64,000 nucleotides of DNA from Mucilaginibacter sp. JRF (GTDB taxonomy: Bacteria; Bacteroidota; Bacteroidia; Sphingobacteriales; Sphingobacteriaceae): NCBI RefSeq assembly GCF_015223065.1, contig NZ_JADFBY010000013.1, positions 1 to 64,000 on the forward strand, given 5' to 3'. The position numbers and the translations under genes are program-made. Within the stretch, counting starts at the first letter, position 1, and each line of letters begins with the position of its first letter. Positions 1 to 64,000 of the stretch are shown here, piece by piece. The notes under the pieces were generated by a model, which searched no databases, was not told where the DNA came from, and saw only the letters and a list, made by a program, of their open reading frames with translations.

Positions 1-1
1 A

Positions 2-55
2 AGCTCTGCCGATGCTAAAGCCGGTGATAAAAAAGATGTTTCTTCTGCCGACTAA
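2..55 (+). CDS. C-terminal end of a small protein (partial)
   Basis: The window opens inside an open frame that codes for 17 residues and stops at TAA 53-55. The visible tail is Ser, Ala, Asp and Lys rich and ends in D-V-S-S-A-D. The next small gene ends in a very similar D-I-S-T-A-D, so the two may be tandem relatives. Nothing more can be said about function because the start lies outside the window. Confidence 0.5.
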   Translation, partial: SSADAKAGDKKDVSSAD

Positions 56-106
56 TTACATATCGATCACAATACCTTTTATCTACATATACAATAAAAA
101 CAAACA

Positions 107-277
107 ATGAAAAAGTACATCATAGCCGCAGCCATCATATTAACATCAGGCATTACTGCATGGTCATTCAATAAAAAATCTGAAGTGGCATCTGAGCAAA
201 TTATCAAGATAGAGAAATCAACATCAACTGAGAAAGCTCCGGGTAACGCTGTTCGTGATATTTCAACTGCTGACTGA
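107..277 (+). CDS. small exported or membrane-anchored peptide, 56 aa
   Basis: ATG 107 to TGA 275-277. The N-terminus (MKK followed by about 15 hydrophobic residues ending near TAWS) looks like a signal peptide or single membrane anchor. A short polar, Lys/Glu/Ser-rich tail follows and ends in D-I-S-T-A-D. I do not recognise the family. It lies 51 bp after the previous small frame and both end in a D-[VI]-S-[ST]-A-D motif, so they probably belong to one set of tandem small exported proteins. Codon use resembles the neighbours. A hairpin at 321-335 follows it. Confidence 0.5.
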   Translation: MKKYIIAAAIILTSGITAWSFNKKSEVASEQIIKIEKSTSTEKAPGNAVRDISTAD

Positions 278-320
278 TCTTGTTAATACCGATCAACCTG
301 TACATATATTATATATACCG

Positions 321-335
321 ATGGCGCGACGCCAT
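321..335 (+). terminator. weak stem-loop after the small peptide gene
   Basis: ATGGCG and CGCCAT pair around a 3-nt loop. There is no U-tract behind it, so it is a weak terminator candidate or a 3'-end stabilising hairpin. Confidence 0.2.
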
Positions 336-378
336 TGAGGCTAATTGAAAAACAACATGGTTTAAAAGCAACTTACGC

Positions 379-386
379 TATATTTG
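379..386 (+). promoter_or_regulatory. -7 box of the M20 peptidase gene
   Basis: TATATTTG matches the Bacteroidetes -7 consensus TAnnTTTG. I see no clear -33 TTTG at the expected distance. Transcription would begin near 393, giving a leader of about 12 nt to ATG 405. The in-frame TTG at 384 falls inside this box, which argues against it as the start codon. Confidence 0.4.
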
Positions 387-404
387 CTGCAAATACATTT
401 ATTT

Positions 405-1775
405 ATGTCATTCATAAAAAATTATGTTGCGCAGCATGAGCAGCGAATGCTTGATGAACTGTTTGACCTGTTGCGCTATCCATCTGTTAGCGCAGACCCG
501 AAATATAAAGCCGACGTTTTAAAAACAGCCGAGTTTGTTGCAACTAAGCTGATTGAAGCCGGTGCCGAAAATGTAGAAGTATGCCAAACTGCCGGCTACC
601 CTATTGTTTACGGTGAAAAAATTATTGATGCCGCCAAACCAACGGTTTTGGTTTACGGGCATTACGATGTGCAACCCCCGGACCCACTTGAACTGTGGGA
701 AACTCCTCCATTTGAACCAACCATACGCGATGGTAAAATATTTGCCCGCGGCGCCTGCGATGACAAAGGCCAGTTTTACATGCACGTAAAAGCCTTTGAG
801 CTGATGATGCAGACCAACAGCCTGCCCTGCAATATCAAATTTATGATAGAGGGTGAGGAAGAAGTAGGATCTGACAACCTGGGCGACTTTGTTAAGCAAA
901 ACAAGAATAAACTTAAGGCCGACGTGGTGCTGATATCAGATACGGCGATGATCAGCATGGAACACCCATCGCTTGAAACCGGTTTACGTGGCCTCTCATA
1001 CCTCGAAGTTGAGGTTACCGGCCCTAACCGCGATCTGCATTCGGGTGTTTATGGTGGCGCTGTGGCCAACCCGGCAACCATTCTGACTAAAATGATAGCT
1101 TCTCTGCATGATGATAATAACCGCATTGCCATCCCCGGATTTTATGATGATGTAATAAACCTGAGCGATGCCGAACGTGATGCCCTGAACAGCGCGCCTT
1201 ATGATGATGCTGAATACAAGGCCGACCTTGGCGTTAACGAGCTTTGGGGCGAAAACGGCTACTCAACCTTTGAGCGTACCGGCACCCGCCCTACCCTTGA
1301 GGTGAACGGCATTTGGGGCGGTTATATTGGCGAAGGTGCCAAAACCGTGCTGCCATCAAAAGCGAGCGCCAAAATATCAATGCGTTTGGTACCTAATCAG
1401 GGGTCGGCAAAGATCACTAAGCTATTTACCGATCACTTTTTGAGCATTGCCCCTCCATCAGTTAAAGTAAAGGTAACCCCGCATCATGGTGGCGAACCGG
1501 TGGTAACCCCTACTGATAGTGTGGCTTACAAGGCGGCACAACAAGCCATTGCCGAATCGTTCGGGAAAGAGCCTATACCAACTCGTGGCGGCGGCAGTAT
1601 ACCTATTGTAGCTTTATTTGAGGCCGAGCTTGGTATAAAAACAGTACTGATGGGTTTTGGCCTGGATAGCGACAACCTGCACTCGCCAAACGAAAAGTAT
1701 GATATTGCCAACTATTTTAAAGGCATTGAAACCATACCGCTGTTTTATAAATATTTTGATGAATTGAGCAAATAA
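405..1775 (+). CDS. M20 family metallodipeptidase
   Basis: A 456-residue zinc aminoacyl-dipeptidase of the M20 (CNDP/PepV-like) family, which cleaves dipeptides, probably in the cytosol since no signal peptide is present. Visible motifs are G-H-Y-D-V-Q-P (His86, Asp88), R-G-A-C-D-D-K-G (bridging Asp119), E-G-E-E-E-V-G-S (general base and ligand near Glu152-Glu153) and S-G-V-Y-G-G-A-V-A-N-P of the dimerisation lid. Length is normal for CNDP-type enzymes. I chose ATG 405 over the upstream TTG because the TTG lies within a -7 promoter box. The gene is monocistronic and convergent with marR; a shared hairpin terminator separates them. Exact substrate is not deducible. Confidence 0.9.
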   Translation: MSFIKNYVAQHEQRMLDELFDLLRYPSVSADPKYKADVLKTAEFVATKLIEAGAENVEVCQTAGYPIVYGEKIIDAAKPTVLVYGHYDVQPPDPLELWETPPFEPTIRDGKIFARGACDDKGQFYMHVKAFELMMQTNSLPCNIKFMIEGEEEVGSDNLGDFVKQNKNKLKADVVLISDTAMISMEHPSLETGLRGLSYLEVEVTGPNRDLHSGVYGGAVANPATILTKMIASLHDDNNRIAIPGFYDDVINLSDAERDALNSAPYDDAEYKADLGVNELWGENGYSTFERTGTRPTLEVNGIWGGYIGEGAKTVLPSKASAKISMRLVPNQGSAKITKLFTDHFLSIAPPSVKVKVTPHHGGEPVVTPTDSVAYKAAQQAIAESFGKEPIPTRGGGSIPIVALFEAELGIKTVLMGFGLDSDNLHSPNEKYDIANYFKGIETIPLFYKYFDELSK

Positions 1776-1792
1776 GCTCTCCTTATATAATT

Positions 1793-1826
1793 AACAAAGG
1801 CTCCTGATATATCGGGAGCCTTTGTT
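1793..1826. terminator. bidirectional terminator between the M20 gene and marR
   Basis: Perfect 12-bp arms (AACAAAGGCTCC and its complement) with a 10-nt loop lie between two convergent genes. The AACAAA/TTTGTT ends supply U-rich 3' flanks in both directions. Confidence 0.75.
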
Positions 1827-1836
1827 GTTCATAGCT

Positions 1837-2283
1837 TTATTCTATCAACATAATCAGTAAACTGTCGAATACCGGCTTATCTTTCACCACATTTTTAAAG
1901 AACGCGTCATCCACTTGCTGAACAATGTGATAAGCCTCTCTAAGAGTTTGTGTACCTTTATCAGTAATTTTTAATTGCTTGGCACGGCTATCGTCCGGGT
2001 CTTTTACTCTTTCAATGATGTGTTTTTTTTCTAAAGTAATTAAAACTTTAGAAGTCATCATTTTATCGGTATTAGCGTAATCAGCCAATTGTTGCTGGGT
2101 AACTGTTTGTTTTTTGCCTAACCAATAAATACCCGCCATTAAAGAGAATTGAGTTAGCGTGAGCCCTATTTTTCCTAATGCCCTGTTCATCTTTAACTGC
2201 CATTGCATGGTAACCTGCCAAAGTAAATAGCCGCTATTTTCTTCAGGTTCGATGTATGAGAATATTTGCGATTGTTGATCCAT
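1837..2283 (-). CDS. MarR family transcriptional regulator
   Basis: A 148-residue winged-helix DNA-binding protein. The core T-Q-Q-Q-L-A-D-Y followed by M-T-S-K-V-L-I-T-L-E-K-K is the MarR recognition helix, and D-P-D-D-S-R-A-K-Q-L-K-I-T is the wing. MarR proteins are dimers that usually repress their own operon and release on binding a small ligand. I chose ATG 2283, which follows the EVE stop by one base (TAA-C-ATG); an in-frame ATG at 2295 would overlap it. It is the last gene of a VOC-EVE-marR operon headed by a 28-bp palindrome at 3087-3114, the likely autoregulatory operator. The inducer is unknown. Confidence 0.85.
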   Translation of the reverse strand: MDQQSQIFSYIEPEENSGYLLWQVTMQWQLKMNRALGKIGLTLTQFSLMAGIYWLGKKQTVTQQQLADYANTDKMMTSKVLITLEKKHIIERVKDPDDSRAKQLKITDKGTQTLREAYHIVQQVDDAFFKNVVKDKPVFDSLLIMLIE

Positions 2284-2284
2284 G

Positions 2285-2707
2285 TTACTTATCATGCATT
2301 TGTGATTCAATCAAATCAAAATCATGCTTATGTATCTCGAATAAACCTGTCCTGAAAATATAGCCCCACTTCTCTTTATTTTCAATAAATTCAAGACGGT
2401 TAATTAGCGGTCTGATTTCGGCTTCGTTACCTTCCAGGTATTCGGCTTTACGGCGATAGGGTTTAAAATTTGCTGAAACTTCATATTGAAAAATGTTATC
2501 GTCAGCTAATACCGCAAGAGCAACAAAACGTTGGCACAAATCCTTTTGCCCGTAAATTTCTTTTCCGGCATAAAATAAAATCTTATCCCCGGCGCTCATT
2601 CTCTTTAACGGGCCCTCTTTGCCATGGTTAACTTGTACTACACCTGCCTTAGCGCCATCAAGAGCATGATCTCGTGATGTTACCACTACCCAATATCTTG
2701 TTGCCAT
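2285..2707 (-). CDS. EVE domain protein (UPF0310)
   Basis: A 140-residue single EVE domain, starting M-A-T-R-Y-W-V-V-V-T-S-R-D-H and containing the K-I-L-F-Y-A-G core and a Y-R-R-K segment typical of the UPF0310 group. EVE domains are PUA-like folds thought to bind modified bases in RNA or DNA. The start overlaps the VOC stop (TAATG), so the two are translationally coupled, and marR follows after one base. The pairing with a VOC enzyme and MarR suggests an inducible stress or detoxification operon, but that is inference. Confidence 0.8.
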   Translation of the reverse strand: MATRYWVVVTSRDHALDGAKAGVVQVNHGKEGPLKRMSAGDKILFYAGKEIYGQKDLCQRFVALAVLADDNIFQYEVSANFKPYRRKAEYLEGNEAEIRPLINRLEFIENKEKWGYIFRTGLFEIHKHDFDLIESQMHDK

Positions 2708-3078
2708 TAATCTTCTGTTGTTTCCTGTAGAGTAATTGCATAACCATCAGGATCAGATATAACCAGGATTCTTCCGAAAGGTGTTGGATGTATATCCTTA
2801 ACAATAGTGATCTTACCTGCATTCTTCTCCAAAAATTTATCCAGGTTTCCTATTCCAAACCATACCGCCACTCCCCAACCAAGCAGATTGGCTTTTGAAA
2901 GTTCGATCATCGGTTTTCTGATAGCAAAAGCGGCTCCGTTCTTTTGCTCAAACACCATAGCATCAGGTGGAGATTTTAAAACCGGTTTAAAGTTTAATAT
3001 CTCGGTATAAAATTTCCCGGATATTTCAAGATCAGATACTTGTAGTGAAACAAAACTAAGTTGTGTTGGATTTGACAT
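2707..3078 (-). CDS. VOC superfamily (glyoxalase/bleomycin-resistance-like) protein
   Basis: A 123-residue vicinal-oxygen-chelate protein with two beta-alpha-beta-beta-beta halves. It opens L-S-F-V-S-L-Q-V-S-D-L-E-I-S-G-K-F-Y and ends F-G-R-I-L-V-I-S-D-P-D-G-Y-A-I-T-L-Q-E. VOC members include glyoxalases, dioxygenases and antibiotic-binding proteins; the substrate cannot be told from sequence. It is the first gene of the VOC-EVE-marR operon, and the operator-like palindrome lies only 8 bp upstream of its ATG, so it is probably the most strongly regulated member. Confidence 0.8.
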   Translation of the reverse strand: MSNPTQLSFVSLQVSDLEISGKFYTEILNFKPVLKSPPDAMVFEQKNGAAFAIRKPMIELSKANLLGWGVAVWFGIGNLDKFLEKNAGKITIVKDIHPTPFGRILVISDPDGYAITLQETTED

Positions 3079-3086
3079 AATTTTTA

Positions 3087-3114
3087 TAATTTAGTAGTTG
3101 CGACTACTAAATTA
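3087..3114 (-). promoter_or_regulatory. palindromic operator of the VOC-EVE-marR operon
   Basis: Two perfect 12-bp arms (TAATTTAGTAGT and ACTACTAAATTA) flank TGCG, 8 bp before the first ATG of an operon that encodes a MarR protein. MarR dimers typically bind such palindromes, so this is probably the autoregulatory site. The assignment rests on position and symmetry. Confidence 0.6.
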
Positions 3115-3182
3115 AATCTTCTTTTCATCAAATCCTATTTCTCTCTAAAATTTGTTCAATGAATTATCTTAAATGACAAATG

Positions 3183-4295
3183 TTACTCTACCGTAAACCG
3201 TTCGCAATTCGCCAAAAAGCTTTCATCAGCATCGGCACCAATGCCGGGGGTGTCATCTATGTTTAAATAATAGCCATCGTATTTAACTCCGCCAACGCAT
3301 GGGTCCGCAAGGTGGCCGAGCATGCAGGTGTCCATGTCGTAAAATTTGATGTTCGGGCTTGAATAGGCAAAGTGTAGCTTAGCGCTCAGGCCTATGCGGC
3401 TTTCGAGCATGCCGCCCATCATGCAGGGAGTATTTCGTTCGGCGGCGGTATCATGTATCTTTTTTGCTTCGAGCATTCCGCCCGATTTGGAGAACTTAAT
3501 ATTTACGTAATGGCACGATCCGCTTTCTATCTGCCTGCGGGCATCATGGTGGTTATACACACTTTCATCGGCCATTATTTTTACCGGAGATAGTTGCATC
3601 AGTTCGGGCAGGCGATCATCATACCAGGTACGCATGGGTTGTTCGCAGAACTCAATACCATACGGTGCAATGCCCGATAAGGCATAAATGGCATCATCAA
3701 AGCTCCATCCTTGGTTGGCATCAACACGAATGCGCATGGTATATCCTACCGCGTGTCGTATCTGCTTAATTCGCTCTACATCACTAACAGCATCTTTACC
3801 AAGCTTCACCTTTAATATAGTAGCGCCGGTGGCCTTAAAATGCTTGGCTTTTTGAGCCATAGCCTCGGGTGTGTTTATGCCGATGGTGATATCCGTTTCA
3901 ATATCGCGCACTGCTCCGCCTAAAAACTTATACAATGGTAAACCAGCATGTTTGGCGGCAATATCATACAGCGCCATATCAAAGGCACTTTTTATGGTGG
4001 TGTTGCCGGCGGTAAAGCTATGCAGTTGTTGCATGCGTGCTTCAATATCAAGCGCATTCTGCCTTATCCATAACCGGGCAAATTCGCGCGCCATAACCAA
4101 ACAGGTATCCTGCGTTTCACCTACGATCATGGGGAAAGCCGAGCACTCACCCACCCCGTAAAAACCGGCATCGGTATGTATACGGATAAAAACATTTTGG
4201 GCGTGATCCATAGTGCCCGTCGCGATGCTGAAGGGCTCCATGGGTATACTGAAACGATAGATATCTATCTTACTGATCAATAGCTGGTCTTTCAA
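3183..4295 (-). CDS. dipeptide epimerase (enolase superfamily)
   Basis: A 370-residue enolase-superfamily enzyme of the muconate-lactonizing subgroup. Visible catalytic parts are the K-V-K pair (Lys162, Lys164), metal ligands Asp192 (D-A-N-Q-G-W), Glu218 (C-E-Q-P) and Asp243 (A-D-E-S), the second-face Lys268/Lys270, and a late D-M-D pair (Asp320, Asp322). In known dipeptide epimerases the D-x-D pair contacts the substrate alpha-amino group, supporting L-Ala-D/L-Glu-type epimerisation in murein peptide recycling, though specificity varies. The start at 4295 is TTG (no in-frame ATG upstream); it keeps the first beta strand intact. The M20 dipeptidase nearby fits the same dipeptide metabolism. 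Confidence 0.8.
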   Translation of the reverse strand: MKDQLLISKIDIYRFSIPMEPFSIATGTMDHAQNVFIRIHTDAGFYGVGECSAFPMIVGETQDTCLVMAREFARLWIRQNALDIEARMQQLHSFTAGNTTIKSAFDMALYDIAAKHAGLPLYKFLGGAVRDIETDITIGINTPEAMAQKAKHFKATGATILKVKLGKDAVSDVERIKQIRHAVGYTMRIRVDANQGWSFDDAIYALSGIAPYGIEFCEQPMRTWYDDRLPELMQLSPVKIMADESVYNHHDARRQIESGSCHYVNIKFSKSGGMLEAKKIHDTAAERNTPCMMGGMLESRIGLSAKLHFAYSSPNIKFYDMDTCMLGHLADPCVGGVKYDGYYLNIDDTPGIGADADESFLANCERFTVE

Positions 4296-4352
4296 AGTGG
4301 TAATGTTTATCTGCTAAAATAAAGTAATAAAATTCACAGCCAAATAAACTTG

Positions 4353-4383
4353 TTTGCACATTAACACATTTGCGTTATATTTG
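4353..4383 (+). promoter_or_regulatory. promoter of the DUF4290-murA operon
   Basis: TTTG at 4353-4356, a 19-bp spacer and TATATTTG at 4376-4383 match the Bacteroidetes sigma consensus exactly. The -7 box sits inside a 10-bp direct repeat (ATTTGCGTTA at 4368-4377 and 4379-4388). The leader would be about 90 nt. Confidence 0.7.
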
Positions 4384-4482
4384 CGTTACTACAAGAAGAA
4401 TTATTGATACAACTTGTCATTTTTAGTCCGGCTGCTGTTTAAGCGCTACGGGCTGCAATTAAATTTTCATTCATAATAATAC

Positions 4483-5202
4483 ATGGCTTTTACCACTTTG
4501 CCTGCCGAGTTTGATTATAACTCAACAAGGAATAAACTCATATTGTCTGAATATGGCCGTAATGTTCAGAACATGGTTAAATATATATGCAATTTGCCCA
4601 GCAAGGAGGAACGTAACCGCTACGCACAAGTGGTTATTGACCTGATGGGTTTTTTAAACCCTCACCTGCGCGATGTTGCCGACTTTAAACACAAACTTTG
4701 GGATCACCTGCACATTATATCTGACTATAAGATAGATGTTGACTCGCCATACCCGAAACCAACTCCGGAATCAATCCACATAAAACCACAGCCGCTTAAC
4801 TACCCCAACCAGCGTATACGTGCCAAGCACTATGGCAAAACCATTGAGCTGATGATTGAGCGCGCCAAAGCTATTGAGGAGCCTGAGCGCAAACGCCACA
4901 TGGTACAATCAATTGCCAACTTTATGAAGATGGCCTACGTACAGTGGAACAAAGATTCGGTATCTGACGAGATCATCCTTAACGATCTGGCCAGCATGTC
5001 GCGCGGAGAGTTGAAACTTGATGACAACATCAACCTTAACAAAGTTGAATACCGTACCAACCCGATTAACAATCAAAATGCACGCGGCAAAAGCAACAAC
5101 CAAAACAACCGTGGCCGTAGCAATAACAACAGTGGCGGCGGCCCGCGCAACAACAACCAAAACAACCGCAATCGCAATAATAGCGGCGGTCGCAAATATT
5201 AA
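4483..5202 (+). CDS. DUF4290 family protein with an Asn/Gly/Arg-rich tail
   Basis: A 239-residue cytoplasmic protein. Residues 1 to about 185 match the DUF4290 family as I know it (D-Y-N-S-T-R-N-K-L near the start, a conserved N-L-P-S-K-E-E-R-N-R-Y stretch, P-Y-P-K-P in the middle), of unknown function. The last 45 or so residues are low complexity, made almost only of Asn, Gly, Arg, Gln and Ser with R-G, R-N-N and G-G-R units, like RNA-binding RGG tails. It lies just before murA, an order I recall in related genomes, so it may have a role in envelope synthesis or cell growth. Confidence 0.75.
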   Translation: MAFTTLPAEFDYNSTRNKLILSEYGRNVQNMVKYICNLPSKEERNRYAQVVIDLMGFLNPHLRDVADFKHKLWDHLHIISDYKIDVDSPYPKPTPESIHIKPQPLNYPNQRIRAKHYGKTIELMIERAKAIEEPERKRHMVQSIANFMKMAYVQWNKDSVSDEIILNDLASMSRGELKLDDNINLNKVEYRTNPINNQNARGKSNNQNNRGRSNNNSGGGPRNNNQNNRNRNNSGGRKY

Positions 5203-5257
5203 GCGCTAAAACTTCAGTCTTTTTTTATTTTTGAACCGAGAAAACTTTTTAAGGGTG

Positions 5258-5277
5258 GGCAAGGTATTAACCTTGCC
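5258..5277 (+). other. stem-loop in the DUF4290-murA gap
   Basis: GGCAAGGT and ACCTTGCC pair perfectly around ATTA, 27 nt before the murA ATG. There is no U-tract after it, so it is more likely a leader hairpin or mRNA processing element than a terminator. Confidence 0.4.
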
Positions 5278-5304
5278 ATACCTGTTTATTACCAACACTA
5301 ATTT

Positions 5305-6612
5305 ATGAAGAACGCATTTGAAATAATTGGCGGCAAAAAACTTAAAGGCGAAATTGTACCGCAGGGCGCAAAGAACGAGTCGCTGCAAATAATTTCGGCC
5401 GTACTTTTAACGGAAGAAAAAGTTACCATAAGCAACATCCCTGATATTGTGGATGTTAATAAGCTGATAGAATTACTGGGCGATATGGGTGTTACCATTG
5501 AGCGCCTGTCTGAAGATACTTATACATTCGAGGCCAGGAATATCGATCTGAACTTCTTTCAGTCAGATACCTTTAAGGCTAAGGGCGGCAGTCTTCGCGG
5601 CTCTATCATGATTGTAGGCCCGTTATTGGCCCGCTTTGGCAAGGCGGCCATCCCGAAACCGGGTGGCGATAAAATTGGCCGTCGCCGTTTGGATACCCAC
5701 TTCCTGGGTTTTGAAAAACTGGGCGCGCGCTTTAACTACGATACTACCGAAGAATTCTTTAACGTTGATGCATCAAACCTGCAAGGCACTTACATATTGC
5801 TTGATGAGGCATCAGTAACCGGTACCGCCAACATAGTAATGGCTGCCGTATTAGCCAAAGGCACCACCACTATTTACAACGCCGCCTGCGAGCCTTACCT
5901 GCAACAGCTGTGTAAAATGCTTAACCGAATGGGCGCTAAAATTAGCGGCATAGGCTCAAACCTGCTTACCATTGAAGGTGTTGAGCGTTTGGGTGGTACC
6001 GAGCACCGCATGTTGCCCGATATGATCGAGATAGGCTCGTTCATTGGTTTGGCTGCCATGACAGGCTCTGAGATCACCATTAAGGATGTTCATTATAAAG
6101 AGTTGGGTATTATACCCGAAGTATTTAAACGCCTGGGTATTAAAATGGAGCTGCGTGGCGATGATATATTTATCCCCGAGCAGGATCATTACGAGATAGA
6201 TACCTTTATTGATGGATCGATACTTACCGTTGCCGATGCACCCTGGCCAGGCTTTACCCCCGATCTGTTGAGCATTGTATTGGTAGTAGCTACACAAGCG
6301 AAAGGATCAGTATTAATACATCAAAAAATGTTTGAGAGTCGCTTGTTCTTTGTGGACAAGCTGCTGGATATGGGCGCTAACATCATCCTGTGCGATCCGC
6401 ACCGTGCTACCGTTATTGGTTTAGATAAACGCATACAACTGCGTGGTATCTCCATGACCTCGCCTGATATTCGTGCCGGGGTATCATTATTGATCGCGGC
6501 ATTATCGGCAAAAGGTAAATCAACCATTTACAACATTGAACAAATTGAGCGTGGCTACCAGCATATTGATAAAAGGCTGATAGCATTAGGCGCTGATATA
6601 AAACGCATATAA
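5305..6612 (+). CDS. murA: UDP-N-acetylglucosamine 1-carboxyvinyltransferase (MurA), Asp variant
   Basis: 435 residues. It transfers enolpyruvate from PEP to UDP-GlcNAc, the first committed step of peptidoglycan synthesis, in the cytosol. The N-terminal K-N-E-S motif and the whole two-domain EPSP-like fold are visible. The catalytic loop reads P-G-G-D-K-I-G-R-R-R-L-D-T-H, where E. coli has P-G-G-C-T-I-G-A-R-P-V-D-L-H; Asp122 therefore replaces Cys115, the residue alkylated by fosfomycin. Asp variants are active in other bacteria and are fosfomycin resistant. Likely co-transcribed with DUF4290 (102-bp gap, promoter at 4353). Confidence 0.95.
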   Translation: MKNAFEIIGGKKLKGEIVPQGAKNESLQIISAVLLTEEKVTISNIPDIVDVNKLIELLGDMGVTIERLSEDTYTFEARNIDLNFFQSDTFKAKGGSLRGSIMIVGPLLARFGKAAIPKPGGDKIGRRRLDTHFLGFEKLGARFNYDTTEEFFNVDASNLQGTYILLDEASVTGTANIVMAAVLAKGTTTIYNAACEPYLQQLCKMLNRMGAKISGIGSNLLTIEGVERLGGTEHRMLPDMIEIGSFIGLAAMTGSEITIKDVHYKELGIIPEVFKRLGIKMELRGDDIFIPEQDHYEIDTFIDGSILTVADAPWPGFTPDLLSIVLVVATQAKGSVLIHQKMFESRLFFVDKLLDMGANIILCDPHRATVIGLDKRIQLRGISMTSPDIRAGVSLLIAALSAKGKSTIYNIEQIERGYQHIDKRLIALGADIKRI

Positions 6613-6638
6613 CATAACCGACTAATTAGGTTATAACG

Positions 6639-6703
6639 AGGGCTGAGCTGTTGATTGAAGGGATGATGGATAACCTACCCCGACAGTCGGCAAGTTCAGC
6701 CCT
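6639..6703 (+). terminator. branched hairpin terminator after murA
   Basis: AGGGCTGA (6639-6646) pairs with TCAGCCCT (6696-6703), followed by TTATTATTT. A second small hairpin (CCGA-CAG-TCGG) sits inside the 49-nt loop, giving a branched structure. The long loop makes this less certain than a simple terminator. Confidence 0.4.
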
Positions 6704-6763
6704 TTATTATTTGGTAAATAGCGAACTTAAATATTAACTTTATCAAACCAGTTTTAACCACGC

Positions 6764-8320
6764 ATGATCTACAGGAATAAGCGGGCCGAGTATCACAAGT
6801 TTGTGCTGATATTTGTGCTCGTTAAGGTAGTGCTTAATTTAATAGCCATCTCAAACTTCGGTTTTCACCGGGACGAATTGCTGCACCTTGCCCTGGCAGA
6901 TCACCTTGATTGGGGCTTTAAGGAAGTACCACCCTTTATTGCCCTGCTGGCTAAAATTTCGTTAACCGTTTTTGGCGATTCGGTATTCGCGTCGCGCCTG
7001 TTTACAACCGTGGCCAGCGGCATCATCATCTGGCTAACAGGCATGATCACCATTGAATTGGGTGGGCGTAAGTTTGCCATTGCCATTGCCTGCCTGTCCA
7101 TGATATTCGCCCCTGCTTTCGCGGCCAGCGGCTACTTGTTTCAACCCGTAGTGTTCGATCAATTGTGGTGGGTGCTGGCAACCTGGTGCATAGTGAGGTA
7201 TGTAAATACATCGTCGGTAGTATTTTTGTATGGCTTCGGCTTAACTGCCGGCGTGGGTATGCTTACCAAATACACCATGGCCTTTTATGCCGTTGCCCTT
7301 GTACTGGGGGTGCTTATAAGCAAGCAACGCCGTGTACTTTTCACCAAACATACCATTGGCGCCGCCCTTGCCGGTTTCGTTGTATTTTTGCCTAACCTGA
7401 TATGGCAATGGCAGCACAACTTCCCGGTGTTGCACCACATGGCCGAACTGCGCGCCACCCAGCTGGAACATATTAAGGCCGGCGATTTTATTATGCAACA
7501 GCTTATGGTTAACGGCATTGCCTTATTTGTATGGATTATAGGCTTCGTATTTTTGTTAGCATCATTCAGGCTGCGTAAGTACCAGTTTTTGGCATTTGCT
7601 TACGTTATCATCTTTATATTTTTAGTGCAGATGAACGGCAAGAGCTATTACCTGTTCGGCGCGTACCCTATGCTTTTCGCAGCGGGAGGTTGCGGGTTCG
7701 ATCGTTTATTTAAAACGGCGGGCAATCCATTGCGTGCGGCGGCCATTGTGCTGGTTACCGCGCCTAACCTGTTACTTTTACCTATGGTATTACCACTGCT
7801 ACCGTTGCCACAAACGGTTACAGCCATAAAATACACACAGGCTATGGTACCCGGTCTTGACTTTATTACCCGTTGGGAAGATCAGCGACAGCATGCTACC
7901 ACGCAGGATTATGCCGACATGCTGGGCTGGGATGAAATGGCCGAACTAACCGCCAAAGCCTATCACGGCCTGAGCGAACAAGCCCAAACCCAAACCCGCA
8001 TATTTGCCGAAAATTACGGACAAGCAGGTGCCATCAGCGTATTTGGCAAACGACTTAACCTACCGCCCGTAGTATGCCTCAACAGCAGCTTTTCACTTTG
8101 GGCGCCCGATAGCCTGGTACCCAAATACCTTATTTACATTGCCGAGGATGAAGATGGCGTGAAAGAACTACAGCCTTTTATTGAGCGCTATGTTAAAATA
8201 GGCACAATCAATAATCCGCTGGCGAGAGAGAAAGGTTCGGGGGTGTATTTGCTGTATAACCCGCTGCCATCGCTAAACCAACGCTATCAAAAAGAGCTTG
8301 CTGAGTTGCGGAAGCAGTAA
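6764..8320 (+). CDS. GT39/ArnT-like membrane glycosyltransferase
   Basis: A 518-residue integral membrane protein with about ten hydrophobic segments up to residue 360 and a soluble C-terminal part. Asp37-Glu38 in F-H-R-D-E-L-L-H, in the first periplasmic loop, matches the catalytic acidic pair of the GT39/PMT_2 group, which uses polyprenyl-phosphate sugar donors to glycosylate proteins or lipids at the outer face of the inner membrane. P-P-F-I-A-L-L follows as in the family. Acceptor and sugar are unknown. It has its own transcript after the murA hairpin; the next gene is convergent. Confidence 0.8.
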   Translation: MIYRNKRAEYHKFVLIFVLVKVVLNLIAISNFGFHRDELLHLALADHLDWGFKEVPPFIALLAKISLTVFGDSVFASRLFTTVASGIIIWLTGMITIELGGRKFAIAIACLSMIFAPAFAASGYLFQPVVFDQLWWVLATWCIVRYVNTSSVVFLYGFGLTAGVGMLTKYTMAFYAVALVLGVLISKQRRVLFTKHTIGAALAGFVVFLPNLIWQWQHNFPVLHHMAELRATQLEHIKAGDFIMQQLMVNGIALFVWIIGFVFLLASFRLRKYQFLAFAYVIIFIFLVQMNGKSYYLFGAYPMLFAAGGCGFDRLFKTAGNPLRAAAIVLVTAPNLLLLPMVLPLLPLPQTVTAIKYTQAMVPGLDFITRWEDQRQHATTQDYADMLGWDEMAELTAKAYHGLSEQAQTQTRIFAENYGQAGAISVFGKRLNLPPVVCLNSSFSLWAPDSLVPKYLIYIAEDEDGVKELQPFIERYVKIGTINNPLAREKGSGVYLLYNPLPSLNQRYQKELAELRKQ

Positions 8321-8351
8321 AAATATACCGATTGAATCCGCATTCTCCCCC

Positions 8352-9713
8352 TTACGCTGATATCGCGTTTATAATATCATACTGCGTAATAATCTCGGCG
8401 TTGCCTTGCTCGTCGGTTACTAATACGGCTATGTTATCCTTGTTGATCATGGATGAAATGCGGTCTATCGAAGTATTCAGATCAACATAAGGGAATGGCG
8501 CGGTGGTGATATTTTTTACCGGTTGCGATTTTAGTCCGGGGCTTTCAAGCAGCGCATCCAGAATATCACTCTCGGTTACCTTACCTATGATGTTACCATG
8601 CTGGGTAACCGGTATTTGCGATATATTAAGCGTTTTGATGGTGTTGATAGCCTCAATAACTGTTTTTTCATGGTCAATGGTGATGATTTCGGCACTCTCT
8701 TTTTTGCTGATAATGTCACGGGCGGTAAGTTTATCATCCTTCAGGAAACCACGGTCACGCAACCAGTCGTCGCTGTACATTTTACCCATATAGCGCGAGC
8801 CATGATCAGGGAAAACTACCACCACAATATCGCCCTCCTTAAACCTGTCCTTCATCTGCAACACACCCGCCACGGCCGAGCCTGTTGAGTTACCGGCAAA
8901 TATGCCTTCCTTGCGGGCTATTTCACGGGTCATGAGGGCGGCATCCTTATCGGTTACTTTCTCAAAGTGGTCTATCAGGCTAAAGTCAACGTTTTGCGGT
9001 AAAAAGTCTTCGCCAATGCCTTCGGTTATATATGGGTATATCTCATTCTTGTCAAAAATGCCGGTTTCCTTGTATTTTTTAAATACTGAGCCGTAGGTAT
9101 CAATACCCAGCACCTGAATGTTCGGGTTCTTTTCTTTTAGAAAACGCGCCGTGCCCGATATGGTACCACCGGTACCCACCCCTATTACCAGGTGGGTTAT
9201 TTTACCCTCGGTTTGCTCCCATATCTCCGGACCGGTTTGCTCGTAATGCGCCTGCGAATTCGACAGGTTATCATACTGGTTAGGCTTCCACGAGTTGGGC
9301 ACTTCCCGCTCCAGGCGAGATGACACCGAGTAATACGAACGCGGATCTTCCGGATCAACATTGGTAGGGCAAACAATCACCTCAGCACCAAAAGCACGCA
9401 GGGCATCAAATTTTTCCTTTGATTGCTTATCGGTACTGGTAAAAATACATTTGTAGCCCTTGATAACAGCCGCTATGGCCAGGCCCATGCCTGTATTGCC
9501 CGATGTACCTTCAATAATAGTTCCGCCGGGTTTAAGCTTGCCGCTGGCTTCGGCATCCTCTATCATCTTGAGCGCCATCCTGTCCTTAATTGAATTACCG
9601 GGGTTGGTGGTTTCAATTTTAGCCAAAACGGTTGCCGGTATATCTTTCACAATTTTGTTGAGTTTTACCAGCGGCGTGTTACCAATAGTTTCGAGGATGT
9701 TGTTATACCACAT
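8352..9713 (-). CDS. cystathionine beta-synthase with C-terminal CBS pair
   Basis: A 453-residue PLP enzyme that condenses serine (or an activated serine) with homocysteine or sulfide. Lys43 in N-S-I-K-D-R binds PLP, G-T-S-G-N-T-G (residues 69-75) grips the phosphate, and G-V-G-T-G-G-T-I-S-G is conserved. Residues from about 335 to the end form two CBS modules (T-A-R-D-I-I, then V-K-N-I-T-T-A-P-F-P), probably adenosyl-ligand sensing. The heme-binding N-terminal extension of animal CBS is absent. A cysteine-synthase role cannot be excluded from sequence. It has no close co-directional partner; the divergent neighbour is the alpha-2-macroglobulin gene. Confidence 0.85.
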   Translation of the reverse strand: MWYNNILETIGNTPLVKLNKIVKDIPATVLAKIETTNPGNSIKDRMALKMIEDAEASGKLKPGGTIIEGTSGNTGMGLAIAAVIKGYKCIFTSTDKQSKEKFDALRAFGAEVIVCPTNVDPEDPRSYYSVSSRLEREVPNSWKPNQYDNLSNSQAHYEQTGPEIWEQTEGKITHLVIGVGTGGTISGTARFLKEKNPNIQVLGIDTYGSVFKKYKETGIFDKNEIYPYITEGIGEDFLPQNVDFSLIDHFEKVTDKDAALMTREIARKEGIFAGNSTGSAVAGVLQMKDRFKEGDIVVVVFPDHGSRYMGKMYSDDWLRDRGFLKDDKLTARDIISKKESAEIITIDHEKTVIEAINTIKTLNISQIPVTQHGNIIGKVTESDILDALLESPGLKSQPVKNITTAPFPYVDLNTSIDRISSMINKDNIAVLVTDEQGNAEIITQYDIINAISA

Positions 9714-9891
9714 AAAAGGCGTTTTCTATTTTTTGTATAGCAAAGCTATAGATTTTATCAGATTTAACTAAAACAAATTCCCGCTTATTGCAGGAATACC
9801 TGTTTAACAAACCCTGGCGGCCATATTTAGTTTCAAACTAATGGTTACAAATACTATATTTAACCACAGTACCACGAGCCTGATCTCACAA

Positions 9892-12800
9892 ATGAAAAAA
9901 CTCGCCTTATTACTATTATGCCTGCTAAGCCTTAATGGTTTCGCGCAGCAAAAGCTTACCAAAAGCATCACCAACAGCCCCTATACTTATTTTTACAAGA
10001 TAAGTGATACCGACCTGCTGAAACTTTACCAGGACCCTGATGAGGATATAACGGATGATATGCTTAAACAAAAGGTGGATTCGGTTTTAACCAAACATCA
10101 GGTACAGTACATCCCCAAAATCGGTTTTGGTAATTACGCGAAGGTTTACGCCAATGAGAACAAGCTGATGTTCAACCTGATTGAAAACAGGAATGTAGCC
10201 ATGCAGTTGGTCCGTCAGGATAAACACATTGAGTTTATTTTAACTGATAAAAGCGGCGATGCTATAACTGATGCCATAGCAACCAACAATGGTAAAAGTG
10301 TAAACTACAGCAAGGGTGACGGCATCTACACCTTTAGTGCATCAAAACGAAATGTGGTGAAAGTGGTATATAAAGGGGTAACTAACTTTTACAGCTATAA
10401 TAAAATTGAGCGTGATAGGCCTTTCTTTTTAACACAATGGTTTAAAAAACTTTTTGCTAAAAAAAACCATGAGGAGTATAACAACGATGACCAATATGCT
10501 GATTACCCCGGCTTTTTGATACTTAATAAACCAAAATACAAACCCGGTGATACCGTAAGGTTAAAAGCATTTATAGCCGATAAAAAAACAAAGAAACCAC
10601 TTAAAAACAAGCCGGTATTGGTGCGTTTAATAGATAGATATCGTAATGACGATTTTAAAACACTGGCAACTATCAACAGCTATCGGCCGGGTATGTATGA
10701 GTATAGTTTTGTTTTGACAGATAGCTTAGATCTTGATCTGGATGACACCTATCGCATATTACTCACCGACACCAAAAAAATGCACCCAAAGGATAATGAC
10801 GAAGATGACGATGACGAAGATTTAGAGGAAAGCGAAAAGAATTACCTGCAATTTGTAAGCAATAAGTTTGATTATGAGGAGTACGAGCTCAAAGCCATCA
10901 ACTTTGAAATGCGTACTGATAAAAGCATCCATCTTACAGGAGATACCCTGAATATTTACCTTAAGGCGGAAGATGAAAACGGGTTACCCGTACCCGATGG
11001 CCGTGTTGACCTGCTGGTAAAAACCGGCTCTATCAAAAACTATAAAGGCGACCATGTTTTTGTGCCCGATACCTTATGGAGGCATACGGTACAACTTGAT
11101 CCGCTGGGCGAAACTAAGGTTACACTGCCCGACTCGATATTTCCGGCGGCAAGCCTTTCGTATGATATACAAGCTGATTTTCTGAATTCATCAAACGAGC
11201 ACCGCTCCCAATGGAAATTTGTGGAATACAAAGCTGATAACTATCGCATAAGTACAAAACTTACCGGCGATACACTCAAAATAGATAGTTACATACGTGG
11301 TAAAAAACAACCGTTTAAAGCTACTTTATACAGCATCAGCAACACAGATACACTTAAAAAACAGTTGATCACGTTACCCACATACACATTGATCGACCCA
11401 AAGATCAGCCATTATTTTATACAGGCCGATAGCGCCCAAAATACTTTTGACCTAAGTAAAGAAGATAGTGGCATAAAAATAACAGGCGAGCGCACGACCG
11501 ACTCGGCAAAAATGAATGTAGAAAGCAAACGAAAGATACATTTCTGGTACAGCCTCTACCTGGATAATAAACTGATAGAGCGAGGTGAAGCCGATTCGCT
11601 TAATTATAATAAACAGATCAGATCAAAGGCCAACATTACCGTTTTTGCTTACTATATATGGGCCGGTCGGTTACGGAAATACAGCCAAACATACGCTAAT
11701 TATGACGGTTCCCTAAAAATTGATGTACAGCAACCTATCGCCATCTTCCCCGGTCAAAAGGTAACTACTGAACTTACCGTTACTGATAACAATAACAAAC
11801 CAGTTGCCAATGCAGACATAACAGCATGGTCGCTCACCTCAAAGTTTGAAGAATACAATGCACCGTCGGTACCTTATTTTGGCACATTTGGTAAAATACC
11901 CAAGGTTCAAACACTATATCAGAATCAACCTTTAGAGATCAGCGAAAGTATGAAGCTTAACTGGAAACGCTGGAGCCGAGAGATGGGGTTGGACAGTATT
12001 GAGTACTATCATTTTACCCACCCCGATACTACTTATAGTATTACCGAAAGCGCGCCAGATAATATCACTCAAATAGCCCCCTTTGTGGTGTATAAGGGAG
12101 CTATTATTCCGGTACACATACTTTATATTGATAATGTACCGGTACACTTTTCGCAAACAGAGGATTTGAAAAGGTATAGTTTCAGGGTTGATTCGGGCAT
12201 GCACGATATCAGGATGCGTACTAATAAAATGGATATTGAGGTGAAGGATGTGGTCATAAAACATGGCATGAAAAATATTTTCAGTATCAATGCCGATACA
12301 ACCATCAAACGATTTGATATCAGCATGAAAAACATGCCCGATACCTTGTTACGTGATGAAAAACGAACGCTGAACAATTATCTGATAAGCATTGAGAATA
12401 CCTTTGAAATGCAATTAGCCACGCTGCAACAAGGAGAACGATTGTATTTACTTAACCCACAAACAACCGGCATTAATCGTTCAAAAATATTAACCGGACC
12501 AATATCGCCCAACCTGGCTACATATAAGGTAAAGGGCAATGCTGATCAAATCTTTATGGCCGAAACGGGGTATGATTATACCTTTTTACCTGGTTTGTTA
12601 AAGCAAAAAAGCTTTGATGACCATCCTTATTACAAATATTTAAACATCGGCAACTACAACAATAATTATACTGACTTTGTATTAACTCCTGCCGCTGCTG
12701 ATACGATATGGCAAAACTATCTGGATGAGCGCAGCAGAACCCAGCCCTTGTTTCAAAACCTCAATATAAACAATAAAAACATCGGCAACTTAACCATCAG

Positions 12801-15741
12801 CATAAGTAATAAGGATAAGTACTTCATAAAAAATATCATTCTGTTCCGAAATGATGATCTTGATTTTTTAGAAGTATATCAGGGAGATGCATCTAATTTC
12901 AGGCGATTATTAGCCGGAAAAATCCGCATGGTGTTCTTGCTGAAGAACAATGAATATCATATAGAGGAGAACATCAATATAAAACCTGATGGCACAAACT
13001 TTTATGCCATTACACTAAAACCTCGCAAGCGCGATTCGGTAAGTATAAAGATCAATGAGGTTATACAAAAACGGTCGGACGACCATAATAATAACGACAG
13101 GGAAATTAAGAGTGATGCACTCACCATAAAGGAATCATTTAACGAAAAATATCTGGATGACAGCGGTTTTACTAATGTAATTACCGGAACTATAATTTCT
13201 GCCAATGATAAGCTGCCGCTGCCGGGTGTAAGTGTGTTATTAAAAGGCACTAAACATGGAATAACAACCGATGCAAAAGGCAATTTTAAATTAAAAGTAC
13301 CCGATAAAGGTAAAATAATAGTGGCATCTATTGGCTTTATTACAGAGGAGTTTATTATACGGTCGGGTGAGAACTATTTTATATCATTAAATGCGGCTTC
13401 GCATCAATTAAACGAGGTTGTAGTAGTGGGTTATGGGTCACAAAAAAGAATGAATGCTACCGGTGCTGTAAGTAGTATTAAAACTGCCAATTTATCGTAT
13501 AATCTTGCTGGTCGTGTTGCCGGTTTATCTATAACCCAAGGTACGCCCGGGAGTACATACAGTATACACATTAGAGGCAACAGATCTTTAATCGGCGGTG
13601 ATGCGCTTGTAGTAATTGACGGGATCGTAGTAACACAGTCTGTATTTAAAAGCTTAAGTCCCGAAGATATTGCAGATATCTCTGTATTAAAAGATGCTGC
13701 TGCTACAGCCATTTATGGTAGCCGTGCTGCTAATGGGGTAATCATAATTACCACCAAAAAGAAACAAGCTGCCGATGAGGCTGAGGCTAATGCTGTAGCG
13801 CAAAACGGTGGCAATACCCTGCGTAAAAACTTTAACGATTATGCCTATTGGCAACCCCGTTTAACTACCGATGCCAATGGTAAGGCCAGCTTTACCACTG
13901 TTTTTCCGGATGATATAACCAAGTGGCGTACCTTTTTTATTGGTGTGAGCAATAAAATGGAAACCGCTTTAACCGAGGGTGGCATTAAAGCCTTTAAACC
14001 GGTTAGCGCGGCCATGATAGCACCCCAGTTTGCCGTTGAGGGCGATAAGATGAACGTTATAGGCAAGGTGATGAATTACAACACTACCCCGGTTAAGCTG
14101 CAACGTACCTTTAAATACAATGGCACACAGCTAAAACAGGATTCGCTTAACGTAAGTAATTCAAAGATAGATACGCTGGCCATCACTGCATCGGCAACTG
14201 ACAGCCTTACATTTGAGTACGCTATAAAACGCGATAATGGCTATGGCGATGGTGAACAACGCAAAATACCGGTTGTAAAACAGGGAGTGCAGGAAACCAA
14301 GGGTATATTCGAGGTGCTGCGTGGCGATACCAGCATGAGCATTAAGTTTGATGCCGCGTTAGGCAAGGTAACCTTCCGTGCCGAGGCATCGGCCCTGCCA
14401 ACGCTGATCGAGGAAACTGATAAACTGCGCGAATACCGCTACCTGTGTAATGAGCAGTTAGCCTCAAAACTAAAAGGTTTATTAGGCGAAAAGCGTATTA
14501 AAGGTTATTTGAAACAACCATTTACACACGACAAGAACATACTCGACATACTCAAAAAACTGAACGAAAATCGTAAAGGTAGCGGCCTTTGGGGTTGGTG
14601 GAAAGAGAGCGATGAGGAGATATGGATAAGCAGGCATGTGATTGAAGCCTTGCTTGATGCGCAAGCTGAAAAATATACTGTTAACCTTGATAAGCAAAAG
14701 ATAACCACATATTTAATTGATCAGTTGGAGCGCTACAACGGTTATGATAAACTTAACGCTATTGAACTGCTGCTTAAACTGGAAGCCAAAGCCGACTACA
14801 AGAAATATATTGCCGCCATCCAAAAGGAGCAATCGGCCATGAAACATTTATCGGATTATAATAAATACCGTTTAATACTGATTCAGCAAAAGGCCGGTTT
14901 ACCTGCCAATGTTAATCCGTTGCTGAGCAGTAAAAAAAGCACCATGTTCGGCAACGTTTATTGGGGCGATAATGTTAACAGTTACAGCTTTTTTGACAAC
15001 TCGGTACAGTTAAGCATACTGGCTTACCAGATATTGAAAAACTCGGGCAAGCAACAGCCAATGCTCGACAGGATAACGGGTTACCTGCTTGAGCAACGCC
15101 GTGATGGTGGCTGGCGCAATACCTACGAGTCATCATTGATATTGGAAACCGTTTTGCCTGATCTGATGAAAGATCAGGACGGGCTTAAACCATCGCAACT
15201 GGTATTAACAGGTGGCAAAAATGAAACGGTGAGTACCTTCCCCTACTCGGCTACGTTTGATAGCCAGGCGCTAAACATCAGCAAAAAAGGCACGCTGCCT
15301 GTTTATATTACCGGCTACCAGCAATACTGGAACAGCAAACCCGAAAAGGTAAGCAAGGATTTTACCGTAACCACCTGGTTTGAAAACAATGGCAACAAAA
15401 CAACCGGTTTAAAAGGCGGCAAAAAGGTAAAACTAATAGCTGATGTTACCGCCCGTGCCGATGGCGAATTTGTAATGATAGAGATACCTATCCCGGCCGG
15501 ATGCTCGTATGAAAGCAAGGAGCAATCGTGGCGTAATAACGAGATACACCGCGAATACTTTAAAGAGAAGGTTAGCATCTTTTGCCGCAAGCTTAAACAG
15601 GGGCAATACAAATTTGAGGTTGAACTGATGCCCCGCTATGATGGGGAATACACCCTTAACCCGGCAAAGGCCGAGCTGATGTATTTCCCTGTGTTTTATG
15701 GCCGCGAGGGCCTCAAGAAAGTGAGCATCGGCGGTAATTAA
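9892..15741 (+). CDS. alpha-2-macroglobulin with inserted TonB-plug segment
   Basis: A 1949-residue exported protein. ATG 9892 starts a clean signal peptide (MKKLALLLL to FAQ); the upstream in-frame ATG at 9841 would put 17 polar residues before it. Residues up to about 1090 are beta-rich macroglobulin-like domains, including P-G-D-T-V-R-L-K and a run of Asp/Glu near 305-315. Residues 1095-1170 are a carboxypeptidase-regulatory domain, and 1173-1290 a TonB plug (N-E-V-V-V-V-G-Y-G, then I-Y-G-S-R-A-A-N-G-V-I-I-I-T-T-K), but there is no beta-barrel. From about 1318 the A2M core resumes (W-Q-P-R-L), with a thioester motif C-N-E-Q at Cys1519. Bacterial A2Ms trap proteases in the periplasm; the plug may dock to an outer membrane partner. 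Confidence 0.85.
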   Translation: MKKLALLLLCLLSLNGFAQQKLTKSITNSPYTYFYKISDTDLLKLYQDPDEDITDDMLKQKVDSVLTKHQVQYIPKIGFGNYAKVYANENKLMFNLIENRNVAMQLVRQDKHIEFILTDKSGDAITDAIATNNGKSVNYSKGDGIYTFSASKRNVVKVVYKGVTNFYSYNKIERDRPFFLTQWFKKLFAKKNHEEYNNDDQYADYPGFLILNKPKYKPGDTVRLKAFIADKKTKKPLKNKPVLVRLIDRYRNDDFKTLATINSYRPGMYEYSFVLTDSLDLDLDDTYRILLTDTKKMHPKDNDEDDDDEDLEESEKNYLQFVSNKFDYEEYELKAINFEMRTDKSIHLTGDTLNIYLKAEDENGLPVPDGRVDLLVKTGSIKNYKGDHVFVPDTLWRHTVQLDPLGETKVTLPDSIFPAASLSYDIQADFLNSSNEHRSQWKFVEYKADNYRISTKLTGDTLKIDSYIRGKKQPFKATLYSISNTDTLKKQLITLPTYTLIDPKISHYFIQADSAQNTFDLSKEDSGIKITGERTTDSAKMNVESKRKIHFWYSLYLDNKLIERGEADSLNYNKQIRSKANITVFAYYIWAGRLRKYSQTYANYDGSLKIDVQQPIAIFPGQKVTTELTVTDNNNKPVANADITAWSLTSKFEEYNAPSVPYFGTFGKIPKVQTLYQNQPLEISESMKLNWKRWSREMGLDSIEYYHFTHPDTTYSITESAPDNITQIAPFVVYKGAIIPVHILYIDNVPVHFSQTEDLKRYSFRVDSGMHDIRMRTNKMDIEVKDVVIKHGMKNIFSINADTTIKRFDISMKNMPDTLLRDEKRTLNNYLISIENTFEMQLATLQQGERLYLLNPQTTGINRSKILTGPISPNLATYKVKGNADQIFMAETGYDYTFLPGLLKQKSFDDHPYYKYLNIGNYNNNYTDFVLTPAAADTIWQNYLDERSRTQPLFQNLNINNKNIGNLTISISNKDKYFIKNIILFRNDDLDFLEVYQGDASNFRRLLAGKIRMVFLLKNNEYHIEENINIKPDGTNFYAITLKPRKRDSVSIKINEVIQKRSDDHNNNDREIKSDALTIKESFNEKYLDDSGFTNVITGTIISANDKLPLPGVSVLLKGTKHGITTDAKGNFKLKVPDKGKIIVASIGFITEEFIIRSGENYFISLNAASHQLNEVVVVGYGSQKRMNATGAVSSIKTANLSYNLAGRVAGLSITQGTPGSTYSIHIRGNRSLIGGDALVVIDGIVVTQSVFKSLSPEDIADISVLKDAAATAIYGSRAANGVIIITTKKKQAADEAEANAVAQNGGNTLRKNFNDYAYWQPRLTTDANGKASFTTVFPDDITKWRTFFIGVSNKMETALTEGGIKAFKPVSAAMIAPQFAVEGDKMNVIGKVMNYNTTPVKLQRTFKYNGTQLKQDSLNVSNSKIDTLAITASATDSLTFEYAIKRDNGYGDGEQRKIPVVKQGVQETKGIFEVLRGDTSMSIKFDAALGKVTFRAEASALPTLIEETDKLREYRYLCNEQLASKLKGLLGEKRIKGYLKQPFTHDKNILDILKKLNENRKGSGLWGWWKESDEEIWISRHVIEALLDAQAEKYTVNLDKQKITTYLIDQLERYNGYDKLNAIELLLKLEAKADYKKYIAAIQKEQSAMKHLSDYNKYRLILIQQKAGLPANVNPLLSSKKSTMFGNVYWGDNVNSYSFFDNSVQLSILAYQILKNSGKQQPMLDRITGYLLEQRRDGGWRNTYESSLILETVLPDLMKDQDGLKPSQLVLTGGKNETVSTFPYSATFDSQALNISKKGTLPVYITGYQQYWNSKPEKVSKDFTVTTWFENNGNKTTGLKGGKKVKLIADVTARADGEFVMIEIPIPAGCSYESKEQSWRNNEIHREYFKEKVSIFCRKLKQGQYKFEVELMPRYDGEYTLNPAKAELMYFPVFYGREGLKKVSIGGN

Positions 15742-16601
15742 AACCGCAGGTGCTTAACGGTTAGCCCGTTGTTGATGAGTTGTTTTAACGATTCGATACC
15801 TATTTTAAGGTGCGTTTCCACATAGCCTTCGGTAACTTTCGAGTCGCTTTCGCTGGTTTTAACACCCTCTGGAATCATTGGCTGATCTGATACTAACAGC
15901 AGCGCGCCAGTAGGTATCTTGTTAGCGAAGCCGGTTACAAACACGGTAGCGGTTTCCATATCAACGGCCATGGCGCGCAGTTTTTTGAGGTAGGCCTTAA
16001 ACTCTTTATCGTGCTCCCAAACACGGCGGTTGGTGGTGTAACAGGTGCCTGTCCAGTAATCAAGCGACATATCGCGTATGGTAGTCGATATGGCTTTTTG
16101 CAGCGCGAACGATGGCAATGCCGGTACTTCGGCAGGCATATAATCATCTGATGTACCCTCGCCCCTTATGGCGGCTATCGGCAGTATCAAATCGCCTACG
16201 TTGTTCTTCTTTTTTAAACCTCCGCATTTGCCTAAAAAAATAACGGCTTTAGGCTTAATGGCCGTAAGCAAGTCCATCACGGTAGCTGCAACCGGGCTGC
16301 CCATACCAAAGTTAATGATGGTGATGTTACCGGCGGTAACACTTTGCATCGGTTTTTCAAGACCCATAACCGGTGCGTCATCATTCCATTGCGAAAACAG
16401 CTGTATGTACTTTGAAAAGTTGGTGAGAATAATGTACTGCCCAAACTGATCTAAGGGGCGGCCCGTATAGCGCGGCAACCAGTTATCTACAATGGCCTGC
16501 TTGGTTTTTAAACCGCGGCGTATAGGCGTTTGTACCTCTTTTACCTTTTTAGCGTTCTCTACAATGTCTTCGTCTTTTTTTACTACGGTTTCTTCATTCA
16601 T
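15738..16601 (-). CDS. amn: AMP nucleosidase, short form
   Basis: 287 residues. It hydrolyses AMP to adenine and ribose 5-phosphate in the cytosol. The nucleoside-phosphorylase-like fold is seen in F-G-M-G-S-P-V-A-A-T, G-K-C-G-G-L, and A-V-D-M-E-T-A-T-V-F, where the Glu recognises ribose. It is much shorter than E. coli Amn (about 480 residues) because the N-terminal regulatory domain is missing, as is usual in Bacteroidota. The stop overlaps the A2M stop tail to tail by 3 nt. A strong Shine-Dalgarno precedes the ATG, unusual here. Its promoter must lie in 16602-16690, after the clpX terminator. Confidence 0.9.
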   Translation of the reverse strand: MNEETVVKKDEDIVENAKKVKEVQTPIRRGLKTKQAIVDNWLPRYTGRPLDQFGQYIILTNFSKYIQLFSQWNDDAPVMGLEKPMQSVTAGNITIINFGMGSPVAATVMDLLTAIKPKAVIFLGKCGGLKKKNNVGDLILPIAAIRGEGTSDDYMPAEVPALPSFALQKAISTTIRDMSLDYWTGTCYTTNRRVWEHDKEFKAYLKKLRAMAVDMETATVFVTGFANKIPTGALLLVSDQPMIPEGVKTSESDSKVTEGYVETHLKIGIESLKQLINNGLTVKHLRF

Positions 16602-16608
16602 ATATATT

Positions 16609-16615
16609 TCTCCTT
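16609..16615 (-). promoter_or_regulatory. Shine-Dalgarno of amn
   Basis: AAGGAGA on the minus strand, 7 nt before the ATG at 16601. It is a near-perfect Shine-Dalgarno in a genome whose other genes mostly lack one, so it supports this start and efficient translation. Confidence 0.6.
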
Positions 16616-16688
16616 TGTTAATTACTTATTTGATTACACCGATCTATTTTTGATTGCACTGATCAGTCAAAAACTATCGGATACAACA

Positions 16689-16711
16689 AACCCCGGCGTT
16701 TCACCAGGGTT
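16689..16711 (-). terminator. terminator after clpX
   Basis: Arms AACCCTGG and CCGGGGTT (one G-U pair, 7-nt loop) followed by TGTTGTAT on the minus strand, about 50 nt after the clpX stop. Confidence 0.55.
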
Positions 16712-16758
16712 CGTGTTTTATTATCAATAAAGATAGCGCTCGGGCTATTGGGTTATTG

Positions 16759-17997
16759 TTAAGCTACTTTTAACTTTTTGAGGTCTGATTTTTCAAACTT
16801 CTCACGGGCATAATCCAAAGTTACGTTCAGTTCTTTCACATCCTTTTGTGATGGGAATTCAAACATCGCGTCTATCATTATCGCTTCGCAAATGGAACGA
16901 AGCCCCCTGGCTCCTAACTTAAATTCCATTGCCTTATCTACTATAAAATCAAGCACTTCATCTTCAAAATCAAGCTTTACACCTTCGTACTCAAACAGTT
17001 TTTTGTATTGTTTAAGCAGCGAGTTCTTAGGCTCGGTAAGTATGTTGTGCAGGGCATCACGGTCAAGCGGGTTAAGGTAAGTTAACACAGGCAAACGACC
17101 GATCAGCTCAGGTATCAACCCGAATGATTTAAGATCCTGCGGGGTGATGTACTTGTACAGATTTTTTAGGTCAACCTCGCTATCATCGCTATTAAACTTG
17201 TAGCCAACAGTTTGCGTGCGCAAACGGCCTGCTATTTTACGCTCAATACCATCAAACGCGCCACCGCATATAAACAGAATATTGCTTGTGTTTACGGTGA
17301 TCATTTTTTGATCGGGATGCTTACGGCCACCTTGTGGTGGTACGTTAACCAGTGTACCTTCAAGTATCTTTAACAAAGCCTGTTGTACACCCTCGCCGGA
17401 TACATCGCGGGTGATGGACGCGTTATCGCTTTTACGGGCTATCTTGTCAACCTCGTCAATATAAACTATACCACGTTCGGCCGCGGTTACATCGTAATCA
17501 GCGGCTTGCAGTAAACGGGTAAGTATACTTTCAACGTCCTCGCCTACGTAACCGGCTTCGGTTAATACGGTGGCATCGCATATACAAAAAGGCACATTTA
17601 AAACCTTGGCCAGTGTTTTAGCCAATAAGGTTTTACCGGTACCGGTTTCGCCCACCATAATGATGTTTGATTTTTCGATCTCGATCTCATCCTTATCAAC
17701 ACGCTGGTTAAGGCGTTTATAGTGATTGTATACCGCTACTGAAAGTATCTTTTTGGCATCGTCCTGACCGATGATGTATTGGTCGAGGTGAGTTTTGATC
17801 TCGCCCGGTTTTAATATCGATGGCGTTGATGGCGATGATTTAACTTTACGAACCTTAAGTTCTTCGGCTAAAATCTCATTAGCCTGATTAACACATTTAT
17901 CGCAAATATGCGCATCTAATCCGGCTATGAGCATCAGGCTATCCTGCTTACCAGCACCACAAAATGAACACCTGATCTCTTTGCTGTTTTTAGTCAT
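16759..17997 (-). CDS. clpX: ATP-dependent unfoldase ClpX
   Basis: A 412-residue AAA+ unfoldase that feeds substrates to ClpP. The N-terminal zinc domain has Cys10, Cys13, Cys32 and Cys35. Walker A is G-E-T-G-T-G-K-T (116-123) and Walker [10 protein letters not shown] (177-185); the pore loop G-Y-V-G-E and sensor-2 G-A-R-G-L-R-S are present. The ClpP-docking loop, I-G-F in E. coli, appears to read V-G-Y (264-266). It is last in the tig-clpP-clpX order, 107 bp after clpP, with a hairpin between them that may modulate read-through. Confidence 0.97.
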
Positions 17998-18058
17998 TGC
18001 TTTTGCTTTGAGTAAATTGGATAAAATTACTAAAAAATTTCGTCCTTTACAATAGTAT

Positions 18059-18096
18059 ACGCCCCATCACTATTTTTAGTTTTAGCGATAGGGCGT
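18059..18096. terminator. hairpin between clpP and clpX
   Basis: A 14-bp stem (arms 18059-18072 and 18083-18096, two G-U pairs on the minus strand) with a 10-nt A/T loop sits 8 bp after the clpP stop. The plus strand carries a T-rich run after it, while the minus strand flank is not U-rich. It could attenuate clpX, protect the clpP mRNA 3' end, or stop antisense transcription. Confidence 0.5.
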
Positions 18097-18104
18097 TTTA
18101 TTTG

Positions 18105-18812
18105 TTATTTTTTAGGATTGTTACCTCTTAATATCTCATCAACCATACCAAATTCCTTAGCTTCTTCGGCTATCATCCAGTGGTCACGGTCTGATGCATC
18201 CCAAACTTTTTCGAACGGTGCACCGCTATGATCGGCAATGATCTGGTACAGTTCTTTTTTCAGTTTGGTGATCTCGTGGTAAGTGATCTCAATGTCAGAC
18301 TGCTGACCTTGCGCACCGCCTGATGGCTGGTGTATCATCACCCTTGAATGTGGTAACGCTGCACGTTTGCCTTTAGTACCCGCGCATAATAATACCGCGC
18401 CCATTGATGCCGCCATACCTGTACAAATGGTAGCTACATCATTTGAGATGAACTGCATGGTATCATAAATACCCAACCCTGCGTATACCGAACCTCCCGG
18501 TGAGTTAATATAGATCTGGATATCGCGTTTGCTATCTGCCGATTGCAGGAACAGTAATTGTGCCTGTATAATATTGGCAATGCTATCATATATGGCATCA
18601 CCTAAAAAGATGATACGATCCATCATCAGGCGCGAAAAAACGTCCATTTGGGCTACGTTTAGCTGGCGTTCCTCAATAATGTATGGTGTCATGCCCATTG
18701 GCAGGTTAGCCCTGTCAACGTTTGAAATAAATTTATCTACGTGTAAGCTGTTAATGCGGTGGTGCTTTACAGCATATTTTCTGAACTCGTCTCTGTCGAT
18801 ATTACTGCTCAT
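18105..18812 (-). CDS. clpP: ATP-dependent Clp protease proteolytic subunit
   Basis: A 235-residue serine protease subunit that assembles into a double heptamer and degrades proteins delivered by ClpX. The catalytic triad is Ser136 (M-A-A-S-M-G), His161 (M-I-H-Q-P) and Asp210 (S-D-R-D). N-S-P-G-G-S-V marks the oxyanion loop. An N-terminal extension of about 35 residues precedes the mature M-T-P-Y-I-I-E region and may be processed. It lies between tig and clpX; the 240-bp gap from tig contains a terminator-like hairpin, so clpP probably has its own promoter as well. Confidence 0.97.
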   Translation of the reverse strand: MSSNIDRDEFRKYAVKHHRINSLHVDKFISNVDRANLPMGMTPYIIEERQLNVAQMDVFSRLMMDRIIFLGDAIYDSIANIIQAQLLFLQSADSKRDIQIYINSPGGSVYAGLGIYDTMQFISNDVATICTGMAASMGAVLLCAGTKGKRAALPHSRVMIHQPSGGAQGQQSDIEITYHEITKLKKELYQIIADHSGAPFEKVWDASDRDHWMIAEEAKEFGMVDEILRGNNPKK

Positions 18813-18934
18813 TTTGTTTATTGTTTTTTAGGTTGGGCGTTGTTGCCCGGCGTTAAATATATACTTTTTACTTGAATACTATTTTGCGTTTAAGGTTTTC
18901 AAAAAGTAAAAATATTTGGCATTGGTAATGTTAC

Positions 18935-18990
18935 TGACCTCTAATCACTAACCTCCAACCACTGATCACAAAACTCACTACTGACTGCTT
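18935..18990 (-). repeat. degenerate intergenic repeat, AGTGATTAG-like units
   Basis: On the minus strand this stretch strings together near-copies of a unit like AGTGATTAG / GTTAGTGA / AGTGGTTGG, all T, G and A with few C. It is non-coding and lies between tig and clpP. I recall similar low-complexity runs between genes in Sphingobacteriaceae but cannot check it here. Confidence 0.4.
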
Positions 18991-18996
18991 TAAACG

Positions 18997-19026
18997 CCAA
19001 AAGCAACCCTTTCAAGTTGCTTTTGG
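18997..19026 (-). terminator. terminator after tig
   Basis: Perfect 11-bp arms (CCAAAAGCAAC and its complement) around an 8-nt loop, 26 bp after the tig stop. The tail on the minus strand is short (CGTTTAAAG), so termination may be partial. Confidence 0.6.
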
Positions 19027-19052
19027 TGAATTTTATATGGAAAGCTTTTCGC

Positions 19053-20402
19053 TTAGTTTGCCAGTTTGGTAAACTCGTTGTAAGCGATGTCCTTTTTATC
19101 AAGCGTAATGATGCTCTTGATGTAATCAAATACCTTAAGGGCTTTTACTTCTTCAAAAGTACGGTTAGCGTTCTCTTTGTTTTGCAGGTATTGTACAGTG
19201 TACTGGCCTAACTGCTCGTCAGTTAACGGCTGCGGGCTGTACATTCTGAACTGTGCATCCAAACGTTGTTTAGCGGCTTCAAAAACTTCTTCGTACTTGA
19301 TCTCGATGTTGTTCTCAACAATGATCTTGTTAGCTATCAGGGTCCATTTAAGATTTTTTGCGAATTCAGCATAACCTTCGGTCAACTCCTCGTCGCTCAG
19401 TTTCTCGTTAGTAACCTTTAACCAGCGTTTCAAAAACTCGTCAGGCAGCGGGAAATCAACTTTGCCGGTAGCGTAGTTGTATATCTCGTCCTGTAGCTTG
19501 CGCTCGCTGTCTTGCTGCATCATAGCCTCAAGCTCCTCGGTTATCTTAGCTTTGAACTCCTCCTCGGTAGTTACAGTACCTTCACCAAATAATTTATCAA
19601 AGAACTCCTGGTTCAGATCGCTTTCCTCTAAACGATTAACATTTTTAACAGTTAAGCGGAAGTTTGATTTAAGGTCGGCAGCGGTATCCTCGTCTATTTT
19701 CAACAAACCGGCAATTTTAGCCGCGTCGCCTTCAAATGCTTTCTGAATATCAAACTCAACAGTATCATCTTTCTTTAAACCGATCAATGAAGTTTTGATA
19801 GCCTCATCCTTAACCTGATCTAAACGAACCGATACCGTTTCGCTAATACCACCTTCAAAAACAGAGCCATCCGGTGAAAGCTGCTCTAATAGCGAGTAAA
19901 GCACATCATCATCTGCCGATACGTCAGGATTTGTCATTTTGCCATAGCTGCGACGGATATTTTTGGTACGTGATGCCAGTGTTTCGTCGTCAACCTTGAT
20001 AACGTATTGCGTAACCTGATCTTTTGAAGTAAACTCCAGATCAAACTCAGGTGCCAAACCAATTTCGTAGTTAAACTCAAAAGTATCGGCAAAATCCCAG
20101 TTGTACTCTTTCTCGTCATCTACCTTTGGCAGCGGCTGACCTAATATATTCAGCTTTTGCTCGTCAATGTAGTTGTTCAGTGTATCTGATAACAGGTTGT
20201 TGATCTCATCAACCAATATGCTTTTGCCATACATTTTTTTAATGTGGCCGGCCGGCACCATACCCGGACGGAAACCCGGAAGCTTGGCTTTTTTAGCGTG
20301 GTCTTTAATGGCCTTGTCAACACGTGGAGAGTAATCTTCCGGTGCAAGGTTAATTTTAAGAACGGAGTTCAGGTTATCAACTTTTTCCTGTGTAATATTC
20401 AT
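19053..20402 (-). CDS. tig: trigger factor
   Basis: A 449-residue ribosome-bound chaperone that meets nascent chains at the exit tunnel. The ribosome-docking signature G-F-R-P-G-M-V-P is at residues 43-50. The length equals the usual one, although the middle PPIase-like part is divergent, as is common in Bacteroidota. It heads the tig-clpP-clpX proteostasis cluster. A -7 box at 20462-20469 suggests a promoter that overlaps the 3' end region of the cytochrome gene. Confidence 0.95.
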   Translation of the reverse strand: MNITQEKVDNLNSVLKINLAPEDYSPRVDKAIKDHAKKAKLPGFRPGMVPAGHIKKMYGKSILVDEINNLLSDTLNNYIDEQKLNILGQPLPKVDDEKEYNWDFADTFEFNYEIGLAPEFDLEFTSKDQVTQYVIKVDDETLASRTKNIRRSYGKMTNPDVSADDDVLYSLLEQLSPDGSVFEGGISETVSVRLDQVKDEAIKTSLIGLKKDDTVEFDIQKAFEGDAAKIAGLLKIDEDTAADLKSNFRLTVKNVNRLEESDLNQEFFDKLFGEGTVTTEEEFKAKITEELEAMMQQDSERKLQDEIYNYATGKVDFPLPDEFLKRWLKVTNEKLSDEELTEGYAEFAKNLKWTLIANKIIVENNIEIKYEEVFEAAKQRLDAQFRMYSPQPLTDEQLGQYTVQYLQNKENANRTFEEVKALKVFDYIKSIITLDKKDIAYNEFTKLAN

Positions 20403-20461
20403 CTTCTGCGGATATTTAATTTATAACAGGGCACGGCCGCGCCGTACCTTATTTTGAGGCG

Positions 20462-20469
20462 CAAAAGTA
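20462..20469 (-). promoter_or_regulatory. -7 box of tig
   Basis: TACTTTTG on the minus strand fits TAnnTTTG. No clear -33 element is visible; it would fall at the very end of the upstream cytochrome gene. A GC-rich hairpin (near 20427-20445) follows in the tig leader. Confidence 0.4.
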
Positions 20470-20485
20470 TGAATTTTATTTCAAA

Positions 20486-21475
20486 TTATTTAGCTGCAAA
20501 TGAGTTGGCCTGAAATTTTACTACCGGGTTTTGTACAGGCTTAATAGTTTTAAGGTAAGCGTACATGGCTTCAAGGTCTGAAACCTTCATGCTGCCGTAT
20601 TTCCACCAGGGCATAATGGTTTGAAATTCGCCCGGTTTAACAGCTACAGGCTGCATACCCCCATCAGCAAACTGACGGAAACGTGCCACAAATTCCTGTT
20701 TGCTCCATTTGCCTATACCTGTTTCCTTATCGGGTGTTATGTTTGATGATTTTAGCGTAGCGCCCGGCATATTAAACGCCTTGCCCCCGGCAAATTCAAG
20801 CCCGGCTATCAGCTTACCCTTATCATCCTGACTGTGGCAATCGCGGCAGGCGGCTGTTTGTACCAGGTATTCACCATATTTAAGCGTATCGCTCTCGGGC
20901 GGGCGGGTGCTTAGCGTAGCCGGCTGCGGCATGGTGTTCACTATAAAATTCAGCGGAAAATCGAGCTGATGCGCCGGGTAATTCTTACCCTCCGGTTTTA
21001 GTGTGCGCAGGTAGGCAATAATAGCGTATACATCCTCCCTATCCATTTTTGAGTAATACATCCACGGCATTATTGGGAATATAGCCGAGCCATCCTTTTT
21101 AACGCCTGTGGTTATAGCGCGGAATAACTCGCCATCCGTCCACCCTTTTAAATTAAGCGGGGTAATGTTGGGTACATATACAACTCCCGGAAAGCCGATC
21201 TTCTGATCAAACTTATCACCACCGGCACCTATATGCGTGGTATCAATTGGGCCGGCAAATTTTGAGAAATCGCGGGTGGAGTGGCAGTCCACACATACGG
21301 CAACATGGTTGGCCAGGTACTTACCTCGTTCAATACGCTGAGGGGTTAGCTCAACGCTTATTTTTTCGGGATCGCCCACATCGGGCAGCGCGTAGTTTAC
21401 GTATGATAGCCCCGAAATGGCTACCACAACTACCAATAGCAGTATAACCGCTATCCATTTAACTAACTTTTTCAT
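20486..21475 (-). CDS. membrane-anchored diheme cytochrome c
   Basis: 329 residues with one N-terminal transmembrane anchor (residues 6-28) and two c-type heme sites, C-V-D-C-H (61-65) and C-R-D-C-H (210-214). Each cytochrome domain has a candidate axial Met, in M-P-W-M-Y-Y-S-K-M and I-M-P-W-W-K-Y-G-S-M. This tandem layout resembles the cytochrome subunits of periplasmic alcohol, aldehyde or gluconate dehydrogenases, but no dehydrogenase gene adjoins it, so it may shuttle electrons on its own. It appears monocistronic, with tig downstream on its own promoter. Confidence 0.85.
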   Translation of the reverse strand: MKKLVKWIAVILLLVVVVAISGLSYVNYALPDVGDPEKISVELTPQRIERGKYLANHVAVCVDCHSTRDFSKFAGPIDTTHIGAGGDKFDQKIGFPGVVYVPNITPLNLKGWTDGELFRAITTGVKKDGSAIFPIMPWMYYSKMDREDVYAIIAYLRTLKPEGKNYPAHQLDFPLNFIVNTMPQPATLSTRPPESDTLKYGEYLVQTAACRDCHSQDDKGKLIAGLEFAGGKAFNMPGATLKSSNITPDKETGIGKWSKQEFVARFRQFADGGMQPVAVKPGEFQTIMPWWKYGSMKVSDLEAMYAYLKTIKPVQNPVVKFQANSFAAK

Positions 21476-21587
21476 TGTGTGGTTTGGTTGTGATTGTTTT
21501 TGTGTTAATGCTAAGACGCAAACACACCAACAAATGCTACAACTAAATTTAAAAAAATGTCAGTCAACACTTTATCGCATAATCGAA

Positions 21588-21618
21588 ACAAAAAAAGCCT
21601 GCCTTTTGGGCAAGCTTT
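21588..21618 (-). terminator. terminator after the GIN-domain lipoprotein gene
   Basis: On the minus strand AAGCTTGCC pairs with GGCAGGCTT (one G-U) around CAAAA, followed by a run of T residues. This is a standard intrinsic terminator, 22 nt after the stop. Confidence 0.85.
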
Positions 21619-21639
21619 AATAATATTATTAAGTAAAAA

Positions 21640-22356
21640 TTAGTCTATCTTTTTCAGGGTTGATGAACCTGTTTCCTGGTTTTTAACATCGGTTGGGTTG
21701 CCACGATACTCAATTGTTGATGAACCTGTAGTTTTTACCACCAATGATTTTAGCGCGTTCACTTTATATTCGCCGGCGCCAGTGGTTTCAATATTGTATT
21801 TGCCTACCACAAAATCAAGTGCCTCAACTTTACCGCTACCTTTAAGGCTAATGGTGTTTGATGCCGCCTGGCCTTTCAGCTTTATATCGGTTGATCCGCT
21901 GCCTTCCGTACGTACGTTGGCCGCGCTTAGGTCAAGATCGGTACTGCCCGCACCTGCCAGCTCAATGGCAATATCCTTTACATTCAATCTGCCCGCGCTG
22001 CTGAACTTTACCGCGCCTGATCCCTTTAATTCTTCCAGATTTTTCACGCCGATAACTATTTGCGCGTCATCGCTACCGCAAATGTTGCGCGCGTTTGATA
22101 TTTTTAGTGTGCCGCCGCTTACTTCGGTTTCAACAAATTCAAGCAGGTTATCGTCAATACTCAGGTCAACATTAAGCGAGCTATCCTGCTTTAAAATCAC
22201 TTTAAAACCGCCCTCAACCTGAATGCGACTAAAATCAGTAACCTTACGACTTTCGGTTTTCAATGTGCCCGAGCCTTTTTTGCATTTTACGTTACATGAT
22301 GTAAATGAAAGGGTTGCCGCGGCGGCAATAGCGATGGTGTATAGTATAGTTTTCAT
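21640..22356 (-). CDS. GIN-domain (DUF2807) lipoprotein
   Basis: 238 residues. ATG 22356 begins a lipoprotein signal (MKTILYTIA, with Cys at S-F-T-S-C); the longer reading from 22482 adds 42 residues that do not look like a signal. The rest is a head GIN domain, a right-handed parallel beta helix with repeating V-x-G-S/A-G-S-x-x-I/L turns (for example L-K-G-S-G-A-V, E-L-A-G-A-G-S-T-D-L, T-E-G-S-G-S-T-D-I). Such proteins are called putative adhesins, with unknown ligand. It follows a second GIN-type gene on the same strand, but a strong terminator separates them. Confidence 0.85.
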   Translation of the reverse strand: MKTILYTIAIAAAATLSFTSCNVKCKKGSGTLKTESRKVTDFSRIQVEGGFKVILKQDSSLNVDLSIDDNLLEFVETEVSGGTLKISNARNICGSDDAQIVIGVKNLEELKGSGAVKFSSAGRLNVKDIAIELAGAGSTDLDLSAANVRTEGSGSTDIKLKGQAASNTISLKGSGKVEALDFVVGKYNIETTGAGEYKVNALKSLVVKTTGSSTIEYRGNPTDVKNQETGSSTLKKID

Positions 22357-22423
22357 GATCGGGTTAGTTTGTTCTCTTTTGGTTTTGATGCTGATTGTGC
22401 CTGTGAAGTTACACTTTAAATTA

Positions 22424-22456
22424 GAAAAGCCATCATTTGTACACTGATGGCTTTTC
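22424..22456 (-). terminator. terminator between the two GIN-domain genes
   Basis: Perfect 12-bp arms (GAAAAGCCATCA and its complement) with a 9-nt loop and a TTTTCTAATTT tail on the minus strand, 35 nt after the stop at 22492. Confidence 0.8.
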
Positions 22457-22491
22457 GCAGAATATATGATGGACTTTTGCAAAAGTGATGC

Positions 22492-23097
22492 TTAAAGCGC
22501 AGCCAGCTCATTTTTAGCGGCGGCATATTTTTCGGCGCTTTTTGCTACCTGTGCTTTACCCATGGCTACCAGTTTGCCATAGTTAACACTGGTTGAGCGG
22601 CCGTAGTTCAGGGCATAATCTGTAACGTTACCGGTAAGATCGGCTTTGGCGTTATCGTTAACTTTGATGTTAGCGCTGTATGATTCGATGTTCAATTGAG
22701 CGGCAGCATTATTGTTCAACTGAACATCAAGGTTAATGGCTGACAGGGTACCGAATGATTTTACGGTTGCGTTATCAAAAGCGGCAATTGAGCGAAGATC
22801 ATTTGCTGATACCCATACAACCAGTTTTTTTGCTGTGTATGATGAGATGCGCAGTACGCCGTTTGTGTTTTGTACTAAAGCGCTTTCGGTATAGTAGCGG
22901 TTGTAAACCTTTACACGGTCGTTAACGCTGTTTGATACATATAGTTCAACGTTGCCGCGAACTTCAATTTTGCTGATGCTTTTAACATCATTTAATACGG
23001 TAACGGCATTGTCGTTAATGTTATCAGCCTTGGCTGAATTTACTGAACCAAAAGCTAATGAGCAGATAGTGGCGATGGTGATTATGGTAGTTTTCAT
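22492..23097 (-). CDS. exported GIN-domain-like (DUF2807) protein
   Basis: 201 residues with a signal peptide (MKTTIITIATICSLAFGSVNSAKA). The body resembles a half-length DUF2807 domain: S-K-I-E-V-R-G-N-V-E-L-Y-V-S near the start matches the opening strand of GIN proteins, and N-N-N-A-A-A-Q-L-N-I and D-N-A-K-A-D-L are beta-helix turns. Unlike its neighbour it has no lipobox. Function unknown, perhaps surface attachment or envelope stress. The region before it holds a stem-loop and a 21-bp-spaced direct repeat that may bind a regulator. Confidence 0.75.
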   Translation of the reverse strand: MKTTIITIATICSLAFGSVNSAKADNINDNAVTVLNDVKSISKIEVRGNVELYVSNSVNDRVKVYNRYYTESALVQNTNGVLRISSYTAKKLVVWVSANDLRSIAAFDNATVKSFGTLSAINLDVQLNNNAAAQLNIESYSANIKVNDNAKADLTGNVTDYALNYGRSTSVNYGKLVAMGKAQVAKSAEKYAAAKNELAAL

Positions 23098-23173
23098 GAC
23101 TTTATGATTTTGATAGTGAATTATTTATGTTTCTTTTTAAATACATCAATAAGACACTGCCACCCCACCCAAC

Positions 23174-23207
23174 GTTACAGCCGTTTAGCCCCAAATAGGC
23201 GTAACGG
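23174..23207. other. stem-loop upstream of the GIN-domain gene
   Basis: CGTTAC-A-GCC pairs with GGC-GTAACG with one bulged A and a 15-nt loop. It lies about 80-110 bp before the ATG at 23097, in a likely leader or promoter region. Confidence 0.35.
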
Positions 23208-23215
23208 CCCTAAAT

Positions 23216-23247
23216 ATCGGTGAACAGCCAAAATGTATCGGCGAACC
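23216..23247. promoter_or_regulatory. direct repeat, possible response-regulator site
   Basis: TATCGGTGAAC at 23216-23226 and TATCGGCGAAC at 23237-23247 differ by one base and are offset by 21 bp, two helical turns. This spacing is typical of paired sites for LytTR-type response regulators, although no such gene is in the window. Confidence 0.4.
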
Positions 23248-23290
23248 GGTGATATTTTTTTCATCATCAGGCGTAAATCATACCCCATAA

Positions 23291-23328
23291 AAAGCAAAAA
23301 TACCCGCGCTGCATGGCAACGCGGGTAT
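23291..23328 (-). terminator. terminator after the GH3 gene
   Basis: Perfect 9-bp arms (ATACCCGCG and its complement) with an 11-nt loop, followed by TTTTTGCTTTTT on the minus strand. A strong intrinsic terminator, 34 nt after the stop. Confidence 0.9.
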
Positions 23329-23362
23329 CATAAAATTGAATATTATAACCTTAGCTAAACGA

Positions 23363-25528
23363 TTACTTTACGGTAAAGCTGGCTGCTAAAGCCTCATCAG
23401 CCGAGTTATTGCCGATGTTCAGGGTGTAAGTGCCCGGATACAGCTTCCATTTGTTAGCTTTCAGATCCCACTTTTGCAGATCGCTTACCGGTATTTTAAT
23501 GGTAGCGGTTTGCTGACCGCCTTTGGATACGGTTACACGCTTAAAGCCTTTTAACTCCTTTAGCGGCATACGCTCGCCTTGCGGATATTTGATGTAGGCC
23601 TGCACCACCTCGTCGCCATCCATAGCGCCGGTGTTGGTTACGTTGACCGATACGGTGATAGAATCCTTAGCACCGTAGCTTTTTTGTGGCTGCGCTTTCC
23701 AGTCGAACTTAAACGAGGTGTAGCTCATGCCAAAACCGAACGGATATTGCACCGGGCCGGTAAAGTAACGGTAGGTACGATCTTTCATGTTATAGTTATC
23801 ATACGCCGGCAGATCATTGATCGACTTATAGAAAGTTAACGGCAAGTGGCCTGATGGCGAATATTTACCGAATAATATATCGGCCAGGGCGTTACCACCC
23901 TGCTCGCCCGGATACCAGGCTAATATAATGGCATCAGCATAAGGCGCTATCTCAGCAATATCAACATCACTGCCCGATGTTACTACGGCAATAATAGGCT
24001 TGGTCACTTTTTTGCGCAGTTCCTTTAAAAAAGCGATGTTATCAGCCGGAAGGCTCAATGTTTTTTTATCGCCACCACTTTCAGACAGGAAGGCATCACC
24101 TGCCTCACCCTCCAATACCGGGGTTAAACCAACTACGGCTACTGTAACATCAGCATTACCTGCCGACCATATACCGCCAAAGTGCATAGTATCTTTATTA
24201 CCCGAACCCAGATCGTACTCAACTCGTGTAGCTGGACCAACCGCCGCGGTTATACCCTCCACAAAGTTCACCATGCGGCTGCTCACACCATGATAGTTAG
24301 CTACCAGCGCATCTAACGATGCCGCGCTCGAACCTACCACCATAATGCTTGAGTAATCCTGTTTGCTTAAAGGCAATATGTTCTTTTCGTTTTTAAGCAA
24401 TACCATACTTTGCAGTGCTGCCTTGCGGGCAAGGGCTACGTGGTAATCGTTATGCACACTATCGGCACCGTAACCGGCGTAAGGTGAGCTTGCGGCCTCA
24501 TCATAAAAACCCAATTTGAACTGCGTGCGCAAAATTTGCGAAAGCGATTGGTTCACCTCTTTCTCGGTGATCAGTTTCTTGTTGATGGCGTTCTCAATAT
24601 CGCTTTGGAAAATGCTTGAACAATCAAGGTTAGTACCCGCTTTTATAGCCGCTGCCGCTACCGATACCTTGTCGGGCAGTACCTTGTGCGTTAAATAAAT
24701 GTCATCCAACGCACCGCAGTCGGTAACCACGTGGCCTTTAAAGCCCCACTCGCCGCGCAGTATCTGGGTTATCAGTTTTTTATTGGTTGATGTTGGCACG
24801 CCGTTAACACGGTTATAGGCCGTCATTACCGATTCTACACCGGCATCAACCAGTTTATGGAAAGCGTACAGGTATGTTTCGCGCAGATCCTTTTCATCAA
24901 CCTTGGCATCAAAAAAGTCGCGCTGCGCTTCAGGGCCGCTGTGCACCGCAAAGTGTTTGGCCGTTGCTGATGTTTTAAGGTGAGCCGGATCATTACCCTG
25001 CATACCTTTAATATAGGCGCTGCCGATGGTACCTGTCAGGAACGGGTCTTCGCCATAAGTTTCCTGTCCGCGGCCCCAGCGTGGGTCACGAAATATATTA
25101 ATGTTGGGCGACCAAAAGGTTAAACCCATATACATCAAACGCCTGTTTTGCTTTGTCGACAAATTGTATTTAGCCCGAGCCTCGGTTGATATGGCGCTTG
25201 CCACCTCATTCACCAGCCCATCATTAAATGTTGCAGCCATAGCAATAGCCTGCGGAAAAACCGTAGCCTCGCCCGCCCTTGCCACACCGTGCAAGCTCTC
25301 GTTCCACCAGTTGTATGATGGTATGCCCAGGCGTTTAACTTCGGCACTGCGGTAACCCATCAGGGATGCTTTTTCGGGTAATGATAATTCGGAGATCAGC
25401 GCGTTCACACGGGTATTAACGGGCAAACTTTCGTCGCGAAATTTAGGCTTGTTTTGCCCCTTGCTGATAAAACTGCATGTACATGCCGCGGCTAACAGTA
25501 TGTACTTAATGTTTGGCTTAATTGTCAT
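23363..25528 (-). CDS. GH3 glycoside hydrolase, beta-xylosidase/glucosidase type
   Basis: 721 residues, exported: the signal runs to about residue 25 (an A-A-A-C could also serve as a lipobox). The domain order is the TIM-barrel, the alpha/beta sandwich and a C-terminal fibronectin-III-like domain. N-W-W-N-E-S-L-H-G-V-A-R and F-R-D-P-R-W-G-R-G-Q-E-T-Y-G-E-D-P are typical of the GH3 group that includes beta-xylosidases; Asp270 in V-V-T-D-C-G is the nucleophile. In this locus it could remove beta-1,2-xylose from plant N-glycans, but glucosidase activity is also possible. A LacI-type operator sits just before it. Confidence 0.9.
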   Translation of the reverse strand: MTIKPNIKYILLAAACTCSFISKGQNKPKFRDESLPVNTRVNALISELSLPEKASLMGYRSAEVKRLGIPSYNWWNESLHGVARAGEATVFPQAIAMAATFNDGLVNEVASAISTEARAKYNLSTKQNRRLMYMGLTFWSPNINIFRDPRWGRGQETYGEDPFLTGTIGSAYIKGMQGNDPAHLKTSATAKHFAVHSGPEAQRDFFDAKVDEKDLRETYLYAFHKLVDAGVESVMTAYNRVNGVPTSTNKKLITQILRGEWGFKGHVVTDCGALDDIYLTHKVLPDKVSVAAAAIKAGTNLDCSSIFQSDIENAINKKLITEKEVNQSLSQILRTQFKLGFYDEAASSPYAGYGADSVHNDYHVALARKAALQSMVLLKNEKNILPLSKQDYSSIMVVGSSAASLDALVANYHGVSSRMVNFVEGITAAVGPATRVEYDLGSGNKDTMHFGGIWSAGNADVTVAVVGLTPVLEGEAGDAFLSESGGDKKTLSLPADNIAFLKELRKKVTKPIIAVVTSGSDVDIAEIAPYADAIILAWYPGEQGGNALADILFGKYSPSGHLPLTFYKSINDLPAYDNYNMKDRTYRYFTGPVQYPFGFGMSYTSFKFDWKAQPQKSYGAKDSITVSVNVTNTGAMDGDEVVQAYIKYPQGERMPLKELKGFKRVTVSKGGQQTATIKIPVSDLQKWDLKANKWKLYPGTYTLNIGNNSADEALAASFTVK

Positions 25529-25541
25529 AGCTTAAAAAATT

Positions 25542-25557
25542 ATGCAATCGGTTGCAT
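25542..25557 (-). promoter_or_regulatory. LacI-family operator upstream of the GH3 gene
   Basis: ATGCAATCGGTTGCAT: 6-bp palindromic arms around a central CG, the hallmark of LacI-type sites, 13 bp before the GH3 ATG. It probably lets a sugar-responsive repressor control this gene. No lacI-type gene is in the window, so the regulator would act from elsewhere. Confidence 0.6.
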
Positions 25558-25646
25558 TGAGAATTACAAGAATATTAATAAATTTCGAAAAATAAATACA
25601 TTTTAAAATTTTAGTAAAAGTATTTGTGTTTTTATAAATATTTTAA

Positions 25647-25675
25647 TTTGTTTTAAGGCTCATTTTGCTAATTTG
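25647..25675 (+). promoter_or_regulatory. promoter of the GH35-GH20-GH29 operon
   Basis: TTTG at 25647-25650, 18 bp, then TAATTTG at 25669-25675, close to the Bacteroidetes consensus. Transcription would start near 25682, about 14 nt before ATG 25696. Confidence 0.5.
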
Positions 25676-25695
25676 GCACTATACTACAACTCTGT

Positions 25696-27525
25696 ATGAT
25701 GAATATCAAATCAATACTTACCGGTGTGGCATTAATGGCGGCAGCGTTGCAAACCAGCGCCCAATCCAAACACACCTTCGCGCTTGGCGACAGCACTTTT
25801 GTATTAGATGGCAAGCCATTCCAGATGATCTCGGGCGAGATGCACTGCGCACGTATCCCCAAAGAATACTGGCGCGACCGCATGAAGATGGCCAAGGCTA
25901 TGGGTCTGAACACCGTGGGCACCTACATATTCTGGAATGCCCATGAGGAAAAGCAAGGTAAGTATGATTTTAGCGGCAACAACAACATTGCCGAGTTTGT
26001 AAAAACCGCCCAGCAGGAAGGCATGTGGGTGGTATTACGCCCAAGCCCTTATGCCTGCGCCGAGTGGGAGTTTGGCGGTTACCCATCATGGTTATTAAAG
26101 GATAGCACCCTTAAAGTTCGCAGTAAAGACCCGCGCTTTATTGATGCCTACAAAAAGTATATAGCACAGTTGGCCAAACAACTGGTACCGCTGCAAATTA
26201 CGCATGGCGGCAATATATTAATGCTGCAGATAGAGAACGAGTACGGCTCATACAGTGATGATAAGAGCTATATGGACCTGAACAGAAAAATATTCAGGGA
26301 GGCCGGTTTTGATGGCATACTGTTTACCTGCGATGGTGCCGACCAAATGCCAAAAGGTTACCTGCCGGGCTATCTGCCCGCGGTAAATGGGTTGGATGAC
26401 CCTGCTGCGGTAAAGCAACTCATCAATAAATACCATAATAACAAAGGCCCATACTATATAGCCGAGTGGTACCCGGGCTGGTTTGATCACTGGGGCGAAA
26501 AACATGCCCATACCGATGCTACTGCCGACGCGGCCAAACTGGAGAAGATATTAGCGGCGGGCATATCCATCAATATGTATATGTTTCACGGTGGTACAAC
26601 ACGCGGGTTTATGAACGGTGCCAACATGAACCGTACCGAGCCTTATGCCCCACAGGTATCAAGCTATGATTATGATGCCCCGCTGGATGAATCAGGCAAC
26701 CCGACAGAAAAGTTCATCAAATTCCGCGAGGTGATAGCCAAACATCTGCCTGCCGGTAAACAACTGCCGCCTATCCCTGCTAAAAAAGCGGTGATGGCCA
26801 TTAACGATATTAAACTGACCGCCTACAGCAGCGTGTTCGATAACCTGCCAAAACCTGTCGAGGCCAAACAAACCATGACCTTTGAGGCCCTGGATCAGGC
26901 TTATGGTTTCCTGCTGTATCGTACCCTAATATCAAAAGGCGGTTTATTAAAGCTTGATGCCCTGCGAGATTATGCCCAGGTATACATCAACGGTAAAAAA
27001 ATAGTCGTGCTTGACCGCCGGTTAAAACAGGATAGCGTATTGCTTGAAAATATACCGGCCAACGCGGTGCTCGACATACTGACCGAGAACAACGGCCGCA
27101 TAAACTATGGCCCTTACTTAACCGATAATACCCACGGCATCACCAAACAGGTAACGCTTGCCGGCGAGGTGGTTAATAACTGGAAGATGTACCGCCTGCC
27201 GTTTGAGAGCCTTGCAGGATTTAAATTTTCGGCCAAAAATATAAGTAACGATCTGCCTGCACTGTACAAAGGCACATTTACTTTAAATATCGTTGCCGAT
27301 ACTTATTTGGATATGCGCCAGTTTGGTAAAGGCTTTGTATTTTTAAACGGCCATAACCTGGGCAAGTACTGGAACATTGGCCCGCAACAAACCATTTATA
27401 TACCATCGGTATGGCTTAAAAAAGGCAAAAATGAGATATGCGTTTTTGATCAGTTAAAAAATGGTCATACAACCATCAACTCGCTGGAAGCACCGATACT
27501 TGACCAAAACCCGGCAACCAAATAA
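25696..27525 (+). CDS. GH35 beta-galactosidase
   Basis: 609 residues, exported (signal peptide to S-A-Q). It removes terminal beta-linked galactose. The GH35 barrel has the acid/base Glu182 in Q-I-E-N-E-Y-G and nucleophile Glu257 in I-A-E-W-Y-P-G-W-F-D-H-W-G; G-E-M-H-C-A-R-I-P and G-G-Y-P-S-W-L are further family markers. C-terminal jelly-roll domains follow, ending F-L-N-G-H-N-L-G-K-Y-W-N. First of three co-directional genes (12-bp gap to GH20), consistent with trimming galactose before hexosamine. Two adjacent ATGs at 25696 and 25699 both fit. Confidence 0.93.
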   Translation: MMNIKSILTGVALMAAALQTSAQSKHTFALGDSTFVLDGKPFQMISGEMHCARIPKEYWRDRMKMAKAMGLNTVGTYIFWNAHEEKQGKYDFSGNNNIAEFVKTAQQEGMWVVLRPSPYACAEWEFGGYPSWLLKDSTLKVRSKDPRFIDAYKKYIAQLAKQLVPLQITHGGNILMLQIENEYGSYSDDKSYMDLNRKIFREAGFDGILFTCDGADQMPKGYLPGYLPAVNGLDDPAAVKQLINKYHNNKGPYYIAEWYPGWFDHWGEKHAHTDATADAAKLEKILAAGISINMYMFHGGTTRGFMNGANMNRTEPYAPQVSSYDYDAPLDESGNPTEKFIKFREVIAKHLPAGKQLPPIPAKKAVMAINDIKLTAYSSVFDNLPKPVEAKQTMTFEALDQAYGFLLYRTLISKGGLLKLDALRDYAQVYINGKKIVVLDRRLKQDSVLLENIPANAVLDILTENNGRINYGPYLTDNTHGITKQVTLAGEVVNNWKMYRLPFESLAGFKFSAKNISNDLPALYKGTFTLNIVADTYLDMRQFGKGFVFLNGHNLGKYWNIGPQQTIYIPSVWLKKGKNEICVFDQLKNGHTTINSLEAPILDQNPATK

Positions 27526-27537
27526 ATCAGCAGAATA

Positions 27538-29847
27538 ATGATAACCAGACAATCGAACTTAGTACTCGCGCTTGGCATTACCCTGCTTGGTATTTTGGCC
27601 GGGGGCAATAGTGTAAACGCTCAAACCACCGCGCCGCAGGTTAACCTTATACCCTATCCGCAATCGGTAGTTAAGGGTTTGGGGGTGTTCAGCATCAACA
27701 GCAAAACCCAAATAACATTGCCTGCCGGTAAAAAATACTTACAAGAGGCCGAGTTACTTAACGCGCTTATCACCAACGGATCGGGCAAGGCGCTTACTTA
27801 TGGCGCGGCATCGGCCAACGTAATTCAATTTGTTACCGATAATACCATTACTGCCGATGAAGGATATAAACTGAACATCAGCACGCAAAAGGTAACTTTG
27901 TCGGCTAAAACCGCTGCGGGTATATTCAGGGGTGTTGAAACCCTGCGCCAGTTACTGCCCGAAAGCGTTGAACAAACCGGTAAGAGCGGCGCATTAACCT
28001 TGCCTGTTGTACAAATTGCCGATCAGCCTGCTTATGCCTGGCGCGGCTTGCATCTGGATGTATCACGTCACTTTTTCTCTGTTGATTATCTGAAAAAGTA
28101 TATCGACCGCCTGGCTTTGTACAAATTCAACAAGCTGCACCTGCATTTAACGGATGATCAGGGTTGGCGCATCGAGATCAAGAAATACCCTAAGCTTACC
28201 GAATTTGGCGCGTGGAGAACCTTTAATAACCAGGATTCGGCATGTATCGAAAAATCAAAGGATAATCCTGATTTCGCTATCGACCCAAAACACATCATAA
28301 AGCGCGATGGCAAAACCCTTTACGGTGGTTTTTATACCCAGGCGCAAATGAAAGATGTGATAGCTTATGCTACAAAAAGACATATCGACATTATCCCCGA
28401 AATTGATATGCCGGGGCACATGATGGCGGCTATAAACAACTACCCTTTTCTATCGTGCGCGGGCGGCAGCAAGTGGGGCGAGCTTTTCACTACCCCGATA
28501 TGCCCATGCAGCGAAACTACTTATGAGTTTGCCGAGAATGTTTATAAAGAGATATTCGCCTTATTCCCGAGCAAATACATACATATTGGCGGTGATGAGG
28601 TTGACCGTACAAGCTGGGGCGAATCAGAAGCCTGCAAGGCCATGATGGCCAAAGAGGGCATTAAAACTTCTGCCGAACTGCAAAGTTACTTCATTAACCG
28701 CATGGAGAAATTCTTTAACAAGAATGGCAAAAAACTGATCGGTTGGGATGAGATATTGGAGGATGGTATCAGCTCTACCGCCGTGGTAATGTACTGGCGC
28801 AGCTGGGTGCCTAACGCGCCCATAAAGGCGGCCAAGAATGGCAACAAGGTGATCATGACACCGGGTGAACCGCTTTATTTTGATAATGATCCGGATCAGA
28901 ACTCGGTTTACAATGTTTACCATTTTAACCCCGTACCCAAGAAACTGAACAAGCAGGAAGCCGCGAATATAATAGGCGCGCAAGCCAACCTTTGGAGCGA
29001 ACGCATCCCCACAGAAAACCGTGCGGATTACATGGTATTCCCCCGTATGACGGCGCTTGCCGAAGTGTTATGGACCAACAAAAAGGATTATAAAGGTTAC
29101 CAGGAGCGATTATTAAAACAGTACCCTCGCCTGGATGCCATGCACGTTAACTACCGCCTGCCCGACTTTACCGAGCTGGTTGAAAGCAGCGTATTTACCG
29201 ATGAAACTACCCTGAGCGTAAATAAGCCATTAGCAGGTTTAAAGATATTTTATACTACCGATGGCTCACTACCTACGCAACAATCAACTGAGCTGACCGG
29301 TTCGTTAAAGATCACGCAATCGCAAAACATTCGTTTGGTTGCCTATACCGCATCGGGCATTCGCGGCGATTTGTATAACCTGAAATATGTAAAGCAAGCC
29401 CTTGCCGAACCAGTTAATAAAACCAGCTTACAGGCGGGCCTGGCGGTACGTTACTTCCCGGCGTTTTACAAAAAAACTACGCTGATACCTGATACGGCTA
29501 AAAATCAGGCCTTAACCGTTAGCACCGTTACCGTGCCTAAAGAGGCCACCGCGCCAAGTTTCGGCCTAAAATATAAGGGCTACGTTGATATCCCGACAGA
29601 TGGGGTTTATACCTTTTATTTAACGTGTGATGATGGCGGCGTGCTTAAAATAGCCGACCGACTGGTGGTTGATAACGAGGCCATGCACTCGGCTATTGAA
29701 AAAAGCGGACAGGTAGCTTTGAAAAAAGGCCTGCAACCTTTTGAGCTTAACTTTTTAGAAGGCGGCGGCGGTTACGCCCTTAAACTGCTTTATACTAAAG
29801 ATGGCTCAGCGCCTGCCGAAATACCGGCATCATGGTTAAAACATTAA
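27538..29847 (+). CDS. GH20 beta-N-acetylhexosaminidase
   Basis: 769 residues with a signal peptide to about N-A-Q. It releases terminal GlcNAc or GalNAc by substrate-assisted catalysis. An N-terminal GH20b domain precedes the barrel; the catalytic pair is Asp353-Glu354 in H-I-G-G-D-E-V, and H-L-H-L-T-D-D-Q-G-W and P-E-I-D-M-P-G-H are present. A chitobiase-C-like segment (Y-T-T-D-G-S-L-P-T) and then a C-terminal PA14-like domain (about 640-765, with V-Y-T-F-Y-L-T-C-D-D-G) follow, probably carbohydrate binding. It lies between GH35 and GH29 in one operon. Confidence 0.93.
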   Translation: MITRQSNLVLALGITLLGILAGGNSVNAQTTAPQVNLIPYPQSVVKGLGVFSINSKTQITLPAGKKYLQEAELLNALITNGSGKALTYGAASANVIQFVTDNTITADEGYKLNISTQKVTLSAKTAAGIFRGVETLRQLLPESVEQTGKSGALTLPVVQIADQPAYAWRGLHLDVSRHFFSVDYLKKYIDRLALYKFNKLHLHLTDDQGWRIEIKKYPKLTEFGAWRTFNNQDSACIEKSKDNPDFAIDPKHIIKRDGKTLYGGFYTQAQMKDVIAYATKRHIDIIPEIDMPGHMMAAINNYPFLSCAGGSKWGELFTTPICPCSETTYEFAENVYKEIFALFPSKYIHIGGDEVDRTSWGESEACKAMMAKEGIKTSAELQSYFINRMEKFFNKNGKKLIGWDEILEDGISSTAVVMYWRSWVPNAPIKAAKNGNKVIMTPGEPLYFDNDPDQNSVYNVYHFNPVPKKLNKQEAANIIGAQANLWSERIPTENRADYMVFPRMTALAEVLWTNKKDYKGYQERLLKQYPRLDAMHVNYRLPDFTELVESSVFTDETTLSVNKPLAGLKIFYTTDGSLPTQQSTELTGSLKITQSQNIRLVAYTASGIRGDLYNLKYVKQALAEPVNKTSLQAGLAVRYFPAFYKKTTLIPDTAKNQALTVSTVTVPKEATAPSFGLKYKGYVDIPTDGVYTFYLTCDDGGVLKIADRLVVDNEAMHSAIEKSGQVALKKGLQPFELNFLEGGGGYALKLLYTKDGSAPAEIPASWLKH

Positions 29848-29874
29848 TTGAACTTTTTTATATCGATACACGAA

Positions 29875-31980
29875 ATGAAAAAAATAGCCCTTGCCTCTCT
29901 CCTGCTGCAAAGCGCTTTGGCCTTTGCTCAGCCTGCGCCTAAGCCTTATGGTGCAACGCCATCGGCAGCACAGCTTAACTGGCACAAGTTGGAGATGTAT
30001 TGCATAATACACTATGGTGTTGATACTTACACCGATAAGGAATGGGGTTTTGGCGATGAAGACCCGAAGCTGATCAACCCGGCGAAGTTTGATGCCGCGC
30101 AGATAGTACAGGCGGCTAAGGATGGCGGCTTTAAGGGCATAATTGTAGTTGCTAAGCACCATGACGGCTTGTGCCTATGGCCTACCAAAACCACCGAGCA
30201 CAACATCACCAAGGCCACCTGGAAAAACGGCAAGGGCGATATGGTGAAAGAATACCAATTGGCTTGCGAAAAACTGGGCATGCAGTTAGGCTTGTACTGC
30301 TCGCCGTGGGACAGGAACAATGCCTTTTACGGCAAACCTGAGTATCTGAACATATACCAGCAACAGTTACGTGAACTATATAGCAACTACGGCAAATTAT
30401 TCATATCATGGCATGATGGTGCCAATGGTGGCGACGGCTACTACGGCGGCGCTAACGAGGCACGCAAAATTGACCGCACTACTTATTATGATTGGACGAA
30501 TACCTGGGCCATTACCCGTAAAATGCAGCCCGGCGCAACCTTGTTTGGCGATGTTGGGCCTGATGTACGCTGGGTAGGTAACGAGGAAGGTCACGCGGGC
30601 GAAACCAGTTGGGCAACCTATACACCCAAAGCATCGCAACCCGGCAAGGAGCCTGCTAACGGCGAGGTAATGTATGAATTAGGCATTGAGGGCACTCGTG
30701 GTGGCAAATACTGGATGCCTGCGGAGTGTGATGTACCTTTCCGTCCGGGATGGTTTTACCATGCTAGTCAGGATGGAATGGCTAAATCGCCATATACCCT
30801 CCTTGATCTGTATTACAAAAGTGTTGGCCGTGGCGCGGCGCTGGATCTGGGTTTATCGCCCAATCGTGATGGGGTGATAGATGCAGATGATGTGGCCAAG
30901 CTGAAAGCCTTTGGTGAACTATTGAAGCAAACCTTCGCTGTTAATTTGGCAAAGGATGCTACAATAACGGCCAGCAATATCCGCGGCAAAAACAGTAAAC
31001 TGTACGGCACCAAATTTTTGACAGATAACGACAATTTCTCGTACTGGGCTACAGATGATAAGGTAAATACTCCAACGCTTACCCTGAGCTTTAAAAAGTC
31101 GGTTAGCTTTAACGTGATTCAACTGCGCGAGAATATCAAGTTAGGTCAGCGCATTGAGGAAGTTGCTGTTGACGCTTACCAAAACGGCGAGTGGAAACAG
31201 GTAGCTAACGCCACAAGCATCGGCTCAAAACGCTTGATACGCTTACCGCAAAACATTACAGCAAGCCAAGTAAGGTTACGCATTGTAAAATCGCCGGTTA
31301 GCATTGCGCTGAGCGATTTTGGCTTGTATAAAGAGCCTGTACATGTAACCGCTCCCGCCATCAGCAAAAGCCGCAGCGGCGAGGTTACCATCAGTACCGA
31401 TGCACCTGTATCAAACATATATTATACATTAGATGGCAGTACGCCAACCAAGGCATCAACCCCATACAGCAAGCCATTTGTATTGACTGACGGAGGCATT
31501 GTTAAAGCTATTGCTGTTGATGGCAACCAAACCAGCGAAGCAGCCAATGTAAAATTCGGCCTGAATAAAGAGAACTGGAAACTGCTGAATGCCGCCAATA
31601 ACGAAGCTGCACAGGCTATTGACGAAAACTATCGCTCAGTATGGAGCACTTTACAGAAGGATACTTCGGCAGCATTTAAACCGACTGAACTGGCTGTAGA
31701 TATGGGCGGGGCACCAACCATCAGCACGTTTACTTACCTGCCTCGTCAGGATAAGAAAACCGAAGGTATTGTTGATCGCTATACCTTTTACGTGAGCGAT
31801 AACGGTACCGACTGGAAAGAAGCCGCCAAAGGCGAATTTTCAAACATCAAGGCCCACCCTGTTGAGCAGGAGATCAAGTTGAATGCACCAATAAAAGCAA
31901 GATATTTTAAGTTCCGGGCCGATCACGTGATCAGCGGGAATGGAGTAGCGGTTGCCGAGATCGGCGTTCGCTCAAAATAG
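29875..31980 (+). CDS. GH29 alpha-L-fucosidase with C-terminal binding domains
   Basis: 701 residues, signal peptide MKKIALASLL to A-F-A-Q; ATG 29875 is chosen over an in-frame TTG at 29848. The GH29 barrel has H-H-D-G at 95-98 and a probable nucleophile Asp181 in S-W-H-D-G-A-N-G-G, resembling the B subfamily that cleaves alpha-1,3/1,4-linked fucose of Lewis structures. A coagulation-factor-5/8-like region (about 350-470), a chitobiase-C-like segment (Y-Y-T-L-D-G-S-T-P-T) and a second discoidin-like end follow. It closes the plus-strand operon, and its stop abuts that of the convergent DoxX-like gene with one base between. Confidence 0.9.
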   Translation: MKKIALASLLLQSALAFAQPAPKPYGATPSAAQLNWHKLEMYCIIHYGVDTYTDKEWGFGDEDPKLINPAKFDAAQIVQAAKDGGFKGIIVVAKHHDGLCLWPTKTTEHNITKATWKNGKGDMVKEYQLACEKLGMQLGLYCSPWDRNNAFYGKPEYLNIYQQQLRELYSNYGKLFISWHDGANGGDGYYGGANEARKIDRTTYYDWTNTWAITRKMQPGATLFGDVGPDVRWVGNEEGHAGETSWATYTPKASQPGKEPANGEVMYELGIEGTRGGKYWMPAECDVPFRPGWFYHASQDGMAKSPYTLLDLYYKSVGRGAALDLGLSPNRDGVIDADDVAKLKAFGELLKQTFAVNLAKDATITASNIRGKNSKLYGTKFLTDNDNFSYWATDDKVNTPTLTLSFKKSVSFNVIQLRENIKLGQRIEEVAVDAYQNGEWKQVANATSIGSKRLIRLPQNITASQVRLRIVKSPVSIALSDFGLYKEPVHVTAPAISKSRSGEVTISTDAPVSNIYYTLDGSTPTKASTPYSKPFVLTDGGIVKAIAVDGNQTSEAANVKFGLNKENWKLLNAANNEAAQAIDENYRSVWSTLQKDTSAAFKPTELAVDMGGAPTISTFTYLPRQDKKTEGIVDRYTFYVSDNGTDWKEAAKGEFSNIKAHPVEQEIKLNAPIKARYFKFRADHVISGNGVAVAEIGVRSK

Positions 31981-31981
31981 A

Positions 31982-32812
31982 TCAGGATGTGATCACACTT
32001 TTTTGTGCGCCGTGTACAGTTTTGGTATGCGGCGCGCAAATAAACCATAAGGCCAATAAAACGCCGTAACTTCCTCCCCTTTCTATCCACTCAAAAGCGG
32101 CGTATTGCGGGTATAAAAGCTCGGTAGCTACCTTCCATATAAAGAATACCAGCAGCAGCGTACGGTTCGGTCGAACCAAAATAAATACCGCCGCGGCTAT
32201 TTCAACAATGCCGTTCACCAAAGCCACATTTTCAGCCTGACGAAAGCCCAGTGCATTGTACTGTGCTATCAATCCCTTTTTATGCAGCAGATTTAACCAG
32301 CCATGCCCCGTAAGCAGCAAAAATGCAGCTATACGCAAAGCCGATTGCACCAACTGCAAACGGGCAGCAGTAACAGATACCGGCTGCTTCATCTTACTAA
32401 ATAATGATTTAACAGACGGCTCAAATCCGCACAATAAAAGTAGGGCTAATGGAGCGCCGTAGTTACCGGCACGTTCAATCATCTCGGCAAAGGGCTCGCC
32501 GGATAGCGGACGTAGGGAAGCTGTCATTACACCCCATAACACCAGCCAAAGGGCTATGGCACGGGTTGGGTATATCAATATACTGATACCCATTAAAATA
32601 TCAATGGTGCCCACAACAGGCATTAGTTTATAGGCCAAAGCCTCGCCAATGCCAAAAACGGCAAAATAATTACACCAAATGGGCTTGGTTATAATGCCAA
32701 ATGCGCCATGGCCAATAAAACACATGGCCACAGCGCATTGCAGTATAATATATACCGGCTTTACAGCATCAGTATTTAAAGCAGGTTTAAATATGTTTGC
32801 CCTTAGCGGCAT
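31982..32812 (-). CDS. DoxX-like membrane protein with internal duplication
   Basis: 276 residues, about eight membrane segments. The two halves are alike: each has a G-H-G motif (C-F-I-G-H-G-A and L-L-T-G-H-G-W), a long helix with P-T-R-A or P-N-R-T, and the ending I-E-R-A-G-N-Y-G-A-P-L-A-L or I-E-R-G-G-S-Y-G-V-L-L-A-L. This looks like a tandem fusion of two four-helix DoxX units. The function of DoxX proteins is poorly known (quinone-linked or redox roles have been proposed). It is the last gene of the long PUL operon, 15 bp after GH92, so it may serve sugar uptake or export. Confidence 0.7.
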   Translation of the reverse strand: MPLRANIFKPALNTDAVKPVYIILQCAVAMCFIGHGAFGIITKPIWCNYFAVFGIGEALAYKLMPVVGTIDILMGISILIYPTRAIALWLVLWGVMTASLRPLSGEPFAEMIERAGNYGAPLALLLLCGFEPSVKSLFSKMKQPVSVTAARLQLVQSALRIAAFLLLTGHGWLNLLHKKGLIAQYNALGFRQAENVALVNGIVEIAAAVFILVRPNRTLLLVFFIWKVATELLYPQYAAFEWIERGGSYGVLLALWFICAPHTKTVHGAQKSVITS

Positions 32813-32827
32813 ATCTACATCAAATAG

Positions 32828-35080
32828 TTACTTTACAGAATAAGGGCGATCAGCAGCCTTTACACCCCATTTAAGGTTGGGTTTGTTACCCATCACAAAA
32901 ACCAGTTCGCCGCCCTTGGTTAATTCGGTATGGCTAATATAAGTTTTTGTGTATGGTTTTCCGTTTAAAGTTACACTTTGAATGTATTTATTTTCGTCGC
33001 TATTGTTACGCGCGGTAATCTTGAATTGCTTGCCCTCCGGCAGGTTGATCACAGCCTCGTTAAACAACGGACTACCAAATACATAGTTACCGTTTGCCGG
33101 ATTTACCGGGTAAAAGCCCATTGATGATAATACATACCATGCCGACATCTGGCCAACATCCTCGTTACCGATGATGCCGTCGGGTTTGGTGGTATAAAAA
33201 TCCTTCATGATGTAACGTACCTTTTCGGCAGTTTTCCAGGGCTGGCCGGCGTAAGTATACAGGTAAGTAATGTGGTGGCTTGGCTCGTTACCATGCGCGT
33301 ACTGGCCTATTAAACCCGAAATATCATTTGATGCCTCAGGGCCCATATCGCCTTTGGCTACAAAGAAAGTATCCAGCTTAGCGGTGAATTTTTTATCGCC
33401 ACCTAATAATTTTATCAGGCCCTCAACATCCTGCGGAACCAGCCATTGGTATTGCCATGCGTTACCCTCGGTGTAATCGCCACGCTCGTGTATCGAACGG
33501 AACGGATCGAAAGGCTCCTTAAACTTGCCATCAGCCAGCTTAGCACGGAAGAAACCGGTTTTGCTATCGAAATAGTTTTTGTAGTAATTACCGCGTTTCG
33601 TAAAGTATTCGTAATCGGCAGTGTTGCCCATTTTCTTAGCCATTTGCGCGGCGCTCCAATCGGCCAAAGCATATTCTAAGCCCATTGATACCGATTCGGC
33701 AGTGCTATCAGCAGGTACATAACCTAATGATTTTACGAACTTGATGCCGCGCTCATCGCCCATTGCGGTAGCTTTTACAGCCTCCCAGGCCAGCTTTTCG
33801 TCAAAGCCTTTGTAGCCTTTAAGGTAAGCATCAACCACAACAGGTATAGCGCTGTAACCCACCATACAGTTGGTTTCGTTAGCCATCAGGTGCCATACAG
33901 GCAGTTTGCCCTGTTGCTTGTAGATGGCCAGCATGGTGTTTACCATATCGCTCACACGCTCAGGGTGCAGCAGGGTGTACATTGGGTCGGCAGCACGATA
34001 GGTATCCCATAACGAGAAAGTGGTCAGGTTATTGAAACCCTCGTTTTTGTGCACCTTTTTATCAGTTCCCCAATAATCGCCGTTAACATCATTAAATGTC
34101 GATGGCGCTATCATGGTATGATACATGGCCGTGTAGAATATCTTTTTCTTATCCTCGTCGGGCGTGGTAACAGCTACTTTGTTCAGCGCCTTATCCCATG
34201 CGGCTTGTGCTTTGGTTACAGTGCCTGCAAAATCCCAGCCCGGTAATTCGGTTTTCATGTTAAGCGCGGCATTCTCAACACTTACAGGCGAGATACCCAC
34301 TTTAACATAAACCTTTTCACCATCCTTAGTAGCAAAGGTAACTACACCTTTAGCCTTAACAGCCTCGATAGAAGTACCGGTTTTAACGGCAGTGCTATCA
34401 TAAACAGTTAAAGTTTTAACCGGCTTTGACAGTATCATAGTGAAATAGATACGCTGATCAACCGCCCAGCCTTGCGAGTAACGGTAGCCGGTAATGGTGG
34501 TATCATTCACCAGGGTAAGCGATGTTTTCATCGGCCTGTCCCAGCCTATGCCCTGTTGCAGATCAATCACGATGTGCGACTGATCGTTTTTAGGGAAGGT
34601 GTACTCATGGAAACCTACGCGTGGCGTGGTGGTTAGCTTAACGCCAATATTATAACGATTTAGCTTAACAGCATAATAACCGGCCTGAGCGGTTTCTGAA
34701 GAACGGTTGAATGTTGATATAAAACCTGATTCCTGATCCTTGATACTGCCTTTAGCAACTTTGATCGGACCGGTGGTTGGCATCAGGGCAATATCGCCCA
34801 GATCGCCGATACCTGTACCGCTAAGACGGGTGTGGCTAAAGCCAACAATGGTGGTATCGCTAATGTGATAACCTGAACACCAATCCCAACCCTCTGATAC
34901 GTTTACCGGGCCTAATTGTACCGCGCCAAAGGGCACGTTAGCACCCAAAAACACGTGACCATGAAAACCCGTACCAATGTATGGATCAACATATTTTGAA
35001 AGGCCCGTTGGTTTGCCCTGCCCGAATGCCCCTCCGCACAATGCCGCCAGTGCAAACAGCGAGAAAATACTTTTTTTCAT
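32828..35080 (-). CDS. GH92 alpha-mannosidase
   Basis: 750 residues, signal peptide to G-A-F-G-Q. GH92 enzymes are calcium-dependent, inverting exo-alpha-mannosidases; many act on alpha-1,2 or other linkages of N-glycan mannose. The N-terminal beta-sandwich begins Y-V-D-P-Y-I-G-T-G and F-S-H-T-R-L-S-G-T-G; the catalytic (alpha/alpha)6 domain shows F-S-L-W-D-T-Y-R-A-A-D-P and E-G-N-A-W-Q-Y-Q-W. G-N-E-D-V-G-Q-M-S-A-W-Y is a typical late motif. It lies between GH2 and the DoxX-like gene in the operon. Exact linkage preference is not deducible. Confidence 0.93.
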   Translation of the reverse strand: MKKSIFSLFALAALCGGAFGQGKPTGLSKYVDPYIGTGFHGHVFLGANVPFGAVQLGPVNVSEGWDWCSGYHISDTTIVGFSHTRLSGTGIGDLGDIALMPTTGPIKVAKGSIKDQESGFISTFNRSSETAQAGYYAVKLNRYNIGVKLTTTPRVGFHEYTFPKNDQSHIVIDLQQGIGWDRPMKTSLTLVNDTTITGYRYSQGWAVDQRIYFTMILSKPVKTLTVYDSTAVKTGTSIEAVKAKGVVTFATKDGEKVYVKVGISPVSVENAALNMKTELPGWDFAGTVTKAQAAWDKALNKVAVTTPDEDKKKIFYTAMYHTMIAPSTFNDVNGDYWGTDKKVHKNEGFNNLTTFSLWDTYRAADPMYTLLHPERVSDMVNTMLAIYKQQGKLPVWHLMANETNCMVGYSAIPVVVDAYLKGYKGFDEKLAWEAVKATAMGDERGIKFVKSLGYVPADSTAESVSMGLEYALADWSAAQMAKKMGNTADYEYFTKRGNYYKNYFDSKTGFFRAKLADGKFKEPFDPFRSIHERGDYTEGNAWQYQWLVPQDVEGLIKLLGGDKKFTAKLDTFFVAKGDMGPEASNDISGLIGQYAHGNEPSHHITYLYTYAGQPWKTAEKVRYIMKDFYTTKPDGIIGNEDVGQMSAWYVLSSMGFYPVNPANGNYVFGSPLFNEAVINLPEGKQFKITARNNSDENKYIQSVTLNGKPYTKTYISHTELTKGGELVFVMGNKPNLKWGVKAADRPYSVK

Positions 35081-35129
35081 TTGTTTTTATTTATAGGCTA
35101 TTAAATAGCCCGCCAATTTAGCTCTAATT

Positions 35130-37799
35130 TTAATTAACAGCGATGCTTGTTTCCTTTAAGTTCCAACCGCTAACTGTAACTGCCGGTGTGGCGGTATGCA
35201 GTTTCGGGTCGTAATCAATAGTAACCGTTTTGCTGGTGCCCGGCAATACCGATACATAGTTATCATTATAAAAAACCGGTAACATACGCTCTTTAGTATT
35301 GCTGTTTACTAATGATACACGGTTAAAGAATGCCAGCGGCGCGTTAGCCGGGTTGGTTAATGTTACCTCAACCTTACCGTTAGCTACTTTTTTAGCTGTA
35401 ACGCTTACTTTTGAGGCGGTCATGGTTTTTAAACCGGAGTACTCACCCTTAGCATCAGCCACCCAGTAAATATTTTCGCTGATGATTTTTTGTGTATGAT
35501 CTTGCAGTTGCAATACCAGGAACGCGCCTTTGTCCTTAGCTACCGCGTCAAGTTCTTTCTTAACTGATAGGTACCTTTTGGTAGTGGTTGGCGTAACATC
35601 GGCAAATACCTGTGTTATCGGTGTTTCCTTGCCATCAAGGTCAAGTATCTTGGCCACTATCATCAGGTTGGTATGGGTTTTAAAGGTGTTGTTAGCTACC
35701 ATCACCATACCGTCACCCGGATTGTACATAATGTGCAGGGGCTGGCTACCGTTGGTCAGGCCGTATAAACAAGCGTTAGGGTCAAGGTAGTAATCGTACA
35801 TCTGGCCGCGCATGGCTGTCCATGGGTTTTGTGTTTTCCAGATAATAACACCCGTATACCAATCCCACATGTGCGAGCTAAAGCCTTCCATCAGAGCACG
35901 ATACTGATCGTAGTTTACCAGCTGTGCTTTCTCAGCGAAATCCTCGGCATCCTTTGGTTTGCCATATTTATCTATCGACCAATCGTAACCAATGTATTTA
36001 TGGTAATCCCAAACTGAATCAACCTTTGATTTACCGGTTGATGCATCAAACTCAGGGAACACCATGTTCTCTTTAGGGATGAATCTTTTTAATGATGTAT
36101 AATCGCTCACACCTACCGAACCAACCTCTGAATTGAAAGGGAACGTTTTAAAATCCCAAAAAACTGATAGCTGCTGAATGCCGTAAGGGCCATCGCCATT
36201 ACCACCCAATACGTTGCGCGACATTAACTCAGAGTTTGAGTATGACACGAACCAACGGGTTGGATCAAGCTTAGGGAAAACAGTATCCTGCAAAGCAGCC
36301 AGAATATCCTGCGGAGGTGTGATCTCGTTACCGCCACACCATAAGGCCAGCGACGGATAGTTACGTACCATCTTCACCTGGTCAGACACTGAACGCATGT
36401 ACAGATCATGGTCATCAGGGTATTTACGGCGGGTCCATTGATCTTCGGCTTTCATCGGGTCAACCCAACGGCCATTACAATCGCCCGATCCCCACAGATC
36501 CTGAAATACCAGTAAGCCATATTTATCGCAAGCCTTGTAAAACTCAGGGCGCTCAACAATAGCGCCACCCCAAATACGTATCAGGTTCAGGTTCATGTCG
36601 CGGTGATAACGGATTTCGGCATCGTAACGCATGTCCGAAAAACGAAGCATCGCGTCGGATATGATCCAGTTACCGCCCTTGATGAATATTTTTTGGCCGT
36701 TCACGTTAACCTGGCGGCTCTCGGTCTTTTCGTTCCAGTTGGTGGTGATCTGTCTTACGCCAACTTCAACATCTTCTTTTGATGATACCTTATTATCGGC
36801 AGTTAAAAACTCAACACGCAGGTTGTACAGGTTTTGCTCGCCGTAACCATTAGGCCACCACAATTTCGGGTTTTTAAGCACGTAATCATCCAGCTGAACA
36901 TCCAGAGATGATGATGGCTTTAGAGTGATCTTTTTTGAAACCGTACCGCCTGCAATGGTATAACGCAGCGTACCGGTTACCGCCTGCGCGGTTGGGTTTT
37001 GTACCGTGGTAGCCACCTTTATAGTAACCGGAGCCTGCGGGCCTTCAGGCTGACGCACACCCGGAACCAACGTAATTACATGCGGATTGACAACCGCTAC
37101 AGCACCGGTTTTTTCGATGATCACCTTATCCCAAATACCGGTGTTACGGTCGCGGGTTGGTTGAATCCAATCCCAACCGGCGGTGTATTGCAGGCCTACG
37201 CCTTTGGCAATGGTACCATCGCCACCCTGGCCGCCGTTAGGATTGCCCACTACATCGGGCGGGTGTACGATCACAGCCAAACGGTTGCTGCCATTTTTGG
37301 CCAGCCATTTAGTAATATTATAACGCTGACGCAGGAACATACCCTGATGCAGCTTAGCATTCAGTTTATGGCCGTTCAAATAAATATCGGCACTGTAATT
37401 AACGCCACGCAGGTTTAAATAAACCTGGTTGCTGCCTTGCGGGGCGGCTTCCTTAAAATCCTTTACAAACCAGTAGGTATAATAGTCGCGGCCAACCTTA
37501 TAAATATCAGGTATGCGCTGGTTGTTCATCCCGTAAAACGGATCAGGAATTTGCTTGTTGTTAAGCTGGGTGGTTAAAACGGTACCCGGTACGGTAGCCT
37601 TTTCCCAGCCCGATGTTGCAAATGATGCCTGCGACATTTTGATGCCCTCAGCCTGTACGGTTGATGCTTTTTTGCATAACCAGCCTTCATTTAACTCATA
37701 CGCGGTTTGCGCCTTTGCGGCAGGCAGGCTCAGGGCCATGAGTAAACCCGAGCCTAAACCGATCTGTGCTCTTAAAATACTTTTTCTGTTGATCTTCAA
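35130..37799 (-). CDS. GH2 endo-beta-mannosidase-like enzyme
   Basis: 889 residues, signal peptide to A-A-K-A-Q. GH2 layout: sugar-binding domain, immunoglobulin-like domain, barrel, then C-terminal beta domains. Glu492 in G-G-N-E-I-T-P-P is the acid/base and Glu558 in F-N-S-E-V-G-S-V-G-V the likely nucleophile. The latter motif and the region around S-S-H-M-W-D-W-Y-T-G-V-I-I-W-K resemble plant mannosylglycoprotein endo-beta-mannosidase, which cuts Man-beta-1,4-GlcNAc in N-glycan cores; related exo-beta-glucosaminidases are an alternative. The start is TTG at 37799; no upstream in-frame ATG exists, and the next ATG would cut the signal peptide. Confidence 0.85.
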   Translation of the reverse strand: MKINRKSILRAQIGLGSGLLMALSLPAAKAQTAYELNEGWLCKKASTVQAEGIKMSQASFATSGWEKATVPGTVLTTQLNNKQIPDPFYGMNNQRIPDIYKVGRDYYTYWFVKDFKEAAPQGSNQVYLNLRGVNYSADIYLNGHKLNAKLHQGMFLRQRYNITKWLAKNGSNRLAVIVHPPDVVGNPNGGQGGDGTIAKGVGLQYTAGWDWIQPTRDRNTGIWDKVIIEKTGAVAVVNPHVITLVPGVRQPEGPQAPVTIKVATTVQNPTAQAVTGTLRYTIAGGTVSKKITLKPSSSLDVQLDDYVLKNPKLWWPNGYGEQNLYNLRVEFLTADNKVSSKEDVEVGVRQITTNWNEKTESRQVNVNGQKIFIKGGNWIISDAMLRFSDMRYDAEIRYHRDMNLNLIRIWGGAIVERPEFYKACDKYGLLVFQDLWGSGDCNGRWVDPMKAEDQWTRRKYPDDHDLYMRSVSDQVKMVRNYPSLALWCGGNEITPPQDILAALQDTVFPKLDPTRWFVSYSNSELMSRNVLGGNGDGPYGIQQLSVFWDFKTFPFNSEVGSVGVSDYTSLKRFIPKENMVFPEFDASTGKSKVDSVWDYHKYIGYDWSIDKYGKPKDAEDFAEKAQLVNYDQYRALMEGFSSHMWDWYTGVIIWKTQNPWTAMRGQMYDYYLDPNACLYGLTNGSQPLHIMYNPGDGMVMVANNTFKTHTNLMIVAKILDLDGKETPITQVFADVTPTTTKRYLSVKKELDAVAKDKGAFLVLQLQDHTQKIISENIYWVADAKGEYSGLKTMTASKVSVTAKKVANGKVEVTLTNPANAPLAFFNRVSLVNSNTKERMLPVFYNDNYVSVLPGTSKTVTIDYDPKLHTATPAVTVSGWNLKETSIAVN

Positions 37800-37822
37800 A
37801 ACAATAAACTATTTTATTAAAC

Positions 37823-39271
37823 TTATTTATAGATGATTTTAAAACCTGCGGCCTCTTTTAAGCCCGCCTTTTGATAAAGCGCTTTGTAATTGCTCACCAC
37901 TATACCATCCGCAACGACCTTCCATTGCACTTTTTGCTTGCCGCCCATAAGCAATACCTGTTTAGGTTTGCCCATGCCTTCAACATTTATAGTAACATTA
38001 TCGCCTTGCTCACCCTCCGGTAATACGTAAGCGTAGGCAACTTTTTTATCTTTCGACTTGGTGTAGAACACGTTACCATTTGAATATGGCGCTACCGCGC
38101 GCGAGTTATATATACCCTCGCCATTGATCTTCATCCATTCGCCAATCGATTTCAAACGATCGTAAGCAACAGGGTCCCAATCACCATCAGGGCCCGGACC
38201 TATGTTCATCAACAGGTTACCGCCGCGCGATACAATTTTAACCAAAAGGTCGATAACATCATGTGCCGATTTGTATTTATCGCCCGGTACATAACTCCAT
38301 GAATTACCCATGGTGATACAGCTCTCCCACGGATAGCTTAACGGTTTTTCGGGTACTTCCTGCTCTGGTGTAGTGTAGTTCTCGTACTGCCCCGCAACGG
38401 TACGGTCAACTACCATCAGGCCTGGTTGATGTTGCCTTGCCATAGCTGCAATTTTCGGCATATCAATATCCTGGTTAAACTTGATGCCGCGCTGCCAGTC
38501 AACAGCGGTATCAATGGTAGCTTTAGGGCGCACCCAACCACCATCGAGCCATAAAATATCAACCTTGCCGTAACCGGTCATTAACTCCTCTATCTGGTTA
38601 TAAGTAAATTTTTTAAAGGCTTCCCAACGTTCAGGATACTTTACGGGATCATAATTCACGTTACGATCCTTTGGCGGAAAGTATGGCCACCAGTAATCTT
38701 TTGAATGCCAGTCGGGTTTTGAGAAGTAAGCGCCTATCATAAAGTTTTCCTTACGGAAAGCGTTGAATATCTCCTTGGTAACGTTAGCCCTTGGGTTTGA
38801 TGAGAAAGGCGTTTTTTTATCGGTGATCTTGTAGTCTGATTGTTTGGTATCAAACATGTTGAAACCATCGTGGTGCTTGGTGGTGAATACCACGTATTTC
38901 ATACCGGCCTCGTTAGCGGCCTTAACCCATTTTTCGGGATTGAACTTTACCGGGTTAAAGGTAGTTTGTAAGCCTTCGTAGGCTTTAAGGTAGTTATTGT
39001 AGGTATCTGAGTGAGGGCCTTTACGCTGTGTCCAGCCTTCATCTTCGGGGCAAATGCTCCAGCTTTCAACCACACCCCACTCGCTGTAGGTACCCCAGTG
39101 CATAAACAGGCCAAATTTCAGATCCTGCCACTGGGCAAGCTTGGCCACAACCAAGGGGTCATCGGGCTTTTCGTACTTTTTAGACAGGTTGTGTGCCTGC
39201 CCCAAAACGCCTGTGCTGTACAACAGTGATGCAGCAGCAAAGGCCTTACATATAATAGATCTACTTATCAT
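37823..39271 (-). CDS. GH29 alpha-L-fucosidase (A-type)
   Basis: 482 residues, signal peptide to V-L-G-Q. It removes alpha-linked fucose. The GH29 barrel carries F-G-L-F-M-H-W-G, T-K-H-H-D-G-F and nucleophile Asp243 in I-L-W-L-D-G-G-W; N-L-L-M-N-I-G-P-G-P-D-G is characteristic of the A subfamily (broad specificity). A short C-terminal beta domain follows. Its start overlaps the ROK stop by 11 nt, and GH2 follows 23 bp later, so it is translated within the operon. A second, different fucosidase lies on the plus strand, so the locus probably handles two fucose linkages. Confidence 0.93.
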   Translation of the reverse strand: MISRSIICKAFAAASLLYSTGVLGQAHNLSKKYEKPDDPLVVAKLAQWQDLKFGLFMHWGTYSEWGVVESWSICPEDEGWTQRKGPHSDTYNNYLKAYEGLQTTFNPVKFNPEKWVKAANEAGMKYVVFTTKHHDGFNMFDTKQSDYKITDKKTPFSSNPRANVTKEIFNAFRKENFMIGAYFSKPDWHSKDYWWPYFPPKDRNVNYDPVKYPERWEAFKKFTYNQIEELMTGYGKVDILWLDGGWVRPKATIDTAVDWQRGIKFNQDIDMPKIAAMARQHQPGLMVVDRTVAGQYENYTTPEQEVPEKPLSYPWESCITMGNSWSYVPGDKYKSAHDVIDLLVKIVSRGGNLLMNIGPGPDGDWDPVAYDRLKSIGEWMKINGEGIYNSRAVAPYSNGNVFYTKSKDKKVAYAYVLPEGEQGDNVTINVEGMGKPKQVLLMGGKQKVQWKVVADGIVVSNYKALYQKAGLKEAAGFKIIYK

Positions 39272-40484
39272 AAACTGTAACCGCTTTATTTTGTAACGCG
39301 TGTATTTTACTTACCAGTGGCTGCCCCAGGTGTTCAACTACCAACACCGAGCCGCCTAATAACTGGGCCTTCATATTCAAATTTGATATAACCAGCTCTG
39401 TTTCATTAGCCAGCTGTGGTATACAATGCTCATAAATAGCCTGCTGTATGGGCGATAACCATAGCTTACCAATAACACTCCCCTTACCACTTAAAACAAT
39501 AATGGATGGGTTCATGATGTGTATCAGCATGGCCAAACCACGGCCAATGTTATACGCCGCCTCTGATATTAATTTTACGGCCAGCATATCGCCCCGTATG
39601 GCTTCGCTGATAATGGCGTCAACATCAACAACATCATAGTTTTTGAGGCTGCTTTTTTGTCCGCTCTGCATTTCGGCAACGGCATTCTCGGTAATGGCGA
39701 TGAGTGATGAATCCGTTTCCAAACATCCCCGCTTGCCGCACTTGCATATTTTACCATTGTTAACCAACGATATATGACTAAACTCGCCCGCCAAACCACT
39801 ATGCCCGCGAAACACCTTGTTATCTACTATCATACCCAGGCCTATACCCCAGCCCAGGTTAAGTATCATGGCATCATTCTGATCAACCGCTGCACCAAAC
39901 TTTTGCTCGCCCAGGGCTATGGCTGTCGAATCATTCTCGATGAATACCGGTATACCCAAATCCTGCTGAAGCTTATCGGCCAATGTAGTATCAGCATCAA
40001 CATGCAGATAGCTCAGGTTAACACCGCGCTCGGTAGCTATAAAGCCCGGCATGGTTACCCCTACGCTCATAAACTTTTCGCGCGCTATACCGGTGTCCTT
40101 AATAAACTGATCGATACGGGTAACCAGTTCATCGGCCTGCATATCGTATATCACTATTTTTTCCTTAACCGTTTCCTTTACAAAGCGGTTGTTGAGGTTG
40201 AGCACCGCATATTCAATATCATACTGGCTCATGGCCACTGATATGATAAAGAATGTATCGGCCACGAGCGAATACTTTAGTGGCTTGCGGCCACCGTTCG
40301 AATCGGCATAACCTTTTTTCTCAATAACTCCGGCCTTTATAAGCCCGTTTATAACCTTAACGGTATAAGGTATGCTTTTATTGATGTAATTACTTATTTC
40401 GGTACCCGATAATGAATTGTTATAACACAAACATTGTATAATGTTGGCGTTATCATTCAGTACAGACAGATCAGGTTGTAACAT
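39261..40484 (-). CDS. ROK family transcriptional regulator
   Basis: 407 residues. Residues 1-75 form a winged helix (L-S-G-T-E-I-S-N-Y-I-N-K-S and G-R-K-P-L-K-Y-S-L); the rest is a ROK sugar-binding fold with the zinc signature C-K-C-G-K-R-G-C-L-E-T and G-L-A-G-E-F-S-H. NagC/Mlc-type proteins bind a sugar or sugar phosphate and leave DNA. Its place inside the PUL operon, followed by GH29 with an 11-nt overlap, points to control of this locus, perhaps sensing GlcNAc, mannose or fucose derivatives. Only 25 bp separate it from the upstream haloperoxidase-like gene, so no separate promoter is likely. Confidence 0.88.
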   Translation of the reverse strand: MLQPDLSVLNDNANIIQCLCYNNSLSGTEISNYINKSIPYTVKVINGLIKAGVIEKKGYADSNGGRKPLKYSLVADTFFIISVAMSQYDIEYAVLNLNNRFVKETVKEKIVIYDMQADELVTRIDQFIKDTGIAREKFMSVGVTMPGFIATERGVNLSYLHVDADTTLADKLQQDLGIPVFIENDSTAIALGEQKFGAAVDQNDAMILNLGWGIGLGMIVDNKVFRGHSGLAGEFSHISLVNNGKICKCGKRGCLETDSSLIAITENAVAEMQSGQKSSLKNYDVVDVDAIISEAIRGDMLAVKLISEAAYNIGRGLAMLIHIMNPSIIVLSGKGSVIGKLWLSPIQQAIYEHCIPQLANETELVISNLNMKAQLLGGSVLVVEHLGQPLVSKIHALQNKAVTVYDK

Positions 40485-40509
40485 ATTCCTCGCTTGCTAA
40501 AAATTTCCC

Positions 40510-41856
40510 TTATTTAATGCAGGGCTTTAATCCTGCTTCCTTCATCCTGGCTATTACAAAGCCAGCTACATTTTTTCCTTGTGTACTGCCTGTTTCTATG
40601 CTTTCTATATAGTGTATTCCTCCGTAAAATCGTGACATGCCGGCCTCTAACGCCGCCTGCCTGAATGATGTAAATGAGCGCTTGCCGCTGCCAAATGGTA
40701 TCTCGGTATCGTCGTCGTATTTAAAGTTATCGCCCAGCATGTATGTAAGCACTTCTGCCGATGCCGCCGAAATAACCGAGTGCCCGCTGGTATACTCCGG
40801 GAATGGTGGCGTTTGCAACACGGGCTGCCACTTTACATCCATATACCGGTTAATAAATGTTTCGGGGCGGATGCGGTTGGTGGCGAATTTTTCTTCCCAG
40901 CAGGCGATGAATGAATCCATCAAGGTCATCCCCTCAACATTCAATAAAGCTATCGTTTCATCAAATGATAGCTTAGCCTGTTTTGATACCAGCGCCGTTA
41001 TGTGCATCCAGTGCCCGCCCGGACTAATTTTTTTATACCCGATTGACATATGGCCCGATGTGGTGATAGCAAACGGGTTACAATCCCAAAATAAAGCCTG
41101 GTTTATTTGCTCGTCGGTTAGTTTTTTGGAGGCCACATAAACCTCTTTTACCTGCTTATAAAATACCGATGAGGTATCTTTACTGAATGGCGTAAGCGGT
41201 GCTGGTTTGCATTGCGTGGCCGTATCAAGCACCATAGTGCGTATGGTACGCCAGTTGGGTTCAACAGCCTCAAAATATCCCGGAGGGGTTGGGTACCAGT
41301 AGCCTTCACCTTGTAATGGGGTATAGCGTTTTAACGCGCTGAGTTTGCCGTAGCGGTCGCCTTTTGAAAAATTGACCGCATCTACCGCTGCCTGCTGCCC
41401 TACTCTGATGGAATTATCAATAACCTCCTGCTTAACGCCTGTTTTTTTTACCAGGGTGGTGAAAGCCTCCTCGTCATCCTTAATTAAAAATCCCGAAGGC
41501 AGCATCAGCCTGGCTGTTTCCAAAATGCTGTAATAGCTGGCTATACGGTAATCATACGCTGCCTTAACGGTATCGATATTGTGCGTAGGCGAATATGTTT
41601 TTATCAGCTTACTAAGTTGCGGGAGGTTTTTGTTATGCGCGGTAACGATATTGTAAGCCCCAAGCATGCAATATGAATAGTACCGCGCAGCCACGGGCGG
41701 ACTAACCACATCGTGCACCATTACCATACTCACGTTATGGATGGCATGCCCCGGCCACATATAATCAGGGAAACCTTTGGCGCGTTGCTGGGCCTGGCTT
41801 GTTGTGGCAACAAACAATACAATAACAAACGCTAAGCTTTGTAAAATTCCCTTCAT
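40510..41856 (-). CDS. vanadium-dependent haloperoxidase / PAP2 family protein
   Basis: 448 residues, signal peptide to S-Q-A-Q, so periplasmic or outer membrane. The PAP2-type vanadate or phosphate site is complete: Lys323 and Arg330 (K-F-A-T-N-R-I-R-P), Ser357-His359 (Y-T-S-G-H-S) and Arg409, His415 (S-R-F-Y-G-G-I-H). The family covers vanadium haloperoxidases and acid phosphatases, which share this site; sequence alone does not show which activity it has. Its ATG overlaps the stop of the FG-GAP gene (TAATG), so the two are translationally coupled and probably work as a pair. Confidence 0.85.
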   Translation of the reverse strand: MKGILQSLAFVIVLFVATTSQAQQRAKGFPDYMWPGHAIHNVSMVMVHDVVSPPVAARYYSYCMLGAYNIVTAHNKNLPQLSKLIKTYSPTHNIDTVKAAYDYRIASYYSILETARLMLPSGFLIKDDEEAFTTLVKKTGVKQEVIDNSIRVGQQAAVDAVNFSKGDRYGKLSALKRYTPLQGEGYWYPTPPGYFEAVEPNWRTIRTMVLDTATQCKPAPLTPFSKDTSSVFYKQVKEVYVASKKLTDEQINQALFWDCNPFAITTSGHMSIGYKKISPGGHWMHITALVSKQAKLSFDETIALLNVEGMTLMDSFIACWEEKFATNRIRPETFINRYMDVKWQPVLQTPPFPEYTSGHSVISAASAEVLTYMLGDNFKYDDDTEIPFGSGKRSFTSFRQAALEAGMSRFYGGIHYIESIETGSTQGKNVAGFVIARMKEAGLKPCIK

Positions 41857-44800
41857 TAGTACTTATAAAATTGCAATGGCCCTTCAGCCGTACCTACAAC
41901 CAAATATTTATCCTTACCGGCTTTCACTTCTATGGCCGATTTTACATCACCTGTTACTGATAAACCCGACTCCGGCTGTGGCACATAGGTGAACTTGCCC
42001 TTGCCATCGCCTTTTAACAGCGTGCCGTAACCGGCATCCATGCTGCCAAATTTCAGGCGATTATCAGAATGATTGCCCAGTAACAGTATGTCGGTATGTT
42101 TATCGTTATCAAAATCGCCGGTAATAATTTTTGTGGTTACCGTAAACTGAGCCTGTGTTGGCAAAGTAGTTACCTCAAACTTGCCGGCGTTATTTATAAA
42201 GCAGGTAGTTTCGGTTGTATTGATACTAAGTATACCAGCCTTAGCTAATTCATCAGCGTTGAATATCTCTTTAATGGTAGCATCCGAATAAGCACTGTAC
42301 GATGCAAAACGGCGGCGCATCGGGTATATCTGCTCGTTCAATTCATCACGACTAACAAACGGATAGCTTTTGCCCTGCACATAAAAATTCAGGAACGGAT
42401 CTATCGAGCCATTGCCATCAAAATCGGCATAGTATAATTCGGCCGGTTGCTTATCAGTAGCGTGCAGCGCCGAATTTAGGCCCATATTGCCGGCTATAAT
42501 ATCGGGTTTGCCATCCGCGTTAACGTCTGCTACGCTTAAAGACATCCATATGCCTTTTTGAGGGGTGGCGAAGTAATCGGCTGTTTTATCAACAAAACCA
42601 TCTTTGGTATTCAGGTATACCATTATCGGCATAAACTCACCGCAAACAACCAGGTCGGCACGTTTATCATTATTCAGGTCGACCCATTGCGCATCAGTCA
42701 CCATGCCCGGTTTAACTGTTGATGCAATGGTGAATTTGCCCTGACCATCATTCAGCAGCCAAAAGCTCTCCGGCGCTGTAGGGTATTTGCCCGGTATTAC
42801 TCTACCGCCAACAAACAGGTCAAGGTCGCCATCATTATCATAATCAAACGGACGAACGCACGATTTACTGTTTGCCCCCGTTTGTGATGGCAAAGCGGTT
42901 GGTGCCCAGGTAAAGTTGCCCTTACCATCGTTTATATAAAGTTCATCCTCAAGGTTACCGGTGTTGGCTTCGTAAGTAGCATAGCCGCCTTTGCCCAAAT
43001 ACAGATCAGGGAATTTATCGCCATTGGCATCAAAAAACGCGGCTGCTGCTACCGTACCTATGTTTTGATCGTTCCCGCGCTTAAGTTCGGTTTCCTTAAA
43101 GGTTCCTCCTTGTTGTTGCAGGTAAACTTTACCTACGGTAGTGTTATCGGCACTGCTGATGTAAATATCCTGCAAGCCATCGCCATTAACATCGGCTGTT
43201 ATCATTACCGGCGATGTTTTGGAGTACATGAACATCATCAGTAACTGGCGTTTAAAATCATTAATGGCCAATGCCTGCTGATTAAAATCGATAAGCGGCT
43301 TTTGTTTTGTGAAGATCGTTTTGGCGACAGCAACCTGCTCCTTAAATGGCACCGTAGCATCCTGCTCAACCTGCAAACGCTGGTTAACCGTTGGGTTGCT
43401 GATTACCTGCACCATTTGATCGGGCCAGATAATTTTTAGCGAATCAATCTTTTTAGCATCACCCAAACCAAAATTAAGTATGGTTGATGTACTGCTTAAA
43501 TATCCCCGGTTCGGGTTTACTTCCTGGTATTGTGTACCGGTTTGTGAATACAGGTAAACCTTTGCCCCTACCGCGTTCGAATTTGGCTTTTTGCCATTTA
43601 ACTTAATGGCGATGTAATTGTTATTGGCCGGGCTGCGGGTGTTCTCGTAAATTGACGCAGGCTGATTGATATTGTTTACGATCAGATCCAGATCACCATC
43701 ATTATCCAGATCAGCATATACGGCACCGCTTGATATGGTCGATTCCGTTAAGCCCCATTCGGTTTGCTTGTTGCTGAATGTAAGGTTATGATTATTGCTG
43801 AATACGTAATTGGGCAATTTGGTTGACGGCATAGCCTTGATCAGATCCATCAGCAGGAATGGCTCCTTGCTCATGGCTTTCTTGATCTTGTAATCGCCCC
43901 AGTAACGTAAAAAATCCTTGTTGGTGTAATCGCGCAGGTAACCGTTGCTTATAAAGATGTCCTTGTAACCATCATTATCAAAATCGGCTATCAGGGGGCA
44001 CCAGCTCCAGTCGGTAGCGGCTACGCCGGCCATGTTGGCTATTTCGCTGAACGTGCCATCGCCATTGTTTAGCTGTAGCATGTTGCGCATATATTGTTTG
44101 TAGAGATCCTGCTTAAGCATCAGCTCAAACGACTCATAATTTTCTTCAAGTTGTAATGATTTTTGCCTGTGGTTATCCTCGGGCAACATATCAAGAGTCA
44201 GGATGTCGGGCAGGCCATCGTTATTATAGTCGGCAATATCAACCCCCATCGAGAAATGCGACAAATGCCTCAGCATTTTCTTTGACGCATCGGTAAATGT
44301 TTTGTTGTGGTTGTTCAGGTAAACGTAGTCGGGCTCGTTGTAATCGTTGGTAACGTATACATCCTGCCAGCCGTCCTTGTTTATATCGGCAATGGCTATA
44401 CCCAAACCAAAGGTGAGCGGATTTTGAAAGATGCCCGCCTTATTAGTAACATCAGTAAACTTATTGTTATTATTCTCAAACAGTTTATTGCCCGCCAGCA
44501 TATCCGTTTCGTTTTTGTAACGGGCCAGCTCCATATTATCAATTTTTTTGATGTTATGGTTCAGCAAAAACATGTCGAGGTCGCCATCGTTGTCGTAATC
44601 AAAAAACGCGGCTTGTGTGCTGTAACCCGGGTCGTCAAGGCCGTAAACGGCTGCTTCTTCCTTAAACTTGTTATTCCCCTGGTTGATGAATAGTTGATTG
44701 CGGCGCTGGTCGTTTTCAACCTTGCCCGAGTAGCAAACGTAAATATCTAAAAGACCATCACCATTAACATCGGCCATGGTAACGCCTGTTTTCCATGAGC

Positions 44801-45149
44801 CTGAACGACCGGCTAATTCCTTGCTGGCCTCTTTGGTAATATCCTTAAATTTTAGTCCGCCTAAATTTAGGTACAGTTTGTTGGGCTGCATGTTGGCGGT
44901 AAACATCAGGTCTATCAACCCATCATTGTTGATATCGCCCGCGGCTACGCCTGCACCGTTGTAAAAGTATTCGTACGAGAGTACGTTGAGAGATTCCGTT
45001 TCGTTTATCGCGTTGGCAAAGGTGATGCCTGTTTGTTTCGCATCAAGCTGCCTGAACAGCGGTTGCTGCGCAAGCGAAACATTTTGTACTGCAAATGCCG
45101 CCGTAACACACAAAGCGAACGATCTCAAGCCGACATTGATAAACTGCAT
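41856..45149 (-). CDS. FG-GAP/VCBS repeat protein with ASPIC-UnbV domain
   Basis: 1097 residues, signal peptide to S-L-A-Q. Many D-x-[ND]-x-D-G calcium-binding turns (for example A-G-D-I-N-N-D-G-L-I-D, D-Y-D-N-D-G-D-L-D, D-V-N-G-D-G-L-Q-D) build an integrin-alpha-like propeller, repeated twice. Near residues 510-590 is an ASPIC/UnbV module (N-A-V-G-A-K-V-Y-L-Y and I-W-P-D-Q). Such CRTAC1-like proteins often sit beside SusC/SusD and haloperoxidase-like genes in Bacteroidota, but their job is not established; glycan or protein binding at the surface is likely. It follows susD after a strong hairpin terminator and is coupled to the haloperoxidase gene. Confidence 0.88.
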   Translation of the reverse strand: MQFINVGLRSFALCVTAAFAVQNVSLAQQPLFRQLDAKQTGITFANAINETESLNVLSYEYFYNGAGVAAGDINNDGLIDLMFTANMQPNKLYLNLGGLKFKDITKEASKELAGRSGSWKTGVTMADVNGDGLLDIYVCYSGKVENDQRRNQLFINQGNNKFKEEAAVYGLDDPGYSTQAAFFDYDNDGDLDMFLLNHNIKKIDNMELARYKNETDMLAGNKLFENNNNKFTDVTNKAGIFQNPLTFGLGIAIADINKDGWQDVYVTNDYNEPDYVYLNNHNKTFTDASKKMLRHLSHFSMGVDIADYNNDGLPDILTLDMLPEDNHRQKSLQLEENYESFELMLKQDLYKQYMRNMLQLNNGDGTFSEIANMAGVAATDWSWCPLIADFDNDGYKDIFISNGYLRDYTNKDFLRYWGDYKIKKAMSKEPFLLMDLIKAMPSTKLPNYVFSNNHNLTFSNKQTEWGLTESTISSGAVYADLDNDGDLDLIVNNINQPASIYENTRSPANNNYIAIKLNGKKPNSNAVGAKVYLYSQTGTQYQEVNPNRGYLSSTSTILNFGLGDAKKIDSLKIIWPDQMVQVISNPTVNQRLQVEQDATVPFKEQVAVAKTIFTKQKPLIDFNQQALAINDFKRQLLMMFMYSKTSPVMITADVNGDGLQDIYISSADNTTVGKVYLQQQGGTFKETELKRGNDQNIGTVAAAAFFDANGDKFPDLYLGKGGYATYEANTGNLEDELYINDGKGNFTWAPTALPSQTGANSKSCVRPFDYDNDGDLDLFVGGRVIPGKYPTAPESFWLLNDGQGKFTIASTVKPGMVTDAQWVDLNNDKRADLVVCGEFMPIMVYLNTKDGFVDKTADYFATPQKGIWMSLSVADVNADGKPDIIAGNMGLNSALHATDKQPAELYYADFDGNGSIDPFLNFYVQGKSYPFVSRDELNEQIYPMRRRFASYSAYSDATIKEIFNADELAKAGILSINTTETTCFINNAGKFEVTTLPTQAQFTVTTKIITGDFDNDKHTDILLLGNHSDNRLKFGSMDAGYGTLLKGDGKGKFTYVPQPESGLSVTGDVKSAIEVKAGKDKYLVVGTAEGPLQFYKY

Positions 45150-45180
45150 CGGGAAAAATGAATGGAGAGTAGCGAAAAAA

Positions 45181-45228
45181 TTAAAGCATCGTTGCGCCCC
45201 AATTACAGGGGCGCAACGATAGCTTTAA
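45181..45228 (-). terminator. strong hairpin terminator between susD and the FG-GAP gene
   Basis: An 11-bp perfect GC-rich core (arms CGTTGCGCCCC and complement, 7-nt loop) extends to about 20 bp with one bulge, and the minus strand then reads TTTTTT. It lies just after the susD stop, so most susCD transcripts should end here and only read-through reaches the rest of the operon. Confidence 0.85.
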
Positions 45229-45237
45229 AGTGTTTTA

Positions 45238-46836
45238 TTATTGTACATCCCACCAAACGCGAGTGTTGAAGTTATCAGCACCTTGGCTTGCAACAGCTGC
45301 CTGATAGTTGGCGCCGTTGGTTTGTGTTAATGTAACAGGATAAGGCATCCTGCGTGGTGTAGTTGTGCTATACTGACCTACGTAAGTTGGAGCAGTAATA
45401 ACAGGGAAACCTGACCTACGGTAGTTAGCGAACGTTTCGTTAAAGTTGAACGTAGCTGATGTATGTACATAGTACTCCATGTTAATTTGCTCTAACGCTG
45501 TAGCCGGTACTAACGGGTGAGCAGCAATGTAAGTAGTTATATCACCACCATCAACCACTGCAACTGTACCTGAACTGTTCATTTGCGATAAAGTAAGCAT
45601 GTTTGCTCTAAGCGCGTTAGCCCAGTGAGTAGCTGCAACACCTGTATTCCAACCGCGTGAAGCTGCTTCAGCCAACAATAGTTCAGACTCACCGTAAGTT
45701 AATACGATGTTAGCACCGCTACGGTCATCATAAACCAATAAACGAGGGCGTGAGTATCTGCCAAGCGGTGCCGGAGCATCGCCATCACCGTTAGCCGGAG
45801 TTGCGCCAGGATAACCTGTAGCTGTTGAGATATCACGGTTGCCACCTAACAGGTCATAACCATTTGGCATACCTACTTGTGATGCAAAGGTGCTGATACC
45901 TGGTCTGGTACGGTCCTCATTAAGTAATTTACCGTTACCGTTAGTGATCTCGGCAATGGCTGATACACGAGGGTCATTGTTCGCTTTCATATAATCGATC
46001 AATGTTTTACCCCAACGTACTTCGCGGAAATCGTCAGCAACTAATAAAGCCGCTGCGTTATCATTACCGTTACCGTTCGCGTTATCGGCATAAGTTTTAG
46101 CGTTATCAGTAATAGCACTCATGGTACCACCTGCATAAGCTTTTTCAGCCCACTCACGTGCTTCAGTAGCGTTAACTTTGGTCATACGCATAGCTACTTT
46201 AAGCATTAGGGTGTAGCCTAACTTTTTCCAACGCGCTACATCGCCACCGTAAAATAAATCGGCAGTTGGGCCTGCTTTAGTAGCATCTAAAGCAGCTGTA
46301 GCGGTTTCAAGCTGGCTAAGCATAGCGGCATATATATCCTCTTGCTGGTCAAACACCGGAGTGAATATACCGTTTTTAGCCTGGCCTTCCTGTGAGTAAG
46401 GCACATCACCGTAAAGGTCGGTTACGCGTTGTATAAATAACACACGTAATATAGTACCACAGGCATCAAGGTTGCTCAAATCAGCGTTACCTGCAACCAG
46501 GTTCTTCATCTCATCAACCAATGTTAAAGCCTGGTAGCCTCTGTTCCAGGTACGGTTGTAGTAACCAATACCGCTGCCACCTAATACATATTTATCACCG
46601 TTGCTGTAATAGCTGAATGTTGATGCCAGTGATTGAGTCCACATACTTTGGAAAAGTAGTTGATCGTAACCGGTTTGCGAAAAGGTGAACTGCGCCTGCG
46701 ATAAAAGGTAATTAGGATTGAATAGATCTCCTGATACCGCGTTAGGGTTAGTGTTAACCTCGTCGAAGTTCTTGGTACATCCGGCCATGAAAGTAGCACC
46801 TGCAAGCAGGAAGCCTAATATATATTTCTTCTTCAT
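45238..46836 (-). CDS. SusD-like surface glycan-binding lipoprotein
   Basis: 532 residues, lipoprotein signal with the lipobox Cys in F-M-A-G-C. SusD/RagB proteins sit on top of the SusC barrel as a lid and capture oligosaccharides. The sequence fits the SusD-like_2 group (F-D-E-V-N-T-N-P-N near the start, T-D-L-Y-G-D-V-P-Y-S, N-E-T-F-A-N-Y-R-R-S-G-F-P near the end). It starts 5 bp after susC, so they are co-transcribed, and a strong terminator follows. Confidence 0.93.
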   Translation of the reverse strand: MKKKYILGFLLAGATFMAGCTKNFDEVNTNPNAVSGDLFNPNYLLSQAQFTFSQTGYDQLLFQSMWTQSLASTFSYYSNGDKYVLGGSGIGYYNRTWNRGYQALTLVDEMKNLVAGNADLSNLDACGTILRVLFIQRVTDLYGDVPYSQEGQAKNGIFTPVFDQQEDIYAAMLSQLETATAALDATKAGPTADLFYGGDVARWKKLGYTLMLKVAMRMTKVNATEAREWAEKAYAGGTMSAITDNAKTYADNANGNGNDNAAALLVADDFREVRWGKTLIDYMKANNDPRVSAIAEITNGNGKLLNEDRTRPGISTFASQVGMPNGYDLLGGNRDISTATGYPGATPANGDGDAPAPLGRYSRPRLLVYDDRSGANIVLTYGESELLLAEAASRGWNTGVAATHWANALRANMLTLSQMNSSGTVAVVDGGDITTYIAAHPLVPATALEQINMEYYVHTSATFNFNETFANYRRSGFPVITAPTYVGQYSTTTPRRMPYPVTLTQTNGANYQAAVASQGADNFNTRVWWDVQ

Positions 46837-46841
46837 CGTCG

Positions 46842-49800
46842 TTAGTTTTTAAGTTTTAAGTTCAGGTTAAGACCATAAGTGCGGGTGAAAGGTAAGCTTG
46901 TACCTTCGATACCTGCATAGTTAATAGTGTTTGAGAAACCTGACTCAGGGTCAATATTATCAGTATGCTTCATGATGGTCCACAAGTTACGAGCTACGAA
47001 TGACACGTTGATGCCACCGAATGGAGTGCGTGCCAAAGCTTTGCTCGGAATGTTGTAACCTAAAGTTACCTGACGAAGTTTGATAAAGCTGCCATCAAGC
47101 ACGTTTAATGATGATATACGGCGAGCTAACTCCTGGTAGTAAGTTTGCGCGTCAGGGCTTGCAGTATTTGCAGCACCACTTGCAGTTACACCATCAACAG
47201 TTACACCACCTTCACGACCTTCAAGCGTCATTTGGTTCAAACCACGGAAGATACTGTAGTAGTTAGTTGCTGAAAGCACTTTGTTACCAAAGCGGTAATC
47301 AACCAGGAATGATAAACTGAATTGTTTGTAGTTAAAGTTGTTATTGAAACCACCGTAAAGGTTTGGTAATGCTGAACCCATTGGGGTAAGCGCACCTTGT
47401 AGTGGAATACCGTTAGCGTCAACAATGATTTGGCCGCTTGCAGTACGCTGATAATCGTAAGCTAATATTTGCGGACCAGCTAAACCAACAACAAGCGCGG
47501 TGCTCGCGTTAAGCGGACGGTAAGTACCGAAGTTAATGTTTGCGTTAGTTACACCATCTGTTTGAAGTATCTTGTTCTTAACATAAGTTAAGTTGAATGA
47601 CGGAGTCCAGCTGAATGATTCAGTACGAACCGGAGTACCGTGCAATTCTAACTCGATACCTCTGTTTTGAGTTGAACCTGTACCAATGTACCTGTTAGTG
47701 TAACCTGATGATTGGTCAATAGTACTGTTGATGATCTCGTTAGTTGTTTTACGTGAGAAAACAGACAAGTCGAAACCTAAACGGTCACCAAAGAATTTCA
47801 TCTCTAAACCAGCCTCAAGCTCTTTCAGGGTGAAAGGTTTCAGGAACAAGTTTGGTAATTGAGAGCTGAAACCACCAGTAGGAGTACCATTGATAGCGTT
47901 GTTCACGTTATAGTAAACCTGGTTAGTGTATGGGTTAGCCGCACCACTGCTTTGCGCGAATGATAAACGTACTTTACCAAAATCAACATTCTGCATTTTC
48001 CACAGATCAGAGAAGATAAAGCTACCTGATACTGATGGCGTGAAGATACCACGACCTACCTCTGATGAGATACTGCTGTATGTATCGTAACGACCGGTAG
48101 TACCGATAACGATGTAATCTTTAATTGAGAAATCTGCTGAGTAGTAAGCTGAGTTAACGTTTTGCTTAGTGTAAGCGTCAATTGGGTTGGCGTTACGGCT
48201 TGCAAAGTTTTTCAAGCTGTAGAAGTAAGGGATAATGAAACCACCGTTACCGCTGATGAATGTACCAGTGTAGCTGCTTTTACGGATGTTACCACCTACT
48301 GACATATCTACACGTAAGAAATCCTTAACAATGTCATGACGACCGTTGATCAAGATATCCGCGTTCAACTCATCTGTCTGATAGTTAGTTTGAGTCATGG
48401 TACCATTATCATTACGATAAGCTGTTCCTGTTGGCTCAATGCCTATACGCTCGTCATTAATGTTATCATAACCTAAACGAGCCTGTGCTGATAACCAGTT
48501 AGTAAAGCTATATTTAGCAGTAACCGCTGATATTAAGCGTTTTCTGTAAACATTATTAACAAAGTTATTGGCTGCAAAGTATGGGTTAGTTACATAAACG
48601 TCATTTGTAAATGTTTGCTCTCTGCCTGATGCCAAAGTACCTGGTGAAAGGATGCTCTGATCCTGGTTTGGAGCCAGAAAGGTTACGTTGTTCGGGTTAC
48701 CCGGACCATCGCTCAAGCCTGAACGGTTTTTACTTTTCTCGTAAACGTAGTTGGCCATTAACGATACCTCAAGTTTTGAAGTAACTGACTGCATACCGTT
48801 AAAGTTGAATGTTTTACGATCAAGGTAGCTGTTAGGTACAATTGAGTTAGCGCGCATGTTTGAACCTGATAAGCGGAAGCTACCAGTTTCGCCACCGCCT
48901 GAGAATGTAGCAGTGTTAGTAGTTGTAGGCGCGGTACGGTAAAAATCAAGGTAATTGTTTACCGGTGAGTAAGCATAGCTGTTACCGTCAAACTGAATTA
49001 CTTGCGAACCATCCATTTTAGCACCCCAAGCTAAGTTACCTGAAGCTAATGCCCCATCAGCAGTAGTTGGTTTTAAACCATTTTGACCCTGACCGTATAC
49101 ATTTTGGAAGTCAGTATTGTCAACCGGTTTATCTAATTGTACGTTGCTGTTTATTTCAACACCAAAGCCAGCATTCTTTTTACCGGTTTTAGTAGTGATC
49201 ACAATTACACCACCGCTTGCACGTGTACCATATAGTGCAGATGCTGACTGGCCTTTAAGTACAGTGATGCTCTCGATATCATCAGGGTTGATGTTTGAGA
49301 TACCATCACCATAATCGGCACCGCCCCACTCACCTGATGAACCACGTTGCGTGTTATCAATAGGCACACCATTAATAACGTATAATGGGCCGTTAGTTGA
49401 GAAGCTGGTTAAACCACGTAATAAAACGCGGGCTGATGAACCCGGACCACCTGCTGACTGGCCAATGCTCACACCGGCAACACGGCCAGATAGTGATGAC
49501 ATAACGTTAGTTTCGCGGGCTTTGTTAAAGTTATCGCTGTTTACTGTAGTTACAGCGTAACCAAGGGTACGTTGTTCTTTTTTGATACCTAACGCTGTTA
49601 CAACAACCTCTTTAAGGTCTGTTTGCGCTGGTTGTAAGGTTACGTTAATTACAGTTTTACCTGCAACCGCTACTTCTTGAGTAGTATAACCTATAAATGA
49701 GAAAACCAATGTACCGTTATCGGGCGCATTGATAGAGAATTTACCTGTAGCATCGGTAACTGTACCAGCGCTTGAGCCTTTAACGGCTACTGATACACCC

Positions 49801-50000
49801 GGAAGGGGAGCGCCGTTTTCGTCAACTACCTTACCGGTAACCGCTACTGGAGCTACTGCTTTAATTGATACCGGCGCCGCAACAACAGTGTTGTTAAAAT
49901 TGGTAGCGGCCACGGCTAACATAGAGAACTTAAAAATTAATGAGGCTTTTTTTAGCCAGTACTTATCCCTTACACCCGATGGATGTTCAAAATATTTCAT
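46842..50000 (-). CDS. SusC/RagA-type TonB-dependent outer membrane transporter
   Basis: 1052 residues. A long signal region (to about A-A-P, residue 43) is followed by a carboxypeptidase-regulatory domain (54-115, starting V-T-G-K-V-V-D-E-N-G-A-P-L-P-G-V), a TonB box (K-E-V-V-V-T-A-L-G-I), a plug (130-250, ending G-G-V-I-V-I-T-T-K-T-G) and a 22-strand barrel ending in L-N-L-N-L-K-L-K-N. It imports oligosaccharides across the outer membrane with TonB energy, together with SusD downstream. The plug lacks the long STN extension seen in transporters paired with an anti-sigma factor, fitting the absence of such genes here. Confidence 0.94.
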   Translation of the reverse strand: MKYFEHPSGVRDKYWLKKASLIFKFSMLAVAATNFNNTVVAAPVSIKAVAPVAVTGKVVDENGAPLPGVSVAVKGSSAGTVTDATGKFSINAPDNGTLVFSFIGYTTQEVAVAGKTVINVTLQPAQTDLKEVVVTALGIKKEQRTLGYAVTTVNSDNFNKARETNVMSSLSGRVAGVSIGQSAGGPGSSARVLLRGLTSFSTNGPLYVINGVPIDNTQRGSSGEWGGADYGDGISNINPDDIESITVLKGQSASALYGTRASGGVIVITTKTGKKNAGFGVEINSNVQLDKPVDNTDFQNVYGQGQNGLKPTTADGALASGNLAWGAKMDGSQVIQFDGNSYAYSPVNNYLDFYRTAPTTTNTATFSGGGETGSFRLSGSNMRANSIVPNSYLDRKTFNFNGMQSVTSKLEVSLMANYVYEKSKNRSGLSDGPGNPNNVTFLAPNQDQSILSPGTLASGREQTFTNDVYVTNPYFAANNFVNNVYRKRLISAVTAKYSFTNWLSAQARLGYDNINDERIGIEPTGTAYRNDNGTMTQTNYQTDELNADILINGRHDIVKDFLRVDMSVGGNIRKSSYTGTFISGNGGFIIPYFYSLKNFASRNANPIDAYTKQNVNSAYYSADFSIKDYIVIGTTGRYDTYSSISSEVGRGIFTPSVSGSFIFSDLWKMQNVDFGKVRLSFAQSSGAANPYTNQVYYNVNNAINGTPTGGFSSQLPNLFLKPFTLKELEAGLEMKFFGDRLGFDLSVFSRKTTNEIINSTIDQSSGYTNRYIGTGSTQNRGIELELHGTPVRTESFSWTPSFNLTYVKNKILQTDGVTNANINFGTYRPLNASTALVVGLAGPQILAYDYQRTASGQIIVDANGIPLQGALTPMGSALPNLYGGFNNNFNYKQFSLSFLVDYRFGNKVLSATNYYSIFRGLNQMTLEGREGGVTVDGVTASGAANTASPDAQTYYQELARRISSLNVLDGSFIKLRQVTLGYNIPSKALARTPFGGINVSFVARNLWTIMKHTDNIDPESGFSNTINYAGIEGTSLPFTRTYGLNLNLKLKN

Positions 50001-50080
50001 AATTTTACTCGGTTAAAGTGACTTGATTATGAGGCAATAACAGCTGCCACTGCGATTGCCGTTTGTTAATTAGTTTCTTG

Positions 50081-50114
50081 CAGGAATTATGAATAATAAT
50101 TCCTGTTTTTTTTT
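50081..50114 (+). terminator. plus-strand terminator inside the susC leader
   Basis: Perfect 10-bp arms (CAGGAATTAT and its complement) around GAATA, followed by nine T residues on the plus strand. No plus-strand gene lies upstream for 18 kb, so it would end an antisense transcript rising from the 5' end of susC. Seen from the minus strand it is a leader hairpin without a U-tract. Confidence 0.6.
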
Positions 50115-50777
50115 GCGGAGTACCGTTTATCTCATATTGTTTTTTTGTTTAAAGGTTAATACTTAATTAATAAACATACATATCTTTTTTAGTGCTGTTA
50201 ACCGATCTGCCGGTGATATACCTGACCTGAATAAACTGCCCGTTAAAACAACAGACGCTATCCCGTTCAATACCGCAGACCATGATTTATATTGGATGAA
50301 AACTGGTGTAGATTGATTATAAAAATCGATTGCAGAGCTTGCAAAAGCACAAGGGCGCACTGCTGCTATACAGGCATTTTGCTTTTGATTAGTAATGATG
50401 TACTGAGTAAAGTTTTTGTACATATTTTACGCGCTTACAATAGTTATTTTAAAAACGTTGAGGCAATTTAACATTAATGTTACATATCCAAAACAATTTT
50501 TAATTTTTTTTTATAAACATTCTACAAAACATTTAAAAACTGTAATCTTGACATTACTTTTTAAATATTTTAATTATTCACTAATATATAGTTTATTATT
50601 TTATTTAAAAACAAGCCTTTAATGATTTGATTAAATAACAAAAAATTAAATTGTTACTTATCGATATCATAATATGATGCGTATCACAAAAAATATTGAA
50701 TAAAAATTCAATAAAACGTTTTACATTATGATTTGATGTATAAATCCGCTTGTTTAATTTATTTTATAAAATAAATT

Positions 50778-50785
50778 TAGCTTTG
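50778..50785 (+). promoter_or_regulatory. -7 box of the acyl-CoA synthetase gene
   Basis: TAGCTTTG fits TAnnTTTG, 29 bp before ATG 50815. The -33 region is only T/A rich, without a clear TTTG. Confidence 0.4.
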
Positions 50786-50814
50786 TCTTAACAACAACCA
50801 ATTAGTCAACTTAA

Positions 50815-52731
50815 ATGAACTTTGACAGCAAATTAGCTACAGTACCCAGCCTGATACATAATATAATTAACAATATCCATCCGGCTACTCATCCCTTTTT
50901 AAGCCATAAAGTAAAAAACGAATGGGTGGATATATCATACAAAGAGGCTTTGGAGAAAATCAATGCCGTATCGGCCTGGTTACTGCACATCGGTATTAAA
51001 AAAGGCGACCATATTGCCCTGATGATAGAGAACGGGCCCGACTATATATATTATGATCAGGCACTACAGCAAATAGGCGCCGTTAACACCTCCATCTACC
51101 CTACCCTTAGCGAGGCGGATGTGGAGTATATATTAAATGATTCGCAGGCGCGCACAATATTAGTAGGTAATCCATTCCTTTTTCGTAAGACACAGAAGAT
51201 AGCGAACAACTGCCCGGCGCTCATCCGCATTATACCTGCTTTTGATGATTTTGAGAAACACATCTCCGGTTCGGTATTGAACGCCGGCATCATCGGCTTT
51301 AAACAGATTATTGCTGAAGGCACCTCATTACTGAAGCAATATGAATCGGCTATTAAAATAGCGCGCGAGGCTATCCTACCGTCCGATCTTTCATGCCTTA
51401 TATATACATCGGGCACTACGGGCACGCCTAAAGGCGCCATGCTTACGCATTACAACTTAACAGCCAATGTTTGGGCCAGCCTGATGCAGATCACCGTGGT
51501 TGAAAAAACAGATGTATTCCTGTCGTTCCTACCCTTGTCGCACGTATTTGAGCGTACTGCTACTTACCACATATGTTTGGCGGCGGGTTGTAAGATAGTA
51601 TTCGCGCAAAGTCTTGATCTGCTGGCTAAAAACATGGGCGAGGTAAAGCCAACCATCATGAACTGTGTACCCCGCCTGCTTGAACGCATACAGGACAGGG
51701 CCATGAAAACCGGCACCGAAGCCGGAGGCATAAAAGCTAAGATATTTTTATGGGCACTTAACGTAGGGCGTAAATATCGCTACGCTGTTGAGGCAGGTAA
51801 GTCGCCTGGGTTGATACTAAACAGCCAGAATAAGCTTGCCGACAAACTGGTATTCAGCAAGATAAAGGAGAAAACCGGGGGCCGATTAAAGTTCATGATA
51901 TCGGGCGGTGGAGCATTGCCTAAAAATGTGGGCGAATTTTTTGGCGACCTGGGCATCAAAGTTTTAGAAGGCTACGGCCTCACCGAAACATCGCCGGTAA
52001 TGAGTGTTAACGAGCAGGACAGGCAAGTATACGGCACAGCGGGCAAGGTTATACCGGGCATTGAAGTAGCCATACAAAATATTGACACACAGAAAATATA
52101 TACCATTCAGACACACGAAAGCTTTAAGCCCGATTTTGAATCGGAAGAAGGGGAAATAATAGTACGTGGTCACTGCGTGATGAAGGGTTACTGGAACAAG
52201 CCGGAAGATACTGCCGCCGCTATTGATAAGGATGGATGGTTCCATACGGGCGATATCGGCAAATTCTTTAAAGGTAACATTCAGATAACCGACAGGCTGA
52301 AAAACATGCTGGTGAACGCTTATGGCAAAAACGTGTACCCTACCCCTGTTGAAAACACTTATTTAAAAAGTCCGCGTATTGAGGGCGTATTTTTAATTGG
52401 CGACAGGCGCGAGTATATCACAGCTATCATTATCCCATCAAAAGATTCGTTGCAAACAAAGTTTGGCCTGCCCGAAAGCTTTTTTGAACAGGAGGATACT
52501 TTTATTGAAGATGCCGAGGTAGTAAAATGGATTGCTGAGGATATACGTAAATACTCAAACGAGCTGGCAAAATTCGAGCGTATCAAAAACTTTAAGGTAA
52601 AACGTAAGCCTTTCAGCATGGATGAAGGCGAGATAACCCCTACCATGAAAGCCAAACGCCGTGTTATTGAAAAGAAATACGCCCAGGCTATTGATGATCT
52701 GTACGCTGCCGAGGCCGACGATGCGCTGTAA
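50815..52731 (+). CDS. long-chain acyl-CoA synthetase (AMP-forming)
   Basis: 638 residues. It activates fatty acids with ATP and CoA for beta-oxidation or lipid synthesis, in the cytosol or at the inner membrane. The ANL-family motifs are clear: P-loop Y-T-S-G-T-T-G-T-P-K-G (about 197-207), Y-G-L-T-E-T-S-P, G-W-F-H-T-G-D-I-G and the C-terminal hinge. Length is normal for FadD15-type synthetases. Stand-alone gene; its stop abuts the stop of the convergent OmpA-family gene with no base between them. Confidence 0.92.
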   Translation: MNFDSKLATVPSLIHNIINNIHPATHPFLSHKVKNEWVDISYKEALEKINAVSAWLLHIGIKKGDHIALMIENGPDYIYYDQALQQIGAVNTSIYPTLSEADVEYILNDSQARTILVGNPFLFRKTQKIANNCPALIRIIPAFDDFEKHISGSVLNAGIIGFKQIIAEGTSLLKQYESAIKIAREAILPSDLSCLIYTSGTTGTPKGAMLTHYNLTANVWASLMQITVVEKTDVFLSFLPLSHVFERTATYHICLAAGCKIVFAQSLDLLAKNMGEVKPTIMNCVPRLLERIQDRAMKTGTEAGGIKAKIFLWALNVGRKYRYAVEAGKSPGLILNSQNKLADKLVFSKIKEKTGGRLKFMISGGGALPKNVGEFFGDLGIKVLEGYGLTETSPVMSVNEQDRQVYGTAGKVIPGIEVAIQNIDTQKIYTIQTHESFKPDFESEEGEIIVRGHCVMKGYWNKPEDTAAAIDKDGWFHTGDIGKFFKGNIQITDRLKNMLVNAYGKNVYPTPVENTYLKSPRIEGVFLIGDRREYITAIIIPSKDSLQTKFGLPESFFEQEDTFIEDAEVVKWIAEDIRKYSNELAKFERIKNFKVKRKPFSMDEGEITPTMKAKRRVIEKKYAQAIDDLYAAEADDAL

Positions 52732-54633
52732 TTATTGAGCCACGATCTTGAATTCGGTGCGCCGGTTTAGCTGGCGGCCGTTTTCGGTATTATTATCAGC
52801 AATGGGTTGGGTTTCGCCATAACCTTTGTATACTAATCGCCCGGCTGGTACTTTATCTTTAATAAGATAATTATATACCTCTTTAGCCCGGTTTTCTGAC
52901 AGCACCTTGTTCAGATCATCATTACCCATGTTATCCGTATGGCCTGATATTTCTATCCGCACCGTAGGGTTCTCATTCATAAATTGTATCAGCTTAGCCA
53001 GCTCCGCCTTTGATTCGGGCTTAAGGTTATATTTATTGGTATCGAAAAAGATATTGCGCAACACCACCTTTTTGCCCACCTCAATGGGCGATAGCTCCAC
53101 CTCTATATTAAACGGCGATTTAGGCACCTGCCCAACCAGCGAAAAGTTCTCCGAATAAAACAGGTAACCGCTGCGCGAAATGTTCAACCCGTAATTTTTA
53201 CCCGATGTAAGCGTAGCTAAAAAGCCGCCATCGTGTTCGCCGCTGTAATCCCGGTATACATCGCGGTTGCGTTCCAGGTCTATGATCTCGATATCAGCCT
53301 CGAGGGGTTGTTTGGTTTTTGCATCAATAACCTTACCTTTTACGTAGGTTACCAGTTTTGGCCTGGCCTTTTGCGGCATTTCAAACATATATATATCAAA
53401 CCCGCCGCTGCCCTGTAATTTGTTCGACGAAAAGAAAGCGTAATTGCCTTGCGCGGTCAATGTGAGCCCATTCTCATCACCGCTTGAGTTAATGGGATAA
53501 CCCAAATTTTCGGGCTTTTGCCATTTTCCATTCGCATCAAGCCTGCTCACAAACAGATCCTTATTACCCAAACCCGGCCAGCCGTTCGAGCAAAAATACA
53601 GCGTATTATCATCAGGATGGATAAATGGTGATTGCTCATCGTAAGGCGTGTTGATGCTTGGGCCAAGGTTTTCGGGTTCTGTCCAGCCATTATCGGTTAG
53701 GTTGGTTTTCCAGATGTCGTATCCTCCCAAACCACCGGCCTTGTTACTCACAAAATATAGCGTACGTCCATCGGCGCTTATTGAGGGTTGCGACTCCCAG
53801 GCACCTGTATTTACCGGCGGGTTTATACCTACAGGCTTGCCCCAATCATCCCCATGTTTTTGTGCAATATAAATATCACACTTACCACGCCCATCGGGGC
53901 GGTTACAGCCTGTAAAAAACAGGTAATGCCCGTCCTGAGATATGGATTGCGCGCCCTCATTATAGTTTGGCGTATTAATATTGCTGCTTAAATAAGTCGC
54001 GGCCTGCCATTTGCCGTCCTTTTTTTCACTCTTATAAAAATCTTCGTTGTCGTTTATCTTGCGGGTAAATATCAGGGTACTTTCATCGGCGGTAGCCACG
54101 GGCATATACTCATCATCGGCAGAGTTTACGCCGGTGCCAATATTCATCGGCTTAAAGGCAACCGGATTTTTTATAGCCTCGACAGAAAAATCACAATCAC
54201 CTATCAGCTTTTGGGCATAGGCCATATTTTGCAGGGTGATGTTATTGAATGTAAGATACTTTTGCAGATGCTGCTTAGCCTGAACATATTGAGCCTCTGA
54301 TACTTCTATCTCGCCCAGCTTAAGGTAAACCGCACGGTTAAAGTCGGCATTAAGGGTAATGGCTTTACGGTAATGCTCAATAGCGGCTTTATGATCGCGC
54401 TTGCGGCGTGAAAGATCGGCCAGTTGAATGTGGGCTTCAACAAATTTACTATCCTCGGCAATGGCTTTATTGAGTTCCACAATCGCCTCGTCAAACAAGC
54501 GTTCGTCCATCAATCGGTTGGCCTCGGCAAAATGGCTAATGGCTTGTTTATCCGTGCTGGTGTATTGACCGTTTTGCGCAAAAGCGGTAATAGTTGCGAA
54601 AAATAGCAAGAACAGTAGAGAAATAAATCGCAT
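52732..54633 (-). CDS. TPR / beta-propeller / OmpA-family envelope protein (PorE-like architecture)
   Basis: 633 residues, signal peptide to A-F-A-Q. Residues 25-150 are TPRs (E-A-N-R-L-M-D-E-R-L-F-D-E-A-I), 170-420 WD40/PD40-like propeller blades (T-L-Y-F-V-S-N-K-A-G-G-L-G-G-Y-D-I-W), 430-510 a carboxypeptidase-regulatory domain (V-K-G-K-V-I-D-A-K-T), and 525-633 an OmpA-C peptidoglycan-binding domain (E-I-S-G-H-T-D). This four-part order is that of PorE of the type IX secretion system, though a lipobox Cys is absent here. It probably links outer membrane assemblies to murein. Downstream partner of queE (38-bp gap). Confidence 0.88.
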   Translation of the reverse strand: MRFISLLFLLFFATITAFAQNGQYTSTDKQAISHFAEANRLMDERLFDEAIVELNKAIAEDSKFVEAHIQLADLSRRKRDHKAAIEHYRKAITLNADFNRAVYLKLGEIEVSEAQYVQAKQHLQKYLTFNNITLQNMAYAQKLIGDCDFSVEAIKNPVAFKPMNIGTGVNSADDEYMPVATADESTLIFTRKINDNEDFYKSEKKDGKWQAATYLSSNINTPNYNEGAQSISQDGHYLFFTGCNRPDGRGKCDIYIAQKHGDDWGKPVGINPPVNTGAWESQPSISADGRTLYFVSNKAGGLGGYDIWKTNLTDNGWTEPENLGPSINTPYDEQSPFIHPDDNTLYFCSNGWPGLGNKDLFVSRLDANGKWQKPENLGYPINSSGDENGLTLTAQGNYAFFSSNKLQGSGGFDIYMFEMPQKARPKLVTYVKGKVIDAKTKQPLEADIEIIDLERNRDVYRDYSGEHDGGFLATLTSGKNYGLNISRSGYLFYSENFSLVGQVPKSPFNIEVELSPIEVGKKVVLRNIFFDTNKYNLKPESKAELAKLIQFMNENPTVRIEISGHTDNMGNDDLNKVLSENRAKEVYNYLIKDKVPAGRLVYKGYGETQPIADNNTENGRQLNRRTEFKIVAQ

Positions 54634-54671
54634 AGGGTTACAATACGGTTATATAACCCAAGTTACAACAA

Positions 54672-55295
54672 TCAGGGAATATTTAAAAACTTGTGCGTTT
54701 GTAGTGAAATTTCCCACTTCGGATTGCTCATTACATAATCAACAATCAATGGGGTCATCTCCTTTGCGCGCGACCACTCGGGCTGCAAGAACAGCTTACA
54801 ATCGGGCGATACGGTTAACGCGTTTTTCTCGGCGAACTCAAAGTCGGATTTATTGAAGATGATCACCTTCAGCTCATCGGCCATAGTGGCAACATCAGGC
54901 GATGGTGCTTTGAATTTTTTTGGCGACAGGCATATCCAATCCCACTTGCCCGATAGCGGGTAAGCGCCCGATGTTTCAATAAAGGTACGTATGCCGCTGG
55001 CCTGCAATTGCGCGGTAAGGTAATCAAGGTTGTAGATCAACGGCTCGCCACCGGTTACCACCACATTTTTTGCCGGATGTTTTGAGGCATGTTCAACTAA
55101 GGTATCGGCAGCGGTAAGGGCATGCAGTTCGGCATCCCAGCTCTCCTTAACATCGCACCAATGGCAGCCCACATCGCAGCCGCCCAGGCGGATAAAATAT
55201 GCAGCCTTACCGGTATTGTATCCCTCTCCCTGTATCGTGTAAAATTCTTCCATTAATGGAAGCAATGTGCCGTCGTCCGGAATTTGATGTGCCAT
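54672..55295 (-). CDS. queE: 7-carboxy-7-deazaguanine synthase
   Basis: 207 residues. A radical SAM enzyme that turns 6-carboxytetrahydropterin into 7-carboxy-7-deazaguanine for queuosine synthesis. The cluster-binding cysteines are Cys40, Cys44 and Cys47 (C-D-V-G-C-H-W-C), and V-T-G-G-E-P-L and F-I-E-T-S-G are conserved. ATG 55295 is used; an in-frame TTG 15 bp upstream lies in the promoter's -7 box. Other queuosine genes are not in the window. Confidence 0.93.
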   Translation of the reverse strand: MAHQIPDDGTLLPLMEEFYTIQGEGYNTGKAAYFIRLGGCDVGCHWCDVKESWDAELHALTAADTLVEHASKHPAKNVVVTGGEPLIYNLDYLTAQLQASGIRTFIETSGAYPLSGKWDWICLSPKKFKAPSPDVATMADELKVIIFNKSDFEFAEKNALTVSPDCKLFLQPEWSRAKEMTPLIVDYVMSNPKWEISLQTHKFLNIP

Positions 55296-55307
55296 AGTAA
55301 TAATCGG

Positions 55308-55315
55308 CAAATATA
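55308..55315 (-). promoter_or_regulatory. -7 box of queE
   Basis: TATATTTG on the minus strand, exact TAnnTTTG. Transcription would start only about 6 nt before the ATG at 55295. No clear -33 motif. Confidence 0.4.
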
Positions 55316-55393
55316 CACATTAGCGAATTAAGCCATTTTACCTGCTTTTTTTATTTTATTGAATATTAGTTATTTTACTTTAAATTTACCTTA

Positions 55394-56158
55394 ATGAAAA
55401 AACTTTACCTGCCTATCACCCTCATAACCATGCTCTTGCTATCATCATGCGTTGATATTGAGGAGCGTTACAGTTTTGCTGCGGATGGATCGTGCAAGGT
55501 AGTTTATGGTTTTGACATGAGCCGGGCCATATCTGTACTGCAAAACCTCATGACCGACTCGTTGCGGACCACCCCGCAATTCGCCATGAAAAAGGATACA
55601 GTGCTCAACTTTTACAGCGCCATACCCGACAGCATTCAGCACAGCATGACAGCCGAGGATATCAAACTGGCGCAAACCAGCGACCTGGCAGTTAAAATGG
55701 ATCTGCAAAAAAGCCTGATGCGGGTAAGGGTTAGCCATTACGCCAAAAACACTGCCGACCTGGAATATTATCTGAAAAACATATCTAAAATATCGCAAAG
55801 CAGCCAGCTAAGCGCGCTAACCAAAGGGCAAAGCCGTAATACCGAGGCTGATTCAAAATCATTGATCGGTAGCCAGGATTATTATACTTACGAGATAACG
55901 CCAACCCGTTTCCGCAGGATAGTGGATAAGATAAAATTCAACGCGTTTTTAAAGCGCACACAATCAACCCTGGTAATGGCTAAGGCTATGCTTATTGATA
56001 TGCCTTACAAAGTTGTGCTTAACTTTGCCAAACCGGTAAAAAAGGTAAACAACCCCAAGGCAGTACTATCAGCAGACAGGCGCAGCGTTACCTTGGTTAC
56101 CGATATGGACGAAATTATACGCAACCCTGCCGTAATGAACTTGCAGGTTGATTTTTAA
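55394..56158 (+). CDS. lipoprotein of unknown function
   Basis: 254 residues with a lipoprotein signal ending at Cys19 in L-L-L-S-S-C. The part after it starts E-E-R-Y-S-F-A-A-D-G-S-C-K-V-V-Y-G-F-D-M-S and looks like a beta-rich domain with an early strand pattern similar to LppM-type lipoproteins, but I cannot name a family. A Ser/Thr-rich stretch (about 135-155) splits it from a C-terminal half that holds K-V-V-L-N-F-A-K-P. Two bases separate it from the Rieske gene, so they are one operon; the Rieske protein may be its redox partner. Confidence 0.75.
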   Translation: MKKLYLPITLITMLLLSSCVDIEERYSFAADGSCKVVYGFDMSRAISVLQNLMTDSLRTTPQFAMKKDTVLNFYSAIPDSIQHSMTAEDIKLAQTSDLAVKMDLQKSLMRVRVSHYAKNTADLEYYLKNISKISQSSQLSALTKGQSRNTEADSKSLIGSQDYYTYEITPTRFRRIVDKIKFNAFLKRTQSTLVMAKAMLIDMPYKVVLNFAKPVKKVNNPKAVLSADRRSVTLVTDMDEIIRNPAVMNLQVDF

Positions 56159-56160
56159 GC

Positions 56161-56514
56161 ATGAAGTGGTTTAAAGTTGATGATATAAACCCTACCGACA
56201 CATTCATCAAAAAAATAAAGGCCGATGGCAAAAATATTTGTGTTGTGGGGTATGAGGGTAATATATACGCCTTAGCCGCACGATGCCCGCACGCGGGCGA
56301 AGATTTGAGCCGTGGCTGGTGTAAGGATGGTAAGCTGGTATGCCCTGTGCACCGCTTCTCCTACTCGCTCGAAAATGGGCGCGGCAGCACCGGGCAAGGC
56401 GACTATGTGCGCACCTATCCTGTTAAAATATCAAACGGAAATATATCTGTGGGCGTGAGTTCTTTCTGGCAAAAGATCAAAGGCTTATTCGGTCCTGATG
56501 ATTCACTTTTTTGA
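56161..56514 (+). CDS. Rieske [2Fe-2S] ferredoxin-like protein
   Basis: 117 residues, cytosolic. The cluster ligands are Cys42, His44 (C-P-H-A-G) and Cys61, His64 (C-P-V-H). Such small Rieske proteins act as ferredoxins for oxygenases or nitrite-reductase-like systems, but no such partner lies nearby. It follows the lipoprotein gene by 2 bp. Its last 38 bp overlap the 3' end of rsmD on the other strand. Confidence 0.85.
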   Translation: MKWFKVDDINPTDTFIKKIKADGKNICVVGYEGNIYALAARCPHAGEDLSRGWCKDGKLVCPVHRFSYSLENGRGSTGQGDYVRTYPVKISNGNISVGVSSFWQKIKGLFGPDDSLF

Positions 56515-57037
56515 AGAATGAGAATGAGGAATGACCATACTTACGCTGCTCCGTAAAAGCAGGGTGATTACTCAGATTTTGCATGGATTGATGCTCGATG
56601 ATCAGCAAGCCGCCGGGCAATAGCAGATCTTTTTCAAAAACCACTTTGGCAATTTCAGGTATCCGGCTCAGATCATACGGCGGATCGGCAAATATTACAT
56701 CATATTGCTCTGTTTCCATTTCCAGATACTTAAAAACATCGGCACGATAGGTTTTGATGTTTTCGAGGCCATGCTTTTTGGCCATGTCCTTCAAGTAATT
56801 CAGTCCGTTAATGTTACGATCAACCGCTGTAACCAGGCTCGCCCCTCTTGATGAAAACTCAAGCGACAGGTTGCCGGTACCGCTAAATAAGTCGAGTACC
56901 TTAATATCCTCCAGCTCAATTTGATTCTGCAGGATATTGAACAGGGCTTCCTTAGCCAGATCGGTAGTTGGGCGAGCAGGTAAATTATTAGGCGGGTTTA
57001 ACCGCAAACCACGCAGCCTACCCCCTATAATACGCAT
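56477..57037 (-). CDS. rsmD: 16S rRNA (guanine966-N2)-methyltransferase RsmD
   Basis: 186 residues. It methylates N2 of G966 of 16S rRNA in the 30S subunit. The N-terminal M-R-I-I-G-G-R-L-R-G is the RsmD signature, V-L-D-L-F-S-G-T-G-N-L-S is the SAM site, and F-A-D-P-P-Y (about residues 115-120) is the catalytic motif. It overlaps DUF3822 upstream by 13 nt and shares 38 bp with the Rieske gene at its 3' end. Confidence 0.93.
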   Translation of the reverse strand: MRIIGGRLRGLRLNPPNNLPARPTTDLAKEALFNILQNQIELEDIKVLDLFSGTGNLSLEFSSRGASLVTAVDRNINGLNYLKDMAKKHGLENIKTYRADVFKYLEMETEQYDVIFADPPYDLSRIPEIAKVVFEKDLLLPGGLLIIEHQSMQNLSNHPAFTEQRKYGHSSFSFFKKVNHQDRISL

Positions 57038-57828
57038 AGCGATAAGGCGGTTAATGATAGTATCTGCTGCGCTTCTATCTCTCTTGGTAATGTGGTTGTA
57101 CTTATGGTATTAAGCTCAACAGTTTTAAAGTATTGCAATGCGGCAGCAATCAGTTCATCATCGCTCTCAATCGCTCCGCTTAATACCAGGCGCACATCAG
57201 CAGGCTCCATATTGATAGCCTTGGCAGCGAGGGCGGCAAAGTATATGGCATCGTTATCGCCGGTGTATTCAAAGCTATTGTAATAACGCACCTTGCCGTA
57301 CCTGTAGTAAAGCAACTCAATACGCCCATCCAATAAATTAATATACAGCGTATCATCAGCCGGTGCATTTGCGCCGATGGCCTTTACCCAACCCTTTGCA
57401 TTAAAAACCGTATACTCCAGTCCAAAACGCTTTTTAGCCAGATCGGCTATGCGGGTATCAGCTTTGTATACAATGTAGTTTTCGGTATCGAGCTTTTGCG
57501 TGAATGTGCTTTCGGTTGGCAATACATTGAGTAAACGGGCGTAATCTGCCACGCTGGCTTCATTATATACCCGGGCAGGAATTAATGAAAAGCCTGTAGC
57601 GGGTAAACCAATTACCAATTGCTTGTAGTCAGCCTCTAACAAATCGGTAAGTTCTTCGGGAGCAGATAGCTCATCAAGCGGATGCCCACTTTCGCAAACC
57701 AATAGTTTATCGCCTGCTGTTACAGCGTATGTAAAACTATTGCTGTGCAGTTGCACCAGCAAGGTATAGTCAGCCGCGGCATCAAGCCCGAAGGCTTCGT
57801 CATGGTAGTTGAAAGTAGGTTCGTTCAT
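57025..57828 (-). CDS. DUF3822 family protein
   Basis: 267 residues, cytosolic. It matches DUF3822 as I know it: an actin-like or ATPase-like fold of unknown function, found next to rsmD in Bacteroidota. It has a weak repeat of two lobes (L-D-A-A-A-D-Y-T-L-L-V near the start, A-D-D-T-L-Y-I-N-L-L-D-G-R-I-E-L-L in the middle), typical of ASKHA-like domains. It overlaps rsmD by 13 nt, so they are coupled. The leader contains a promoter and an intrinsic terminator (see 57936), suggesting attenuation. Confidence 0.8.
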   Translation of the reverse strand: MNEPTFNYHDEAFGLDAAADYTLLVQLHSNSFTYAVTAGDKLLVCESGHPLDELSAPEELTDLLEADYKQLVIGLPATGFSLIPARVYNEASVADYARLLNVLPTESTFTQKLDTENYIVYKADTRIADLAKKRFGLEYTVFNAKGWVKAIGANAPADDTLYINLLDGRIELLYYRYGKVRYYNSFEYTGDNDAIYFAALAAKAINMEPADVRLVLSGAIESDDELIAAALQYFKTVELNTISTTTLPREIEAQQILSLTALSLCVL

Positions 57829-57935
57829 GTATGCAATAGCAACAAAAATAGTACTTTTTTTGAAAGCGGTACCGTTGTGGTCAACCTAAATAAAGTCACT
57901 ATAAAAGCATCAACCAAAATTCAGTTAAAAAAATA

Positions 57936-57966
57936 AAGGCTTTAAGCACTCGCTGCTTAAAGCCTT
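57936..57966 (-). terminator. terminator or attenuator in the DUF3822 leader
   Basis: Perfect 13-bp arms (AAGGCTTTAAGCA and complement) around CTCGC-type loop, followed by TATTTTTTTAA on the minus strand. It lies between the promoter at 58002 and the DUF3822 start at 57828. Confidence 0.75.
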
Positions 57967-58001
57967 CCCTAATTTAACTTTATGTATTTTTTTTAGCAGC
58001 T

Positions 58002-58032
58002 CAAAACTATCTAAAAGGTTACCTATTTTCAA
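58002..58032 (-). promoter_or_regulatory. promoter on the minus strand, likely of DUF3822-rsmD
   Basis: TAGTTTTG at 58009-58002 (minus strand) matches TAnnTTTG, and GTTG lies 20 bp upstream. Transcription would start near 57996, 30 nt before the terminator hairpin. Confidence 0.5.
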
Positions 58033-58412
58033 CTGCCCGCCGGTTCAACAACACGATTGCACAGTAGCTTCACAGTGTATTTTATACATCATCATTTTTT
58101 GAAAACGATTTGACCAGCAAACAGATACGTTATTAACAAGCTACACTGATACGTGTTATCACATCATTTTACGTAAAGCTATCTGTTACGTATTTGTGTA
58201 ATTTTTCGGCAGGTATGATATTGGAAAAATAATAATGAAAATATCGAGGAAGATCAAACCAAAAACTTATACATAATACATTGTAATACAACACATTTAC
58301 ATTACAATACATTTATTTTAGGATAACATTGAACAATGTTTTTCACAGCAATAATACTGTTTTCGCATATTTCGCAAGGGAAAAACACTCCTTTTAAGAA
58401 TATTTCAAAAAG

Positions 58413-58421
58413 TTATCCACA
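58413..58421 (+). promoter_or_regulatory. consensus DnaA box
   Basis: TTATCCACA exactly. It sits in the AT-rich gap with two near-matches at 58339-58347 and 58520-58528, all on the plus strand. Confidence 0.45.
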
Positions 58422-58681
58422 TTATTGAAAGTTTTTTACGTTTAGTGATAATTTATTACAATCGTAAAATTTGGCTATATATACTGTTTTTGAGCCTCTA
58501 CAATTTCAGGGCGAAATTGTTTTCCACAAGTTATTAACACCATTTTGGAATATTGTGTTAATAACTCATTGTAACCATGTGCTTTATATTAACGTTAAAG
58601 TTGTTCTTTTGTGGTAGATATATGTGAAAGTGACGTATATCATTGCACTAAAACACATTAAAACCGAACATTTTATCATAC

Positions 58682-59035
58682 ATGAGTAATCCCAATCATC
58701 ACGGACAACTTGTTGAACATGCCATCCGCAGGCGGGGCATCAGTTTAACAGACCTTGCGCTGAGTTTAAATGTAAACAGACGCACATTGTACAACTGGTT
58801 CGAAAGTTCTTTTTTAAAGAAGAACGTTATTCACCGGATCGGACTGGCCATTAACCACGATTTTTCAGTAGAGTTTCCACACCTGTTTACATCAGATGTA
58901 TTCAGCAGTGAGAACATCCGCAATTCAAGCCATCAGGGCGCGGATAGCAACCACTCAGAATGGAAAGATAAATATATAGCTTTACTTGAAAAATACAATG
59001 AGGTATTAGCATCTCAGGCATTTGTGAGAGCATAA
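58682..59035 (+). CDS. small helix-turn-helix protein
   Basis: 117 residues. Residues 10-50 form a helix-turn-helix (L-T-D-L-A-L-S-L-N-V-N-R-R-T-L-Y-N-W-F), like a compact regulator that binds DNA through R-R-T-L-Y. The rest is polar, with a C-terminal K-Y-I-A-L-L-E-K-Y-N-E-V-L helix that could dimerise. I do not know the family. It lies right after the origin-like gap, so it might act there, or on its own promoter. It ends in a convergent terminator region before the SDR gene. Confidence 0.65.
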   Translation: MSNPNHHGQLVEHAIRRRGISLTDLALSLNVNRRTLYNWFESSFLKKNVIHRIGLAINHDFSVEFPHLFTSDVFSSENIRNSSHQGADSNHSEWKDKYIALLEKYNEVLASQAFVRA

Positions 59036-59093
59036 TTTTTACCTTACGCATAAAACGGCTTCAAACCGTAACCTTATCATACGCGAAAACGGG

Positions 59094-59116
59094 TATAGCA
59101 TTAATTAAATGCTATA
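59094..59116 (+). other. stem-loop after the HTH gene
   Basis: Perfect 9-bp arms (TATAGCATT and its complement) with a 5-nt A/T loop, directly before the terminator-like hairpin at 59122. Confidence 0.35.
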
Positions 59117-59121
59117 TATCA

Positions 59122-59149
59122 CCAGGTTATTATCCCCTAAATAACTTGG
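59122..59149. terminator. convergent terminator between the HTH gene and the SDR gene
   Basis: CCAGGTTATT pairs with AATAACTTGG (one G-U) over an 8-nt loop and is followed by TTTATAA on the plus strand. Confidence 0.45.
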
Positions 59150-59160
59150 TTTATAAAAAC

Positions 59161-59937
59161 TTAAGCGCCCTGCCCTAAGTTGATCATCAGGCCACCATCC
59201 ATAGTATAGGTTGAGCCGGTGACATAGTTAGCCGCGGGAGATGCTAAAAACAACGCTACCTCTGCAATTTCCTCTGGTTTGCCGGCACGTTTAGCCGGAA
59301 TATGTGACGTAGCTTCCTTAAGCTGCTCCGGGTTATCTATTGCCTTTTGATTCATGGGTGTGAGTATCATGCCGGGGGCAATGTTATTCACGGTAGTACC
59401 GCTTTCGGCGAGCTCAAGGGCCAGCGAACGGGTAAAATTACGCAACGCGCCTTTTGAGGCATTATAGTCGGCATTGCCGGGTGTGGCTATTTCTTCGTGG
59501 ATGGATGATATATTGATGATCTTGCCCTTGATGTTAGCCGACCTTAAATGCTGAACAAACTTGCGGCAGGTAAAAAACGGACCGTAAACATTGGTGCGTA
59601 TACAGGTATCAAAAGTTTTGGTATCCATATCGGCTACCTTAATATTTGAGCCGTTTACGGCGGCATTGTTCACTAATATATCAAGGCCGCCCAATTGGTT
59701 GATGATATCGTCGATGGCTACGTTAACACTATCTTCTTCGGTAACATCGAGTTTGAAGGATAGCGCACGTACGCCTTGTTCTTCAATGCGTTGTTTGGTT
59801 TCATTGGCTCCCTCCTCGTCGGAGTGATAGCAAATGGCTACCGATGCGCCTTCACGCGCGAACGCTATGGCCGTTGCCCTGCCAATGCCTGAATCGGCAC
59901 CGGTTATAAAAGCTACCTTTGATTGTAATATGCCCAT
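59161..59937 (-). CDS. SDR family NAD(P)-dependent oxidoreductase
   Basis: 258 residues, a classical short-chain dehydrogenase with Rossmann motif T-G-A-D-S-G-I-G (12-19) and catalytic Ser144, Tyr158 and Lys162 (Y-N-A-S-K). L-D-V-T and N-N-A-A are conserved cofactor contacts. The sequence is of the glucose-1-dehydrogenase/FabG-like kind, so an alcohol or sugar substrate is likely but not certain. It lies 79 bp after the MFS gene on the same strand, so they may be co-transcribed. Confidence 0.85.
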   Translation of the reverse strand: MGILQSKVAFITGADSGIGRATAIAFAREGASVAICYHSDEEGANETKQRIEEQGVRALSFKLDVTEEDSVNVAIDDIINQLGGLDILVNNAAVNGSNIKVADMDTKTFDTCIRTNVYGPFFTCRKFVQHLRSANIKGKIINISSIHEEIATPGNADYNASKGALRNFTRSLALELAESGTTVNNIAPGMILTPMNQKAIDNPEQLKEATSHIPAKRAGKPEEIAEVALFLASPAANYVTGSTYTMDGGLMINLGQGA

Positions 59938-60016
59938 GTTTTTTTACGGTTGATGTTTGCTTTATTTAAACCGCACCGGGCAAAAATGTTTTGGGTAATA
60001 ATTAAATTAACACAGA

Positions 60017-61231
60017 TCAGCCCTCGCGCGGGATGTAGAACGGTGTGCGCTTCCAAACCAGCATGTACATTAAAGCTGATAGCGCGATAGCGCCGCAAAT
60101 AAACAAGCTTACGGGTATGCGTGCCAGCACATCCTGATAGTAAGCGCCTGCGAGCAACGCCCCCAAGCCAATACCGGCTTCAAGCGAGATATACATGGTA
60201 GCCACAGCCTTACCACGGTATTGCGGATCGCTTAGATCTACCGTCCAGGCATTTATGGCCGGTGACGCGATGCCCGAGCCGATGCCGAATAATACCGCGC
60301 CCGCCATTAACACAAAAGGTGTTGAGCCGAAACCTGCCACCACAAGCGACAGGGCTATGATAGCTATACCCACACGGATAACATTAACACGGCCATGCCT
60401 GTCGGACACCTTGCCCGCCACAAAACGGATAAGTAACGAAGCGATGGTAAACACCATGAAGAACATACCCTTATTGGCGATGCCTAAATGTTCCGACCAA
60501 TCCGGAATCACGGTTAATATAGCCCCGTAAGGCATGTAAGATATTAGTGTTACCACCCCTGCCGGGATAACATGGCGATCAATGATATCACTCTTTGAAA
60601 TTCGGAACAGCGAGAAGCTGAAGTGTTGTTTTTGCTTTAGGGTTTCCTTCATGTTCATCAATATAATGATGGACATGAGCGCCAGTGCCGACGAGCAATA
60701 GAACAACACATTAATAGAAAAATGCAAAGTAATAGCGCTGCCAATTGCCGGACCAATGGCCATACCCGTACTAAAACATAAACCATGTATACCCAATGCC
60801 TCGCCCCAACGGCTTTGCGGAATAATATCGGCCACGTAGGCTGCTGTGGCTGTTGGTTTAAACCCGGTTGAAAAACCATGTATCAGCCTTAAAAACAAAA
60901 AGCCACTAACGCTGGCCAGCAGCGGGTATAAAAAGCCGCAAATAAAACATACTATGGAGCCTACGGCCATAATAGGCACGCGGCCAACGGTATCGGTAAA
61001 CTTGCCGCTGAACGGGCGCGATATACCTGCTGTAAGCGTGAATAACGCGATGATGAGTCCTTTATATTCTGCACCGCCCAGGCTGCTCAGGTAAGCAGGT
61101 AACTCGGGGATCAGCATATTAAAACTTGCCGAAAATAGCAGTGAGCTGAGGCATAGCAAGCCAAATTGTAAGGTATAAATACTTTTTGCGGGAGTAGTGT
61201 TTGAGCTTAGCGGGTCCGTGTCATCAATCAT
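60017..61231 (-). CDS. MFS transporter
   Basis: 404 residues, about twelve transmembrane segments. The first loop has G-K-F-T-D-T-V-G-R-V-P, the MFS signature, and G-K-V-S-D-R-H-G-R is its repeat in the second half. Its closest look is to multidrug or sugar efflux carriers of the DHA1-like group, but substrate is unknown. The start is ATG 61231 (the TTG at 61237 is in a promoter box). A -7 box ends 3 bp before the ATG, so the mRNA may be leaderless. Confidence 0.85.
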   Translation of the reverse strand: MIDDTDPLSSNTTPAKSIYTLQFGLLCLSSLLFSASFNMLIPELPAYLSSLGGAEYKGLIIALFTLTAGISRPFSGKFTDTVGRVPIMAVGSIVCFICGFLYPLLASVSGFLFLRLIHGFSTGFKPTATAAYVADIIPQSRWGEALGIHGLCFSTGMAIGPAIGSAITLHFSINVLFYCSSALALMSIIILMNMKETLKQKQHFSFSLFRISKSDIIDRHVIPAGVVTLISYMPYGAILTVIPDWSEHLGIANKGMFFMVFTIASLLIRFVAGKVSDRHGRVNVIRVGIAIIALSLVVAGFGSTPFVLMAGAVLFGIGSGIASPAINAWTVDLSDPQYRGKAVATMYISLEAGIGLGALLAGAYYQDVLARIPVSLFICGAIALSALMYMLVWKRTPFYIPREG

Positions 61232-61234
61232 TGT

Positions 61235-61242
61235 CAAATATA
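61235..61242 (-). promoter_or_regulatory. -7 box directly before the MFS start
   Basis: TATATTTG on the minus strand, exact consensus. Transcription would start at or next to the A of the ATG at 61231, so the message could be leaderless. No -33 TTTG is visible at 19 bp. Confidence 0.35.
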
Positions 61243-61375
61243 GGTTTTTTGCCTAAACGGGAGCGTTATGTAACAAATTCTATATTATTAACAATTATTT
61301 ATCAAACTCAAAACTAATGATATAACACCCACGTATATCATAGTAATTACTTATACCTAATAAACCGAAAAGCAT

Positions 61376-61591
61376 ATGTATTCAAAAATCAAAAAGGTAT
61401 CGGCCAATATCAGGCGGATACGTGAATCGCTCAATTATTCACAGGATTACGTGGCCATGAAAGCCCATATTTCGCAAAACTCTTACAGTAAAATTGAACT
61501 CGGCTACTCGAAGATCAGCCTTGAACGATTTTTTTTAATAGCCGATGCCCTTGGGGTTGATTATTCCCTGTTATTGGAGCCTAACGATTAG
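61376..61591 (+). CDS. small XRE-family helix-turn-helix regulator
   Basis: 71 residues, a single Cro/CI-type domain: N-I-R-R-I-R-E-S-L-N-Y-S-Q-D-Y-V-A-M-K-A-H-I-S-Q-N-S-Y-S-K-I-E contains the recognition helix (residues about 20-40). It has no ligand or oligomerisation domain, like free-standing regulators of small operons. It diverges from the MFS transporter gene, so it may regulate that gene or itself. A convergent terminator with the FMN reductase gene follows. Confidence 0.8.
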   Translation: MYSKIKKVSANIRRIRESLNYSQDYVAMKAHISQNSYSKIELGYSKISLERFFLIADALGVDYSLLLEPND

Positions 61592-61613
61592 TTTAGGCAA
61601 ATGCGAAAACGAA

Positions 61614-61641
61614 AAAGGCATCAGCACAAACTGATGCCTTT
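61614..61641. terminator. bidirectional terminator between the XRE gene and the FMN reductase gene
   Basis: Perfect 11-bp arms (AAAGGCATCAG and its complement) around CACAAA, with TTT on both sides. It lies between the convergent genes. Confidence 0.8.
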
Positions 61642-61653
61642 GATATATTATAC

Positions 61654-62229
61654 TTATACCTGATCAGCCTTGATGGCTGCCAAACCTTTTGTCCAGCGCA
61701 CTAATTGCGTCAGCATAACATCGGCAACATGGTGCAGTTGCTCATTTGGCGAGAAGATGCCGTTCTCATCAATATACTGGTTAAGGCTGGCTATGTTCAC
61801 CCCTTCGGATAATGATATGGTACGCAAATTCAACAGATCAGCCTTCAGGTTTGATACCGCACGCACTCCTGCGAATTGCCCTAACGAATAGCTTACTATA
61901 CCGGCTGGTTTGTAGGCCCACTCATGCACTAAATACTCCAGTGCGTTTTTTAACGGTGCCGGATAGCTGTAATCGTATTCGGCGGTAACAAATATAAAAG
62001 CATCAGCCTCGGTAATTTTGGCACTCCATTGCTTGGTGTGTTCGTGCTCGTATTGCTGCATAATGGGGTGCACGGCCTCATTCATTAACGGCAGGTTGAT
62101 CTCGCCCAGGTCAAGCACCTCGGCGTTGAAATTACCTGTTTTGTTGGCTACCTCTTTTATCCAGTTAGCTACTATGGGGCCTTTACGTCCCGGGCGTACG
62201 GTTGATGTGATTATCTTTAAATTATACAT
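61654..62229 (-). CDS. NADPH-dependent FMN reductase-like protein
   Basis: 191 residues, flavodoxin-like fold. S-T-V-R-P-G-R-K-G binds FMN phosphate and T-A-E-Y-D-Y-S-Y-P-A-P-L-K-N-A-L-E-Y-L is the family's second signature. It reduces FMN, quinones or similar compounds in the cytosol. Stand-alone gene between the XRE gene and the efflux operon. Confidence 0.88.
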   Translation of the reverse strand: MYNLKIITSTVRPGRKGPIVANWIKEVANKTGNFNAEVLDLGEINLPLMNEAVHPIMQQYEHEHTKQWSAKITEADAFIFVTAEYDYSYPAPLKNALEYLVHEWAYKPAGIVSYSLGQFAGVRAVSNLKADLLNLRTISLSEGVNIASLNQYIDENGIFSPNEQLHHVADVMLTQLVRWTKGLAAIKADQV

Positions 62230-62360
62230 GATTGTCAGCGTTTTTAATTTACATGTTTAAACACATATCAAATGTAGTGATTAAATTATAAACAACAACA
62301 TAAAGTAGTTGAGGTTGTTACAAATGAAACAGGCATGACAACTTTGCATCTGCATTAAAC

Positions 62361-62399
62361 AAAAAAAGCCGGCCTGCACCATAACAGTGCAAACCAGCT
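62361..62399 (-). terminator. terminator after the RND efflux operon
   Basis: A 13-bp stem with three G-U pairs (arms 62367-62379 and 62387-62399, 7-nt loop) and seven T residues on the minus strand, 24 nt after the stop. Confidence 0.85.
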
Positions 62400-62422
62400 C
62401 ACTAAACAAAGGTTTAATATTT

Positions 62423-63838
62423 TTATTGCCAGCCGCCGCCTAACGAGCGGTAAAGCTCAACAACGGCACCCAGTTGCTGGCGTTGTATTGATGCCAAATT
62501 CAGCTGCGCTTGTAATGAGTTAGTTTGCGCCGTAATTACCTCAAGGTAATTGGCCATATCGCTCTTGAACAACAAGCGGGCGTTTTTCACTGCCTGGTTC
62601 AAAGTATCAACCTGGCCGTTGGCTATTTGCCTTTGCTGCTGCAACTTTTGGTTTTGCACCAAAGCGTTGCTCACCTCGCCTACCGCGTTCAATACCGATT
62701 GCCTGAATTGTAATACCGCTTGCTCGCGCTGTATCTTGGCAACTTCATATTGTGTTTTCAGGGTACGATTACGGAAGATAGGCTGCAGTACCGAACCTGT
62801 AGCCAAACCAAACAACGAGCCCGGAATGTTAAACCAATTGCTTGATCTGAATGATTGCAAACCGCCCTGCGCGGTAATGGTAAGCGATGGGTACATATTA
62901 GCCTGTGCCACCCCTACCTGGGCATTTGATGATACCAGCGCCATCTCGCTTGAGCGAACATCGGGCCTGCGGCTTAGTAAGGCGGCAGGTAAGCCGGTAT
63001 TTAAAGCGGTTGGCAGTTCGGCGGTTTCAATGCCCTTTTTGCGGGCTATAGCGCCGGGTAACTGGCCGGTTAATATCTGCAAGGCATTCTCCTGTATGGT
63101 GATGCTTTGTTCGAGCTGAGGAATAAGCAGCGCAGTTGTTTGGCGTTGCGCATCGGCCTGCTGAACAGCAAGCAGGTTAACCTCACCTGCATTTTTCAGC
63201 AGGCGGGTTAGGTTAACCGTACTGTCGCTAAGACTTAGATTTTGCTGGGCGATAGCCAACTGCCTGTCAAGCATCAACAGGTTATAATACCCCTGCGCTA
63301 TATCAGCAACCAATTGGGTTTGTACCGCTTTGGTAGCTTCGTAAGTTTGCAGGTACTGCGCCAGTATTGATTCCTTTTGCCGACGTATCTTACCCCAGGT
63401 ATCCAACTCCCACGATAGTAGTAAGCTGGCATTATAATCCTCAATGTGCTTGCTGCCCAAAAAGCTGCTCGCGCTAAGGCCGTTCAAACTATTGTCCGAA
63501 GGGCGATTGTATTGCCCGGTTATCTGCAAGTTTAACTGTGGCAATAACGATAGCTTGGCCTGTTTAACCTGTTGCTGAGCAATATCAATACGTTTAACCG
63601 CAATTTGCAGGTTGTAGTTGTATTTAATCCCCTTGTCAATCAATCCCTGTAAGGTGGTGTCAGTAAAAAACTGTTTCCACTGTATACTGGCAATGCTGCT
63701 GGTATCAGCATAGCTTACACCGGCAAAATTATCGGGAAGCTGCACCTCTGGCCGCTGGTAATTTTTACCTGCCTTACAAGCGTTCAGGGTTAACGCTATC
63801 AGCAATGCGGCATATATAATTAAACTATTCTTTTTCAT
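62423..63838 (-). CDS. TolC/NodT-type outer membrane lipoprotein of an RND efflux pump
   Basis: 471 residues. ATG 63838 begins a lipoprotein signal (MKKNSLIIYA..., lipobox Cys in T-L-N-A-C); the upstream TTG adds 10 residues. Two OEP repeats follow, with the start Y-Q-R-P-E and alpha-helical coiled coils (for example Q-I-A-V-K-R-I-D-I-A-Q-Q-Q-V and N-A-Q-V-G-V-A-Q-A-N-M-Y-P-S-L). L-S-R-R-P-D-V-R-S-S-E is the typical OprM-like motif. It is the exit duct of a tripartite drug pump, 16 bp after the RND permease gene. Confidence 0.92.
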   Translation of the reverse strand: MKKNSLIIYAALLIALTLNACKAGKNYQRPEVQLPDNFAGVSYADTSSIASIQWKQFFTDTTLQGLIDKGIKYNYNLQIAVKRIDIAQQQVKQAKLSLLPQLNLQITGQYNRPSDNSLNGLSASSFLGSKHIEDYNASLLLSWELDTWGKIRRQKESILAQYLQTYEATKAVQTQLVADIAQGYYNLLMLDRQLAIAQQNLSLSDSTVNLTRLLKNAGEVNLLAVQQADAQRQTTALLIPQLEQSITIQENALQILTGQLPGAIARKKGIETAELPTALNTGLPAALLSRRPDVRSSEMALVSSNAQVGVAQANMYPSLTITAQGGLQSFRSSNWFNIPGSLFGLATGSVLQPIFRNRTLKTQYEVAKIQREQAVLQFRQSVLNAVGEVSNALVQNQKLQQQRQIANGQVDTLNQAVKNARLLFKSDMANYLEVITAQTNSLQAQLNLASIQRQQLGAVVELYRSLGGGWQ

Positions 63839-63854
63839 GATGATATATGATAGA

Positions 63855-64000
63855 TCAGGCGTTTTCAAGTTGTACTTCCTGGTGAGTTTTTACTTCGGTT
63901 TTCTTTTTACCGCCCAGTTTTTCCTGCAAGGCCTGGAAGATGACGAACAATACCGGGATAACAAATACACCCAGCACAACACCGGTAAGCATACCGCCTA
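63855..64000 (-). CDS. RND efflux permease, C-terminal end (partial)
   Basis: The last 48 residues of an inner membrane pump of the HAE1/AcrB type. G-G-M-L-T-G-V-V-L-G-V-F-V-I-P-V-L-F-V is the last transmembrane helix of RND permeases. The rest lies beyond the window. It precedes the outer membrane factor gene by 16 bp in one operon. Confidence 0.85.
   Translation of the reverse strand, partial: GGMLTGVVLGVFVIPVLFVIFQALQEKLGGKKKTEVKTHQEVQLENA

Follow-up and report, generated by a model that had tools for sequence, protein, structure and literature searches.

The cluster at positions 23363-50000 of the window (the whole 64,000-nucleotide stretch of Mucilaginibacter DNA analysed) is probably a polysaccharide-utilization locus (PUL) for complex N-glycans, most likely of plant type, which would be imported as glycopeptides or free glycans. 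A preliminary description had suggested an N-glycan PUL, possibly plant-type, and this is supported here by the diagnostic residues of the GH2, the motif of the GH92 and the neighbours of the GH3 group in other taxa. Two features pose further questions, namely a candidate bacterial endo-beta-mannosidase and a predicted haloperoxidase homologue in an N-glycan locus.

A Pfam scan of the 13 genes showed that seven glycoside hydrolases and a SusC/SusD pair are intact open reading frames, all scoring well above the family cut-offs, and the short motifs that we take to be catalytic were present in the translations of all seven hydrolases. Both the grouping of these genes and the visibility of their motifs had been claimed before. 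The earlier inventory thus stands for the genes it named, but it missed four, which encode a DoxX-like membrane protein, a ROK-family regulator, the haloperoxidase homologue and an FG-GAP/ASPIC protein. The SusC-like TonB-dependent transporter (46842-50000, minus strand; Pfam CarbopepD_reg_2 and Plug) and the SusD-like surface lipoprotein (45238-46836, minus; Pfam SusD-like_2, 208 bits; lipobox at residue 20) lie upstream of a GH29, the GH2 and the GH92, which are on the strand opposite to a GH35-GH20-GH29 unit. The regulator (39261-40484, minus) is NagC-like, with 159 bits to Pfam ROK and 199 bits to NCBIfam NagC, far under the 650 cut-off of the latter model, and the DoxX-like protein (31982-32812, minus) matches DoxX_3 at E 2e-4, under the family cut-off. 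A SusC/SusD pair, glycan-degrading enzymes and a local regulator are thus combined as in Bacteroidota PULs, and families for galactose, antennary and core fucose, GlcNAc, mannose and xylose occur together, as in a locus for plant complex N-glycans.

The GH35 (25696-27525; Pfam 364 bits), the GH20 with a PA14 domain (27538-29847; Pfam 389 bits) and the first GH29 with an F5/8 domain (29848-31980; Pfam) form a tight plus-strand unit, GH35 first, with gaps of 12 and 0 nt; the real start of this GH29 is probably the ATG at 29875. The GH35 is assigned as a beta-galactosidase, and its top solved match is the beta-galactosidase 8fa5 (560 bits), the solved structures not telling beta-1,3 from beta-1,4 specificity. 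The GH20, a predicted beta-N-acetylhexosaminidase, carries a GGDEV motif. The GH29 is of the alpha-1,3/4-fucosidase type and matches 8ayr (671 bits), then 5k9h, 4zrx and 3ues, named alpha-1,3/4-fucosidase. Because the unit matches the three sugars of the Lewis-a antenna, it counts for a plant N-glycan, and we propose antennary beta-1,3-galactose, antennary GlcNAc and Lewis-a fucose as the respective targets of the GH35, GH20 and GH29.

The remaining hydrolases could act on the core. The GH92 alpha-mannosidase (32828-35080, minus; Pfam 628 bits) has as top solved matches 6f8z (BT3130) and 7zgm, a plant-N-glycan GH92, and shares with both the motif YAHGNEPSHH, which differs from the GNQP..H of 2wvy and 2wzs; by this motif it is predicted to be of the alpha-1,3 type. 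The second GH29, an alpha-L-fucosidase (37823-39271, minus; Pfam 334 bits), is nearest to the solved structures 9eu1 and 6gn6, and its relatives are found near or beside the GH3 in loci L121, L123, L124, L130, L137 and L138. Its proposed target is core alpha-1,3-fucose.

The GH3 (23363-25528, minus; Pfam GH3 N/C/Fn3-like) is divergent from the antenna unit and carries the motifs TDCGALDD and EGEAGD. Its top solved matches are the xylan 1,4-beta-xylosidases 7vc7 and 7vc6, which agrees with the xylosidase type assigned to it previously. We propose core beta-1,2-xylose as the substrate of this predicted beta-xylosidase from its sequence group and co-location. Relatives of at least 55% identity had N-glycan partners at 9 of the 20 loci not titled Mucilaginibacter and at 7 of the 13 titled with another genus, family or order, and distant GH3s had them at 0 of 49 loci. 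A partner was a GH92, GH2, GH29 or GH20 at 44% identity or more over at least 60% of the query, a criterion chosen after the first neighbour table was seen; at 40, 44 and 50% identity the counts were 9, 9 and 8 of 20, and 0 of 49 each time (G617, probably the same record as L123, was counted once with it). In other taxa the group adjoins GH29, GH92, GH2, GH125 and NagB-type genes. Within the fetched flanks, the GH3 was partnerless at 11 of the 20 loci, which counts against the N-glycan reading.

The GH2 (35130-37799, minus; Pfam), which has an Ig_GlcNase domain and the nucleophile motif FNSEVGS, appears to be secreted, as judged by eye from its signal. All 33 aligned sequences, the GH2 of the window included, have an NE acid/base and a loop-2 Trp, at which positions CsxA has SD and Glu, so that the mannosidase type proposed earlier is confirmed at the diagnostic residues. 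Exo-beta-glucosaminidase (GH2_16) was ruled out as an assignment, the residues being NE/Trp and not SD/loop-2 Glu. The best solved match is CsxA, over the whole length and at 237 bits, versus at most 163 bits for beta-mannosidases, which fits a separate subfamily. A structure predicted from a 17-row alignment had a mean pLDDT of 64 and a poorly built barrel, and was set aside. The Trp rule, as given in the available part of PMC12243196, is a mannosidase signature common to the exo (GH2_13) and endo (GH2_17) groups. The residues expected of GH2_17 are thus present, and a GH2_13 enzyme would show the same ones; candidacy for GH2_17 rests on this published residue rule, with plant GH2_17 enzymes compared by description. 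The signature is not unique to the locus, since a second GH2 of the genome, about 32% identical, also has Trp and NE. We regard the GH2 as a candidate endo-beta-mannosidase (GH2_17). As a tentative proposal, to which we give rather less than an even chance, such a secreted bacterial enzyme may split the mannose-chitobiose bond in the N-glycan core of glycopeptides after their import and thereby allow plant N-glycans to be harvested without PNGase or ENGase.

This question bears on how the glycan is released. As noted previously, PNGase, ENGase and protease families matched none of the 13 genes (Pfam). PNGase family PF09113 had no match in the source genome (G000) and was matched in 2 of 61 genus genomes, and PF12222 was matched in 0 of 60, G000 included; by these two families the source genome has no type II PNGase, the kind tolerant of core alpha-1,3-fucose. 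An EndoH/F1-like GH18 does lie elsewhere in the genome, and the earlier statement that the glycan must be freed elsewhere would not hold if the GH2 is endo-acting, because the glycan would then require no prior release. Co-occurrence with PNGase was discarded as a line of support (8 of 31 in the GH3 group versus 4 of 19 searched, p = 1; 7 of 18 versus 4 of 19 without the genus, p = 0.30). This missing association, like the absence of both PNGase families from the source genome, counts against the N-glycan reading. The further claim that every sugar is covered holds for the galactose, fucose, GlcNAc, mannose and xylose families but not quite for the whole glycan, since the product Man-alpha-1,6-Man would need a GH125, of which the genome has a single copy on another contig, and no enzyme is assigned to the cleavage of chitobiose.

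Within the genus the host lies close to M. roseus, and six genes of the locus were present in M. roseus LMG 28454, at 88-97% identity over a fetched 22 kb. Orthologues of the GH2 (61-73% identity) occur in 41 of 60 same-genus genomes. At least five of eight partner clusters were present, in varying order, in 21 of the 32 same-genus regions round the orthologue, indicating that the grouping is more than chance; one or two were present in 2, and none in 9, which was counted against the N-glycan reading. In three of the 21 (G002, G036 and G048), the set is joined by a GH125 and a glucosamine-6-phosphate isomerase/PIG-L protein, additions seen by clusters in all three and by Pfam in G036 only. G413 was excluded, an antisense ORF having displaced its GH2, and gene labels in other high-GC regions may suffer likewise. 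Across 395 genomes of the phylum, in each of which no more than two candidates were scored, the GH3 (at least 63%) was found in 7, the GH2 (at least 56%) in 14 and both in 6, all of one genus and with the source genome among them, so that little independent evidence is gained. In G044, G224 and G340 the two genes are separated by over 100 kb or sit on separate contigs.

We infer the following order of action. Glycopeptides or free glycans would first be imported by SusC/SusD; the GH29 at 29848 would take off Lewis-a fucose, and the GH35 and GH20 would then remove beta-1,3-galactose and antennary GlcNAc. The GH92 would take off alpha-1,3-mannose, the GH3 then beta-1,2-xylose, and the GH2 would finally cut Man-beta-1,4-GlcNAc to give Man-alpha-1,6-Man and GlcNAc2 (or GlcNAc2-peptide), with the ROK regulator as a possible local sensor of a GlcNAc-type product.

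The last step may differ in an otherwise identical N-glycan locus, the GH2 being an ordinary exo-beta-mannosidase that follows removal of alpha-1,6-mannose by GH125. This is a real possibility, if short of an even one, and its odds overlap those of the N-glycan reading itself. It would agree with the shared Trp signature, with the GH125 of the genome and with GH125 genes near or beside the GH2 in G002, G036, G048, G060 and L136, and the Xanthomonas GH2 NixH, with beta-mannosidase activity according to the available text of PMC5958218, may act this way; the closer match to CsxA and a locus of 13 scanned genes without GH125 argue against it. The enzymes might also serve N-glycans of invertebrates, algae or fungi, with plants not the main source. 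Some of these glycans carry xylose or core alpha-1,3-fucose; GH92, GH2, GH29 and GH20 suit any complex N-glycan, and GH35 occurs in 3 of the 32 genus regions as against 16 for GH29B and 17 for GH20. Core alpha-1,3-fucose is common to insect and plant glycans (available text of PMC9522356). We nevertheless consider this source unlikely, because the unit of GH35, GH20 and alpha-1,3/4-type GH29 together with a xylosidase-type GH3 best fits the plant structure. Less probable still is that the locus targets a glycan of the plant cell wall (fucosylated xyloglucan, arabinogalactan or xylan) and that the GH3 works on fragments of xylan or glucan. Xyloglucan loci also contain GH3, GH35 and a fucosidase, and the solved structures nearest to the GH3 are xylan beta-xylosidases; against this, the GH92, GH20 and mannosidase-type GH2 would be hard to account for in such a locus, no match to endo-xylanase, xyloglucanase or GH31 was found among the 13 genes (Pfam), and the GH3 group has GH92, GH29, GH2, GH125 and NagB as neighbours. 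A plant N-glycan, as favoured by the enzyme set, remains the likely substrate.

The haloperoxidase homologue (40510-41856, minus) has the PAP2 fold and matches the vanadium-dependent haloperoxidase 4cit at 349 bits. What we take to be the vanadate site, in composition and numbering (K323, R330, S357, G358, H359, R409 and H415), is identical in the aligned 4cit, presumably a Zobellia enzyme with iodide preference. The residues are those of vanadium-dependent haloperoxidases, and the protein may oxidise halides. Unlike 4cit, the homologue belongs to a SusC-SusD-ASPIC-haloperoxidase unit within an N-glycan locus, where its partner is the FG-GAP repeat/ASPIC-UnbV protein (41856-45149, minus; FG-GAP_3, 294 bits in 9 stretches; UnbV_ASPIC, 83 bits). 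This unit poses the question of why an enzyme of halide-oxidising type lies beside glycan transporters, and none of the literature matches listed reports a haloperoxidase within glycan loci.

Xanthomonas campestris, studied by Dupoiron in 2015, reportedly has a single N-glycan cluster, nixE-nixL, with a GH3 and a GH125 for alpha-1,6-mannose. That cluster is proteobacterial and was likened to ours by description only, and we know of no haloperoxidase/ASPIC pair in it. No title among the matches listed for Mucilaginibacter N-glycan or soil Bacteroidota concerns the present locus. Among the closest known systems is that of Bacteroides massiliensis, for which the available part of PMC9522356 describes a GH92 alpha-1,3-mannosidase, a GH20, SusC/D, a GH3 beta-1,2-xylosidase, a GH29 core fucosidase and further antennary GH29s; enzyme families and order of action agree with those proposed here, which favours the N-glycan reading. 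By the same source, its genes are spread over several loci, whereas the Mucilaginibacter genome studied here gathers a full candidate set for plant N-glycans in one; galactose is removed by a GH2 there and would be removed by the GH35 here, where the GH2 is of mannosidase type; and release depends on a type II PNGase, the searched families of which have no match here. Plant N-glycans are potential allergens that are difficult to prepare in bulk, and proven enzymes for them are few (PMC9522356, available text). The part of that paper available reports no enzyme for the alpha-1,6-mannose of the remnant Man-alpha-1,6-Man-beta-1,4-GlcNAc2, a removal that an endo cut by the GH2, if true, would bypass. 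The locus GH2 resembles plant endo-beta-mannosidase (GH2_17, EC 3.2.1.152) in its loop-2 Trp and NE acid/base. As far as the available text of PMC12243196 goes, the characterised GH2_17 members are three, all from plants, and the bacterial majority, mostly predicted to be secreted, includes none; the GH2 described here, in contrast, is bacterial, predicted to be secreted and a candidate endo-enzyme.

The seven glycoside hydrolases and the SusC/SusD pair, which the preliminary description had assigned to the breakdown of N-glycans, were found as intact open reading frames at the positions described and scored well above the Pfam cut-offs, and this probable reading is still the best one for the locus (23363-50000). 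The host genome is 4.91 Mb in size with 99.9% completeness, and its nearest named relative by GH3 protein among the best loci of the genome scan is Mucilaginibacter roseus LMG 28454 (95%). Short catalytic motifs were present in all seven hydrolases, signal-peptide-like N-termini were visible by eye on the hydrolases, and SusD (45238-46836) has a clear lipobox. Pfam identified four more genes within the locus: a DoxX-like membrane protein (31982-32812, match under the cut-off), a ROK regulator (39261-40484) closest to the NagC and Mlc models with scores far under their cut-offs, a PAP2-superfamily protein (40510-41856) and an FG-GAP/ASPIC protein (41856-45149).

The genes form two units. GH35-GH20-GH29 on the plus strand (25696-31980) is separated by gaps of 12 and 0 nt, and SusC-SusD-ASPIC-haloperoxidase-ROK-GH29-GH2-GH92-DoxX on the minus strand (50000-31982) by gaps of -11 to 88 nt; GH3 (23363-25528, minus strand) lies outside both and is divergent from GH35, with 167 nt between them. 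From this layout, the plus-strand unit would serve the three Lewis-a antenna sugars and the minus-strand unit the glycan core. An AMP-binding, acyl-CoA-synthetase-like enzyme (50815-52731), divergent and 814 nt upstream of SusC, was counted outside the locus, and a 1966-aa protein at 9841-15741 combines alpha-2-macroglobulin domains, a TonB-receptor plug and a carboxypeptidase-regulatory domain.

The top solved matches of GH92 (32828-35080) were 6f8z (BT3130) and 7ZGM, the plant-N-glycan alpha-1,3-mannosidase from B. massiliensis. It shares YAHGNEPSHH with both, and the alpha-1,2 enzymes 2wvy and 2wzs, which we take to be BT2199 and BT3990, have YAHGNQP..H instead. GH2 (35130-37799) was judged by the residues given in section 23 of PMC12243196, where SD together with a loop-2 Glu marks glucosaminidases and a loop-2 Trp marks the mannosidase subfamilies, GH2_13 (exo-acting) and GH2_17 (endo-acting). 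NE and Trp were found in all 33 aligned sequences including that of the window, and also in a second GH2 of the same genome, approximately 32% identical. The match of the window's GH2 to CsxA, a solved exo-glucosaminidase, was full-length and above every beta-mannosidase, which makes GH2_17 the more probable subfamily, though purely by exclusion. The GH29 at 29848-31980 matched 8ayr best, with an enzyme named as alpha-1,3/4-fucosidase lower in the list, and the solved matches of the GH29 at 37823-39271 were other GH29s. The closest solved relatives of GH3 were xylan beta-xylosidases, with moderate scores, and those of GH35 (25696-27525) were beta-galactosidases, a comparison that did not separate linkages.

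Among 60 same-genus genomes, 41 carry an orthologue of GH2 with an identity of 61% or more, and the surrounding 40 kb was read in 32 of them. The partner genes, counted as orthologue clusters, occurred in these regions as follows: GH29A and GH92 in 21 each, GH3 in 19, GH20 in 17, GH29B in 16, SusD in 15, and ASPIC and haloperoxidase in 13 each. At least five of the eight partner clusters were found in 21 regions, one or two in 2 and none in 9. Gene order varied widely, and co-location is therefore more than shared synteny. GH35 was present in only three regions (G002, G036 and G048), adjoining GH20 every time. By orthologue clustering, four more genes join the set in these three: GH125, another GH20, one encoding a CBM9 protein and one encoding a glucosamine-6-phosphate isomerase/PIG-L protein, with Pfam identities taken from the G036 copies only. 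GH125 adjoins GH2 in G060. PNGase-F-type genes were found elsewhere in 2 of the 61 genomes searched, G036 and G048 (L106 and L107, open frames of 555 and 574 aa), whose clusters also contain GH35 and GH125.

Beyond the genus, the best 80 loci of a longer list from a genome scan with a GH3 alignment comprised 31 at 55-95% identity (by title, 11 Mucilaginibacter, 13 from a different genus, family or order, and 7 with broader labels) and 49 at 45-51%. A partner, defined after the table had been seen as a GH92, GH2, GH29 or GH20 homologue of at least 44% identity over at least 60% of the query in the fetched flanks, was found in 7 of the 13 loci titled as another taxon versus 0 of the 49 distant loci (Fisher p = 3.5e-6), and in 9 of the 20 loci whose titles do not name Mucilaginibacter versus 0 of 49 (p = 3e-6), where related loci are non-independent and 23 of the 49 distant stretches are under 20 kb. 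At a 50% identity threshold the counts were 6/13, 8/20 and 0/49. Against this association, the fetched flanks of the other 11 of the 20 held no such partner. Among the fullest sets were those of Pinibacter aurantiacus (L121: SusC, SusD, ROK, GH29, GH3, GH29B, GH20, GH92), Paraflavisolibacter caeni (L124: GH125, two GH92, GH29, GH3, CBM9, NagB), L130 (GH3, GH92, GH2, GH29, SusC), Gaoshiqia (L136: GH3, NagB, GH125, GH2) and Thermophagus (L137: CBM9, GH29, ROK, GH3). A second point against it is that PNGase was no commoner in genomes with the nearer GH3s (8/31 versus 4/19 searched).

The PAP2 gene product is a close homologue of the solved vanadium-dependent haloperoxidase 4cit (349 bits), and K323, R330, S357, G358, H359, R409 and H415 each aligned to an identical residue. 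Of the 15 genus regions with the SusD cluster, 13 have ASPIC and haloperoxidase directly after SusC-SusD; the exceptions are G002, with SusD truncated at the region edge, and G060, without a visible ASPIC. Haloperoxidase homologues were found in 47 of 295 class genomes (E <= 1e-30). Within the fetched stretches of 20 hand-chosen loci, 16 had an ASPIC homologue (absent from L249, L254, L260 and L261), and 8 of these 16 had SusC/SusD-like genes just upstream, several with weak scores (L244, L245, L250, L251, L253, L259, L262, L263). L263, on contig 4 of the own genome, is a further SusC-SusD-ASPIC-haloperoxidase unit besides that of the window; of the two additional genes scanned there, one encodes an aldehyde dehydrogenase and the other an ACT/HAD protein, neither a glycoside hydrolase. 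Given this unit and the pair's occurrence in other loci of the class, the pair is not bound to N-glycans as such. As guesses, it may oxidize halides against competitors or host oxidants, or act as a phosphatase; the literature matches listed included no paper on the pair with SusC-SusD.

As to how the glycan is freed, the search for releasing enzymes in the own genome covered two PNGase families and GH18. It gave no match to PF09113, for which the same search does find matches in relatives, or to PF12222. Two GH18 matches were found, one a 1114-aa deacetylase/GH18/glycosyltransferase fusion. The other (L109:7734-9059, contig 1; 441 aa) adjoins GH76 and has a lipoprotein-like start, DGIDFDDE and a sub-threshold EndoS-barrel match. 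It presumably resembles EndoH/EndoF1, which act on high-mannose rather than core-fucosylated plant glycans, and its sequence makes it a candidate ENGase for high-mannose glycans. This leaves two routes for plant glycans: trimming on imported glycopeptides, or release by an enzyme not recognised in this genome. Trimming on glycopeptides would require no PNGase if GH2 is endo-acting, since the substrate of EC 3.2.1.152, drawn in PMC12243196 as Man-alpha-1,6-Man-beta-1,4-GlcNAc-beta-1,4-GlcNAc, is the remnant whose beta-mannose PMC9522356 assigns to GH2 and GH130 enzymes, while it reports none for the alpha-1,6-mannose. The one GH125 of the own genome is on contig 7 (L264), flanked by GH92 and GH76. 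In Xanthomonas, GH125 reportedly removes the alpha-1,6-mannose of this remnant, which counts against the published statement. Approximately 3 kb from the GH92 at L264 is a 276-aa protein that matches the PNGase F-II N-terminal domain (34 bits, above the cut-off) but not the catalytic one; an outer-membrane barrel protein is also near.

Judged by its gene content, the locus would be a new variation on known N-glycan loci, with its enzymes in one place. Where B. massiliensis employs a GH2 galactosidase and a PNGase, it has a GH35 and a bacterial candidate for an endo-beta-mannosidase.
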